Shown here: positions 1-64,000 of the stretch, piece after piece | Layout: each line of letters opens with the position of its first letter | Position numbering within the stretch: position 1 is the first letter of the stretch | Origin: Anthopleura xanthogrammica | Taxonomy: Eukaryota; Cnidaria; Anthozoa; Actiniaria; Actiniidae | DNA: 64,000 bases | Direction: 5' to 3' | Assembly (NCBI GenBank): GCA_964019055.1 | Contig: OZ025220.1 | Location: forward strand, 1,132,334-1,196,333 | The notes under the pieces: model-generated | Told to the model about the DNA's origin: nothing | Seen by the model: only the letters and a program-made list of their open reading frames with translations | The model's database searches: none | Program-made: the position numbers and the translations under genes

Positions 1-46
1 GAGCCACAAGTTTTAGTATTTTCTAAATGTTTCTGGTTTCTTATAT

Positions 47-402
47 TTACCTTAAATACAAAATAACCAGAGTTGACATAAATACAAGAACGCTGATTCT
101 AGTGAAGTCTGTTGTACTGTGGGCTCGGTTACATAGATTTGTATAGCAGCAGTTCGCTTTGCAGTAATGTCCTTGCTTTTTACAATCTGCCTCCATCGTA
201 CTGCAAAACATTTTAGTTGAGCACATTTTAGTAAACCATTTGATTGTATCATTCCCTCGACGCAAAACCCTATATTCCTTTATGCAAGCGTCAAATTTGG
301 ACATAGAATTTAAGATCACAGAACAATTGAAGGAAATGGCCTTGTTGTCGCATTCTTCCCAAGACTTTTGTGAGGCACAAGTATAGCAATTAATGCTGAT
401 AG
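47..402 (-). CDS. Ly6/uPAR three-finger GPI-anchored protein, last exon
   Basis: The reading frame starts its domain at CYTC and ends it with NCCYTNLCN, the signature start and end of a Ly6/uPAR three-finger fold; I count 12 cysteines. After it comes a short Ser/Thr stretch and a hydrophobic C-terminus (ISVLVFMSTLVILYLR) that looks like a GPI-attachment signal, so the product is probably an outer-membrane-anchored protein. A strong acceptor (cttttgtctgtttcag) sits just above 402. It puts the exon in phase 1, the usual place for the intron after a signal-peptide exon. The frame stays open upstream to 538 and reads FFATIFLLSVSA, which could itself be a signal peptide; I prefer the spliced model because that stretch coincides with the polypyrimidine tract. 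The earlier exon was not identified. Family members act in adhesion, signalling or receptor modulation; the ligand here is unknown. Confidence 0.72.
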
Positions 403-653
403 CTGAAACAGACAAAAGAAAAATGGTTGCAAAAAATTTGACAGCAAAGTTGTAGAGAAAAAAGATATATAGTCTGTTCCCCTCCCCTCCCCTCCCCTCA
501 TTTCCTGTCTCGTGCAGAATGTTCATCAGCTGAATCACAAGTTTTCAATAGAATTCTTTCTGGCTGACAGCACATGGTGGTCAGTGTTTGACCACCATTT
601 GGAGCAGATAATGAGATTCAAAGACTTTTATCAGCTGATTGAAACCCAGCTAT

Positions 654-1069
654 AGCCCAATTTCGATATTCTACTTGAGTAATCACGCACAAAGCAATTC
701 AAGACGAGGATCCGGGGAAACAAAAGAATATATTAGGTTACTCCATTGTTTCCCCAGAGCTTCTCCTTGAATAGCATTTTTCACGGTTACTAAAAATAGA
801 TATTGCAAAGCATTGTGGGATCGAAATGCGGACAAACATTGTAAAAAAAGGCTTAGTTTACAGGGGGAAAAGATCAATATCAGTCGAAAAACCATAGTTT
901 TCCATGAATTATAAACAACAAGACAAGAAAATATTGTTGCAGCATATTAGCGTGTGTTTTGGGCTTGGCTGTCCACATTTCAATCCCATAATGCATCATC
1001 GTCACGTCATCCGTGGAAAGTGCTATTGATTTGTGCGTGATCACTCAACCAGAATATCGAAAGTGGGCT
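654..1069. mobile_element. MITE (AGCCCACTTTCG family) with internal insertion
   Basis: The inverted ends match the 163-bp elements at 15544 and 57338. They begin AGCCCAATTTCGATATTC and end GAATATCGAAAGTGGGCT, with AT on both outer sides. The copy is 416 bp rather than 163 bp because about 230 bp of unrelated sequence lies in its right half. The left end is more diverged than the right. Confidence 0.6.
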
Positions 1070-1194
1070 ATTTCATTGCTACGCGCCCGACTTCAATCAA
1101 ACCGTTCGAAATATTTTAAGTCGCGTTTTTGGATGAAAACTCGAAGAAATATGACTTTATTTAGAAAATGAAGGAAATAATACTGATAATTTAT

Positions 1195-1380
1195 GGTTTT
1201 TTATTTAATTTCGATAATCTGATTACCAGTAAAGCATCTAAGAATCCAAAATTATTTGTTGACGGACGTAGCTTTGAAGTTCTGTGAGCATGAGAATGAG
1301 TTCAGAGCGAAATTTATAATTTCAGATGATTTTGGATTCTAAAATGCTTTACTAGTTATCAGATCATCAAATTTAAATGG
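1195..1380. repeat. Imperfect foldback repeat
   Basis: A stretch beginning gataatctgattaccagtaa and running into aagaatccaaaa recurs as the reverse complement around 1325-1375 (ttttggattct...actagttatcagatc). It has the stem-loop form of an old MITE. No target duplication could be fixed. The following 1386-1910 shows no gene. Confidence 0.45.
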
Positions 1381-1916
1381 AGTATATAGAACCAATACTG
1401 AAAATATTGTATCAGGGTTAGGCGTTAGTTAGTACCTGTTGTTATTGTTATAATTTTTTTTCTATGAGCTCTGTTTATTCTTTTCTGTAAGATTCATTAA
1501 TTGTATACCAAATAAAATAAAATTTCACAATCCCTGATAGATGCTTTCCCGTCCCGTCCCCTCCCCACTTAGGTATCAATATAATCATCTTATCTCAAGG
1601 TTCAGCGTGGTTTTTATAATATTGATGAAGCATCCCCCAATGTGCCGACGAAACACTGTCACCAAAACCAATATTAATGTAAATAATTTTTGTTTTGAAC
1701 GGCTGTATTATACGAAATATTGACTCGCGTTCGAACCATGACTACAGGTCACGTAAAACAAACATCCAAGTAGCATCGACCTTGAAAAATCATCAGACAA
1801 ATAAGTTTTTTTTTTTTTTAATTTTGTCGTTTAACCGTATTGCTAAACATTTTGAAGACATGAGAATTTATTTTTCAGTTTTTATTTAAAAGAAAAAAAG
1901 TTTTTTCCAGGGAAAA

Positions 1917-2090
1917 ATATACATAATGGTAATTGAACTAAGTGGAGTGCAATTTGGTCTGATATCAAACGCGCGATAACAAAATCACACGACCGCGTAG
2001 CGGGAGTGTGATTTGTAATCGCAAGTTTGATATCAGACCAAAATTGCACGACACGAAGTTCAATTATCACTTTATTATATCCATTTTGAA
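1917..2090. repeat. Foldback element, 'gcaatttggtctgatatcaaac' family
   Basis: The arms carry gcaatttggtctgatatcaa and its reverse complement around a core rich in CGCG. The same motif forms the arms of the palindromes inside intron 3 of the four FReD genes, so it is a dispersed MITE-like family. Confidence 0.55.
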
Positions 2091-2224
2091 ATCATACTAG
2101 ATAGACACTAAATTTGTGATAAATACAAAAGTATTTATTCACAAATAGCCGGTATTTTGTTTCTTTTTGTAACAAAAAATTCCAGTCAAACTTGAAAAAA
2201 GCTACATTTTATGTTCCTTATTTG

Positions 2225-2420
2225 CTGTAATCTGATTGGCTGATTACATACAATCCTGTAATCTGATTGGTTACCTTTTCTAGTGTTGCATTGTGATTGG
2301 CTGACAAAAAGATGCGATTCGGACTCAAAATAGTGCGATTCGGACTCAAAATAGTGCGATTCGTGCTTGAATCAATCTACTGAGAGCCAATCAGATTACA
2401 GGATTTGCTAGTGATTTCAA
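2225..2420. repeat. Inverted repeat with a 21-bp tandem repeat inside
   Basis: cctgtaatctgattgg near 2252 reappears as ccaatcagattacagg near 2387. Between them a 21-bp unit (gtgcgattcggactcaaaata) is repeated two to three times from about 2311 to 2362. Several CCAAT/ATTGG boxes result from the repeat; I do not read them as a promoter. Confidence 0.45.
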
Positions 2421-2429
2421 AGTGGATAT

Positions 2430-3960
2430 AATAAATTTTTTAATCAATCCATTCATCCTCGTTTCGTATTGATATTCAATACGATTATTTGACCTCTACA
2501 GCATTGAACTAAAATATATCTGAACAAGCACCTACCAGTCGCTAAAAAATGATTTTGAGATTATGATTTTGAAATCCAAGAGCCTTCACGCCTCTAGTTG
2601 GGCACATAAAAAGCACTTAAGCGCGAAAATTGATGTATTTAATAAGTGTCTATTAATTAGGTAAAATTACCTGTAGATATGAAAGCCAAGAACGTAGAAA
2701 TCCTTACAAACCATGCGAGTTCGGGCATCTTTTGTCGTTTTAGCTCGCTGTGAAAAATATAGATTACTACAGTCATTGAATCTGAGTTCTAAAATCAAGC
2801 AAGGTATATATGCATTCCTCTTTCGCGCTTTGCCAAGCTCATATTGGAATACATGTATTCTAAACGTGTTAAGAGCTAGACGTTGCGAAAGGCGCTAACA
2901 CACAACCTGGAGTGAAACTTCGGGCGTCTAACAGCGAACACTGTAACAATAATACTTACACAATGACCTTAGAAGTAAAACGGTTATGGAATAGTATTTT
3001 GTACTTACCAAAAAAAGTCGTTTGGTAGATTTAAAAACGAGTAACTAGAGCAGAGAGTGCAAAGCTTTGCTCACTGCTTTAAGACGCCTTGGGTACTGAG
3101 TGTATTTATTTACTTATGAGGTAAGATGACCCTCTATATGTATTCCTATTGTCTGTACTCGATTGTTTTGACACTCGCGTGACCTAATGAACAATAAAAA
3201 ATGCAAATTGGAATGTTTTTTAAGAGCTTTTTATCAGGAGGCACTAGTTTCGTACCTTAAAAAGAGCAAATAATTAGAAGCGATCTAAGCTAGGCTGTCG
3301 AGTAATTTAATGATTATAATGTGGCTATGAATGATATCGGCTCGACTCTTTTCCGGTCCGTAAGCCTAAGTTTCATTAGCATGTCGACATGAAAGAAGAG
3401 TGAAACAGATAAAATAGGAGATAAGATAGAGGATATTGGAGTAGAGATTGCCTTTGGCAAATAAATATTACTTTGCGAAAGGTTCTTCTTTGGTTTTTAT
3501 CTTAGGGCTACAAACCACAATTTCCGCTCATTCAGAAAATAATATTTTTTCATAAACAACATCTATATTTCAGCTATACAAAACACCCTTCATCAGGGTG
3601 AATATATACGCAACCCAAAAATATTCTGCAACTTTGGACTATATATATATCTTTTGTTCTCGACAGGCGAAACAACAGAGAAACAAAAGACAAATATATC
3701 TAAACTTACAGAATTTTTTGGGTTGAGTATATATATTATATAAATAAATTATTAATTGACCATCGTCTATAACTCATTCAAATTTGGTTTTTAAGTGCAG
3801 CAATATAACCTAAATGGTCTTCAGAGTCAATATCGCTCGCGTTTTTAAGAATAACTCGTTAAAAGGCTGTCAGTCAAAACTGTCAATATACACGATAGTT
3901 GGAATTGAGGGTGGTGGGGAGGGGGACCACAGGCAGCCCGAACAAGTAGAACACCATCGG
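2430..3960. other. No gene seen
   Basis: This is AT-rich sequence with only short open frames and no splice-supported exon. A stretch of TATA-rich low-complexity DNA lies at 3640-3760. Confidence 0.5.
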
Positions 3961-3966
3961 GGATAA

Positions 3967-4163
3967 TAGACCTATTCGGCTTGGGCGTAATGTTTTCCCA
4001 TTTCAGACCACGTGTCATTCCCCAGAGTATCATTTCTTTATTTAACGGTTGCGCATGAGAAGACACATGAATATGGATACAACTCAAACAAAGAATCTTA
4101 TTCTCAAGAGAATAACACGTGGTCTGAAATGGGAAAACATTACACCCAAGCCGAAAAGGTATA
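3967..4163. mobile_element. MITE with CACGTG-containing terminal inverted repeats
   Basis: Nearly perfect inverted ends of about 50 bp run from aatagacctattcggcttgg inward to catttcagaccacgtgt and mirror at 4110-4163. A related element lies at 53623-53799. The inverted ends contain the palindrome CACGTG. No transposase is encoded. Confidence 0.65.
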
Positions 4164-4402
4164 TTGTCTAGCGACCGCTAACCATAGAGCTTTTAAGTGT
4201 GACGCCAATCGAATGAAAAAACGACTTCCGGCTCCAAAACGAAAAGTAGTTTTATAAAGATTTTTCTTACTTTTTCTTCATGACAGGATTTGTTGTTCAA
4301 AGTTCTAATTGCTTCAAGTCGACGTTAAAACATCGAGAAAATTTTTCGCTTTATTTTAGCAGTTTTTGTGAGCAGCTGGACCCGGAAATGTGTCATAACT
4401 TA

Positions 4403-4562
4403 CTGCGATTCTCAATATTCTGCGAACTCGGTAGTTGCGAGTTTCCCGCCAGTCAAAAATATAAAAGGTACCGACTGATTAGTTTTGATTGACGGCAGCG
4501 AAATACCAATTTCACAAAAAGCCATTGAAATGTCTGAGTTCGCAGAATATTGAGAATCGCAG
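4403..4562. repeat. Inverted repeat with perfect 27-bp arms
   Basis: The arm at 4403-4429 (starting ctgcgattctcaatattc) is the exact reverse complement of 4536-4562. The 106-bp loop contains no reading frame of note. It is a MITE or foldback remnant. Confidence 0.6.
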
Positions 4563-4667
4563 TTACAGGCCTTAGAGGTATAAATTAATAAAAACACTTA
4601 CTTTGGGACTACGAAAACTGGTCGGTAAATAGAGGCTGGTCGCTTAATAGAGGTATAAATTAGTATA

Positions 4668-4765
4668 GGAAATTGCACGATCTCGAGTACAATTCGGGAT
4701 TTGAGAATATTCAAAACATCACGGGTATCTGTCAAATCCCGAATTGCACGAGAACAAGACTGTGG
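4668..4765. repeat. Short foldback of the TTGCACGAG type
   Basis: aaattgcacgatctcgag and caattcgggatttgag on the left are mirrored by caaatcccgaattgcacgag on the right. Similar hairpins occur at 49531 and 60541. From here to 5343 no gene is visible. Confidence 0.5.
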
Positions 4766-5343
4766 AATTTTTTATTTATAGTTCACTCGACAAAATCTTA
4801 TAAGAAATGCGAAGCGAGAACAGCGTAGAAAGAGTAATTGTTGAAAAGACTTTTAAAATTAGTATTTTTTTTATATATGATTTGAAGTTGAAGTGCAAAA
4901 TACCAGAAAATAATTTTTCATCTCAAGTAAAACGGCGCCATTTTAATGTTTACATGTTTACAACTATTGAATGACAGTACTGACAGCTAAACAGCGAATC
5001 AAGAAGCGACTTTTCTTTGTAAACGTACTGTGTGAAAACTAAGCGAAAGTTGAGAGTTCACAGTTTGCTAAAAAAAATTTTTTTCCTCTTAGCATTTGCT
5101 AATCTACATCTTTATTTGCTGGCAAGAAAATTGATCCTCGAAAGGTAAATATTTTGCAACCAGATCTGTCTTCGGTTTATTGAACATCGTAGGCTAGCGC
5201 AAGGGATGCACTTTCTTGAATCGATTATTAGTATTTAATTTGCATTATTGGATCACGTACGGCCTGGCTAGGACAACAATTATCTAAGATTCTAGTTGTT
5301 TAGGCAAGGCATTTCTCTTCTCTTCTCGTCTTTTCTCTTTTAT

Positions 5344-5695
5344 TCTCTTCTCTTCTCTTCTCTTCTCTTCTCTTCTCTTCTCTTCTCTTCTCTTCTCTTC
5401 TCTTCTCTTCTCTTCTCTTCTCTTCTCTTCTCTTCTCTTCTCTTCTCTTCTCTTCTCTTCTCTTCTCTTCTCTTCTCTTCTCTTCTCTTCTCTTCTCTTC
5501 TCTTCTCTCTCTTCTTCTCTTCTCTTCTCTTCTCTTCTCTTCTCTTCTCTTCTCTTCTCTTCTCTTCTCTTCTCTTCTCTTCTCTTCTCTTCTCTTCTCT
5601 TCTCTTCTCTTCTCTTCTCTTCTCTTCTCTTCTCTTCTCTTCTCTTCTCTTCTCATCTCTTCTCTTCTCTTCTCTTCTCTTCTCTTCTCTTCTCT
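5344..5695. repeat. (TCTTC)n pentanucleotide satellite, about 70 units
   Basis: Almost pure TCTTC/GAAGA repeat with two interruptions, a CTCTCTTC slip near 5507 and one T-to-A change near 5654. Open frames across it are an effect of the repeat and not genes. Confidence 0.97.
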
Positions 5696-5988
5696 CGTAT
5701 GAAAATGTTGAATGTATATATTTATGAGATCCATGCCACCTGCTATGTGTTATATTATAATATTCTGTGTGAGTTGGAGGACAGGTGTAATCCTTGATGA
5801 CTTGATGTGCACCCAGGACGATAATAACCAAGCGCTTCCTTTAAAACTTTACGGAACAATGAAAAGATAAAATCGAAGTGATATCAAGTAGAGAACCGTG
5901 GAAGGGATAAGAATAGGGTACCATAGGTTGGGATGGAATTGGATGGCATTGGGATAGGATAGGATAGGTTAGGATAGGAGAGCATAGG

Positions 5989-6754
5989 ATACGATACGAT
6001 ACGATACGATACGATACGATACGATACGATACGATACGATACGATACGATACGATACGATACGATACGATACGATACGATACGATACGATACGATACGAT
6101 ACGATACGATACGATACGATACGATACGATACGATACGATACGATACGATACGATACGATACGATACGATACGATACGATACGATACGATACGATACGAT
6201 ACGATACGATACGATACGATACGATACGATACGATACGATACGATACGATACGATACGATACGATACGATACGATACGATACGATACGATACGATACGAT
6301 ACGATACGATACGATACGATACGATACGATACGATACGATACGATACGATACGATACGATACGATACGATACGATACGATACGATACGATACGATACGAT
6401 ACGATACGATACGATACGATACGATACGATACGATACGATACGATACGATACGATACGATACGATACGATACGATACGATACGATACGATACGATACGAT
6501 ACGATACGATACGATACGATACGATACGATACGATACGATACGATACGATACGATACGATACGATACGATACGATACGATACGATACGATACGATACGAT
6601 ACGATACGATACGATACGATACGATACGATACGATACGATACGATACGATACGATACGATACGATACGATACGATACGATACGATACGATACGATACGAT
6701 ACGATACGATACGATACGATACGATACGATACGATACGATACGATACGATACGA
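5989..6754. repeat. (ATACG)n pentanucleotide satellite, about 153 units
   Basis: 766 bp of ACGAT/ATACG repeat with no interruption that I can see. It is flanked on both sides by degenerate GGATA-type repeats (5940-5988 and 6770-6822). It reads Ser-Tyr-Arg-Ile-Val in all three minus-strand frames, which is not evidence for a protein. Confidence 0.98.
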
Positions 6755-6865
6755 GGAAGGATACAATACGATAGGAAAGGATACGATAGGATAGGTTGGA
6801 TAGGATAGGTTGGATAGGATATCGGTTTATATTGTATTCCTTTTCAACTTTTATTCAATTTGAAA

Positions 6866-7094
6866 TAACAATGTATAAAAAATATGCAAATTTTACCCTG
6901 ACCTCGAGCTCGCGCTGGGATCATAAGGGATTTTGGGAAGACTACGGAAAGGAGCATAGCGCGAACGACTACCCGAGGACGACGGCGCGAGCACGAAAAA
7001 CCGTTTTGAAAAAGGAACTCGGTTCATCCTCCCTCGTTGCCGTCCTTATGCGTAAGGTTTCTATTATGATGAGACAAGCACCCTTCTCCCTTCC
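6866..7094. repeat. Dispersed repeat (ATGCAAAT / CTCGAGCTCGCG type), outer edge of unit A
   Basis: Starts with ttatgcaaat-like sequence followed by cctgacctcgagctcgcg. The same sequence lies at 53105-53185 and, as a head-to-head pair, at 63541-63710. It continues at its right end into the sequence that flanks FReD unit D, so it marks the outer end of the shared duplication. No protein is supported. Confidence 0.65.
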
Positions 7095-7097
7095 AAT

Positions 7098-8972
7098 AGG
7101 GTTTTCCGATTTAGCGGCTTTTTCGTCATTCTGGTAATACCGTTGCCAGCAAGTGCATAAATGACTAATTGATTTGCTTCAATCCCGGCTTTGTATTCAT
7201 GAAATAGACCCCTTGCAGCACGTCGCAATTACCAATTCTCAGGAGATTGAAATTCTTTTGTTTTGCCCTCCAAATTGATGTTTCATAAAATTCCTGCCAA
7301 GTCTTCGATAGTTGCCTGAACCATCCAACTTATCGTCTATTTTTTATCACAGATCTTGTACATCGCACGTGCAAGTATGTTTTGGTGTAAACTAGAATAA
7401 ACAATATTACATTTATATGCAAGCGAGCAATAAAATATTGCAGCTAGATCCATTTTTTTCAAGGACATTATTTTAATTTTTCGTTGATTGTATACCGAAA
7501 CTGCATGACTTTGAATGTTGACAAAGGCCGATCGTTCTCTGAACGTAATTTTAATAATACGATTCTTTGCAGCCAATTTGAATAAAATGAGAGACAAGGG
7601 AGGTGTTAGCAAATTCTTTATATCTTATTCTAGGTTCATATCATTTTACTGGCCCAAGAGCAAGTTTCTCCCAAACTCCTTCAATCATCAGACTGAATTT
7701 GTAAAACGATAGTTGTTGGCATTTCAAAAAATCAATCGAAAGTTGAATGAACGAGAAATAAAATCAAAATATAGTTATACTGACTGACCATCATAATCTA
7801 CAATAATGTTGGCCATAAGATATGCATTGTAAAGCAAAATATTATATCGACATGACATATTCACCATTTTCATATTCCCATAATAATTTGCGTCTTTGCA
7901 TGGGTGGCAGCGACGAGAAAAAAACCGTTAATACCATGAAGATGGAAAAAAATTGAAGGAAAAAAACATCTGAACTGACACTTCTGCTGATGCGTCAATC
8001 TGAATTTACACAAACCAGAAAGAAAGAAATTTGAACAGCTTCATGAGTTAATGCCATGACATTTCTAAGGCCGTGTTTACACTCGTACAAATTACTGAGG
8101 TAGAAAGGTAACCATACCTTGGTTAACATTTGTTGTGTGTAAACGTCGGCAAAACCATTAGTAAAACACCATTCAAGATAATAGAAAGTTTACCTCGATT
8201 TACTCTTCTATCACGCATGGTTAAGAACAGTAACCGACGGTACGATGATTATTTATGCGTATCTGGCACTTCTTTTCGTGGAATGCGGGGTTTTTTATTT
8301 GCATTACAATGATGCATGGTAGCGCTCTCTGAACATGAAAACTAAACTCAGCGCCGTCTCTACTTCATGCCGGTATTTTTGAATTCCCCAAATTTTTTTC
8401 TGATTAGACAACTACGGTCATTTTAGCACGTGTAAACAATTATTCTTTGAACTATGGTTATGAAAATTAACCTCGACTTTTTAAAACCGTAGTTAACGTC
8501 CGAGTGTAAACACGGCGTAAGTAAGTAAGTCCATATACCAAACGTTTCATTTTCCCATGCGTGTGGAATTAGCTATATAACTTTGGTTAAACTGATACTG
8601 GATTTTTCACCGATATAATAGTATAGCGAAAACTGTACTAGTCAAATCCACATACCAGAATTGTCTTTTATATTTTCAAAAAGAACAGTACTGAAATATC
8701 TTTCGGGGATTTTGCGTTTTGCAAGCGGGAGCATTCATTGTGTTGTTTCGCTTGGTCTAGTTGGTCAGAAGCTGCCTTGACATGTCGAAAGGTGCGCGGA
8801 TCAAGCCCTGAACGATTCATGTATTAAATTTGTTATTGACGTTCATATTTGTTCTTCGAATATTATACTTAACTGATCTTATATCACCGAAATTACCATC
8901 ATTTATCATTAATTGATAATAGATTTAAGATCTGGCAATAACTTTAAAAAAGCCGCTAAATCGGAAAACCCT
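7098..8972. mobile_element. 1,875-bp TIR element, non-autonomous, with AAT target duplication
   Basis: The ends are perfect 26-bp inverted repeats beginning AGGGTTTTCCGATTTAGC. AAT flanks both sides (7095-7097 and 8973-8975). The paralogous units at 15977 and 63413 have the uninterrupted site ccaatgcaaactcg, so this is a datable insertion with a 3-bp target duplication. Only short open frames lie inside, so the element must be moved by a transposase coded elsewhere. It contains a second nested inverted repeat (8070-8516) and a tRNA-like stretch (about 8752-8815). Superfamily is open: Harbinger targets TWA, which AAT does not match. Confidence 0.85.
8070..8516. mobile_element. Nested MITE, TIR GCCGTGTTTACACTCG
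   Basis: A perfect 16-bp inverted repeat (GCCGTGTTTACACTCG at 8070-8085, its reverse complement at 8501-8516) encloses about 415 bp inside the 1,875-bp element. No significant coding sequence was seen in it. Confidence 0.6.
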
Positions 8973-8975
8973 AAT

Positions 8976-9883
8976 GCAAACTCGAGTTTTTGAATTAACA
9001 AATCAAAGCTTTAAACGATCAATTGTTTCTATATACTTTATTAGTTCACTAAGTTGTCGGATTTACATGCGTTTAAACAAACTTCCTTTTTTAACTCGTG
9101 CATACGACGAAGAGTTGAAACGAGTTATTGAGACGGGTCTGAATATGCAAATGTGTCACTCACTCGATCACTCACTCACTCGCTCACTATAGCGTTAGCA
9201 GATCGATATTTAAACGTTAATCCATCGTCTACGTCATCTGCTTACAAACTGCACACGGTCATTTTAGCTCTCCGAGTCTTTGACTTTACTAATTCAAGAC
9301 CTTCCCATATAATTATATAAGTAAATCGAATAGCTAGAGTTTGATGTGGGATGGTATCTAGCACGTAGTCAGCTGAGCATGCGCACAGACGGACATAACT
9401 TAACTTACATCAGAAAAATCAAAGAAAGATTCAGGATGAAGTAAAACAATAATATAAACGTCTAAACTACACTTTCAATGAGTCAAATCTTCGTTTGAAG
9501 TAAGCGAGACGAAATCGTAAACATGTTCAACTTAATTGGTTTACTGATTAGTTATAAGCCTCGATTACTTCTTGTATCGCGATTCTCCTATAAGTTTGAT
9601 CTGGAGAGAGCCGCCAACATACCCCCGTATTGTCGGCTCAGAATAACCGCGCGATAGAAAAATCACGATACAAAACTTATTGTGATTTTGAGCCGCTAAC
9701 ACGGGTTATATTGACGGCGTTGGAAGAAAATGTATTCCATAATCTCCCAACTAGCCGCCAATATAAAGCCGTATTGACGGCTCAAAATCGCAATAAGCTA
9801 TAAGTATTCACTGGTTCCTTTTTGCTTAAAATCGAAGACTCTTCAATATGAGACATTTGATTAATGCTACAACTGGTCATTCT
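8976..9883. repeat. FReD unit A, 3' flanking repeat block
   Basis: This block recurs downstream of each FReD gene (15975-17031, 40455-41351, 62500-63412 inverted). It holds a GCTCACTCACTCG-rich stretch, a foldback with gccgccaatat and agccgctaacacgg arms (9590-9800), and no coding exon before the gene A stop codon. Confidence 0.7.
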
Positions 9884-12800
9884 TTAGCCAGGTCGAGGAG
9901 CGTGAGGTCCATGAAAAATAGAGTGGTAAAAGCGGCGCTTGGGGATAAGTGGAGGACGGGGAAATTGACAGGAAACAATTTTGGGATCACTTGTTTTCTC
10001 CTTAAGGTGGATTTCTGTTGGTCGAAGTTTCATGTCAGCTTTCTTAAGAGAATAGTTATCTCCTTTCCAGCAGTACCAGTTGACTCCCATCGCATGAGAA
10101 ACGCTTGGAGATTGGTAATAAACTCCGTTAAGATCACTCCACATGCAGTTTTTGAACCACCACGCTCCTTTTCTACGAACAGCGCAGTTGCTATTTTCCG
10201 ACTCAAGAATATCATTGTCGCGATCCTTTGTGGTAAATGGCTGTCCTCGATGGTACGAGAGAGAATCGCCTGCGGTACCTGAAAAACAGAAGTTAATTTT
10301 GAATGTGTTAAGGAATGGCAAGATTGGTGCCAGACAAGGAGACAAAAAGAGGAAAGGAAAGGAGAAGAGAAGAAGAGTAGATAATACAAATTAGCTCCTC
10401 ACCTGTGTAATTTTGAACCTCAAGTCTGTATTTGTTACTTTCGTCTGCCACAGCAAAGTAGTCGTATTCCACATAGGCGCTGTTTCCCTCGTGGTCTCCA
10501 AGGTCAACTCGGAGACGTTTACGAGTCTTGTTTGTCAGTCGGTGGATTTTGTCCAGTCCCAACCAGAACTCGCCTTTCAGGTCACCAAAACCGTTCTGGT
10601 AGTCATCCCAACCTCGATAAAAGTCAACAGACCCGTCTTGTCGTCTTTGGAGGACTGTCCATCCACCACCATTGGTTTTCTGGTCACAGTAAACCTGAGT
10701 ATAGAAGGAAATAAACTTAGTGCTTGAAGGATTTCCTTTCCTTAATTCATTTGCCCCATAAATCATTTATTCTATAAGTTTCAGTTTGTCCATTTTACGC
10801 ATAATTATATCCATTTTGAAATCAGAAAACATAGAATTTGATCAATCAGATCACAGAAAACCGAAGCCAATTTGAAGCATCAGAAAAATATGCTGAACAG
10901 GAATTCATAGGTGAAAAAACAATTTGAGAAAAAACATTTACATTTTATATTGCTAGTCTTTTCAAAATGGATATAATTGAGTAGTAATTCAACTGACACT
11001 AGAGAAAAACGTTTGCGCATGCGTGCCTTTCAGCACGCTTTCCAAGAATTTCCAAGAATTTCCAAGAATTTACAGAGTTTTAGTGAGAAAATAAATGCTT
11101 GTTTTCTCCGAGTATACAAAAAAGTTCGTGGGTATACTTTTGTGGGACCAAGATACTGTATTAATAAAGACACTATGAAAGAATTAGCATTAAGTTTCAA
11201 GAACTGACTTTAAGTTTTGGCATTTTGTAAAGACTATTCTTCAGGCAAGTGTGAAAGTCAAATTTGCATATTTCTACAATAGCACGAAGACGCATTTGAC
11301 TAATTTGCATACGACCTTAGAGCATGCGCAGACGTTTTTCACGCGTGTCAATACAACTTTGTTTCGCACAAAGTGCAGCTTGAAGATGCTCCCAGAAGGA
11401 TAAACTATAACTGGTAAAATATCTCAAGCCCATCATTAGCTACGAAGTGGTCTCAGCTTCGTAGTTTTTTTGGAGACTAATTTTGTAATTTTGCAATTTT
11501 GTAATCGCTCATTTGATTTCAGACCAAATTGCACTCCATGCACTCAGTTGAATCACCATTAGTAATCATACTTTAAAAGCTCCTCTTCCATCTGGGTTGA
11601 TCGTATATACACCACTGTGTTTTCCTCCACATTTGTTAAGAACTTCAGCACAGTTCATTGGTTCTTCTGTAAAGGCAATCAAACTAAGCAAGATTAACGT
11701 GAACCTGCACTTGAAATAAGCCTGGGATAACTTATTTTAGTGAGCCCATTTAGAGTCAATGTCATTATAGTCAGGTCTGTTAGCAAAAAAATCGTGCACT
11801 TTTGAGTACAAGCACCAAACTTGGCACAAATGTTCCTTGGGGCATACTAAGCAGATTTAGGGGTGGGTGCCAAAAAATGGTGGTCGGGGGGAGGCACGCC
11901 ACACTCTCTACTAGATGGATAAATTTTATCAAAATTTATATGAAACAAAAATAATTCCTTCATGATTTAGCGCTAACATGGAAGTGCTGTTTAAAAACGT
12001 CAGAATGGCGTTTACAGTTTTTTGATATCTCTTTTTGTTGCGGAGATATCAAAAGTTTTACAATTATGCAAATTAGCAACTGATGACTTCATTGGCTGGA
12101 CAGATTCAGTTTACAAAACATATAATAAAGAATTTCTCTGTAAAAATAAGACAAATGACTAAAACTTCACATAATTAATATACCTTTTAAAATAGACACA
12201 TGAGCGAAGCTTTTTAAAGCTTAAAAGTACTTAAAAGTACTTACAATTGAAAGAAAACTGTGCCCAGACAGCTATTTTAAACAAAATTACAAAATACCTC
12301 TTTCTTATTAGAATTGATGAAGAAATGGCTGTAAGAATCATCCCCTATGGTCATAGAGTGGATCATTTCAGTCTTATTTCTACCGATATATACATAATTT
12401 TATGACTGATTACGTCATCATTAGCTAATTTGCATATTTGGAAAACTTTTGATATCTCTGCAACAAAAAGAGATATCAAAAAACTGTAAACGTCATTCGG
12501 ACTTTCTTAAACAACTCTTCCATATTAGAGTTAAAACGTGAAGGAAAGTGTTTTGTTTCATATAAATTTTGATGAAATTTAACCATCTAATTGAGAGTGT
12601 GGTGTGCCTCCCCCCGACCGCCATTTTTTTGGCACCCATCCCTAAATCTGTTTGGTATGCCCCAAGGAACATTTGTGCCAAGTTTGGGGCTTGTACTCAA
12701 AAGTGCACGATCTTTGCTATTTTTGTCGCTAACAGACCTGACTATTAATGTTGTCCACCAAAAAAGACATTTAGACGAAAAGAAATGTCACGTGTTACCT

Positions 12801-14407
12801 AATACACTCGCTCTAAATGCTCGATACCAGTAATCATTGTATAAGTAGAGTAATACCATGATCTCCTCGGAGTTCATTGTTTTTGGAGGGATGTTTAATG
12901 GCTAACATCCCTCCTTCATGAATAAGAAACTAAATTTCCCTCATCCATATGAAGTTGTCCCTCATGCAACCCAATCAACGGGGCACATTTTTAATCAGGA
13001 TGTATGTCGTCCTTCTACAAGCTTTATTCAATGTGGGATAGAGAAATTTGTCTTTGGGCCTGAGTGAACAGGCTAAAACGATATTCGCGCATGCGTAAAC
13101 GATGTTGTTGGTCACCAATTAATTTCAAACAAAACGTTTTCCCATGAGACGCATTATAGATTAGACACATATCAGTTTATTGTGCTAACAATGAACATTC
13201 CTCAGCGTTTCCCAGAGTATAGAAGGAGTCATCAAGGCTCTTTCAACGAAATCTCTTTAATATATTCTGATCTAAAGCTCATTTAGATCATAATTCTTGA
13301 TGTTTTCCTCGGAAATCATGGTATTACAAACTCCACTAAACCTCCCTCGGCATCGGGGACATTTAATCACTAATATCCCTCATTGCCATGGTATTACTTA
13401 TAATTAAAAAGTACTATTCTATGTTCATTGTTACTCATTATAGAGTTTGAAACCAGAATATATATCGTTTAAATTAAATAAACAAATCATCACGTGATAC
13501 TTCTTTCGGTCTTTAAGTCTTTTTTTCACAGGACATCCTTTTTGACAATGACTGTATCTAATGATTGAATTATTTACCTTTGCATTTGAGCCGAAACCTT
13601 TTAGACAAACAATCATCTAACTTTTTGAACATACTTTCCACTGTCATGTTCAAAGTCTTTATCAAGGTTCCTATGGATAGGATATCTCTTTCCTCGTTAC
13701 TCGCCGCTGACCTCTTGACAAACGAGTGCACGTGTATGTCTTCTACGTGAAAAAAGAACAACATATAGTTTGTATGAGTACCAGGAGAAAGTTTCTAGTC
13801 TCTTGAATCCTGTCTCGACCCATTGGAAGACAAAACAATAGGTTCCGTTTCTCAGGAGATTGAAATTCTTTTGTTTTGACCTCCAAATTGAGCTGCTTTC
13901 ACGTCACGTGAAATGGGTCTATAAGTTCTAATAGATGGTACCAGACGAATTGATTTTTTAACCGTTATATTATTTAACCAGTTTATACCATATGCAAGGA
14001 ACCTTATCTTAATTTGCACGGCTATAGGCGTTTGTTTTGTTGTCCGGATAACACAGTTCCGTATAAACGTAACGCCTAAACGTACAACTTTTTGAACGAT
14101 TAGAAATTTGTCCGGTTAACTGATAGGTTGGAGAAGCAATTTGTTATATTATGACCCTAAGCACCAACCTATTTGATTTAGTCAATAATAAATACTTTCT
14201 CTAATCTTTTATATTGAATTTACCTTCGCAATCTTCGAGCTTTTTGGAGAACTTCTCTATTGTCATGTTCAAAGTCTTCATCATCGTTTTTATGGACACC
14301 GCATCTTCGTCCACGTCACTGACCGATCTCTTGAAAACCGAGAGTATGTTTGCTTCGGCAATAAGAACCAAGCTGAACAATATTAAGGCTGTTGTCCAAG
14401 GCTTCAT
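9884..14407 (-). CDS. Secreted fibrinogen-related domain (FReD) protein, copy A
   Basis: Five exons: 14224-14407, 13578-13742, 11572-11666, 10403-10694 and 9884-10278, all with GT-AG introns in phases 1-1-0-1, giving 376 residues. The start is the Met of MKPWTT, followed by a hydrophobic signal peptide ending near AEA. Exons 1 and 2 each encode a short stalk with a KR-Ser dibasic site and the motif KTLNMT (N-glycosylation site). Exon 3 starts the FReD (EEPMNC, then CGGKHSG). Exon 4 has the family signature [10 protein letters not shown] and FYRGWDDY. Exon 5 has the calcium loop DRDND, the WWFKNC disulfide and SDLNGVYYQ. The FReD spans about residues 121-331; a basic, proline-rich tail follows. 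FReD proteins of invertebrates are secreted lectins of recognition or adhesion; the ligand here is unknown. Intron 2 is enlarged by the 977-bp element at 11768. All frames are intact. Confidence 0.9.
11768..12744. mobile_element. Harbinger-like foldback MITE, 977 bp, TTA target duplication
   Basis: The ends are TAGTCAGGTCTGTTAGC and its reverse complement, and the arms stay similar for several hundred bases. TTA flanks both sides (11765-11767, 12745-12747). Copies B, C and D have the empty site tcattaatgttgtcc at the same place in intron 2. A 3-bp TTA duplication is the PIF/Harbinger hallmark. No transposase is coded. Confidence 0.82.
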
Positions 14408-14465
14408 TTTCACTGCTGTGAGTCGTGCAAAGCATACACTTAAACTGGGAGAACTTACAACGGCA

Positions 14466-14481
14466 AGTCTATATATATATG
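14466..14481 (-). promoter_or_regulatory. Putative TATA box of FReD copy A
   Basis: The run TATATATATA, read on the minus strand, lies about 60 bp before the start codon. The same spacing occurs in copies B and C, which supports a core promoter with a 5' leader of roughly 30-35 nt. Confidence 0.5.
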
Positions 14482-14749
14482 TGGATGAGAGCAGAACATT
14501 AAGAATGCCAAAGACCCCCAAAGTGTCCTATTTCCGGGTCAAGCTTCACACAAACACCCTTAAATAATTGTGAAAATTGTTTTCAATGACTGATTTAACT
14601 TGCTCTTGAAACAATTAGAAAATCTGGCCTGAAGAAAAATAGTTAGAAAAATATTTAGAACCGTTTTTCGTTTTAGAGATTCCTAGAAGAGAAGAATACG
14701 TAAGTTATGTAAGGTGAAGTTTCTGCCAAAACGAAAATTTTGAAAATCT

Positions 14750-15790
14750 GCCAAAGTGCCTGGAGCTAGGCGTGGCAGTTACGCTTCAACATGCAACTCC
14801 AAGTGTGAGGTATTAACTGTTTCCCGTGCAATTGAACCAATCAAGTACAATTATATCTTAGACTCTAATACTCTTAACCAAGTATCATCTCAGTTAAAAG
14901 ACCTTGGGGTTATTGTATCGGATACCTCAAGTGGAACAATCATATAGACCATGCATTAGGGGTATAGGATATTAGGATTCTTGTGTAGGCATAGTTTGAA
15001 ATCATTTGATGAAAAGACAAAGAAACTTCTTTATCTTTCTTTCTAACGTAGGTTACGCAAGTGAGGTCTGGGCAACTTAAGCAGGGTAGGGTCTCCAACG
15101 TAGGGCTATCAAATTTATTTTAAATGTGAATTATCTTAACAGCATTCCTTATCGAGATCTTCTCATTAAGTTAAATTTACTTCGACTTTCGTATTGGCAC
15201 GAGTCTAAGGACTTGTTATTCTATTTTAAATGTCGTGTTGGTCATTTTAATATTTCCATTGATTGCTTTGTTAAGCCTCGATCTCAATATAGAATTACTC
15301 GCCACAGTTCCATGTATGATGTGCTTCCTAGATGCCGTACAAAACTCTTCCAATCCAGTTATTTTAACCGCTTGCGTAAACTTTGGAATAATCTACCGTG
15401 CTCGGTACGCTCTTCTCCTTCTATTAATCAGTTTAAATCTTTAATGCACTATCTAATGTTTATAATCCTGATAAGGAAGCCAAGGCGAGTTTATTCCCGC
15501 TGAGTTGCCCTGCAGAACAAACTCAAGGTCAACCAATCAGAATAGCCCACTTTCGATATTCTGGTTGAGTGATCACGCACAAAGCTATTCAAGGTAAGGC
15601 TCAGGGGAAACAATGGAGTAATCTGAATATATTCTTTTGTTTCCCCGGAGCCCCGTCTTCAATTCCTTTGTGCGGGATCACTCAACCAGAATATCGAAAG
15701 TTGGCTATTGAGGATTCGACATCGTATTTTGATTAGCATTTCCCATTATTCTGCCAAGAGAATTTATGAAATACGAATTCTTCCTTCTTT
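14750..15790 (+). pseudogene. Non-LTR retrotransposon (LINE) reverse transcriptase 3' fragment, unit A
   Basis: Pieces in several frames match the C-terminal part of a LINE reverse transcriptase. One is KDLGVIVSD with a following region that is N-x-x-W-N-N-H-I-D in the other copies. Next comes LNSIPYRDLLIKLNLLRLS, then FNRLRKLWNNLP. The 5' part of the element is missing. Frameshifts and a stop after the HIDHALGV stretch break it; that stop is shared by copies B, C and D, so the fragment was dead before the units were duplicated. The tail is interrupted by the 163-bp MITE at 15544. Such C-terminal segments are typical of CR1/L2/Jockey-type LINEs; the clade is not settled. Confidence 0.8.
15544..15706. 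mobile_element. 163-bp MITE with AT target duplication, unit A
   Basis: The ends are AGCCCACTTTCGATATTC and GAATATCGAAAGTTGGCT, extended inward as a long hairpin. Unit B lacks it and reads cagaattgaggattcg, giving an AT duplication. The same insertion is present in unit D at 57338, so it was placed before A and D separated. Confidence 0.75.
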
Positions 15791-15940
15791 AAATTAATCA
15801 TAAACGCTAGTCGAACTCATGGCGGAATTTTATTTCAATCAACAAGAAAAGTCTACGTTGGATACACGGAAAATGCTCGAAAAATGCTAACCAAAAATAT
15901 AGACCCATAATTCCTTTCGGGGAAGGCGATCAACTCAGCT

Positions 15941-17031
15941 GCCTATTATGGTGAGACAGCACCCTTCCCCCTTCCAATGCAAACTCGAGTTTTCGAATTA
16001 ACAAATCAAAGCTGTAAACAATCAATTGTTTCTATATATTTTACTAGTTCACTAAGTTGTCGGATTTACATGCGTTTAAACAAACTTCCTTTTTAAACTC
16101 GTGGATATGACGAAGAGTTAAAACGAGTTACTGTGACGGGTCTGAATATGCAAATGTGTCACTCACTCGATCGCTCACTCACTCGCTCACTATAGCGTTA
16201 GCACATCGATATTTTAACGTTAATCCATCGTCTTACGTCATCTGCTTACAAACTGCACACGAAGGTAATTTCAGCTTGAAAAAACATACTTTAAAACAAA
16301 CCAGAGTCAACTAATTGATTTAAAGTAATTTCAGCTCTCCGAGTCTTTGACCTTTACTAATTCAAGACCTTCCCATATAATTATATAAGGAAATCGAATA
16401 GCTAGAGTTTGATGTGGGATGGTATCTAGCACTGAGTCGGCTGAGCATGCGCACAGACGGATGATAGCTTAACGTACGTCAGAAAAATCAAGGAAAGATT
16501 CGGGATGAAGTAAGACAATAAAATAAACGTCTATGATAATAATAACCAACTTTATTTATAGAGGGTAAAACACGAAACAGTTTGCACTGATAAACTTGTG
16601 CCCCTCTAAACTACACTTTCAATGAGTCAAATCTTCGTTTGAAGTAAACGAGACGAAATCGTAAACATGTTCAACTTAATTGGTTTACTGATTAGTTATA
16701 AGCCTCGATTACTTCTTGTATCGCGATTCTCCTATAAGTTTGATCTGGAGAGAGCCGCCAACATACACCCGTATTGTCGGCTCAGAATAACCGCGCGATA
16801 GAAAAATCACGATACAAAACTTATTGCGATTTTGAGCCGCTAACACGGGTTATATTGACGGCGTTGGATTAAGAAAATATATTCTAAAATCTCCCAACTA
16901 GCCGCCAATATAAAGCCGTATTGGCGGCTCAAAATCGCAATAAGCTATAAGTATTCACTGGTTCCTTTTTGCTTAAAATCGAAGACTCTTCAATATGAGG
17001 CATTTGATTAATGCTACAAATGGTCATTTTT
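15941..17031. repeat. FReD unit B, 3' flanking block and A/B tandem junction
   Basis: At about 15941 the LINE-side sequence of unit A (gcgatcaactcagctg) jumps to the outer flank of the next unit (ggtgagacagcacccttcc). This is the tandem junction. At 16540-16615 a roughly 75-bp insert with an AATAAAGTT-type tail (minus strand) and TCTA on both sides is a truncated retroposon 3' end, shared with unit C only. Confidence 0.7.
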
Positions 17032-20000
17032 TTAGCCAAGTCGAGGTAAGAAAGGTGCCATGAAAAAGGGGTTTTGGGACAAACGGCGGAAAGGGCGGCG
17101 CTTGGGGATTAGGGGAGGACGGGGAGGACGGGAAGGACGGGGAAATTGACAGGAAACAATTTTGGGTTCACTCGTTTTCTCCTTAAGGAGGATTTCTGTT
17201 GGTCGAAGTTTCATGTCAGCTTTCTTAAGAGAATAATTATCTCCTTTCCAGCAGTACCAGTTGACTCCAATCGCACGAGAAACGCTTGGCGATTGGTAAT
17301 ATACGCCGTTAAGATCACACCGCATGCAGTCCTTGAACCACCACGCTCCTTTTCTTTGAACAGCGCAGTTGCCATTTTCCCAGCCAAGATCATTGTCCCG
17401 ATCCTTGGTGGTAAATGGCTGTCCTCGATGGTACGAGAGAGAATCGCCTGCGGTACCTGAAAAACAGAAGTTAATTTTGAATATGTTGAGGAATGGCAAG
17501 ACAAAAAGACAACAAGACAACAAGACAACAAGACAACAAGACAACAAGACAACAAGACAATAAGACAACAAGACAAAAAGAAAACAAGACAACAAGAAAA
17601 CAAGACAACAAGACAACAAGACAACAAGACAACAAGACAACAAGACAACAAGACAACAAGACAAAAAGACAACAAGACAACTAGAAGAGAACAAGAGAAG
17701 AGAAGAGAAGAGAAGAGAAATATAGGATATTACATGGTCGCGCGGAGATACGAATTTTATCTTCGAGTTTTGATATTATCTCTCACGAGTGAGCGAAGCG
17801 AACGAGTGAGAGATAATATCAGCACGAGAAGATAAAATTCGTGTCTCCTTCTGGCTATGTAATGTTCTGATTTCTATGAAATCTTCAATGAAAAATAATG
17901 GAGAATTTGAGAAGCTGAGCAAAAAGTCGAAATTTGTCACCACCAGTGTTGATAAAAATCATATCCCCATATATTTATACAAATTAGCTCCTCACCTGTG
18001 TAATTTTGAACCTCAAGTCTGTATTTGTTACTTTCGTCTGCCACAGCAAAGTAGTCGTATTCCACATAGGCGCTGTTTTCCTTGTGGTCTCCAAGGTCAA
18101 CTCGGAGACGTTTACGAGTCTTGTTTGTCAGTCGGTGGATTTTGTCCAGTCCCAACCAGAACTCGCCTTTCAGGTCACCAAAACCGTTCTTGTAGTCATC
18201 CCAACCTCGATAAAAGTCAACAGACCCGTCTTGTCGTCTTTGGAGCACTGTCCATCCACCACCATTGGTTTTCTGGTCACAGTAAACCTGAGTATAGAAG
18301 GAAATAAACTTAGTGTTTGAAGGATTTCCTTTAATTAATTCATTTGCCCCATAAATCATTTATTCTATATGTTTATTTGTCCCTTTTACGCATAATTATA
18401 TGCATTTTGAAATCAGAAAACATTGAATTTGATCAATCAGATCACAGAAAACTGAAGCCAACAGGATTTCATAGGTGAAAAAACAATTTGAGAAAAAACA
18501 TTTACATTTTATATTGCTAGTCTTTTCAAAATGGATATAATTGAGTAGTAATTCAACTTTGTTTCGTGCAATTTTGTTCTGAAATCAAACTTGTGATTAC
18601 TATACTTATAAAGTTAGTCACCACAACTGAGCTGAGACCGTTGAGCCGAGGATCATGGGAAACATATGCATGTCTCATTAAATAAGTAAAGCTTTTTGAA
18701 ACAAAATGCAGCTTGAAGCGAGATGCTCCCAGAAGGTTGAACCATAACTGGTAAAATATCTCAAGCCCATCAATAGCTACGAAGTGGTCTCAGCTTCATA
18801 GTTTTTTTGGAGACTAATTTTGTAATTTTGCAACTCTGTAATCGCCCGCGAGTTTGATTTCAGACCAAATTGCACTCCATGCACTCAGTTGAATCACCAT
18901 TAGTAATCATACTTTAAAAGCTCCTCTTCCATCTGGGTTGATCGTATATACACCACTGTGTTTTCCTCCACATTTGTTAAGAACTTCAGCACAGTTCCTT
19001 GGTTCTTCTGCATCTAGATCTAAAAAAAATGCAGTCAAACTAGCTAAGCAAGATTAACGTCAACCTGCGCTTGAAATAAGCCTGGGATAACATACTTTAT
19101 TGAGCCCATATACAGTCAATGTCATTAATGTTGTCCACCAAAAAAGACATTTAGACGAAAAGAAATGTCACGTGATACCTAATACACTCCCTCTACATGC
19201 TCGATACCAGAAATCATTATAGAGTTTGAAACCAGAATATATATCATTTAAAACAAATAAACAAATTATCACGTGATACTTCTTTCGGTCTTTAACTCTT
19301 TTTTTCACAACCTTTTTGACAATGACTGTGTATCTAATGATTGAATTATTTACCTTTGCATTTGAGCCGAAACCTTTTAGACAAACAATCATCTAACTTT
19401 TTGAACATACTTTCCACTTTCATGTTCAAAGTCTTCATCAAGGCTCCTATGGATAGGATATCTCTTTCCTCGTTACTCGCCGCTGACCTCTTGGCAAACG
19501 AGTGCACGTGTATGTCTTCTACGTGAAAAAAGAACAGCATGGTTTCTATGAGTACCAGGAGAAAGTTTCTAGCATCTTCAATCCTGTCTAGACCCCTTGG
19601 AAGACAAAACAATAGGTTCCGTTTCTCAGGAGATTGAAATTCTTTTGTTTTGTTCTCCAGATTGAGCTGCTTTGATGTCACGTGAAATGGATCTATAAGT
19701 TCTACCTCACGCTGGTCATAGATGGTACTAGACGAATTGATTTTTTAACCGTTATATTATTTAACCAGTTTATACCATATGCAAGGAACCTTCTCTTAAT
19801 TTGCACGGCTATAGGCGTTTGTTTTGTTGTCCGGATAACACAGTTCCGTATAAACGTAACGCCTAAACGTACAACTTTTTGAACGATTAGAAATTATGAC
19901 CCTAAGCACCAACCTATTTGATTTAGTCAATAATAAATACTTTCTCTAATCTTTTATATTGAATTTACCTTCACAATCTTCGAGCTTTTTGGAGAACTTC

Positions 20001-20152
20001 TCTATTGTCATGTTCAAAGTCTTCATCATCGTTTTTATGGACACCGCATCTTCTTCCACGTCACTGACCGATCTCTTGAAAACCGAGAGTATGTTCGCTT
20101 CGGCAATAAGAACCAAGCTGAACAGTATGAAGGCTGTTGTCCAAGGCTTCAT
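17032..20152 (-). CDS. Secreted fibrinogen-related domain (FReD) protein, copy B
   Basis: Exons 19969-20152, 19354-19518, 18913-19007, 17996-18287 and 17032-17456 encode 386 residues with the same splice phases as the other copies. The signal peptide, the two KR-Ser/NMT stalk exons, the [10 protein letters not shown] signature and the calcium loop DRDND are all intact. The pocket region reads CMRCDLNGVYYQ, different from the three paralogues. The tail is ten residues longer than in A or C, partly through an in-frame expansion (PRPSRPPRPP) that corresponds to a tandem GGGAGGACGG-type repeat at 17114-17145. Intron 4 carries an 8-bp tandem repeat and a foldback. The exon 3 acceptor (gatgcag) has a weaker tract than in the other copies; an upstream ttttttttag is an alternative. 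Confidence 0.9.
17503..17683. repeat. AAGACAAC 8-bp tandem repeat in copy B intron 4
   Basis: About 22 near-identical copies of an 8-bp unit, found only in copy B. Cys/Leu-rich open frames across it are repeat artefacts. Confidence 0.9.
17728..17865. repeat. Foldback element in copy B intron 4
   Basis: ggagatacgaattttatctt on the left is mirrored by agataaaattcgtgtctcc on the right, with an inner hairpin ctctcacgagtg/cgagtgagag. It is absent from intron 4 of A, C and D. Confidence 0.65.
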
Positions 20153-20212
20153 TTTCACTGCTATGAGTCGTGCAAAGCATACACTTAAACTGGGAGAACT
20201 TACAACGGCAAG

Positions 20213-20226
20213 TCTATATATATGTA
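20213..20226 (-). promoter_or_regulatory. Putative TATA box of FReD copy B
   Basis: TATATATA about 60 bp before the start codon, in the same position as in copy A. Confidence 0.45.
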
Positions 20227-20479
20227 TGCATGAGAGCAGAAAATTAAGAATGCCAAAGACCCCCAAAGTGTCCTATTTCCGGATCAAGCTTCACACAAAC
20301 ACCCTTCAATAATTGTGAAAATTGTTTTCAATGACTGATTTAATAACTTGCTCTTGAAACAATTAGAAAATCTGGCCTGAAGAAAAAAAGTATTTAGAAC
20401 CGTTTTTCGTTTTAGAGATTCCTAGAAGAGAAGAAGACGTAAGTTATGTAAGGTGAAGTTTCTGCCAAAACGAAAATTT

Positions 20480-21400
20480 TGAAAATCTGCCAAAGTGCCT
20501 GGAGCTAGGCGTGGCAGTTACGCTTCAACATGCAACTCCAAGTGTGAGGTATTAACTGTTTCCCGTGCAAATGAACCAATCAAGTTCAATTATATCTTAG
20601 ACTCTAATACTCTTAACCAAGTATCATCTCAGTTAAAAGACCTTGGGGTCATTGTATTGGATAACCTTAAGTGGAACAATCATATAGACCATGTATTAGG
20701 GGTATAGGATATTAGGATTCTTGCGTAGGCATAGTTTGAAATCATTTGATGAAAAGACAAAGAAACTTCTTTATCTTTCTTTCGTCCGCCCAGACGACGT
20801 AGTTTATGCAAGTGAGGTCTGGGCAACTTAAGTAGGGTAGGGTCTCCAACGTAGGGCTATCAAATTTATTTTAAATGTGAATTATCTTAACAGCATTCCT
20901 TATCGAGATCGTCTCATTAAGTTAAATTTACTTCGACTTTCGTATTGGCACGAGTCTAAGGACTTGTTATTCTATTTTAAATGTCGTGTTGGTCATTTTA
21001 ATATTTCCATTGATCGCTTTGTTAAGCCTCGATCTAATTATAGAATTACTCGCCACAGTTCCATGTATGATGTTCTAATTCCTAGATGCCGTACAAAACT
21101 CTTCCAATCCAATTATTTTAACCGCTTGCGTAAACTTTGGAATAATCAACTGTGTTCGGTACGCTTTTCTCCTTCTATTAATCAGTTTAAATCTTATCTT
21201 CTTAAGTATTATAACAATGCACTATCTAATGCTTATAATCCTGATAAGGAAGAAAAGGCGAGTTTATTCCAGCTGGGTTGCCGTTCAGAACAAACTCAAG
21301 GTCAACCAATCAGAATTGAGGATTCGACATCGTATTTTGATTAGCATTTCCCATTATTCTGCCAAGAGAATTTATGAAATACGAGTTCTTCCTTCTTTAA
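20480..21400 (+). pseudogene. LINE reverse transcriptase 3' fragment, unit B
   Basis: Same fragment as in unit A, with NLKWNNHIDHVLGV followed by the shared stop. The C-terminal piece runs through YNNALSNAYNPDKEEKAS. It lacks the 163-bp MITE and so shows the original uninterrupted sequence at that site. Confidence 0.8.
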
Positions 21401-21720
21401 ATTAATCGTAAACGCTAGTCGAACTCATGGCAAAAAAAGTCTACGTTGAATACTCGGAAAATGCCAACCAAAAATAGTGACCCATAATTCCTTTCGGGGA
21501 AGGCGATCAACTCAGCTGGTTGATATGCTGAGAGCAGAAAAACAAGAGTGCCATATACCTCTTAAGTTGAGACCTATTTCAGGGTCCAACTGCTCACAAG
21601 AACTGCTAAATTAAAGCAGAAAATGTTCTCGACGATTTAACATATTCACACGAAGGAAAAAGAAAAAGAAAAAAAATTGTTAGAACTCCTTTTCGTTTTA
21701 GAGATATTTTGTGAGAGATC

Positions 21721-21957
21721 ACAGGTAGCCCAAGCTGGGTTTCTGTGGTGTTATATTATAAGAAAATTTATGGGGATCCATAAAAAAACCTCAATAAAAT
21801 CTTCAAAATGTGAAATAAAGTAAAGAAATCTTAGCTGACCTTTGAGTAGTCATACCTCTATCGCCCTGCCTGGTTAGAACTCGGATTAGGCCAGTTTTAG
21901 CGTTTTTTTTTTCCACTGTTAATATAACACCACAGAAACCCAGCTTGGGCTACCTGT
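21721..21957. repeat. Foldback element, ACAGGTAGCCCAAGC ends
   Basis: acaggtagcccaagctgggt at the left end is mirrored exactly at the right end. The opposite arm carries the equivalent at about 56720-56905. Confidence 0.7.
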
Positions 21958-22091
21958 GGAGAGATCGAAGGTCACTGATTGTATAATTGTAAACTGAGTC
22001 ATGATCAGTTGGCAGACTTCCGGTGTAGGAAGCTATTGCACGTTTATTGATATGCTGCAGAGAGCAGAAAATCAAGAATGATGCGGATAAG

Positions 22092-22165
22092 GATAATATG
22101 TACAATTTATATAGCGTTTATCCGAGTCTGCTCTAAGCGCTTTACAATTCTAAAAGATGAATGAT
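22092..22165. repeat. Short SINE/MITE-like repeat (TTTATATAGCG ... AAGCGCTTTACAA)
   Basis: The pair tttatatagcg and aagcgctttacaa recurs in variant form at 48325-48375. From 22170 to 23100 no gene is seen. Confidence 0.45.
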
Positions 22166-23103
22166 ATAAAACTTAAATACAATTCACATCATCGTAAAGA
22201 GCACACAGATTGATCTCCTAAACGGTGTCTCAGATTTTTGATAAACGTTGCTTTTAATGGTTGCGAAAATATTTTTTCCCAAATTGGATGACGTGATTTT
22301 TACTTCTCTTACGCATAAATCATGAAATAACTTTAAAACGAGACGAGATATAAAAAAAACTGAGGCATTGTTCTTGAGATGAGATATAGGTCAACATATC
22401 CGTCTGCAAAGTTTCAGAAAAGTTGATTGAATTCTGGCGTTCCAGGAACCTCTTCGAAAAAGCGGTCGAAATTTATAAAACTCGCACTTTTAAAAATTCA
22501 TGAGTTTGATCAAAAAATTATCAACATGGTTGAAATCCATGTTTTTTCAAGAAAAAATTTTCTCTGCCAGGCAAAATGGCGGTTTTGTAGGTGAAGTTTG
22601 GCAATCCACTTCCATCGGTCTTATTATTCAAGCAAGAAGTTTTAAAACCACCAAGATATAATGATAAGTAGTTATTTTATGCTTTTCGTGAGATTTTATA
22701 AATTTTGGCAACGAATCTAAGGTACATTTTATATGTAAATAATGATATAGGCGCGCAGAGCATTGTAGTTGACTAGGATTCTACAAAGCTGATTTGCCAA
22801 GACAGTTTTTGTTGAAATGTCAATGTTTTTAGGTGTTATCTGATTGGTCAGTTTTGTTCAAGTGGTCCCGGTTAGTGTGTCTGTACTATAAATATGATTA
22901 TTATTTATGGATTAGATAATGTTCACAACATAAGTGGCCTGGTGTATTTTTATGGCAGAAATGTTAGGGGAAAAAAACGTTCGCCAACCCATGGGGAGTG
23001 CAAGGCCTTTCTGTATTGTTGCTATACATAGAAAATTTCTTGATTAGACTGACGACATTAGCATATTACAATTTCAACCACTTAAAGATTTATTTAACGA
23101 CCA

Positions 23104-23325
23104 TGTTACACGAGACGATTTTCAACGACGATTTTTCGCGCAACACTGCAAAAAAATCGTTATTTTGAGTATTGCGAGGTTTTGACTTTAGATCAGAAAA
23201 ACTCACAACGTGTTGCCTGAAGTCGAAATTACGCTACAAAAAATGTTCCATGTTATATGGTATAAACCTTTCGCTTAATAGCGTTGCGCGAAAAATCATC
23301 GTTCCAAATCGCCTCGTATAACACC
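23104..23325. repeat. Foldback element, GTTACACGAGACGATTTTC ends
   Basis: ttacacgagacgattttcaa plus cgatttttcgcgcaac on the left mirror gttgcgcgaaaaatcatcg and cgcctcgtataac on the right. Only part of it is left at the matching position of the other arm (54480-54530). Confidence 0.65.
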
Positions 23326-23497
23326 AAGCTTTCGAACAGAGCTGTCGATAATCAGGGCAACTGAACATGCAAAACGAACTGTCCGAAAGGTTGGCGTTTT
23401 GAATAAATCTTCACGGGGTTTAAACTTTAATTTTTGTGGGCCAAATTGGAAACAAGCTCACTTATTCTGCTGTATTTGATACCCACGTTAAATAAAA

Positions 23498-23501
<4 letters not shown>

Positions 23502-23540
<39 letters not shown>

Positions 23541-23541
23541 T
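23502..23541. repeat. (TTA)n microsatellite
   Basis: About 13 TTA units in a row. Confidence 0.85.
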
Positions 23542-23659
23542 GTTACATGGGTACGTCCAATTATAATGGTATTCCTAATCTAACATTAGCATAACACAAG
23601 TCATGAATTATTTTATTTTATCTGGAGCGACTTGGTTGCCATTGTTTCTGGTGCATGGT

Positions 23660-24916
23660 TTAGTTGAGCACTTCTTCTTCTGAACGCTCTGTATCGTTTC
23701 TTGGAATCTTCAGGATCAAACTGTCAATTTTGTAGAATGCCAAATACTTGTATTTTTTGTTTCCAATGGAAACCTGAAATAGGGAAGGAATTTTGAAATT
23801 AAGATTGAAAATTATGTTGCTTCTAATTTTGGCTTCATGCCAATACGCTGCTTTCTTACGACCAATAAAGCATTTCGATTTGGCTCATTAGCATCAAATT
23901 CGAGGGGCACTTTGCATGAACACAATAGTTTTCATGTGCAGTGAAGGATAACAAGCTATTGTATTTATGCAAAGTGCCCCTCAAAGTCGAGAATAAGAAA
24001 CCAGTGAATATAATGGCCCAACAGAATCTCTAAAATAGTCTGGTAGCGTTAGAAAACTTTGCCAAATGCATATACCAAGGGCCGTTGCCTGCTTTGTTAC
24101 CAAAAATTTAACTTCAGTTTATAATCAGTAATACCATGGTACTGAAGGCGAATTTGATTAACTATATTAACTCTCCGTAATTGACAGGCGGTTAAGTATT
24201 ACTGACGTAACGAACATCGCGCGGTCGCGTTTCTGTTGTTACATACAGAGCCAAGTACGGAACGGCCGTTACTGGAATAAGTACAAATCGGTTATTCAAA
24301 CCCTTTGACCTTTGAAGTAAAACTTAATTTTAGCAGCAAAGGAACACAAATACAAGATAAGTAAACAAAAATAATGTTCATTTGATTTAAATAATCGGGG
24401 GAAAACTATAGAAATCCAACCACTTTATGTGTCCCAGTGCCCTTGCTTGATGGGAACATTACCTTCAAGATGTAATGCTGCAAAGGTAATAACCTCTGTG
24501 CCATCTTGTACGAAACTGCATGAAATGTTTTCGTGCCATTTCTCTCGGCCTCATATTCCTAAAATATTTTTACATACAACCTCATTATTCAAATAAAAAG
24601 TATAGTACTTCATATGGATAACGTAAAATGAAGATTGTAATGATAATGATGATGATAATGATGATGATGATGATGTTAATGATATGATGATGATATGATG
24701 ATGATGATGATATGATGATGATGATATGATGATGATGATATGATTATAATGATGATGATGATGATGTTAATGATATGATGATGATGATATGATGATGATG
24801 ATGATATGATGATGATGATGATGATGATGATATGATGATATGATGATGATGATGATGATGATGATGATATGATGATATGATGATATGATGTTGGTGATGA
24901 TGATGATGATGATGAT

Positions 24917-24970
<54 letters not shown>

Positions 24971-25520
24971 GTGGTGATGATGATGATGATGGTAATGATG
25001 ATGATGATATGATGACGATGATGATGATGGTGGTGGTGGTGGTGGTGGTGGCGGTGGTGGTGGTGGTGACAAACAAATAACGGATGAGGTTGAGCATGAT
25101 ATAGCAAATTATTAATCTATGACGGCAACAAGTTTTTTAGTGTTTCTACACTATTTCGTGTAATACCGTCGTTAAATAAAGACGTTAATTTTATTATTAA
25201 GACGTCGTGTTATCTGCAGAAGCCGTAATACATTTTGCATGTCAAACAATTTCCCTTGCAAATGTCAGATTTGCTCAAACTTGATGGGCAAGATTTTAAA
25301 GTTTGAAGTAAATTACCTGTTACCCATGTCATTAAAATTAACCCCACTTCCCATGGTAGATATGGTAGTTATAATGATATAGTGATGGCGATTATATTTT
25401 GATCATATTGAGTGATTATCAACATCTTCTAACCTTGCTGTCGTAGATTAATCTTTGCAGTTCAGCATCTGCAGCTGTGAGGTCTTCACCAATTTTGAGC
25501 GCCTTAAGGTTTTCATTCAT
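23660..25520 (-). CDS. Stefin-like (type 1 cystatin) cysteine protease inhibitor homologue
   Basis: Exons 25434-25520, 24463-24558 and 23660-23773 join in phase 0 at clean GT-AG sites (donors AAG|gtta and AAG|gtaa) to give exactly 98 residues. That is the classical stefin length, and three exons is the classical plan. There is no signal peptide, so it should be cytosolic. Family marks are an N-terminal Gly (KIGEDL), ADAELQ like the ADAEIQ of stefins, FHAVSYK at the start of the first hairpin and YILKVSIGNKKYKYL like stefin strands 3-4. The protease-binding loop, normally Q-V-V-A-G, reads Q-R-L-L-P. The inhibitory loop is therefore not conserved, and activity against papain-like proteases is doubtful. 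A GAT/GGT microsatellite fills intron 1. A decayed twin lies in the opposite arm. Confidence 0.8.
24638..25068. repeat. (GAT)n/(GGT)n microsatellite in stefin intron 1
   Basis: Long imperfect GAT repeat with GATAT variants, followed by a pure GGT block at about 25028-25068. The twin intron at 50749-51053 has the same repeat in inverted orientation. Confidence 0.95.
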
Positions 25521-25734
25521 TATTTTCTATCAAGAATAATTCATAACATCGATGAAATAGATAAACACCACGGGTCTGTACAATTTGAGTATTTCTATAT
25601 TTTTGTAACTCATCGACGTACTAAAGCATTTGATTTTTTTGTATCTAGAAGAATCAGTGATGGAATATGGCGGTAATACTCTGGCCTCTCAACATCTTCA
25701 CTCAGTCTGCTATATGACCCAGCAGAGGAAGGAT

Positions 25735-26600
25735 TCGATTTGTGAGTTAGCCATGCCTTGACTTAGATCAGCCCAGAGGTTGTTTCAGGGTTCTATCTGT
25801 ATGTTAGCCGTGCCCTGACTTAGATCAGCCCAGAGGTTGTTTCAGGGTTCGATCTGTCAGTTAGCCATGCCCTGACTTAGATCAGACCAGTGGTTGTTTC
25901 AGGGTTCTATCTGAGAGTTAGCCATGCTCTGACTTAGATCAGACCAGAGATTTTTTCAGGGTTCTATCTGTGAGTTAGCCATACTCTGACTTACATCAGA
26001 CCAGAGGTTGTTTCAGGGTTCGATCTGTGAGTGAGCCATGCCCTGACTTAGATCAGACCAGAGGTTGTTTCAGGGTTCTATCTGTGAGTTCGCCATGCCC
26101 TGACTTAGATCAGCCTAGAGGTTGTTTCAGGGATCTATCTGTGAGTTAGCCATGCTCTGACTTACATCAGACCAGAGGTTGTTTAAGGGTTCTATCTGTG
26201 AGTTAGCCATGCCCTGACTTACATCAGACCAGAGGTTGTTTCAGGGTTCTATCTGTGAGTTAGCCATGCCCTGACTTACTGACATCAGACCAGAGGTTGT
26301 TTCAGGGTTTGATCTGTGAGTTAGCCATGCCCTGACTTACATCAGACCAGAGGTTGTTTCAGGGTTCGATCTGTGAGTGAGCCATGCTCTGACTTAGATC
26401 AGACCAGTGGTTGTTTCAGGGTTCTATCTGTGAGTTCGCCATATCCTGACTTAGATCAGCCCAGAGGTTGTTTCAGGGTTCTATCTGTGAGTTAGCCATG
26501 CCCTGACTTACTGACATCAGACCAGAGATTGTTTCAGGGTTCTATCTGTGAGTTAGCCATGCCCTGACTTAGATCAGCCCAGAGGTTGTTTCAGGGTTCG
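25735..26600. repeat. 57-bp minisatellite, about 15 units
   Basis: The unit begins gagttagccatgccctgact and contains cagaggttgtttcagggttc. Units differ at a few positions and two carry a short ACTG insertion. The inverted arm has about 8 units at 49998-50440. Confidence 0.93.
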
Positions 26601-26846
26601 AACGATCAGGGATTTGGTTTGTTAAAGATATTCAAATAAAACATAGGAGGCAACTTTATTTAACTTACGTAAAGTTGCTGCATTTGCTCTTCTTTCTGTC
26701 AAATAGAATGCAGGCATTAATAACTTTTGAGAAAATACGTTGAGTTAAAATGCTAGTTGTTATAGTCAAACTAACTCATGCTTTCATATATGGTTCAAAA
26801 ATTCAGTTTACAACCATTATCGTTGAAGTGCGACACCCCAAGATTG

Positions 26847-27050
26847 ATGTCTCGTTTGCCAACTAGCATTTCGATGGCTGTCAATCAAGAACTGAACTAC
26901 AAAAATTACATTTTTTAGCCGAGAAATTGTAGACTGAATTAAAGATTTTAGACGATTTGATTCTGTCCAAAAACTCCCTCAAAAATGTAATTTTTCTAGG
27001 CTAGTTTTTTTATTGACGGCCGTCGTATTGCTAGTTGGCAAACGAGACAT
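26847..27050. mobile_element. 204-bp MITE with perfect 22-bp inverted ends
   Basis: ATGTCTCGTTTGCCAACTAG begins the left end and the right end is its exact mirror, with further imperfect pairing inside (aaaaattaca/tgtaattttt). It lies just beyond the inner end of the left duplication arm. No target duplication is evident. Confidence 0.7.
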
Positions 27051-28640
27051 AAAACGCTCATAAAAATGCTTGATAATCTTCGTTTGATGATTTCCTGGGG
27101 GTTTTTGTGTTTCTTTGTATATCTTGTGTATTGCTAACGAACTTTTCATTAGCCGGCCGCCATCTTGAAATCGTAGTAATAGCTAATGTGCGCGAGCTGG
27201 CGCTGGCTAAAATCGTGCGCAATGCAAAACTACTATCAATAGACGTCACTTCCGGTAGCATCTCCGTTTTCACTGGCTTGTAGAATGTTGAAGGTTATCC
27301 GTATATCTTGTTTTCTGGTTTCATGTTGTACAATTAGTCAGATAGAATACTTTGAAGAGTTATTTAAACATGATTTGACTTAAGAATCGCTAGTTGCCCC
27401 CCAGTCAACCATTGGTTGCCCCCCAGTCAAATCCAGAAAAGTCACGTGATTGATAGTAAGCAGATTGCTTAAAGTGACTGACTACTTTTGAACGTTTAAT
27501 TTGAGTTCACGTTGTGCACGCGCACAAAAACCACTCAATGCCGTATAATAACCTTCAAAATTTTATTTAAGAACCATACACGTTTTGAACTTCAACAGGG
27601 CAAAACCCTAAAATTTTGCACGGGACTCTATATTTTTTTTGAATTTCCTAAAGCAACAGGTAAAAATCAATTTTTTTGAGAAAGTTTAAAAAAAACGTAA
27701 TTATTAGAGCTTATGAAATAAGCGTTGTAGGTGTTTTGTTGTCGTCGTTTGAGAGCGATCGATTTTTAGTTCATTAAGGTAAGAAAATGCTGAATTTTGA
27801 GCTTATTATTAAATAGTATAATTGCATAGTATGCCCTGTTCAGCGTTTGGTTATGTTTAAATCGACTTTTTGAACCTAGAGCTACATTTTTTTTACAGTA
27901 TCCATCATATCTTGGTAATGAAAGAATATTCGCAAACCGTAGACAACATTAGTTTAGGATAATGTGGCAACTACCCAGAGTTCCAGAGGGATTTTGTTCG
28001 CGAATTTAGAGAGAGAGGCGAAGCCGAGAGAAGCAAGCCACCGATTACCTTAGAAATCTTCGATTACAGGAGAACGAGGTCTACAAAGTTAAGGGAATTT
28101 TTTTAATCTTGTTGCTATGAAAAGGCAACTATTGTTTTCGAGTAGCGTCTCATCAGAAAATTCTGGAGATTTTCGTACTTTTTCGGGGCAAAATTGCAAT
28201 CTGCATGTAAATTTCGTTTCGAGAAATCGGTGAGGAAGATCAAAACGACTTTTTAAAAAATGAATCCCCCATCCTAGGGAACATTTTGGTCAAGTTTTTT
28301 CGGGAGTTTGTGGTTTAAAAGAAGGTGAAATCGTGGTTTAAAGTGTGTTTGTGTTTTCAAGATGGCGGCTTGACTTTCCTCCCTTGTTAAATTATATTGA
28401 CACAAATCCACACGTAGGATACCATAGGGGAATTATATAGGAAAACAAAGGCGCGCGCGAAAAAAAAAAAATGTTCTAGTGCATTTTTTACGGATTTTTT
28501 TGCTCGTTCGTATTATAGAGGACATTATCTTGACCATGAATTTAAAAAATTAATTAAACGCGATTTTTTCACTTTTTACTGTTATCTAAATTGGGCTCCC
28601 AGTGATTAAGATATACGGACCTTGACACTCCATGACACTT
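27051..28640. other. No gene seen; partial copy of the 39-kb TIR element
   Basis: From about 27466 the sequence matches the left 300 bp of the element at 38993 (agtgactgactactttt, then accatacacgttttgaactt). No matching right end was found. Two copies of GGTTGCCCCCCAGTCAA-like sequence lie at 27393-27430. No exon could be supported. Confidence 0.5.
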
Positions 28641-28649
28641 AAGAGCGAA

Positions 28650-28766
28650 TGTCTGTAAAAAACGAGCAAAATCGAAAATCGGCGGCCACAGTTAAAACAC
28701 CGATTTTCTTCATATTTGGACCAAAGATGCCTAATACCATATAAATAGACGTGCTGGTGTTCGTTT
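28650..28766. repeat. Left arm of inverted repeat flanking the Penelope-like element
   Basis: About 117 bp here is the reverse complement of 31143-31258; both contain gcacgtctatttatatggta (in one orientation or the other). The pair encloses the retroelement remnant. Confidence 0.7.
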
Positions 28767-29529
28767 TTGAAAAACCCAATTTTTCTTTGAGAAAATTGAG
28801 AAAATCTGTTTTGCCCGTCAGCGGCCTCAAATCACCCGACTTTGAGGAGGAAAATAGTAGGTCAACAAAACAAGCTCGCGTATAAAAACGACGTATCCTA
28901 AAGAAAATCTGTATTCAAATCTTAATTAAGCAATAGTTTAACATTATTTTGTGATAAATTATAGATAGTAACAGCGATTGAATAATCGAGTAGCAGCTTT
29001 TTAAAAACTGTATTTTTCGCCATAGAAAAATTTTGGATTTCACCCATAGTTTGTAATGGACATTTTCACAGTGTGCACATACTCAGATTTCTCTGAAATT
29101 CCGTCTATAATATCTCGAATCATTGTGCTACAACACTTTTCCTCTCCCCGCGTGCCGCTTCAAACTCGCCCCCACTCCCCGCGCGTCCAAGGCAGGAAAA
29201 AACCCGACTCGACTGAGTTAGGAGGGAAAAGAGGGACTGTTCACAGTCTAAAAAATAATAGGCTAAAGGAGGAATTATTGACTAAATTGCAGAATTTCTA
29301 ATCAAACTACCCACCCACAGGCACTTGTTTACGATCAAATCTCACCCCTCCTTACATGGGACGTATGTTGATAGGTGCATAGTATTTGAAAATATAAGAG
29401 AATAGTAGGGGGGAAAATGAAAAATGAGTGGCTAACCTACCCTTTCTCCGCTCTGCAGTCCCAGAGGGAAGGTATTTGAGCAAAGTATCGGAATAACAAT
29501 TTTATGGCAAACATGAGGTCTGGAATTTT

Positions 29530-30687
29530 ATCAGAAACAGAACAATTTAGATATTGCAGTATCAGTTGCTTTGGAACGTCTAGAATCGGATCAACATCTT
29601 AGAGAACGAACAACTTTATTACCTAAAGATGTTGCAACATTGTTATCGTTTTGTCTCGACGCAGCAGACTTTCAATTCAAAGGCAAATTTTACCATCAAT
29701 TACACGGAACAGCAATATATGGGGTCTCCAGTTTCTGTAATCGTCGCGGATTTGGTCATGGAGAAAATTGAAGAAGCCGCGCTCACGACCTTTGTTACAC
29801 CACCTAACATCTTCAAGAGATATATTGATGACACAATTTGTGTTATTAAGAACTCTCAAGTAACAGCATTTCATGCTCACTTAAACCAACAGAATCCTAA
29901 CATCCAATTCACTGTTGAGAAATATTCTCCTGATGGAATCCCCTTCCTAGATAGCCTAAACAAGATCAATGAAGATGGTAGTATTGACATAGCTGTTTAT
30001 CGTAAAAAGACTCATACTGATAGGTATTTGAGCTTTGCAAGTCATCATGCTTCTCAACACAAGGCATCGGTCGTTCGTACCCTCTACAAAAGAGCAGACA
30101 GCCATCCTAATAGTAATCAAGGAAAAGAGAAAGAACGGCGCAAAGTATTCAAGGCTTTATCTATGAACAGCTATCCAAAACAATTTATTCACAAACACAA
30201 ACGTGTGAATCAAACTAACCGTGACAAACATCAAGATACACCATCGGTTAAGGGTTTTGCAGTTTTACCATATGTAAAGAATGTGACTGAAAAGATCAGC
30301 AGAATACTATCACAACATGACATCAAAGTTGCAACAAAGCCTATAACAACCATAGGTAACATGGTATCAAGACCTAAGGATAAGCTTGAAGATGATAGGA
30401 AAACAGGAGTTATATACCAGATCCCTTGCGGAGACTGCCCAACGGTATACATAGGCGAGACCGGAAGAGCCCTCAATACAAGAAAAACAGAACATCAACG
30501 AAGCGTGAGGCTGGGCAACAACAACACGTCCGCCTTATCAAACCACGCCAATTCTCTGGGCCATAACATCAACTGGACTGGTACAACCATTCTAAAGAAT
30601 GAGACCAGATGGCACCAGAGAAAATGGATGGAATCAATTCTTATCGCAAAAAACAAGAACAACAGTGAGGATACAATTTATGTTTGA
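29530..30687 (+). pseudogene. Penelope-like element, 5'-truncated RT plus GIY-YIG endonuclease
   Basis: The main frame (29629-30687) has the reverse transcriptase motif MGSPVS, the catalytic YIDD (ORF residues 65-68) and FTVE...IPFLD. A C-terminal GIY-YIG domain follows, with GVIYQIPCGDC, VYIGETGRAL and the conserved Glu of RKWMES. Cys267/Cys270 with His306/His312 fit the Cys-Cys-His-His motif reported for such endonucleases. This RT plus GIY-YIG order defines Penelope-like elements. The N-terminal part of the RT is absent. Preceding motifs (ALERLESD ... FYHQLHGTA) lie in another frame; a 4-nt ATAT insertion near 29716 splits GTA from MGSP. The copy is therefore dead. Nothing indicates host function. 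Confidence 0.88.
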
Positions 30688-30990
30688 ATTATGATACCAA
30701 CCAACAAAGAAATTTTGGAGTGTTTTAACTAATAGAGACAATGGAAGGACATTACCTTACGCTTATGTTCCGTTATTAAAATTTATTTAAGGTTTTTATT
30801 TCATCTAGCTAATTTTAAGATTTCCATTCAGTTGGTGTCATATTTCTTTCTTTCTTTCCATTTATTGTTACGTTGTTAATTTGTCCTTCCGAGGCGACAA
30901 ATCAATGCCTGCAGAAATTGTGTTAAAAATTTAAAAATAGAAAATAGAATTCATAAAGCAGTCGTACTCAGTCGTGTCGTACATGAAGCG
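30688..30990 (+). mobile_element. 3' untranslated tail of the Penelope-like element
   Basis: AT-rich sequence without a reading frame follows the stop. It contains a TTTCTTTC run at 30845-30860 and GAGGCGACAAATC near 30891. The exact 3' end of the element is not clear. Confidence 0.4.
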
Positions 30991-30999
30991 ATTTGTAAG

Positions 31000-31140
31000 C
31001 GTTTCAATTTCGATCTAGTAAAAAGAAAGCGTTTAGATATCGATCTGCTAACGGCTCACCTAGCGAGCGAGTGATGCATTTGCATATTCAGACCCCTCAC
31101 AATAACTCGTTTCTACGCTTCGCATATCCACAAGTTAAAT
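31000..31140. repeat. Dispersed repeat shared with FReD unit flanks
   Basis: Sequence such as cgatctgctaacg and gcatattcagacccctcacaa matches 63180-63300, and 9070-9210 in reverse. It is therefore a repeat that also exists outside the FReD units. Confidence 0.55.
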
Positions 31141-31142
31141 AC

Positions 31143-31258
31143 GAACACCAGCACGTCTATTTATATGGTATTAGGCATCTTTGGTCCAAATATGAAGAAA
31201 ATCGGTGTTTTAACTGTGGCCGCCGATTGCTCGGTTTTTACAGACATTCGCTCTTAAT
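31143..31258. repeat. Right arm of inverted repeat flanking the Penelope-like element
   Basis: Reverse complement of 28650-28766 with one small deletion near 31228. Confidence 0.7.
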
Positions 31259-31423
31259 GTGGCCGATTCCTGCGTACTCTCGGAAAACTATGTAGTCTTA
31301 AAAAAAACGGGTTCGAATCCGTAAATATCAGGACCCGTATTCTTGATGTCTTTTCGTCATTTCGCCAAATAAGTTAAACTTATCAACGAAAACCAGTTTG
31401 GAGTAGGAGAAGTTGCAAGGTAC

Positions 31424-31495
31424 CTTAATATCCTGCATGGAATAACCGACGACGGTAGCGATGATCGCCAATCCAAAGATATACTTGATATTCAT
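31424..31495 (-). CDS. Signal-peptide exon of an unrecognised secreted protein
   Basis: The frame opens at an ATG and reads MNIKYIFGLAIIATVVGYS, a typical secretion signal, then MQDIK. It meets a good donor (AAG|gtacct) in phase 0 after 24 codons. Without splicing it would run on to a stop at 31328 and give 55 residues with one cysteine. A ctaaataaag TATA-like run lies about 70 bp upstream. No following exon could be recognised in the minus direction, where the Penelope-like remnant begins about 0.7 kb away, so the rest of the gene may be lost. Confidence 0.4.
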
Positions 31496-31879
31496 TGTTT
31501 GGGAACTCAACGACTCGAGGGAATGAAAAAAATATTCTTTCTTCTATCGTCTGAGTGCTTTATTTAGTTGCCTCCAGGTGTTCACATTTTTATTCAGAAA
31601 ATAAATTAGATAGTACGCATGCTTTCATTGGCTGATAGCCACGTTTGCATAATTACTGGGTTGCTATGGTAGCAAACCAGTCTTAAAATGAGATCCGTTT
31701 TTCGGGCGTCAGGTAGACCATAATTTCACACATCATGATTGGTCGAGAACTTGTAAACAATGTCCAATGTCCAATGAAGTTGCCACACGACATCCATGTA
31801 TTTATAGTTTTTAGTGTTGTGTCACCATTAATTCATTCGTTCAGGGTTCGTGAAGTACTAGTTTGTCTGTACAGTAGGC

Positions 31880-32248
31880 ATGTTGCGTACTATTGTCTTT
31901 AGGTTTTTTAACGCTACGCTTAAACTACTTACAAACACACACGCCGTACGTGGTAGACACACACTAAAAGATGTTATTGAGCGATTTTGGAACGGGTTGG
32001 TCCACATACTCAAAGAGAGAAGTCTGAGAATCTATGAACTATCTTTGAGAATCTATGAGCAAACTACCGTAGAGAATCGTAGAACTAGACAAACTAGTCA
32101 AAATAGACTAAGAGAATCTATAAACTACCTAGCTATGATCAAACTAGATCTTACCAGATCTCAGATACAAAAAAATATACTGAGACAAACTACAGAACGA
32201 GAGACAAACTACAAAACGAGTGACAAACAAAGCTTTGATGAAAGCTGA
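31880..32248 (+). CDS. Hypothetical 122-residue basic protein
   Basis: Intact frame beginning MLRTIVFRFFNATLKLL and ending KQSFDES; rich in Arg, Gln, Thr and Leu, with a short internal repeat (SLRIYE twice). A tatttata box lies about 80 bp before the start. No family was recognised. The second half derives from DNA with repeated AGAATCTATGA- and CAAACTA-like words, so it may be non-coding. Its start faces away from the signal-peptide exon at 31495. Confidence 0.25.
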   Translation: MLRTIVFRFFNATLKLLTNTHAVRGRHTLKDVIERFWNGLVHILKERSLRIYELSLRIYEQTTVENRRTRQTSQNRLRESINYLAMIKLDLTRSQIQKNILRQTTERETNYKTSDKQSFDES

Positions 32249-32254
32249 CTCCAA

Positions 32255-32302
32255 GAACTTAGTTTAGTTTAGTTTAGTTTAGTTTAGTTTAGTTTAGTTT
32301 AA
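32255..32302. repeat. (TTTAG)n microsatellite
   Basis: About nine TTTAG units in a row. Confidence 0.85.
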
Positions 32303-32766
32303 TAGAATTCGTCATTGCATAATATTACATAATAATATCTGAATGAACAGGTGAAAATTACAGGACGAAAAATCCCAATTGACAATTTAAACCTATGAAA
32401 AAGTAAAACATCAAATAAACAAAGTTAACAAATAGAGCAAATTAATAGAGCAAACGCATTTTAGCCTTGAAATAAATCCGAAACTGACACTTACAAATAG
32501 TACCACATTCAGCCACCATCACTCAGCCAGAACATCCATCACACAAAGACAAACACACAAGAGACCCTTTGTGATATTCACCATTCTTTGTGTAATGAAT
32601 GTCCCGGATGAGAGATAGTGACTAATTACTAAACAGCCACTACTTGCTTATGTCCATCTCGCATCTACTTGACCTCACGGCTCCAATGCTTTGGCTCCAT
32701 TGAAATAATTAATTAATTAATTAATATAAACAGAAATATAATTTATGGTGGCCGATACGATATTAA

Positions 32767-32945
32767 TTTATCTGAGTAGAAACTTTGGAGTAGATTCTTG
32801 AAAGCAGATAGACTATTAATGTTCTTAAAGTTCGTTGGGAGGCCGTTCCACAACGCTATAGCTCTAGGAAAGTATGATTTACGATAGTAGTTTTGCTTGT
32901 GATGCAAAAGAGGTCTATAGTTTGATATAACTTGTAGAAGTCAGA
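32767..32945 (-). pseudogene. LINE reverse transcriptase C-terminal fragment (second type)
   Basis: The minus strand translates to SNYRPLLHHKQNYYRKSYF, followed by PRAIALWNGLP and NSLSAFKNLLQSFY. This is the SYFPRAI-x-LWN-x-LP ending common to many LINE-encoded reverse transcriptases. Only about 60 codons remain. It is a different element from the LINE fragment in the FReD units, which ends FNRLRKLWNNLP. Confidence 0.6.
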
Positions 32946-32949
32946 CGAG

Positions 32950-34605
32950 CTGATAGTGATCTACAAGAAAGCGAACTGCCAAGACTCCTTGTTGAATATT
33001 TCCATTTATGAAAATACAGAAAACAAAAACTGAGGGAAAAACAAATGACCAGTTAAACACATTTTGGCTAAGAGTATTTACATTGATAAAACGTTTGTTT
33101 TGCAGCGAACAGTTTCGATACTGAAATAGATATGTTTATTTCATCAGCTAGTCTTGAAAGGTACTCTAGTAGGTCAAGTAGAAATATAATACGCGTTGAC
33201 AAGTCAGTAACGCAACACTAATGCCTTACTAGAATTTAAAATGTTTTTAATAAAGGGGGACTTTGAACCCAAAAGGAACACTTTGGTAAGAAATAATAGA
33301 GTATATAGGATTGGTGAGTGGGGGAGCTCTCGCACAAGCAACCCAGTGAACGCTCCAAGAGCGTCTAGTTTTGCATGAGGCTGTGTTGGCTGTGTTGTGT
33401 AAACACACCGGTCTGTGGCAATTGGGAGACTAAGTTCTAGCGCTCTGATTGAGTTCAGTGATTCGGGGGAAACTTTCGCATCGGAAAAAAGATTTTACCT
33501 TAAATTCACCATTGAATACCTTCTTTGGTCAACTGAGAAGCTGCCTTGAAAACTTGAAAACGATCGACTCAGAAAATTCAAATTAAGGAGCCGTAATCCT
33601 ACTCACCTTCAAGAACCGAATTTCAAAATAGTGGTGCATTTTGTCTCGTAGCTTACGAGATAAAAGTTTATGTTGTATGGCAATGTCATCTCCTAGTTAA
33701 AAACTATATGGCCTATCAAATATCCTGGGGGAAGGTCGTTTAATTCATGCAAGTTATAGGTTGGGAAGTCTTCTGCGTAGCGTAAACACTTCTGCACAGT
33801 CGTGAGTCTTGGCTTCTGAATATGACTCGTAGTTCACAGTCACAAAGACTTCCAATCAGCATCATTCAGAGAAAAACGGACGAAAAACAATTGGTTTGAA
33901 TGAATTTGCCAAGTGAAAGGAATCTAGGAAGCAATCTCTTTAAATGCTGTAAATTTGAAAAGAGTTTGACAAGAAATAGTTATGCTTTCATCGACTTCAA
34001 GTGGCTCTATCTTGCTAAAGGAAATGGCAGTTTTGCCATTCGCTATGTCAACGCCAAGTCACAAAATCTTTCATTACTATTACCAGTCTCAAAAGAAAAG
34101 CCAAAAACTATGCTTATTAAATACAAGAGGTTTAGGTGGCTATCTATTTATTAATGCAAACACTTCAACACAATGTACTGCTTCGTCGTGTCAAAATCAG
34201 TACGAACCCTACGTGTGGAAGCTTCCAAATATTAAGAAATGTGTTCTCGTGCACGTGGACGTGCACGAGATGTGAGTTTTATATAATAAATATAATATGA
34301 TATGAATATGAAAACTCTATAATATGAGTTTTACTTTATTGTAATTTTTACATTATTTTAAAATTGATTGGATTAGACTGTACAATATTTACAATGACAA
34401 TATCAGTTCTGTCAATTAAAACACATAAGCTTTACACTATTCCCTCAGTATATTTACACTAGCTATACTTTATTATATAAGTTAGTACATATTCCAGTTA
34501 CCTCCTGACAATAACTTGACTTGAACATGATAACAACTCTGTTTCTTTAGGAAAAAAATCAAAATTATTTATTAAACAATTATTAGATTAATTACATATT
34601 TATTG
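32950..34605. other. No supportable gene
   Basis: Two overlapping short frames at 33900-34275 have no recognisable domain or splice support. At 34247-34272 gtgcacgtggacgtgcac is a small palindrome. The rest is AT-rich unique sequence. Confidence 0.45.
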
Positions 34606-34612
34606 CATTTTC

Positions 34613-35604
34613 TTATTCATTTATCTTGATAATTATTGTGCGAGGTAAAGAACCCTTTTGTTCTTTGTTTTGTTTAGCTTTGATGGCCAGCTCTCCATAA
34701 TACTTGGAGAGGGTTTCTTCTTTATCTGGATTGATAGTCAGTGTGTCATCGTCATCGATATCATCTTCAGCATCACCACCACCATCGTCTGGTCTTGACC
34801 TGGAAGTACTGCCTGGTTTTGTGAAACAAGCCTCAAGTGGCTTTCTTGCTTGATTCATTAATGACCTCTTCCACTAGATCTTGACAAATTGGACATATTT
34901 GTCTCCCTGGCCACAGTCAAACCTACTTGTTATAGACAAAGGCAGTATAAACTGATTGCAAATATGGCAATATTTTTGTGTTGCTGGAGAATTCTGTTGT
35001 GCCTCACAGCCCTGGCATGGAAGTGTAGGGCTTGGATTTAATTTGATGTATTCGTCTACACGTTTAATGAGTTTGTCCTTTAAACCATCAGTGCTTAGTT
35101 TGTAAATGACACATAGGGCTTTCAGCTCAGACTTGTACGTCAATTTGGTTCTAATCTTACTGGTGGATAACATGATAACATGGGCACATTTCTTTCGCAT
35201 GTATGACTTCTGGGATTTCATCTTCAATCTTTCTTTGCATCCTGAACACACGAGTTTGCGCGAAGGTCTGGCACATTGATGTGGGAAAACATGTGCAGGT
35301 ACTTGGTCAAAGATTTCTGTTTGGTAAGATAATAGCTCAGCACTATCATATATATGTTGCACTTTCTTCCAGGGGTTTTGTGGTTGATCCAAATGCCTTG
35401 TCAAATAAGGTCTTGACAAATTGACTAGCTTTTGTTATGATAGCAAAGTGCTTGGTTGAAGTTGCAGGTGTAATATTTTTGGAATAGCAGTCAAGCTTTC
35501 TAACCAAATAAGTTTCATGGATTTCTTTGTTTTCCCCTTTAATTTCATCTACCCAGATTGCTGCCTCTCTAATTTGTTCAGAATTGTATGTTGGACCTGT
35601 ATGT
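34613..35604 (-). pseudogene. Unrecognised protein remnant with CxxC pairs, frameshifted
   Basis: An acceptor-like cacatacag at 35605 opens a frame reading PTYNSEQIREAAIWVDEI and continuing to FVKTLFDKAFG. It then stops. The next coding-like segment is one frame off (DSAELLSYQTEIFDQVPAH). That segment carries CSGC, a Leu-rich LCVIYKLSTDGLKDKLIKR stretch resembling a SAP motif (weak), CQGC and CHIC, then stops with TAG. The frame reopens after six codons to an acidic Asp-rich stretch and ends at 34613. Cys pairs suggest metal binding. I do not recognise the family. It may be the 3' part of the gene at 36328-37830, with the TATTG satellite in the intron between. Confidence 0.5.
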
Positions 35605-35606
35605 GA

Positions 35607-36099
35607 GTATTGTATTGTATTGTATTGTATTGTATTGTATTGTATTGTATTGTATTGTATTGTATTGTATTGTATTGTATTGTATTGTATTGTATTGTAT
35701 TGTATTGTATTGTATTGTATTGTATTGTATTGTATTGTATTGTATTGTATTGTATTGTATTGTATTGTATTGTATTGTATTGTATTGTATTGTATTGTAT
35801 TGTATTGTATTGTATTGTATTGTATTGTATTGTATTGTATTGTATTGTATTGTATTGTATTGTATGGTATTGTATGGTATTGTATGGTATTGTATGGTAT
35901 TGTATGGTATTGTATGGTATTGTATGGTATTGTATGGTATTGTATTGTATTGTATTGTATTGTATTGTATGGTATTGTATTGTATTGTATTGTATTGTAT
36001 TGTATTGTATTGTATTGTATTGTATTGTATTGTATTGTATTGTATTGTATTGTATTGTATTGTATTGTATTGTATTGTATTGTATTGTATTGTATTGTA
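35607..36099. repeat. (TATTG)n pentanucleotide satellite with TATGG block
   Basis: About 98 units. Between about 35865 and 35940 every second unit is TATGG, giving a 10-bp higher-order period; one more TATGG lies near 35970. Its open frames are artefacts. Confidence 0.97.
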
Positions 36100-36327
36100 C
36101 TGAAAGAAAGAGTAAGGAAGTTTTAGGCCTCCAAAAAATATAAAGTTGAGTATAAAGAAAGCCACCAATGTATCCATTATTTACTTATATATTTATATAT
36201 GTAGGTTGCGTACCAGAAAAAAAATATCTCAACAAGTACTTCACTGAAATGGGGCAAGAACTTCAACATTTCTTTTCCCATTGGATGGTTATCTTCTGCC
36301 AATAATGGATTCATGACAGGGTGATCA

Positions 36328-37830
36328 TTATCGCAAGAAGAGCCTCTCCAGGACTTCAATCCATGCATCTTTGTCATTAGAAGTGAATGTTGAAATAATG
36401 TCAAGTGACAATCCAAGGTATTCCTCAAAGAAGGTCATCATTAACACTATTGATGGTTTCCACCTAATGTAAACAAAACACAATGACAGTTTAAATTTTC
36501 ACTCAGATTATCACTAGTTATGTAACTTATTATCAAGCATTACCAAATCTTGGATTATTCATTTATTTATTTTTTACTACCTTTGATTATTTTGCAGTAC
36601 AGACGTGAAAATGTCTTCACGGACAATAAGCCATGCTTCTCGTAATATCGATAGGTAGTATGCTTGCCTTTCAAATCTTGTGTTAGGCCTGATTGGAGTT
36701 GCATTTGAATGGAGGAAATTGTAAAGTGGACAAATGATAATCTCATAATAATGGATGAATAATCCAGAGTGTGCACTCTTGCCCATGTGGAAGTTAGCTG
36801 TCAAAGAATACACATGAGGTAAGAGTGAGATTGAATCATGTATTATAATTTGGTTTGATATTTAATGTGGGTTATTACCAGCAAGTGGAACCATACAGGT
36901 ACCAAATTCTTCTTTATGCTCATCTGCATACACTGCTCTAAGTCCATCTCTAAATAATTGGTAATCTGTGGGGGTTGGAATGCACTGTCCTACAAAAATG
37001 TCTGGCATTTTTTCCTTGACATTACGCCATACATCCATTAATTGTTTTACAGATTTAACATAACCTGTGGATAAAATTCCAAAATTACATGCTTGTCTCC
37101 ACCTAAATGAGGAAGCAACTTCATACAAAAGACCATTAATGTTGATTTTATCAAAATCATAGTGCTGAATATCATAGCACTATTAACAGAAGTCTATAAT
37201 AATGAAGTAACCTTAGTCCAAGCATAATCCCTATCATTAAATGGGTGCATTGTTACAACTGTATATATGTATATGTGTAAAAATTGCATTTATATTGCCT
37301 TGTCTTCTTGTATCTGGTAGTATTTTAGGCTCAAATTGTTACTACTATATTGTATGTTTGACTTATTTACCAGGTTTGCAATCAACAAGGTGAATGTGTT
37401 CAAGACGTTGTCCTCCCTCAACTTTTGCATATGGTGCAACTGGAAACCTGTTGCTATGAAGTGGGTGTGTAGTGAATTTCTCAAATTCTGCTAGTTTCTT
37501 TGTCTGCCTCCTAAGAAAGAGCTGTTTAGAAAACAATATTTTAGTGCCATAAAAACCTTTCTTATTCATATACTCATTTCAACATATTAGTTCAATGGCA
37601 TACATATCTGGTACAAACAATATTAAAATAATACTGGTAATGTCTTGCATACCAAGTGTTCTGATTCATCTAGTTGCCCAACATCATTGTCATCTCTTGA
37701 ATGTAGCCAGTGTGCAAAGTTGTGTGTAGCCGTGTGTTTTCTCTTGTGGTGACATTAAATAGAAATGAGTCCTGTTAAAGTCATCTGCCAAGAGCACTGG
37801 AGTGATGTGACTATTCACCAGCACCTTTAA
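36328..37830 (-). pseudogene. Unrecognised multi-exon gene, probably decaying
   Basis: Minus-strand exons chain through GT-AG sites with matching phases: about 37735-37653 (FAHWLHSRDDNDVGQL), 37521-37371 (LAEFEKFTTHPLHSNRFPVA), 37258-37212 (VTMHPFNDRDYAWTK), 37179-36879 (LLYEVASSFRWRQACNFG, then DVWRNVKEKMPDIFVG), 36797-36581 (NFHMGKSAHSGLFIHYYE) and 36463-36328 (WKPSIVLMMTFFEEYLGLSL). Phase agreement over five introns is strong evidence for a once-real gene. Two breaks are likely: before the first exon, where SHITPVLLADDFNRTHFYLM lies in another frame, and near 36330, where the frame stops but DNDHPVMNPLLAEDNHPMG continues one frame away. These may be decay or assembly indels. No domain was recognised and no signal peptide is seen. 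Confidence 0.55.
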
Positions 37831-37839
37831 CTTTATACG

Positions 37840-38670
37840 AAATACACTAATTTATGTTTTATTCTAAAATATTTTCTATAAAATGTTAATATCATATTAA
37901 TATTAATAATGGTTATATATTGGTTATCAAATGCATGTATAATTGATGAGGATTGAGCAGGCATAATTGATGACGAGTGGGATATCCACAGTATGCCACT
38001 TGAAACCATTGTATAACAACTTTATCCAACAACACAGAAAATACAAAACATTTTTAATTAATTCCTATTTGTTATTTTTAATTTTTATAAAGTTTATTTT
38101 TCTATGACAACATTTTTGCAATCAGGTGTATATGAACTTTTAAAAAATCGATATTTTGAATCTTCGCGAGTTTTGAATTTTTGAGTAGTTCAAAATCAAA
38201 TTTTGAATGTTATAGAGTAGAAAACTGAGGCGTTAATTTGAAATATTGGGTTTCTCACTAAATTTAGTTAGCAAGTTGTTTTATACGATTTGTATTTATA
38301 TATACTCCATGTTGTGTCTTGAGCATGCGCAGTCCTTTGAAATATGAGTCCCACATGGGATATCGCAAGAACACTAGATACTGGTATTTCAGTGAAATTT
38401 CATTTCACAGTGTTTGTGTATACAGTAACACTCCTTGGATGTACTTACACTGACCCATAGCCATTCGCAAACCCCTGTCAATGCACGCTTCTGCGAGGCT
38501 AACATGGAAATACGAAAGAAATGACACAAATTCCATCCAGAAAAGTGTGATTTCTTTTGTGTTTCATGTTAGCCTCGCATCCAAAATGATTTTAAGATTA
38601 AGGGTCAATTATATACAGGGAGAATAAACATTAGTATGCAAGGGGAATATGTCATATTCCCCTTTGCATA
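37840..38670. other. No gene; repeat copy at 38053-38131
   Basis: ttaattaattcctatttgtt through gacaacatttttgcaatcag matches two inverted copies at 48439-48528 and 48858-48943. The rest is AT-rich. Confidence 0.5.
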
Positions 38671-38674
38671 ATAA

Positions 38675-38825
38675 GCAATTATTGGACGAGGTTGAGCAAA
38701 ATATCGTTATTTGTTAGTGGCGAGCAAGCAATTATTTGCCGATGCCAAAGGAAGAGGCAAATAATTGCTTGCGAGGCACTAACAAATCTCGATATTTTAC
38801 GATAACCGAGTTCAATAATTGTTTT
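38675..38825. repeat. Foldback element, CAATTATTGGACGAGG ends
   Basis: caattattggacgaggttga on the left and the mirrored ccgagttcaataattg on the right, with gcaagcaattatttgcc/ggcaaataattgcttgc pairing inside. The same family lies at 44236-44394, and a remnant at 25079-25205. Confidence 0.7.
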
Positions 38826-38992
38826 ATCATTCAAATTATTTATTCTAATCTTTGAGGGGCAGTGCGCGCAAGTCAAACAATAACAAAGAAGTCAGTTCAT
38901 TGTTTTATGTTCACTCCAGAACTCAAAATACAAAATAACTAGATATCTTAAAAGAATAATTTTCCAAACTTTGGATTTCTCTTTCTTTAATA

Positions 38993-39632
38993 AGGTGACT
39001 GACTACTTTAGAACGTTCAATTTGAGCCCACGATCTGCGCGCGCACAAAAATCGCTCAAAACCGCATAACCTTCAATATTTTATTGAGGAACCATACACG
39101 TTTTGAACTTCAACAGGGCAAAAACCCCGAATTTTGCACGGGACTCTATATTTTTCTTTGAATTTCCTACATCAACCGGTAAAAATTAATCTTTTGAGAA
39201 AGTTTAAGAAAAACGTAATTATTAGAACTTATAAAAAAAGCGTTTTATGTGATTTTGTTGTTGTCGTTTGAGTACGATTTTCGGTTGATTGAGCTATGCA
39301 AGAGGCTGAATTTTTAGCATATTTTAAAAACTTTCTTCAAATATTTTTAGTTAGTCTTCAAAAATAATGTTTAAAGTAGATGTCCTGAGAAATTTGCTTC
39401 CAGAGCTTCTTTAATTTTTGAGTTATCAATTTTTGTGTTCAAAGCTTGATTTCCGCCATTTTTCTTTCGAAATCTTGTCAAGATGGTCATATTCAAAATT
39501 CATTATCTCGTAAACGAGCTCGGGAAACCCCATTTTTCTTTTCATTTTTGGAATCAGCGTTAAATTCTGTGTAAAATATCTTTCTAAGAACATTTTGTAA
39601 TTATTCCTTGCTAAAGTAGTCAGTCACCTTGA
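38993..39632. mobile_element. 640-bp TIR element, ends AAGGTGACTGACTACTTTAG
   Basis: The 20-bp ends are exact inverted repeats. No transposase frame lies inside. A copy matching its left half starts at 27466. Target duplication is not clear. Confidence 0.72.
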
Positions 39633-39639
39633 GATACTG

Positions 39640-40450
39640 TCTAAAAACATTTACAGCAACTTTAGTGGGTTTTTTTTTTGTTTGTTGGTATTTTGACTCT
39701 TTTTACTGTCTATTAAGCATTCCAAATCTTTTTCAGACAGTTAAGGGAAGCGAGCCATTGTCAAAAACAACGTTACTGCGCATGAGCAGACCGTTATTTG
39801 TAGCAAATTGGCTTTGCATCGTAATGCGCATGAGCAGATCGTTATTTGTAGGCAGTTATTTGCAGTTCTCTCTGCCAATCAAAATGACGGAAAAAATAAT
39901 TTGAAAGATAATAATGTTTATTCCTCCTGCATATTTGATTAGCTCGTAAGCCCAAAATTTTCCAATAAAGATTCCAAAGGCTTTGAGACACTTGGGAATT
40001 GGGCAAGGGGTTATGCAGTCTCGTACCCAGAGCTCCTCGGCCTCGTCACTCTCCCGAAGAGGCTCTGGTAACAGCCGTTTTTCGCTCGATGCTGATTGGT
40101 CCAATTAGCCGCGCATGCGCGAACATCTCAAGTGATTAATGCTAAAAGCTGATTCGAGATTGGATGATTCTATTTGACGCTCAGAACATTTTAGTTTTGA
40201 AATGCTTCACGCATAAAGACAGCTGACTAAATTTCCCGAAGGCTCTGCTAAATATAATTTCAATATTGCGGATTAGGTAAACATTCTAGGAAGAATTTTA
40301 GCCACAGAAATCCAAATATCTTCCTTTTTACTTGAAAGAGGATGCTAGACAGTCTGTGGAATACTTCACGCAATTTCAGGTATATTTTCGAAGATTTACG
40401 TCTCTGAGCTCGAGTTTTGTGTGTGTTTTCAACTCGGAAACTTTAATTTT
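39640..40450. other. No gene seen
   Basis: Contains two copies of gcgcatgagcaga-type sequence near 39778 and 39828, and a ccagagctcctcggcctcgt ... gaggctctgg hairpin at 40027-40072. It ends where unit C homology begins. Confidence 0.4.
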
Positions 40451-40454
40451 TTGT

Positions 40455-41351
40455 TGTCGGATTTACCGGCGTTTAAACAAACTTCCTTTTTTAACTCGTG
40501 GATACGACGAAGAGTTGAAACGAGTTTTTGAGACGGGTCTGAATATGCAAATGTGTCACTCACTCGCTCACTATAGCGTTAGCAGATCGATATTTAACGT
40601 TAATCCATCGTCTTACGTCATCTGCTTACGAACTGCACCCGAATGTAATTTTAGCTCTCCGAGTTTTTGACCTTAACTAATTCAAGACCTTCCCATATAA
40701 TTATATAAGTAAATCGAATAGCTAGAGTTTGATGTGGGATGGTATCTAGCACGGAGTCGGCTGAGCATGCGCACAGACGGATGATAGCTTAACGTACGTC
40801 AGAAAAATCAAGGAAAGATTCACGTTGAAGTAAGACAATAAAATAAACGTCTATGATAATAATAATAACCAACTTTATTTATAGAGGGTAAAACACGAAA
40901 CAGATTGCCCTGATAAACTTGTGGCCCTCGAAACTACACTTTCAATGAGTCAAATCTTCGTTTGAAGTAAGCGAGACGAAATCGTAAACATGTTCAACTT
41001 AATTGGTGTACTGATTAGTTATAAGTCTCGATTACTTCTTGTATCGCGATTCTCCTACAAGTTTGATCTGGAGAGAGCCGCATACATACACCCGTATTGT
41101 CGGCTCAGAATAACCGCGCGATAGAAAAATCACGATACAAAACTTATTGCGATTTTGAGCCGCTAACACGGGTTATATTGACGGCGTTGGAAGAAAATGT
41201 ATTCCATAATCTCCCAACTACCTGCCAATATAAAGCCCTATTGGCGGCTCAAAATCGCAATAAGCTATAAGTATTCACTGGTTCCTTTTTGCTTAAAATC
41301 GAAGACTCTGCAATATGAGGCATTTGATTAATGCTACAAAAGGTCATTTCT
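40455..41351. repeat. FReD unit C, 3' flanking block
   Basis: Same block as beside copies A, B and D. It carries the truncated retroposon tail (about 40849-40930) shared with unit B and missing from A and D. Confidence 0.7.
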
Positions 41352-44300
41352 TTAGCCAATTTGTACTCGAAAAGGGTGGGGGTCACGCATAAGGCGGAAA
41401 AGGCGGCGCTTGGGGATAAGGGGAGGACGGGGGTATTGACAGGGAGGAATTTTAAGATCACTTGTTTTCTCCTTAAGGCGGATTTCTGTTGGTCGAAGTT
41501 TCATGTCAGCTTTCTTAAGAGAATAATAATCTCCTTTCCAGCAGTACCAGTTGACTCCCCTCGCAAAAGAAACGCTTGGCGATTGGTGATAGACGCCGTT
41601 AAGATGGCACCACATGCAGCTTTTGAACCACCACGCTCCTTTTCTAAGAACAGCGCAGTTGCTATTTTGCCAGCCAAGAGCATTGTCGCGATCCTTTGTG
41701 GTAAATGGCTGTCCTCGATGGTACGAGAGAGAATCGCCTGCGGTACCTGAAAAACAGAAGTTAATTTTGAATGTGTTGAGGAATGGCAAGATTGGTGCCA
41801 GACAAGGAGAGAAAAAGAGGAAAGGAGAGGAGAGGAGAAAAGAAGCAAGAGTAGATAATACAAATTAGCTCCTCACCTGTGTTATTTAAAACCTCAAGTC
41901 TGTACTTGTTACTTTCATCTGCCACAGCAAAGTAGTCGTACTCTGCATAGGCGCTGTTTCCCTCGTGGTCTCCAAGGTCAATTCGGAGACGTTTACGAGT
42001 CTTGTTTGTCAGTCGGTGGATTTTGTCCAGTCCCAACCAGAACTCTCCTTTCAGGTCACCAAAACCGTTCTTGTAGTCATCCCAACCTCGATAAAAGTCA
42101 ACAGACCCGTCTTGTCGTCTTTGGAGCACTGTCCATCCGCCACCATTGGTTTTCTGGTCACAGTAAACCTGAGTAGAGAAGGAAATAAACTTAGTGCTAC
42201 AAGGATTTCCTTTAATTAATTCATTTGCCTATGCATAAATCATTTATTCTATATGTTTCAGACGTTTGTCCATTTTACGCATAATTATATCCATTTTGAA
42301 ATCAGAAAACATAGAATTTGATCAATCAGATCACAGAAAACCGAAGCCAATTTTAAGCGTGAAAAAAAAATGCTGACCAGGATTTCATAGGTGAAAAAGG
42401 AATTGAGATCAAAAATTTACATTTCATATTGCTAGTCTTTTCAAAATGGATATAATTGAGTAGTAATTCAACTTTGTTTCGTGCAATTTTGGTCTGAAAT
42501 CAAACTTGTGATCACTATACTTATAAAGTTAGTCACCACAACTGAGCTGAGACCGTTGAGCCGAGGTTCATGGGAAACATGTCTCATTAAATAAGTAAAA
42601 CTTTTTGATACAAAATGCAGCTTGAAGCGAGATGCTCCCAGAAGGTTAAACTATAACTGGTAAAATATCTCAAGCCCAACATTAGCTACGAAGTGGTCTC
42701 AGCTTCGTAGTTGTTTTTTTTTTGAGACTAATTTTGTAATTTTGCAATTTTATAATCGCCCGTGAGTTTGATTTCAGACCAAATTGCACTCCATGCACTC
42801 AGTTGAATCACCATTAGTAATCATACTTTAAAAGCTCCTCTTCCATCTGGGTTGATCGTATATACACCACTGTGTTTTCCTCCACATTTGTTAAGAACTT
42901 CAGCACAGTTCCTTGGTTCTTCTATAAAGGCAATCAAACTAAGCAAGATTAACGTGAACCTGCACTTGAAATAAGCCTGGGATAACATATTTTAGTGAGC
43001 CCATATACAGTCAATGTCATTAATGTTGTCCAACAAAAAAGACATTTAGACGAAAAGAAATGTCACGTGTTACCTAATACACTCGCTCTAAATGGTCGAT
43101 CACCCAGCAATCATTGTAGAAGTAGAGTTAATAATCATTATTCTCTGTTCATTGGTACTCATTATAGAGTTTGAAACCAGAATATATATCGTTTAAAACA
43201 AATAAACAAATCATCAAGTAATACTTCTTTTGGTCTTTATGTCTTTTTTCACAGGACATCATTTTTGACAATGACTGCATCTAATGACTGAATTATTTAC
43301 CTTTGCATTTAAGCCGAAACCTTTTCGACAAACAATCGTCTAACTTTTTGAACATACTTTCCACTGTCATGTTCAAAGTCTTCATCAAGGCTCCTATGGA
43401 TAGGATATCTCTTTCCTCGTTACTCGCCGCTGATCTCTTGACAAACGAGTGCACGTGTATGTCTCCTATGCGAAAAAAGAACAGCATGGTTTCTATGAGT
43501 ACCAGGAGAAAGTTTCTAGCATCTTGAATCCTGTCTCGACCCCTTGGAAGACAAAACAATAGGTTCCGTTTCTCAGGAGATGGAAATTCTTTTGTTTTGA
43601 CCTCCAAATTGAGCTGCTTTGATGTCACGTGAAATGGGTCTATAAGTTCTACCTCACGCTGGTCATAGATGGTACCAGACGAATTGATTTTTTAACCGTT
43701 ATATTATTTAACCAGTTTATACCATATGCAAGGAACCTTCTCTTTATTTGCAGGCCACAGTTCCGTATTATCCTATTAAATATAATTATCCTATTACATA
43801 TAATTTTTTAATGATCACTGAATATTGTCACTTTTAAATTATAGTGCGTGTGAGTGATAGTGTGAGAGATTTCTATTATATATTAGAAAAAACCTACTAA
43901 TGGTCTATCACCAATCGAGCCCTGTGATTGGCTGAGCTACTAGGGGTCTATTAGTGATAGACCTCTAGTAGTGAAAAGCGCCGGTTTTGAAAACGAAAAA
44001 AAACATATTTAAAGCAAAATCCAAAACTTTTTGCATCCTTTTATTGGACCGATTAGTAGGTTTTTACTAAAACAATTAGACCATTCGGACTCGAGGACTA
44101 ATTGTTAATTATTATTACTATGGAGAGTAGTTTTTACATGGGAATGCAGTTTCCCCCTACTACTATCCATTACCAATTTTTAGTTACTTTTTCCTGCTTT
44201 AATTTATATTCATTTGTTTTCTTTCTGTAATGGTATTAAACAATTATTGGATGAGGTTGAGCATGATATCGTAAATTATCAAGACCAAGGCCGTGTTATC

Positions 44301-45766
44301 TGCCGAAGCCGTAGGCTGAGGCGGATAATACGGCCGAGGTCTTGATATTTACGATATCATGCGAAAACCGAATTCAATAATTGTTTTATTACACATTTTG
44401 TGAACTAAGAATAAAGATTTAATTCTGCTTTCGAAAAAATAGCAAACGTATTTCCATTTTCATAATTGTGAACTTTGAACTCGAAATGATAAATGTATTA
44501 AACCTACAGATAATACATTTATCATGTCGAGTTCACACGATATCAGGGATTGGCTGAGGGCTCTTGGCCAATCAGAAGCGAGATAGTGAGTAAAATGTAT
44601 AATAAAAAGTATTATTAAACATTAAACATCAATCCTTAATAACTCATCTAAAATGTAGTTGATTCCTGTGTAAATTGTAATTCTTTCAAATTTATTCGAT
44701 TCCTCTAAAAATAGTAAACCAAATTGATGTTACCATTTCGAACAACAAGTTAAAAAACAATAATGTTGATGCAGCTTTGGAGTCGGCAAACAAACTCTGA
44801 GTTGCCTTTGAACGAGAATCAAATGCCGCCTATGAACTATCGAGAATTTGTAGAACATTTCTAAACGAATTTGTGAAGAATATCTGCTGATTTAACAGCA
44901 TAAATAGAAGGAAGCAATAATATTATAGGCTTGTTGCAAATACTCTTGGTTCGGATCCTGGCTTTACTGCTAGTTTATCTCCCGGGGGGGGGGGGGGGGG
45001 GACTCAGGGGTAAAGTATCGGGTATGCTCGTCGGAAATTTCCAAAAATAACCCCTAAAAGATACCGGAAGTTTTTTCAAAAGGGCGTGGCTTAGCAAATT
45101 TTAACCCCTAAGAGATACCACAAAAATAATACTATTAAAAAATAAAGGCTTTTGAAATGTTTTTCCTTGAGTAATAATCTGAGTTTACGCAGGCATACAT
45201 ATTTCGTTATTATGCGATGGGCTAGTTCCTTTTCCAACACCCTAAAATATACCAGAAAGTGCTGATTTGCTAAACCTCAAATTTAAGACCCTAAAAGATA
45301 CCAAATCGCTGATTTTTACCCCTAAGAGATACGACGAGCATACCCGATACTTTACCCCCGGAGTCCCCCCCCCCCAGGGGGGGGGGGGGTTATCTCTGGT
45401 ATAAAGTATTATTAAACATGAAACGCAACGCCTAAACGTACAACTTTTTGAACAGTTAGAAATTTGTCCGGTTAACTGATAGGTTGGAGAAGCAATTTTT
45501 TATTATATTATGACCCTAAGCACCAACCTATTTGATTTAGTCAATAGTAAATACTTTCTCTAATCTTTTATATTGAATTTACCTTCGCAATCTTCGAGCT
45601 TTTTGGAGAACTTCACTATTGTCATGTTCAAAGTCTTCATCGTCGTTTTTATGGACACCGCATCTTCGTCCACGTCACTGACCGATCTCTTGAAAACCGA
45701 GAGTATGTTTGCTTCGGCAAAAAGAACCAAGCTGACAAGTATTAAGGCTGTTGTCCAAGGCTTCAT
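41352..45766 (-). CDS. Secreted fibrinogen-related domain (FReD) protein, copy C
   Basis: Exons 45583-45766, 43301-43465, 42827-42921, 41877-42168 and 41352-41746 encode 376 residues in the standard plan, all open. The calcium loop reads DRDNA: the third acidic ligand, Asp in A, B and D and in fibrinogen gamma, is Ala here, so calcium binding is probably weakened. The pocket reads [12 protein letters not shown] as in copy D. Exon 2 begins GDIHVHS instead of EDIHVHS. The tail ([15 protein letters not shown], then RVQIG) differs from the others. Intron 1 is about 2.1 kb against 486 bp in D because of inserted elements at 43885, 44236 and 44982. A TATA-like run lies about 65 bp before the ATG. 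Expect a secreted lectin-like protein, ligand unknown. Confidence 0.9.
43885..44080. mobile_element. MITE with AAAAACCTACTAAT ends (copy 1)
   Basis: Left aaaaaacctactaatggtc and right gaccgattagtaggttttta are inverted. Near-identical copies lie at 51270 and 51911. The core contains an inner hairpin (ctactaggggtctattag ... ctctagtag). Confidence 0.68.
44236..44394. repeat. Foldback element, CAATTATTGGATGAGG ends
   Basis: atatcgtaaattatcaagac and cttgatatttacgatat pair, as do ggccgtgttatctgcc and ggcggataatacggcc. Same family as 38675-38825. Confidence 0.7.
44982..45390. mobile_element. G-tract-ended MITE with 7-bp target duplication
   Basis: The ends are ccggggggg ... and its mirror. Inside them gtaaagtatcgggtatgctc mirrors gagcatacccgatactttac. 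TTATCTC flanks both sides. It lies in intron 1 of copy C. It is related in form to the element at 54172. Confidence 0.7.
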
Positions 45767-45825
45767 TTTCACTGCTATGAGTCGTGCAAAGCATAGACTT
45801 AAACTGGGAGAACTTACAACGGCAA

Positions 45826-45840
45826 GTCTATATATATGTA
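45826..45840 (-). promoter_or_regulatory. Putative TATA box of FReD copy C
   Basis: TATATATA-type run about 65 bp before the start codon, in the same position as in copies A and B. Confidence 0.45.
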
Positions 45841-46469
45841 CGCATGAGAGCAGAAAATTAAGAATGCCAAAGACCTTTAAAGTGGCATATTTCCGGGTCG
45901 AGCTTCGCACAAACACCCTTAAATAATATTGCGAAGATGTTTTTAATGATTTAACCTCCTCTTTAGATAACCAACCCTGTCTTGAAGGATAAAAGTAAAA
46001 ACAATCTTTTTAAAACTGCTTTTCGTTTTAGAGATTTGTTAGATGAGAGGATGTAGGATACATAAGGTGGAGTTTCTGCCTAAACGAAAATCTTGAAAAT
46101 CTGCCAAAAGTGATCAGATGATAGACTTTCGGTGTAGGAAGCTAAGGCATGTTTATTCATTAAAATTGATATGTCGAGAGCAGAATATAAAAAAGCCATG
46201 GACTTCTTAGTGAAGTATTTTGGGGTCAAACTGCGCACAAACACAGTTATGATAAAGAGACAAAATGTTCTCAATAATTTAACCTCCTCTTGAAACAAAT
46301 AAAAACTTTGGATAACAAATCCTGGTCTTATTATTATTAGAAATTAGAAATTATTAAACATTATTAGAACTGCTTTTCGCTTTGGAGATTTAAAGTGTCA
46401 TATTTTCGGGTCAAACTACTTGCTCTTGAAACAATTAGAAAATCTGGCAAAACGAACATTTTGAAAATC

Positions 46470-46900
46470 TGCCAAAGTGCCTGGAGCTAGGCGTGGCAGT
46501 TTCGCTTCAACATGCAGCTCCAAGTGTGAGATATTGACTGTTTCCCGTGAAAATGAACCAACCAAGTACAATTATATCTTAGAATCTAATACTCTTAGCC
46601 AAGTATCATCTAAGTTAAAAGACCTTGGGGTTATTGTATCGGATAACCTCAAGTGGAACAATCATATAGACCATGCATTAGGGGTATAGGATGTTAGGAT
46701 TCTTGCGTAGGCATATTCTGAAATCATTTGGTGAAAAGACAAAGAAACCTCTTTATCTTTCTTTCGTCCGCCCACACGTAGGTTATGCAAGTGAGGTCTG
46801 GGCCCCTCAGGGAATAGGCAACTTAAGTAGGGTAGAGGGTCTCCAACGTAGGGCTATTAAATTTATTTTAAATGTGAATTATAGAGCGAATTTTGACATT
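46470..46900 (+). pseudogene. LINE reverse transcriptase 3' fragment, unit C (short)
   Basis: Reads KDLGVIVSDNLKWNNHID, the shared stop, then LGFLRRHILKSFGEKTKK, VRPHVGYASEVWAPQG and RRAIKFILNVNY. It ends there, where the C homology stops, so the LNSIPY segment of the other units is missing. Confidence 0.8.
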
Positions 46901-46919
46901 TTTGTAAGATACAAATAGT

Positions 46920-48290
46920 TTTTGCAATGAAATGGTGTTTAGAAAAGGGTTTACTGAGTAAACTTATCATGATATACGATAGCGGCACTCGCAGTATTTG
47001 TGGCACCAAGTCTCATTGAATTGATAGCATTTTGAGTCAGATTTTTGAAAATCTGACAGCAAGTTACATTCCTTTGTGCGCGAAGATATTATTTAGCAAA
47101 TGCTTGCGTCGATATCACGTAGAAATGGTGATTGCTTAGAGCTGTAAAAATCCTTGAAAATTTATCTGCTTGGAAAGGAATTTCATAATCGAGCCATTTG
47201 CTGTAACATGATTCACTGTAAGTTGCGTGGCATAAAAAATCTGACGCAAAAATCTGACAGCAAGTTATATTTCTTTGTGCGCGAAGATATTATATACTAT
47301 TCAGCGTTTGTACATAGTTATTTCTTTCTCACTATAGATAGTTCAACGTATATTTATGTTGAATTAAAAGGGCTGTAACCTGATATTTGGAAGCAGTACT
47401 TCTAAAGTATTTGTGGCACGAAGTCCCGTTGATCATGATAGTAGATAACACAGCTCCAAAAAAATCTGAAACCGCACTTTGTTTTCTTTGAAGTGATTGT
47501 TTCGATCTCCAAAGACCACCATTTTCAAGAACTGTCTTAAATCTAAAGCGTTGTAAAGGTTTTATCTAGATTCGAGACATTGCTAAGAATACAGAGCACT
47601 TTGTAAATCAACTGATGTGACGACCCCCGGAAAAAATCTGACAACAGATCCAAAAATCTGACTCAAAAATCTGACACCAACTTCATTCTGGTCACGTCCA
47701 GATTTTTGAGTCAGATTTTTGAGTCAGATTTTTGAGTCAGATACGCAGTAGTAGTAAAAACTAACACCTTTATAGTTAAAGTTTTCAGACATTGAAAGCA
47801 AATAATTTTTTCAAGTACGTGAGCATTATAATTGTATACAAGTTGATTAGCATTGCTAATGATTACAAAACAAAGATGAAAATAAAAGACACAATGTTAT
47901 TTTTAGATAAACATAGTTTCTACTGAAAGTAGTTGGTTGGAGTGCATTTCTAAGTGTTAAATCAAATGAGAACTGACCGAATGGCTTTCTTTATGTCTTT
48001 CTTTTCAAATTTTCAAATTTTCGTAATAATATAACAATAATAATAACAGATTATATTTTTCCGAGCCCCTGCAAAGCTAGTTTCTTCTGAATAACTTTTC
48101 TATCATTTCTTCTCAGCTTTTCATTTTCCATCTATTAATAACCACAATTTTTCAGAAATTTAATATTCTTATATCAAACTTTCTAGGTTTGTTGATATTT
48201 ATTCTAATCTATAATTTGAATGCACTGCTGAATCAAAATATGAATATTTGAAAAATCCTGATTATTAATTGGGAGCCATGCATGTTCGGT
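46920..48290. other. No gene; local duplication and short tandem repeat
   Basis: aatctgacagcaagttacat plus gcgcgaagatatta occurs near 47050 and again near 47248. At 47698-47742 gatttttgagtca is repeated about four times. No exon was supported. Confidence 0.5.
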
Positions 48291-48324
48291 TCATATAATA
48301 ATAATAATATAATAATAAATTATA

Positions 48325-48375
48325 ATTTATTTAGCGCCAATTCCTTAGTGGAGTTCAATAGCGCTTTACAAATAT
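48325..48375. repeat. Short SINE/MITE-like repeat (TTTATTTAGCGCC ... AGCGCTTTACAAA)
   Basis: Variant of the repeat at 22092-22165, preceded by an AATAATAAT run. Confidence 0.45.
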
Positions 48376-48438
48376 TTATACTAAAAAATATAGTAAGATT
48401 ACTACTTTAAGACTAAAAATTCAACTACAAACTTCAAC

Positions 48439-48943
48439 GTACACCTGATTGCAAAAATGTTGTCATAGGAAAATAAACTTTAAAAAAAATAAAAATAACA
48501 AAATAACAAATAGGAATTAATTAAAGATGGCGACTTGATTTAACCTGTTAACGTTTTTGATAAAGTCCATGAGACGGAGTTTCACGTAGAGGAGCTTTCT
48601 AGTCGAGAACAAGAAACTTCCTGTTTCCTAAACGTAGTTTAGAAGACAGTCTAGTATTAACGTGTAACACCTCTTTTAAAACGTTTGCCTCACAACAGGA
48701 ATCGACACCAGTTCCAGAAATAAGTTTCAGTGTGTAACATTGCCTTTGTAATGGAAGAAAATATCATTAATAGCTATGAGTAAATCAATTAAATAAAATG
48801 AAAACAACTGCTTTTGTGTTTGTCTTGAATCTTAAGAAAAATCTATTAAATTTGCCATTTTTAATTAATTCCTATTTGTTATTTTTTATTTTTATAAAGT
48901 TTATTTTTCTATGACAACATTTTTGCAATCAGGTGTATACATA
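48439..48943. repeat. Inverted repeat with about 85-bp arms
   Basis: cacctgattgcaaaaatgtt at the left is mirrored by aacatttttgcaatcaggtg at the right, and the arms match nearly throughout. A third, single copy is at 38053. The arms enclose about 330 bp without a gene. Confidence 0.7.
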
Positions 48944-49530
48944 ATATAACATAATATTAGGTATTATAATAAAAATGAATAATCTAAATTAACATGATTA
49001 AAACATTGCAACTTCATTTACTAGATTTAGCATTTTTATAATTTACTTCAATACAACAGCAATCATATTTAACTTTTATTTAACAATTTTTAATAATATT
49101 TAATAACTTACACACAATTCGATAATAACTATAAATATATATCAACGAAAATTAATAAGTTAATTAAAAGCTTGTTTAAAAAGCCAGGTTTTTACTCCCT
49201 GTTTAAAAGCTGAAATTGTACTGCAACATCTTATGCTTGGAGGAAGAAAATATCAAAGGCTAATCGTGAAGTTGTCCATCAGAAGCATATTGGACTAAGA
49301 GACCAAACATGGCTGCCACTTACAGCTAATTTACATCACGCGCCACCAAAATTAGATTTTGGACCCACTATCATGAATGATTGTGAAATATTTTCCAAAA
49401 GAATTCACTTACCAACCGCATCCCTAAGTATCAGCTTCGAAAAAAATATTTCTAAAATAAAAGTATTTTGAGTTGCTAGACTTTAGATCGTAGTCAGGCG
49501 CCAAGATTTAGAATTCGTATAGGTAATAAT

Positions 49531-49654
49531 ATGGTTTCGAGTTCAATTTGGGATTAATTTGCACGAGTGTGTTTTTCAAAGAATTCAAATTGCACGAGAC
49601 CGTAGGTCGAAAAACACACGAGTGCGAATTATCCCAAATTGAACGAGAAACCAT
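49531..49654. repeat. Palindromic hairpin, TTGCACGAG family
   Basis: atggtttcgagttcaatttg on the left mirrors caaattgaacgagaaaccat on the right, with an inner gtgtgtttttc/gaaaaacacac stem. Confidence 0.72.
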
Positions 49655-49997
49655 ATGATTACTTGTTAATAATATACATGAAAAACCTTACAAACTTACA
49701 AACCTTACAAAGAATATATTTGGTATCAACCAAACGGTTTCAACTATTAAGAAATCCCTTCATAGTAAATAATTGCGCTTTAGTGGTCTTTTCTTATTTC
49801 TTATAATTGATTTTCCAGTCTCTTTTTTTCAGTATTTTAGCATTTTAACTCAACATTTTTTCTCAAAACTGAAAGTCATTGATGCTTGCATTTTATTTGA
49901 CAGGCAGATCAAGTGCAGCGACTTACCGTAAGTTAAATTATCCTCAATGTTTTATTTGAATATCTTTAACAATCCAAACTGAAATCCTAAACGTTCG

Positions 49998-50440
49998 CAC
50001 CCTGAAACAACCTCTGGGCTGATCTAAGTCAGGGCACGGCTAACTCACAGATTGAACCCTGAAACAACCTCTGGGCTGATCTAAGTCAGGGCATGGCTAA
50101 CTCACAGATAGAACCCTGAAACAACCTCTGGGCTGATCTAAGTCAGGGCATGGCTAACTCACAGATAGAACCCTGAAACAACCTCTGGGGCTGATCTAAG
50201 TCAGAGCATGGCTAACTCACAGATAGAACCCTGAAACAACCTCTGAGCTGATCTAAGTCAGGGCATGGCTAACTCACAGATAGAACCCTGAAACAACCTC
50301 TGGGGCTGATCTAAGTCAGGGCATGGCTAACTCACAGATTGAACCCTGAAACAACCTCTGGGCTGATCTAAGTCAGGACATGGCTAACTCACAGATAGAA
50401 CCCTGAAACAACCTCTGTGCTGATTCGGCTACCTCACAGA
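49998..50440. repeat. 57-bp minisatellite, inverted-arm copy, about 8 units
   Basis: Reverse complement of the unit at 25735-26600 (ctgaaacaacctctgggctg and gatctaagtcagggcatggc). The homology to the left arm starts just before it, near 49845. Confidence 0.92.
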
Positions 50441-50748
50441 GTCATAGCAGACTGAGTGAAAAGGCTAGAGGCGTGTGTATTACCGCATGTTCCATCACTG
50501 TTCCTTCTAGATACAAAAAATCGTACGTCGATGAGTTAAATTTTGATAGGAAAAAAATAGGAAACTCTCACATTTTACAGACTCTTTCGTGATATTTTAC
50601 CATTTCAATTCATTTTTTCTGCTCGTTATAGGACACTTAAAAGAACTTAAAGTTGGTGAAGACCTCAAAGCTGCAGATGCTGAACTGCAACGAGTCTCCG
50701 ATAGTAAAATTAGACGATGATGATAATCTTTTAATATGGTGAAAATAT

Positions 50749-50861
50749 TATCATCATCATCATCATCACCACCATCATCATCATCATCATCACCACCATC
50801 ATCATTATCATCATCATCATCATCATCATCATTATTATTATCACATCATCATCATCACCAC

Positions 50862-50902
<41 letters not shown>

Positions 50903-50966
50903 CCACCATCATCATCATCATCATCATCATCACCACCATCATCATTATCATCATCATCATTATTAT

Positions 50967-51011
<45 letters not shown>

Positions 51012-51053
51012 TCATCATCATCATCATCATCATCACCATCATCATCATCACCA
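50749..51053. repeat. (ATC)n microsatellite in stefin twin intron 1
   Basis: Imperfect ATC/CAC repeat, the mirror of the GAT/GGT repeat in the left arm. Its His- and Ser-rich frames are artefacts. Confidence 0.95.
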
Positions 51054-51269
51054 TGCCACCTCCACCATCATCATTATCATATATGAAGTACTTTACTTTT
51101 TATTTGAAAATAAGGTATTATGTAACAATATTTTAGGAATTTTATGCTGAAAGAATTGGCATTAAAACCTTTGATGCAGTTCCGTACAAGATGGCACAGA
51201 AGACTTTACCTTTTCAGCATTACATCTTGAAGGTAATGATTCCATCAAGCATTTACTGCCATCAAATAT

Positions 51270-51472
51270 GCATTAGAAAAAACCTACTAATGGTCTATCA
51301 CCGATCGAGCCCTGTGATTGGCTGAGCTACTAGGGGTCTATTAGTGATAGACCTCTAGTAGCGAAAAGCGCCGGTTTTGAAAACCAAAAAAATATATATT
51401 TAAAGCAAAATCCAAAACTTTTTGCATCCTTTTATTGGACCGATTAGTAGGTTTTTACTAAAACAATTAGAC
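51270..51472. mobile_element. MITE with AAAAACCTACTAAT ends (copy 2)
   Basis: Same element as at 43885, followed by ctctcgccctcatggcctac, which also follows copy 3. Confidence 0.68.
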
Positions 51473-51507
51473 CTCTCGCCCTCATGGCCTACGAGTGCCA
51501 TGCCTAA

Positions 51508-51838
51508 CAGCATGGTTTCTATGAGTACCAGGAGAAAGTTTCTAGCATCTTCAATCCTGTCTCGACCCCTTGGAAGACAAAACAATAGGTTCCGTTTCTC
51601 AGGAGATTGAAATTCTTTTGTTTTGACCTCCAAATTGAGCTGCTTTGATGTCACGTGAAATGGGTCTATAAGTTCTACCTCACGCTGGTCATAGATGGTA
51701 CCAGACGAATTGATTTTTTAACCGTTATATTATTTAACCAGTTTATACCATATGCAAGGAACCTTCTCTTTATTTGCAGGCCACAGTTCCGTATTATCCT
51801 ATTAAATATAATTATCCTATTACATATAATTTTTTAAT
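51508..51838 (-). pseudogene. FReD gene fragment (intron 1 next to exon 2), inserted in stefin intron
   Basis: This matches 43485-43810 of copy C almost base for base, beginning agcatggtttctatgagtac. It contains the intron just upstream of exon 2 but not exon 2 itself, so it codes for nothing. Homology to copy C continues through the adjoining MITE copy 3. Confidence 0.8.
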
Positions 51839-51910
51839 GATCACTGAATATTGTCATTTTTAAATTATAGTGCGTGTGAGTGATAGTGTGAGAGATTTCT
51901 ATTATATATT

Positions 51911-52115
51911 AGAAAAAACCTACTAATGGTCTATCACCAATCGAGCCCTGTGATTGGCTGAGCTACTAGGGGTCTATTAGTGATAGACCTCTAGTAGTGA
52001 AAAGCGCCGGTTTTGAAAACGAAAAAAAACATATTTAAAGCAAAATCCAAAACTTTTTGCATCCTTTTATTGGACCGATTAGTAGGTTTTTACTAAAACA
52101 ATTAGACCTCTCGCC
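51911..52115. mobile_element. MITE with AAAAACCTACTAAT ends (copy 3)
   Basis: Follows the FReD fragment exactly as copy 1 does in gene C intron 1, so fragment and MITE moved together. Confidence 0.68.
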
Positions 52116-52179
52116 CTCATGGCCTACGAGTCAATAGCCCACTCATAGAACATTCGGACTCGAGGACTAATTGTTAATT

Positions 52180-52850
52180 AGGTCATAGGCCATAGGCGAT
52201 AAACGATAAGAGATAAAAAGAGATAGGTCATTCCAAGATCAAAGAATAGCTGGAATGACGTGTGTTTCTGCTCCTTATTCTCGTCAAGAACACGGAGATT
52301 AGTGTTGAGAAAAAGTCATTCGTAAAAAACATTGTCGTCGACCGGCTACGCGATTACGTTACTAGCCCGAACGGGAGTATGGCTAAAAATCACTGAAGTG
52401 GTTGAATTCTTCACTGATTGAATTGCGCAGTGCTTACAGTACGAAAATTCGCTGGCGAAATAGTATTTCAATGACTTACCAGTTTTAAAATCGGGAACTG
52501 ATCTTTGATTGAATATTAGTCATATCGACATTTTTCCTCCTTTCGCAAAAACCCGAAGACAAACGTTGAAAGGGTTGCTGCTTGTATTATCTTATTAGTA
52601 AGCAAAACAACTACTTCAGAGCGAATAATTGAGCGCTTCAGCGATTTCAACCCATTCTCAGTTTCGGTCCAGTCGCGTAGTTGCGGAGCCGGTCAGCAAG
52701 AACGTTTTTTTTCTTTAAATAACTGTATTCCGTGTTGTTTGTAGTTCACGAAACCATTTTAAAGTCCTTGATTATTCTCGTTTAGTCGTATGCACTTTCC
52801 TTTCCGTCTCTTGGAATGACCCAACGCCTATCGCCTATAGCTATCTTCAT
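52180..52850. repeat. Possible TIR element without gene
   Basis: gccataggcgataaacg and gtcattcca on the left are mirrored by tggaatgac and cgcctatcgcctatag near 52812-52845. The interior shows no convincing exon. Confidence 0.4.
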
Positions 52851-53104
52851 TGTCTCCGACAAATAATATTTATTTTATAAGATAAAGTTACATTTTTGGT
52901 AACAAAGCAGAAATGCCCTTGGAATCTCCCCTGGCCAAAGCTTTTCAACGGTACCAGACTATTCTATCCACTGGTTTCTTATTCTCGATTTTGAGGGACA
53001 CTTTGCATAAATACAATAGCTTGTTTTCCTTCACTGCACATAAAAACTATTGTGTTTATGCAAAGTGGCCCTCAAATTTGATAAAATTTTTGCATAAAAA
53101 TGTA

Positions 53105-53185
53105 TAAAAAATATGCAAATTTTACTCTGACCTCGAGCTCGCGATGGGATCATAAGGGATTGTGGGAAGACTACGGAAAGGAGCA
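53105..53185. repeat. Dispersed ATGCAAAT/CTCGAGCTCGCG repeat
   Basis: Third copy of the sequence seen at 6866 and 63541-63710; it ends ggaaaggagcat like the others. Confidence 0.6.
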
Positions 53186-53622
53186 TTGGTCGTAAGAAAG
53201 CAGTATAATTGGCATGTAGCCAAAATTAGAAACAACATAATTTTAAATCTTAATTTCAAAATTCTTTCCCTATTTCAGGTTTCCATTGGAAACCAAAAAT
53301 ACAAGTATTTGGAATTCTACAAAATTGACGATTTGATTCTGAAGATTCAAAGGAATGACACAGACTACCCAGAACCAACAGTGCTTAAGTAAACCATAGT
53401 TAATGGAGTGGAATGGTTTGGAAACCTATTGTTCTAGGTTTTTGTTTCACGAGCGATGTTGAAACGTACCATCTAGTGATACTGTCGTGATACTGACCGT
53501 GCACAATGAACCAAAGCAAGTATGGCTGAAAATACTAGTTTCCTTACTATTTTCATGTACGAACATTTTGAAAGGGTAAAATTTTCATTCTAAGATTACA
53601 AAGAGGAGGATAAATGATTAAA

Positions 53623-53799
53623 TTAATAGACCTTTTTACCTTCGTATGCAAATTGCCCATTTCAGACCACATGTCATTCCCTTGAGAAATGTTCTTTTGT
53701 TAAAATATTTACACATGAAAGAATCAACTCCCAAGCTAAGAGTGGCATCACGTGGTCTGAAATGGGCACAACAAACAACGAAGGTAAAGAGGTCTATTA
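53623..53799. mobile_element. MITE with CACGTG-type ends (second copy)
   Basis: The ends ttaatagacctttttacctt and its mirror enclose catttcagaccacatgtcat and acgtggtctgaaatggg. Related to 3967-4163. Confidence 0.65.
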
Positions 53800-54171
53800 A
53801 TCAACAATTATCAAATGTTTCCTAAGTTACTATGAAGAAACGCTGCAACTTTTCCTTCTCTGTGCACGGTCATATAACAATATAAAAAGTCGATCGAAAC
53901 AATTAAGTCCTAGAACGATAGGTTATTTTTCTTCTAGCAATTGCACTCCATTAACTATGAGTAAGCCATGCACAAGAAACAATAGCAACCAAATCGCTCC
54001 GGATAATATAAAATCATTCATTTGTTATGCTCATGTTAGATTAAGAATACAATTGTACGTGGGTATATCCATGTGACAACTTATAGTTTCAACCACGTGA
54101 AGATTTATTTAAAACCCCAAGCTTTCAGATAGACGGAGCATGTTGTAACTTTTCACTTCCCCTGATGATGG

Positions 54172-54454
54172 GCCGGGGGGGGGGGGGTACTCCCTATAAT
54201 TAACTATACGGGGATGCTCCGTCCGAAAGAGGTACGTTTTTCAGGCCGCAAGCATAGAAAAGGGGTGGAAATTGGTGAGTTTTGATATAAAAAGGGGTAG
54301 CTTTTCTTCAAAGGTATATGAAAGGGTTACCTTTTCAGGCAAAACAGGTATATAAAAGGGGTCCTTTTTTGCTGAAATTTGGTATAGAAAAGGGTAAGGG
54401 GTCGAGAGTCCGGGCGGAGCATCCCCGTATGAAACGACCCGAAGTACCCCCGGG
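54172..54454. mobile_element. 283-bp G-tract MITE with 8-bp target duplication
   Basis: GATGATGG flanks both sides (54164-54171, 54455-54462). Inside, acggggatgctccgtccg mirrors cgggcggagcatccccgt. The left arm has the empty site (near 23350), so it inserted after the arms formed. An 8-bp duplication fits hAT-type elements. Confidence 0.75.
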
Positions 54455-55170
54455 GATGATGGACGCTCTGCGCTACGCGAAACTGAAATCGTCGTTGCAA
54501 ATCGTCTCGTGTAACATCGCCTTTACATAAATCTTCACGCGGTTGAAACTATAATATGCTAATATTGCCTAATCAAGCAATTTTCTATATATTCATAACA
54601 ACCAAACGGGACAGCCTTGCTCTGGCCACGGCTTTTTCCCTGACATTTCAAGCCTAGCACTGGCCATGAGTTGGCGAACTTTTTTTTTGACATTTCCACC
54701 AGGCAGCAGGTTGTTTTATAAACAGTTTTTAATCAATAAATAACATATTTACAGTACAGGCCGTAGACACTAACCGGGAACACTGGGAACAAAACTAACC
54801 AATCAGATAACACCTAAAAGCATTGACATTCCAACAAAAACTGCCTTGGCCAATGAGCTTTAAAGAATCCTGGTCAACTACAATGCACTGTGTGCTTATA
54901 TCATTGTTTACATACGAAACTTACCTTAGATTTGTTGCCAAAATTTATAAAATATCACGAAAAGCATAAAATAACTACTTATCATTATATCTTGATGGTT
55001 TTAAAACTTCTAGCTTGAATAACAAGACCGATGGAAGTGGATTCCCAAACTTCACCCACAAAGCCGCCATTTTGCCTGGCAGAGAAAATGGTGGATTCCA
55101 GTGTTTTTGGCGCGCAGTGCATTTTAGTTGACTAGGATTCTTTAAGAATTCGAAACTGGTATTTTTACGA

Positions 55171-55266
55171 AGTTTTCGTCTATAGTTTTCGTCTATAGTT
55201 TTCGTCTATAGTTTTCGTCTATAGTTTTCGTCTATAGTTTTCGTCTATAGTTTTCGTCTATAGTTT
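55171..55266. repeat. 13-bp tandem repeat (TATAGTTTTCGTC), about 7 units
   Basis: Exact tandem copies with one change (tatagtttacg) at the end. Confidence 0.92.
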
Positions 55267-55269
55267 ACG

Positions 55270-56435
55270 TTTTAGTTTTTTTGAAATTCGGGATTTTTCG
55301 AAGGCAGGAGGACAGAAACTATTTCCAATATCAACTTGGGATCAGTAGACCTTTCAAAACTGAGTTTTCGACAAAAATTACACTCATTTTCGATGCTGTT
55401 TTGTGTTCTGCATGCTGTCCGTATTTACCTAATTGATGCGAAATGGCCGTGAAAACGTGATGATCTGATTGGCTATTATACTGTCATCAGTTCAATCTCT
55501 GTCTAGTTGTCCCAGTTAGTGTTTCCGCGCTTTTTTGTTTCATTTTTTAGCTTCAAGTTTTTATTTGATTCTACAAATTTTTATTTAGTCTCAAAAGTAA
55601 AATACCTAGATAAAAGGCGTATACTCTTAACATTGACCGGTTAATCATACTTTTTGCTTTTTGTAATTAATATAAACTGGAGCGAGTAATAAAGGACCGC
55701 ATATCAAAAGTATTTCTGTTTTTGGTTTTATTAAAACATCAGATGATGAAATATCCGTTGACGACATCCACAGTACCTCCATCATCTCAGGGCCGTAGCT
55801 ACGATGAGGCAAGCGAGACATTTGCCTCGGTAAAATTTCAGATATTATTGTTTAGTTTTCTTTAATTCTTAAAGAATGAAACAAATTCTCTTCTTTTTCT
55901 TTACCAGAATGTGCAAAATTGACATAACTTTAATACAATGAATATGTCGCAAATGCCTCTCAAGACGCTGGAAATCCCATTTCCGAGGGTCTGAACCCGG
56001 GTATCCCAAGCTGGGTTTCTGTGGTTTCCTAACGAACTTATAGGGCAATGTATGGCGATTTTTCGAAAAAATTAAAAATCAGTAAATCACACAAATAAAT
56101 GTCCCTACTTGTGTTTCGTGTTTTGCTTTGAGTTTCTGTGAAGTTTCAGGTCATTTGCAGCAATATTGAGCGAGTATTGTGGTGGAGTATCCCTCGTACT
56201 TAAAAATTGGGAAGGTAGCACACTTCAGGCCGCTCGAACCCTCGATAAGGGTCAATAATTCGCCTCTAGTTCAGCCAAAATTACACATCAAGCCGAAATT
56301 CTTTCACAGAACCTTAGTTCGATATCTGATACAACCACACAATCGATCTCCCTTTCGGAATTCAACGCTAACAGTTTCAAAAGCCAATTTTTTTCGAAGC
56401 CATTGCCAATCCGATGTGATATGAACCAACCATTT
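55270..56435. other. No supportable gene
   Basis: AT-rich; only short frames. gtatcccaagctgggtttct near 56001 is a single arm of the foldback family at 21721. Confidence 0.45.
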
Positions 56436-56440
56436 CGGTT

Positions 56441-56655
56441 ACGGCTTTCAACCGTCGTTACAAAAACCATACGTACCCTCCCCTAAAATCCTTCTGTGTT
56501 GATTGATACAAGTACGTTGTTTACATATATTTTAAATAAATCACTTCTCTATTGGCGGATTGCTCAATATTGGTCAGCTAAAACAATAGCGGTGACCTTT
56601 GTTAACCTTGGAGGGGAGGGTACCTATGGTTTTTGTAACGACGGTTGAAAGCCGT
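56441..56655. repeat. Foldback element, ACGGCTTTCAACCGTCG ends
   Basis: acggctttcaaccgtcgtta through accctcccct on the left is mirrored at 56605-56655 with a single mismatch visible (tacg/tagg). Confidence 0.7.
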
Positions 56656-57246
56656 TCAACTTTCATTCAACATTAAACCTGGTTTACAATTATACAATCT
56701 GTGACCTTCGATCTCTCCACAGGTAGCCCAAGCTTGGTTTCTGTGGTGTTATATCTTAATAAAATCGTCAAAATGTGAAATAAAGTAAAGAAATCTTAGC
56801 TGACCTTTGAGTAGTTATACCTCTATCGCCCTGCCTGGTTAGAATTCGGATTAAGCCAGTTTTAGCGTTTTTTCCCTCTCCACTGTTAATATGACACCAC
56901 AGAAACTCACAAAATATCTCTAAAACGAAAAGGAGTTCTAACAATCTTTTTTCTTATTTTTTTCCTTCGTGTGAATATGTTAAATCGTTGAGAACATTTT
57001 CCGCTTTAATTTAGCAGTTCTTGTGAGCAGTTGGACCCTGAAATACGTCTCAACTTAAGAGGTATATGGCACCCTTGTTTTTCTGCTCTCAGCATATCAA
57101 CCAGCTGAGTTGATCGCCTTCCCCGAAAGGAATTATGGGTCACTATTTTTGGTTAGCATTTTTCAAGCATTTTTTCGAGTATTCAACGTAGACTTTTCTT
57201 GTTGATTGAAATAAAATTCCGCCATGAGTTCGACTAGCGTTTGTGA

Positions 57247-58345
57247 TTAATTTAAAGAAAGAAGAATTCGTATTTCATAAATTCTCTTGGCAGAATAATG
57301 GGAAATGCTAATCAAAATACGATGTCGAATCTTCAATAGCCAACTTTCGATATTCTGGTTGAGTGATCCCGCACAAAGGAATTGAAGACGAGGCTCCAAG
57401 GAAACAAAAGAATATATTCGGATTACTCCATCGTTTCCCCGGAGCCTCACCTTGAATAGCTTTGTGCGTGATCACTGAACCAGAATATCGAAAGTGGGCT
57501 ATTCTGATTTTTTTACCTTGAGTTTGTTCTGCAGGGCAACTCAGTTGGAATAAACTCGCCTTGGCTTCCTTATCAGGATAATAAGCATTAGATAGTGCAT
57601 TGTTATAATACTTAAGAAGATAAGATTTAAACTGATTAATAGAAGGAGAAGAGCGTACCGAGCACAGTAGATTATTCCAAAGTTTACGCAAGCGGTTAAA
57701 ATAACTGGATTGGAAGAATTTTGTACGGAATCTAGGAATTAGCACATCATACATGGAACTGTGGCGAGTAATTCTATAATTAGATCGAGGCTTAACAAAG
57801 CGATCAATGGAAAGATTAAAATGACCAACACGACATTTAAAATAGAATAACAAGTCCTTAGACTCGTGCCAATACGAAAGTTGAAGTAGATTTAACTTAA
57901 TGAGACGATCTCCATAAGGAATGCTGTTAAGATAATTCACATTTAAAATAAATTTGATAGCCCTACGTTGGAGACCCTACCCTACTTAAGTTGCCTATTC
58001 CCTGAGGGGCCCAGACCTCACTTGCGTAACCTACGTGTGGGCGGACGAAAGAAAGATAAAGAAGTTTCTTTGTCTTTTCATCAAATGATTTCAGGCTATG
58101 CCTACGCAAGAATCCTAACATCCTATACCCCTAATGCATGGTCTATATGATTGTTCCACTTAAGGTTATCCGATACAATAACCCCAAGGTCTTTTAAAGA
58201 TGACACATGGTTAAGAGTATTAGAGTCTAAGATATAATTGTAGTTGATTGGTTCATTTTTACTGGAAAAAGTCAATATCTCACACTTGGAGCTGCATGTT
58301 GAAGCGTAACTGCCACGCCTAGCTCCAGGCACTTTGGCAGATTTT
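57247..58345 (-). pseudogene. LINE reverse transcriptase 3' fragment, unit D
   Basis: The longest of the four copies. In minus-strand order it reads NYNYILDSNTLNHVSSLKDL, the shared stop, then LNSIPYGDRLIKLNLLQLS and FNRLRKLWNNLLCSVRSSPS. The MITE at 57338 lies in its tail, as in unit A. Confidence 0.82.
57338..57500. mobile_element. 163-bp MITE with AT target duplication, unit D
   Basis: Orthologous in position to 15544-15706 and the same length; absent from unit B. Confidence 0.75.
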
Positions 58346-59105
58346 CAAAATTTTCGTTTTGGCAGAAACTTCACCTTACATAACTTACGTCTTCTTCTCT
58401 TCTAGGAATCTCTAAAACGAAAAACGGTTCTAAATACTTTTTTTCTTCAGGCCAGATTTTCTAATTGTTTCAAGAGCAAGTTATTAAATCAGTCATTGAA
58501 AACAATTTTCACAATTATTTAAGGGTGTTTGTGCGGTAGTTTGACCCGGAAATGTGACACTTTAAATCTCCAAAGCGAAAAGCAGTTCTAATAATGTTTA
58601 ATAATTTCTAATTTCTAATAATAATAAGACCAGGATTTGTTATCCAAAGTTTTTATTTGTTTCAAGAGGAGGTTAAATTATTGAGAACATTTTGTCTCTT
58701 TATCATAACTGTGTTTGTGCGCAGTTTGACCCCAAAATACTTCACTAAGAAGTCTATGGCTTTTTTTATATTCTGCTCTCGACATATCAATTAACATGCC
58801 TTAGCATCCTACACTGGAAGTCTATCATCTGATCACTTTTGGCAGATTTCAACATTTTCGTTTAGGCAGAAAATCCACCTTATGTATCCTACATCCTCTC
58901 ATCTAACAAATCTCTAAAACGAAAAGCAGTTTTAAAAAGATTTTCCTTACTTTTATCCTTCAAGACAGGGTTGGTTATCTAAAGAGGAGGTTAAATCACT
59001 AAAAGCATTTTCGCAATATTATTTAAGGGTGTTTGTGTGAAGCTTGACCCGGAAATATGCTACTTGAAAGGTCTTTGGCATTCTTAATTTTCTGCTCTCA
59101 TCCAC

Positions 59106-59116
59106 ACATATGTATA
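59106..59116 (+). promoter_or_regulatory. Altered TATA box of FReD copy D
   Basis: The site that is TATATATA in A-C reads TATGTATA here, at the same distance from the ATG. Confidence 0.4.
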
Positions 59117-59178
59117 GACTTGCCGTTATAAGTTCTCCCAGTTTAAGTGTATGCTTTGCACGACTCATAGCAGTGAAA

Positions 59179-62100
59179 ATGAAGCCTTGGACAACAGCCT
59201 TAATACTTGTCAGCTTGGTTCTTTTTGCCGAAGCAAACATACTCTCGGTTTTCAAGAGATCGGTCAGTGACGTGGACGAAGATGCGGTGTCCATAAAAAC
59301 GATGATGAAGACTTTGAACATGACAATAGAGAAGTTCTCCAAAAAGCTCGAAGATTGCGAAGGTAAATTCAATATAAAAGATTAGAGAAAGTATTTACTA
59401 TTGACTAAATCAAATAGGTTGGTGCTTAGGGTCATAATATAATAAAAAATTGCTTCTCCAACCTATCAGTTAACCGGACAAATTTCAAAAAGTTGTACGT
59501 TTAGGCGTTACGTTTATACGGAACTGTGCTATCTAGACAACAAAACAAACGCCTATAGCCGTGCAAATTAAGAGAAGGTTCCTTGCATATGGTATAAACT
59601 GGTTAAATAATATAACGGTTAAAAAATCAATTCGTCTAGTACCATCTATGACCAGCGTGAGGTAGAACTTATAGACCCATTTCACGTGACATCAAAGCAG
59701 CTCAATTTGGAGGTCAAAACAAAAGAATTTCCATCTCCTGAGAAACGGAACCTATTGTTTTGTCTTCCAAGGGGTCGAGACAGGATTCAAGATGCTAGAA
59801 ACTTTCTCCTGGTACTCATAGAAACCATGCTGTTCTTTTTTCGCATAGAAGACATACACGTGCACTCGTTTGTCAAGAGGTCAGCGGCGAGTAACGAGGA
59901 AAGAGATATCCTATCCATAGGAGCCTTGATGAAGACTTTGAACATGACAGTGGAAAGTATGTTCAAAAAGTTAGATGATTGTTTGTCTAAAAGGTTTCGG
60001 CTCAAATGCAAAGGTAAATAATTCAATCATTAGATGCAGTCATTGTCATAAAGGTTGTCCTGTGAAAAAAGACATAAAGACCGAAAAAAGTATTACGTGA
60101 TGATTTGTTTATTTGTTTTAAACGATATATATTCTGGTTTCAAACTCTATAATGAGTACCAAGGAACAGAGAATAATGATTATTAACTCTACTTCTACAA
60201 TGATTGCTGGGTGATCTAGCATTTAGAGCGAGTGTATTAGGTAACACGTGACATTTCTTTTCGTCTAAATGTCTTTTTTGTTGGACAACATTAATGACAT
60301 TGACTGTATATGGGCTCACTAAAATATGTTATCCCAGGCTTATTTCAAGTGCAGGTTCACGTTAATCTTGCTTAGTTTGATTGCCTTTATAGAAGAACCA
60401 AGGAACTGTGCTGAAGTTCTTAACAAATGTGGAGGAAAACACAGTGGTGTATATACGATCAACCCAGATGGAAGAGGAGCTTTTAAAGTATGATTACTAA
60501 TGGTGATTCAACTGAGTGCATGGAGTGCAATTTGTATAGGAAATCGCATGGTTTCGAGTGCACTTTGGAATAAATTTGCACGAGCGGGTTTTTAAAGAGC
60601 TCAAAATTGCACGAGCCCGATAGGGCGAGTGCTATTTGAGCTTTTTGAAAACCCGCGAGTGCAAATTTATTCCAAAGTGCACGAGAAAACCATGCGATTT
60701 CTTGTTAATAATATAGATGCAAAAATTTCGAACCAAAATTCCTTGTTTATTAATATTCATGCTCATAAAAATTCATAGAGTGTTGATCAAATGTGTGTTT
60801 TTCAAGAGCTCATTGAGCGCGCGCTCAATGACGTGGAAAGCTTCAGCAGCGCGCGCTCTTCAACTGAAACCGACAAAATATTTATTCAAAAACAAACAAA
60901 ATCACCAACTTTTTAGCCGTTTTCACCGCTTAAACTTGTTCCTTCGCGATCAGAAAATGCATAGTCTTGATGCTTGATAATGTTATCAACAGCAGAATCA
61001 AAAAACATTTGGTTTCAAGACCGTTTTCGGAAATTGTAATTTGCACCGGTGTTTCAGGTTTTTGCACTGGTGTTTCACGTTTTTGCACTGGTGTTTCAGG
61101 GAAACTGCACTGCTTTAAACCAATCAGAAGTGAGAAATTTTTGCATCTATATTATTAGGTCTGAAATCAAACTCACGGGCGATTATAAAATTGCAAAATT
61201 ACAAAGTTAGTCTCAAAAAAAAAATGCTAGTAGCTAATGTTGGGCTTGAGATATTTTACCAGTTATAGTTTAACCTTCTGGGAGCTCGGCTCAACGGTCT
61301 CAGCTCAGTTGTGGTGACTAACTTTATAAGTATAGTGATCACAAGTTTGATTTCAGACCAAAATTGCACGACACAAACTTGAATTACTACTCAATTATAT
61401 CCATTTTGAAAAGACTGGCAATATAAAATGTATATTTTTTTTCCTCAAATTGTTTTTTCACCTATGAAATCGTGTTCAGCATATTTTTCTCACGCTTTAA
61501 ATTGGCTTCGGTTTTCTGTGATCTGATTGATCAAATTCTATGTTTTCTGATTTAAAAATGCATATAATTATGCGTAAAATGGACAAATAAACATATAGAA
61601 TAAATGATTTATGGGGCAAATGAATTAAGGAAAGGAAATCCTTCAAGCACTAAGTTTATTTCCTTCTCTACTCAGGTTTACTGTGACCAGAAAACCAATG
61701 GTGGCGGATGGACAGTGCTCCAAAGACGACAAGACGGGTCTGTTGACTTTTATCGAGGTTGGGATGACTACAAGAACGGTTTTGGGAACCTGAAAGGCGA
61801 GTTCTGGTTGGGACTGGACAAAATCCACCGACTGACAAACAAGACTCGTAAACGTCTCCGAATTGACCTTGGAGACCACAAGGGAAACAGTGCCTATGCA
61901 GAGTACGACTACTTTGCTGTGGCAGATGAAAGTAACAAGTACAGACTTGAGGTTTTAAATAACACAGGTGAGGAGCTAATTTGTATCATCTACTCTTCTT
62001 CTCTTCTCCTTTCCTTTCCTCTTTCTCTCTTCTTGTCCGGCACCAATCTTGCCATTCCTCAACACATTCAAAATTAACTTCTGTTTTTCAGGTACCGCAG

Positions 62101-62498
62101 GCGATTCTCTCTCGTACCATCGAGGACAGCCATTTACCACAAAGGATCGCGACAATGATCGTGCCTCGGAAAATAGCAACTGCGCTGTTCGTAGAAAAGG
62201 AGCATGGTGGTTCAAGGACTGCATGTGGTGCCATCTTAACGGCGTCTATCACCAATCGCCAAGCGTTTCTTTTGCGATGGGAGTCAACTGGTACTGCTGG
62301 AAAGGAGATCATTATTCTCTTAAGAAAGCTGACATGAAACTTCGACCAACAGAAATCCGCCTCAAGGAGAAAACAAGTGATCTTAAAATTCCTCCCTGTG
62401 AATACCCCCGTCCTCCCCTTATCCCCAAGCGCCGCCCTTACCGCCGTTTCTCCCAATACCCCTTTTTCGTAAATCCTTTCGCTCCTCAACCTGGCTAA
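59179..62498 (+). CDS. Secreted fibrinogen-related domain (FReD) protein, copy D
   Basis: Exons 59179-59362, 59849-60013, 60393-60487, 61676-61967 and 62092-62498 encode 380 residues. Signal peptide about 1-19; stalk exon 1 to residue 61 and stalk exon 2 about 62-116, both with KR-Ser and KTLNMT; FReD about 121-331 with [25 protein letters not shown], calcium loop DRDND (264-268), [15 protein letters not shown] and WYCWKGD; then a 49-residue basic and proline-rich tail. Exon 2 is flanked by phase 1 introns, so skipping it would keep the frame (325 residues). The upstream in-frame Met at 59110 is unlikely, because MKPWTT starts the signal peptide in all copies. Intron 3 holds a 624-bp insertion not found in A-C. 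It is the only copy on the plus strand. Confidence 0.9.
60534..61157. mobile_element. 624-bp insertion in copy D intron 3
   Basis: Copies A-C read gcaatttggtctgaaatc without interruption. D has the insert between gcaattt and ggtctg. It contains a palindrome at 60541-60700 (gcatggtttcgag/ctcgtgcac type) and three copies of TTTGCACTGGTGTTTCA at 61040-61085. No transposase is coded. Confidence 0.65.
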
Positions 62499-62499
62499 A

Positions 62500-63440
62500 G
62501 AAATGACCTTTTGTAGCATTAATCAAATGCCTCATATTGCAGAGTCTTCGATTTTAAGCAAAAAGGAACCAGTGAATACTTATAGCTTATTGCGATTTTG
62601 AGCCGCCAATACGGCTTTATATTGGCGGCTAGTTGGGAGATTATGGAATACATTTTCTTCCAACGCCGTCAATATAACCCGTGTTAGCGGCTCAAAATCG
62701 CAATAAGTTTTGTATCGTGATTTTTCTATCGCGCGGTTATTCTGAGCGGACAATACGGGGGTATGTTGGCGGCTCTCTCCAGATCAAACTTGTAGGAGAA
62801 TCCCGATACAAGAAGTAATCGAGGCTTATACTACTAATCAGTAAACCAATTAAGTTGAACATGTTTACGATTTCGTCTCGCTTACTTCAAACGAAGATTT
62901 GACTCATTGAAAGTGTAGTTTAGACGTTTATATTATTGTTTTACTTCATCCTGAATCTTTCCTTGATTTTTCTAATGTAAGTTAAGCTATGTTCGTCTGC
63001 GCATGCTCAGCTGACTACGTGCTAGATACCATCCCACATCAAACTCTAGCTATTCGATTTCCTTATATAATTATATGGGAAGGTCTTGAATTAGTAAAGG
63101 TCAAAGACTCGGAGTGCTAAAATTACCTTCGTGTGCAGTTCGTAAGCAGATGACGTAGGACGATGGATTAACGTTAAAATATCGATCTGCTAACGCTATA
63201 GTGAGCGAGTGAGTGAGCGATCGAGTGAGTGACACATTTGCGTATTCAGACCCGTCACAATAACTCGTTTCAACTCTTCGTTGTATCCACGAGTTAAAAA
63301 AGGAAGTTTTTTTAAACGCATGTAAATCCGACAACTTAGTGAACTAATAAAGTATATAGAAACAATTGATTGTTTAAAGCTTTGATTTGTTAATTCGAAA
63401 ACTCGAGTTTGCATTGGAAGGGGGAAGGGTGCTTGTCTCA
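62500..63440. repeat. FReD unit D, 3' flanking block
   Basis: Reverse complement of the flank of unit A. It has the empty site of the 1,875-bp element near 63413 and lacks the retroposon tail of B and C. Confidence 0.7.
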
Positions 63441-63540
63441 CCATAATAGAGACCTTACGCATAAGGATGGCAACGAGGGAGGATGAACCGAGTTCCGTTT
63501 TTCGTGCGCGCGCCGTCGTCCTCGGGTAGTCGTTCGCGTT

Positions 63541-63710
63541 ATGCTCCTTTCCGTAGTCTTCCCAAAATCCCTTATGATCCCAGCGCGAGCTCAAGGTCAG
63601 GGTAAAATTTGCATATTTTTTATACATTGTTATGCAAATTTTACCCTGACCTCGAGCTCGCGCTGGGATCATAAGGGATTGTGGAAAGACTACGGAACGG
63701 AGCATAACGT
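63541..63710. repeat. Head-to-head pair of the ATGCAAAT/CTCGAGCTCGCG repeat
   Basis: Two copies of the repeat seen at 6866 and 53105 meet at about 63630 in opposite orientation. They form a palindrome with arms of about 80 bp and atgcaaat facing outward from the centre. After 63710 only short frames are seen. Confidence 0.68.
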
Positions 63711-64000
63711 GAAAAAGCACCAACTGGCGTTCTGGAGAGGACGGCAACGCCGAGGAAGACAACCTGTTTTGAAAACGCGCCCATGTCATCATTATGGCGT
63801 GAATTCTCGTGGATGCGTAAGGTCTCTAATTCTCATTAAGGACGATGGCCAACACATACTGCGCGTATCTACATCGAGGGATTCCCGCGGGATTTCCAAA
63901 ACATAACTCGCAATTCACAGAAAACATCGGCGTTGGACAATTTCAAAGCCAATTACAACAACAATAAACATTTTTATGTAGTCAAAAATGGATCAAGAAG

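Follow-up and report, generated by a model that had tools for sequence, protein, structure and literature searches.

A FReD gene cluster of five units in mixed orientation, with an inverted duplication as one part, in Anthopleura xanthogrammica

Does this locus consist of two mirror arms, or do such arms belong to a larger arrangement? For the window (the whole stretch of DNA analysed, 64,000 nucleotides), the earlier note had claimed one two-armed inverted duplication with the same gene set in each arm. Instead, five units have been found, of which U3 lies in the spacer and U5 outside the window. The locus is a cluster of five units in mixed orientation, each holding a lectin-like gene with a fibrinogen-related domain (FReD), and the reported mirror duplication is one part of it; the structure is of a well-known type and fairly ordinary. 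The shared unit occurs five times, with the orientations + + + - - from U1 to U5:

8973-15959, plus strand: U1, unit holding a FReD gene
15943-21715, plus strand: U2, in tandem with U1
40453-46882, plus strand: U3, within the spacer and direct relative to U1 and U2
57083-63449, minus strand: U4, inverted relative to U1-U3
65746-72916, minus strand: U5, just beyond the window, after the outer flank O'

The inverted homology of the left and right arms, as the earlier note had it, is borne out. Positions 15943-26755 align with 63449-49838 as an inverted, colinear BLAST chain of 15 blocks that aligns 6510 bases at an ungapped identity of 92.4% and from which matches lying wholly inside satellites were excluded, two blocks still reaching into a satellite. 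Inverted matches of at least 250 bp at E<=1e-20 number 88 in the window and 0 in five Markov-resampled windows. A large share of those in the window are register-shifted satellite arrays; once satellites are removed, 20 pairs are left in inverted and 21 in direct orientation. The arms thus form an inverted segmental duplication, colinear in reverse complement and above chance. Their spacer, put at about 23 kb, measures 23.1 kb (26755-49838). Next to the units, the arms contain the following flanks and tails:

5656-7097, plus strand: outer flank O of the left arm, with a (TTCTC)n edge, a (GGATA)n array and a unique piece
63413-64000 in the window, continuing to 65418 outside it, minus strand: start of the outer flank O', next to U4
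21315-26755, plus strand: inner tail T of the left arm
49838-57337, minus strand: inner tail T' of the right arm

Flank O mirrors 65418-63413 with identities of 95.4 and 96.5% (BLAST chain). The outer flank is common to U1 and U4 only, the inner tail is common to U2 and U4 only, and U3 and U5 are without the tail. Each arm has its outer end in a pentanucleotide array, (TTCTC)n/(AGAGA)n, at 5313-5695 and 65379-65418, and the inner ends lie about 160 bp past a 57-bp minisatellite, the homology stopping at 26755 and 49838. The edges of single units are not at tandem arrays.

Several repeated and inserted elements have been identified in the arms:

25730-26599, plus strand: 57-bp minisatellite of the left arm, close to the inner edge, homology stopping 156 bp beyond
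49999-50424, minus strand: 57-bp minisatellite of the right arm, close to the inner edge, homology stopping at 49838
22557-22790, plus strand: dispersed 230-bp repeat, common to both tails
51272-51497, plus strand: 225-bp dispersed element, inserted in T'
51506-52108, plus strand: copy (99.5%) of the U3 piece 43480-44082, lodged in the right tail and adjoining the 225-bp element
60535-61150, plus strand: dispersed element of 616 bp, bearing terminal inverted repeats and present as an insertion only in U4

The minisatellite, claimed as an arm component, does occur in both arms, but it is not specific to them, further arrays being present, in window coordinates, at -33.2, 73.2 and 84.7 kb. Of the three insertions that had been reported as arm-specific, two are explained by dispersed elements: that at 60534 is the 616-bp element, and that at 51270 is the 225-bp element beside the copied U3 piece. 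In genome searches the 616-bp element was found at 40 scored places of 631 candidates, its own place counted (87-100% identity, some partial), and the 225-bp element has at least 37 matches elsewhere at 98-100% among the matches listed. The claim of a LINE fragment is not confirmed: the 222-residue frame 57308-57976 (minus strand) may resemble the terminal part of a non-LTR reverse transcriptase, but Pfam gave no match to this frame up to E=0.1. Dispersed copies of the matching part of U2, at about 20.5-21.25 kb, occur in the genome. A scan of the window for RNA families returned 0 matches at gathering level.

As to gene content, a FReD gene had been claimed for both arms, and exon mapping has extended this to every one of the five units: each contains a predicted FReD gene of five exons, its frame open and its introns of the AG/GT type. 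The four genes within the window are as follows:

9884-14407, minus strand: FReD gene of U1, exons 14224-14407, 13578-13742, 11572-11666, 10403-10694 and 9884-10278; 376 aa
17032-20152, minus strand: FReD gene of U2, exons 19969-20152, 19354-19518, 18913-19007, 17996-18287 and 17032-17456; 386 aa
41352-45766, minus strand: FReD gene of U3, exons 45583-45766, 43301-43465, 42827-42921, 41877-42168 and 41352-41746; 376 aa
59179-62498, plus strand: FReD gene of U4, exons 59179-59362, 59849-60013, 60393-60487, 61676-61967 and 62092-62498; 380 aa

The predicted proteins belong to the FReD family (PF00147), judging from scans of two of the five, U1 and U4. The U1 protein matches Fibrinogen_C with 258.6 bits (E=7e-77, model positions 3-220 of 221) and the U4 protein with 256.1 bits (E=4.1e-76, residues 119-331, model positions 2-220 of 221), the curated cut-off being 22; one exon from each of the five copies also scores over this cut-off. 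The nearest relatives with a solved structure are tenascin-R, FIBCD1 and the ficolins. Neither an Ig nor a collagen domain was matched up to E=1 in the predicted U1 and U4 proteins, which are five-exon models with possible upstream exons. The cnidarian ficolin-like proteins (CniFLs) contain a fibrinogen domain; membership among them is not supported, no Ig domain beside the fibrinogen domain being matched in the predicted U1 and U4 proteins. The products are predicted to be ficolin/tachylectin-like, with putative carbohydrate or acetyl binding. They are presumably secreted and, by analogy with the family, might act in the recognition of microbes or symbionts.

The five predicted proteins also carry a Pro/Arg-rich C-terminal extension of 36-52 residues, variable at its end. 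Its conserved part ends with [11 protein letters not shown](R/H)R, and U2 has a six-residue insertion. The variable end comprises 10-20 residues, in which, relative to the rest, dS is about 8-fold and dN about 19-fold (dN 0.62 and dS 0.60 over 22 alignment columns). Positive selection on this end was considered and set aside, since dN and dS are both high, which points to local hypervariability or a doubtful alignment. The extension closes with G-stop in four of the five copies (U1-U4) and with GKK-stop in the fifth; the G-stop of U1-U4 falls on one site of the alignment and most likely goes back to a single origin, and the U5 end is reached in a shifted frame. The open frame of the extension is weak evidence, because a second frame is also open over this stretch in three of the five copies (U1, U3 and U5; closed in U2 and U4). 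No similar extension was found elsewhere by a genome search or among the homologues judged, and the titles and abstract openings listed in searches of open-access literature yielded no description of an anemone FReD cluster or of such a tail. The extension could be a novel cationic peptide that is secreted, cleaved at dibasic sites and amidated, borne by a lectin-like protein and diversified in this cluster through duplication and conversion; we consider this reading quite improbable.

A stefin gene had likewise been placed in both arms, and none was found by any test completed within the window. In a tblastn search with human cystatin B, the best match (E 0.40) lies at 57645-57731, within U4, and another, of E 8.2, at the corresponding position of U1; the former match supports no stefin gene, because of its E value and the stop within it. 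A search of the window with the core of the same sequence lent no support either. The QxVxG-type motif has 0 occurrences in the six frames of the window, the Pfam cystatin model matches none of 50 selected ORFs and none of the 3 small ones at 24.4 and 51.1 kb, and NCBIfam gave no support for a stefin in 2 small ORFs. On these window tests, a cystatin domain (PF00031) was not found and membership in the stefin/cystatin family is not supported.

How the cluster arose has been approached through the divergence of its parts, compared among five units of one assembly. Flank, unit and proximal tail diverge between the arms by about 3-6% (4.3-4.8% in the outer flank O), and the distal tail by 12-20%; the proximal tail is parted from the distal one by a stretch without homology at about 22.0-22.5 kb. 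The two tail parts differ at 16 of 473 and 183 of 1174 sites, respectively (Fisher p=5e-14), and the ratio of site patterns joining U1 with U2 to those joining U2 with U3 or U5 is 1:12 in the first 800 alignment columns and 41:8 elsewhere (p=6.5e-7); both p-values are too good, because the cut points, 22.3 kb for the tail and column 800 for the mosaic, were picked after seeing the data. In an unrooted tree of 3563 core sites, U1 and U2 are split from U3, U4 and U5 with a support of 100, and U4 joins U5 with 71; restricted to the first 464 core sites, the tree unites U2 and U3 with a support of only 77. The longest shared runs are significant for U3-U4 (p=0.0004), U3-U5 and U4-U5 (p=0.0002 each) and U2-U3 (p=0.001), all staying at or below 0.01 after correction for 10 pairs. 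The other six of the 10 pairs, U1-U4 and U2-U4 (p=0.65) among them, show no significant run. The units are mosaic, and the run shared by U4 and U5 may reflect recency.

From these data we infer a probable history in which a local cluster grew by inverted duplication and arm-specific amplification and was partly homogenised by recombination. An ancestral block O-U-T (a flank with the pentanucleotide array, a gene unit and a tail ending near the 57-bp minisatellite) would have been duplicated in inverted orientation. The left unit would then have doubled in tandem, giving U1 and U2, and the right side would have given U4 and U5, together with U3, re-inverted or inserted into the spacer. Homologous recombination between copies (gene conversion, inverted copies included) would hold O, U and the proximal tail at about 95% likeness, the distal tail past the interruption retaining its older 12-20% divergence. 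The sharing of O by U1 and U4 and of T by U2 and U4 is expected if the left unit doubled after the inversion. This order and the conversion mechanism are the conjectural parts of the history, and the order is weakened by the nearly equal identity of U1 to its tandem neighbour U2 (95.79%), to U4 (95.71%) and to U5 (95.62%), and by intron divergence, which is lower for U1-U4 (4.4%) than for U1-U2 (5.3%; U2-U4, 5.1%). The closeness pattern of U1 fits homogenisation, but it also fits near-simultaneous copying. The claim that such copies exchange sequence stands in part, the units being mosaic and the arms showing a sharp two-level divergence. Gene conversion from arm to arm may be at work on the same grounds, but the U2-U4 pair has no significant run.

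The two-level divergence could also come from rate differences or from separate duplications of different age. The latter, worked out without conversion, would consist of an old inverted duplication of T, with younger U units inserted beside both tails. Two divergence classes with a sharp step agree with this, as does the U2-U4 result; moreover, U3 and U5 lack T, so that units move alone, and the 99.5% copy of a U3 piece sits inside T'. However, a block of O, U and proximal T must then land beside both old tails in register and orientation, and the mosaic site patterns within units are left unexplained, so we regard this history as unlikely. A single two-armed inverted duplication (a palindrome with a spacer) accounts for the inverted, colinear arms and is extremely improbable, being refuted by the map of five units, with U1 and U2 in tandem, U3 direct in the spacer and U5 past the right arm, unless U1, U3 and U5 are assembly errors. 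An assembly artefact (fold-back or unmerged haplotypes) is scarcely tenable: such repeats are hard to assemble, but the arms differ by about 3-20% and in their 616- and 225-bp transposon insertions, the locus is embedded 1.1 Mb deep in a contig of 10.6 Mb, of which the 144 kb inspected contain no N, and a 2-kb piece of U2 and tail has no full-length match on another contig among 40 scored of 2261 candidates. In this respect the earlier note, which had argued for an old, real duplication rather than a fold-back, was right.

Under the preferred history of inverted duplication, amplification and partial homogenisation, the locus displays, base by base, the growth of a cnidarian immune-type gene family within about 67 kb, by one inverted and several other duplications, by transposon insertions and probably by partial homogenisation. 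If the inverted copies truly convert each other, it would be a compact test case for selective homogenisation, in which some parts stay alike while the predicted ligand loop and the C-terminal end diverge.

The nearest precedent seen is the Sp185/333 (SpTransformer) cluster of the purple sea urchin, described as small immune-type genes in a tight cluster, duplicated with their flanks as segments, with segment edges at microsatellites, similarity dropping outside them and gene conversion under discussion (PMC3091723). Both are tight invertebrate clusters of immune-type genes in which segments of gene and flank have been multiplied. The anemone genes differ in belonging to the FReD family, and their cluster in having a clear inverted pair separated by a spacer of 23 kb; compared with the microsatellite edges of the sea urchin segments, the outer and inner arm ends lie at or near tandem arrays, whereas the edges of single units do not (PMC3091723). 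Human Y palindromes such as P8 have gene-bearing inverted arms whose likeness is maintained by conversion (PMC6790999). The anemone arms are likewise inverted and gene-bearing; in contrast to P8-type palindromes, their overall likeness is about 92%, neither arm reaches the length of the spacer, and units have been multiplied within and around the arms. Finally, the CniFLs of sea anemones vary in copy number, and most have one transmembrane and three Ig domains (PMC5094078). The present genes resemble them as sea anemone fibrinogen-domain genes of variable copy number, and differ in that the predicted U1 and U4 proteins match neither Ig nor collagen domains.

Through self-comparison of the window, positions 15943-26755 were found to match 63449-49838 in inverted orientation in 15 colinear blocks (92.4% identical over 6510 aligned bases; matches wholly within satellites were excluded, and two blocks still extend into a satellite). 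The inverted homology claimed in the earlier note is thereby confirmed, and the arm ends it named lie within about 260 bp of those found. Matches of at least 250 bp number 88 inverted and 42 direct in the window and none in five Markov-resampled windows; in the flanks the counts are 46 direct and no inverted matches (left 40 kb) and 42 direct and 2 inverted ones (right). Many of these matches are satellite arrays in shifted register, and the satellite-free pairs in the window amount to 20 inverted and 21 direct. The two arms are not a full description: five copies of a unit bearing a predicted fibrinogen-related domain (FReD) gene were mapped, one within the spacer and one just beyond the window. 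The locus is a real structure, correctly recognised but under-described, namely a cluster of five FReD units, part of which is inverted. The units (with orientation) and the last exons carrying the C-terminal extension discussed below are:

U1, 8973-15959 (+), in tandem with U2; last exon 9884-10278
U2, 15943-21715 (+); last exon 17032-17456
U3, 40453-46882 (+), within the spacer; last exon 41352-41746
U4, 57083-63449 (-); last exon 62092-62498
U5, 65746-72916 (-), just past the window, as is its last exon

The pairwise identity among the units is 94.4-97.7% over 3563 core sites, taken from 3945 columns present in all five after removal of those with poor local alignment. On these sites, the unrooted tree separates U1 and U2 from U3, U4 and U5 (support 100) and joins U4 with U5 (71). 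U1 is nearly equally similar to U2 (95.79%), U4 (95.71%) and U5 (95.62%). The outer flank O (5656-7097 and 65418-63413) is common to U1 and U4, and the inner tail T to U2 and U4. In the simplest order of events that we infer, a block O-U-T would have been inverted once, the left arm would then have gained a second U, and the right side would have given rise to U4, U5 and U3.

The divergence between the arms is uneven. The difference is 4.3-4.8% in O and 2.9-5.7% in parts of the unit (columns in gappy or badly matching context removed), with 4.4% (U1-U4) and 5.1% (U2-U4) in introns. In the proximal tail 16 of 473 sites differ, against 183 of 1174 in the distal tail (12.3-20.2% per block; p=5e-14), in a test that leaves out a dispersed repeat (8.5%) and a 55-base block (83.6% identical) and whose cut point was picked after seeing the arm self-comparison. 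The step coincides with an interruption of homology at about 22.0-22.5 kb. Site patterns also shift along the units (p=6.5e-7, the cut likewise picked after the data). The longest run that U3 has in common with U4 and the longest that it has in common with U5 lie in different parts, and both of these units are inverted relative to U3. After correction, significant runs are present in four of ten pairs (U2-U3, U3-U4, U3-U5, U4-U5) and in none of the other six, U2-U4 included. Conversion between copies is the most economical reading of the step and the mosaic patterns; differences in mutation rate, or separate duplications, are possible explanations of the same data.

Arm-specific insertions noticed earlier near 60534 and 51270 proved to be two dispersed elements:

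60535-61150, 616-bp element with inverted ends, inserted in U4
51272-51497, 225-bp dispersed element, inserted in the right tail T'

The former occurs at 40 or more places including its own (87-100% identity; 40 of 631 candidates scored), the latter in at least 37 matches elsewhere in the genome (98-100%). Directly after the 225-bp element, 51506-52108 is a 99.5% direct copy of U3 43480-44082, spanning from just beyond exon 2 into a U3-specific insertion, a sign of recent short-range copying. Within T, 22557-22790 is dispersed in the genome; the 23.4-24.1 kb segment, among 40 scored of 1457 candidates, matches the two arms only, except for simple-repeat hits, 43 bases at most, around 23.5 kb. 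Arrays of the 57-bp minisatellite occupy five places in 144 kb (25730-26599, 49999-50424, and at -33.2, 73.2 and 84.7 kb), three of them near where an arm or unit ends.

The five-exon model of U4, transferred to the other copies, retains AG/GT at all four introns and gives open predicted proteins of 376, 386, 376, 380 and 370 residues (U1-U5). A complete Fibrinogen_C domain is present in both proteins scanned, U4 and U1; the solved structures nearest to the U4 protein are tenascin-R, FIBCD1 and ficolins. In the genome (290 Mb, 125 contigs) there are at least 159 Fibrinogen_C matches (150 of 364 candidates scored), a lower bound that counts exon matches, not genes. Over ten pairs, with the variable end left out, dN/dS is 0.41; exons 3-4 have a value of 0.20, and the part of exon 5 with the predicted ligand loop, whose position we assume from ficolin structures, has 0.56. 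By eye, the first two coding exons resemble each other, KRS...LMKTLNMT...KKL(E/D)DC (U4 59179-59362, 59849-60013, and copies). Judged by its last exon, the FReD paralogue most similar to the cluster copies is L026, at 921 kb of the same contig; the end of that exon is present once more downstream.

In each of the five predicted proteins the open frame continues for 36-52 residues after the point where a FReD domain normally ends. This predicted extension is rich in Pro and Arg and becomes variable after PLIPK(R/H)R: the final 10-20 residues differ greatly from copy to copy, and the DNA past the stop varies little. The U4 last exon has at least 131 genome matches (150 of 156 candidates scored), stop-free into the extension in the five cluster copies; among the other 126 of these, four pass residue 100 of 135, each with internal stops. 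Such a search detects similar extensions only, and unrelated tails in other family members would escape it. Three paralogues, one at 0.92 Mb on the same contig (C15) and two at 3.61 Mb, have their stop at the usual place. Ten or more residues past the end motif occur in 0 of 83 judgeable homologues, from the best 120 of 3012 (37 not judgeable).

A stefin gene, which the earlier note placed in both arms, was not found in the window by tblastn, motif or ORF domain searches. Other open frames were observed. The frame at 57308-57976 (-), 222 residues, looks like the terminal part of a non-LTR reverse transcriptase; Pfam, searched up to E=0.1, gives no match for it. That at 29584-30687 (+), 367 residues with a GIY-YIG match below threshold (E=0.017), may be what is left of a Penelope-like element. 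The spacer frame at 34874-35434 (-) contains a SAP domain that passes the curated cut-off (E=3.3e-6), and a 165-residue frame at 47-544 (-) has a u-PAR/Ly-6 match below threshold (E=0.00086). The mitochondrial genes are on a 20,039-base contig, with COX1 split in two pieces. The ND2 encoded there matches, at 98% identity along its entire length, a cluster whose representative is the sea anemone Anemonia manjano, and the named hits that follow are further sea anemones with 88% over 80-84%; this one protein would place the organism among the actiniarians. Additional COX1 matches within long open frames of contigs C59 and C44 possibly come from associated microbes.

Most CniFLs of sea anemones carry Ig domains, according to PMC5094078; in contrast, no Ig domain was found in the U1 and U4 proteins, the two scanned. 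The cluster as a whole belongs to an already known type of structure. In the sea urchin Sp185/333 cluster, as described in PMC3091723, segments of gene plus flank have microsatellite boundaries, which are suggested there to block the spread of conversion. In contrast to that description, the edges of single anemone units lie neither at the pentanucleotide array nor at the 57-bp minisatellite; it is the arms that end in this way, the outer ends in a pentanucleotide array at both sides and the inner ends about 160 bp past the minisatellite.
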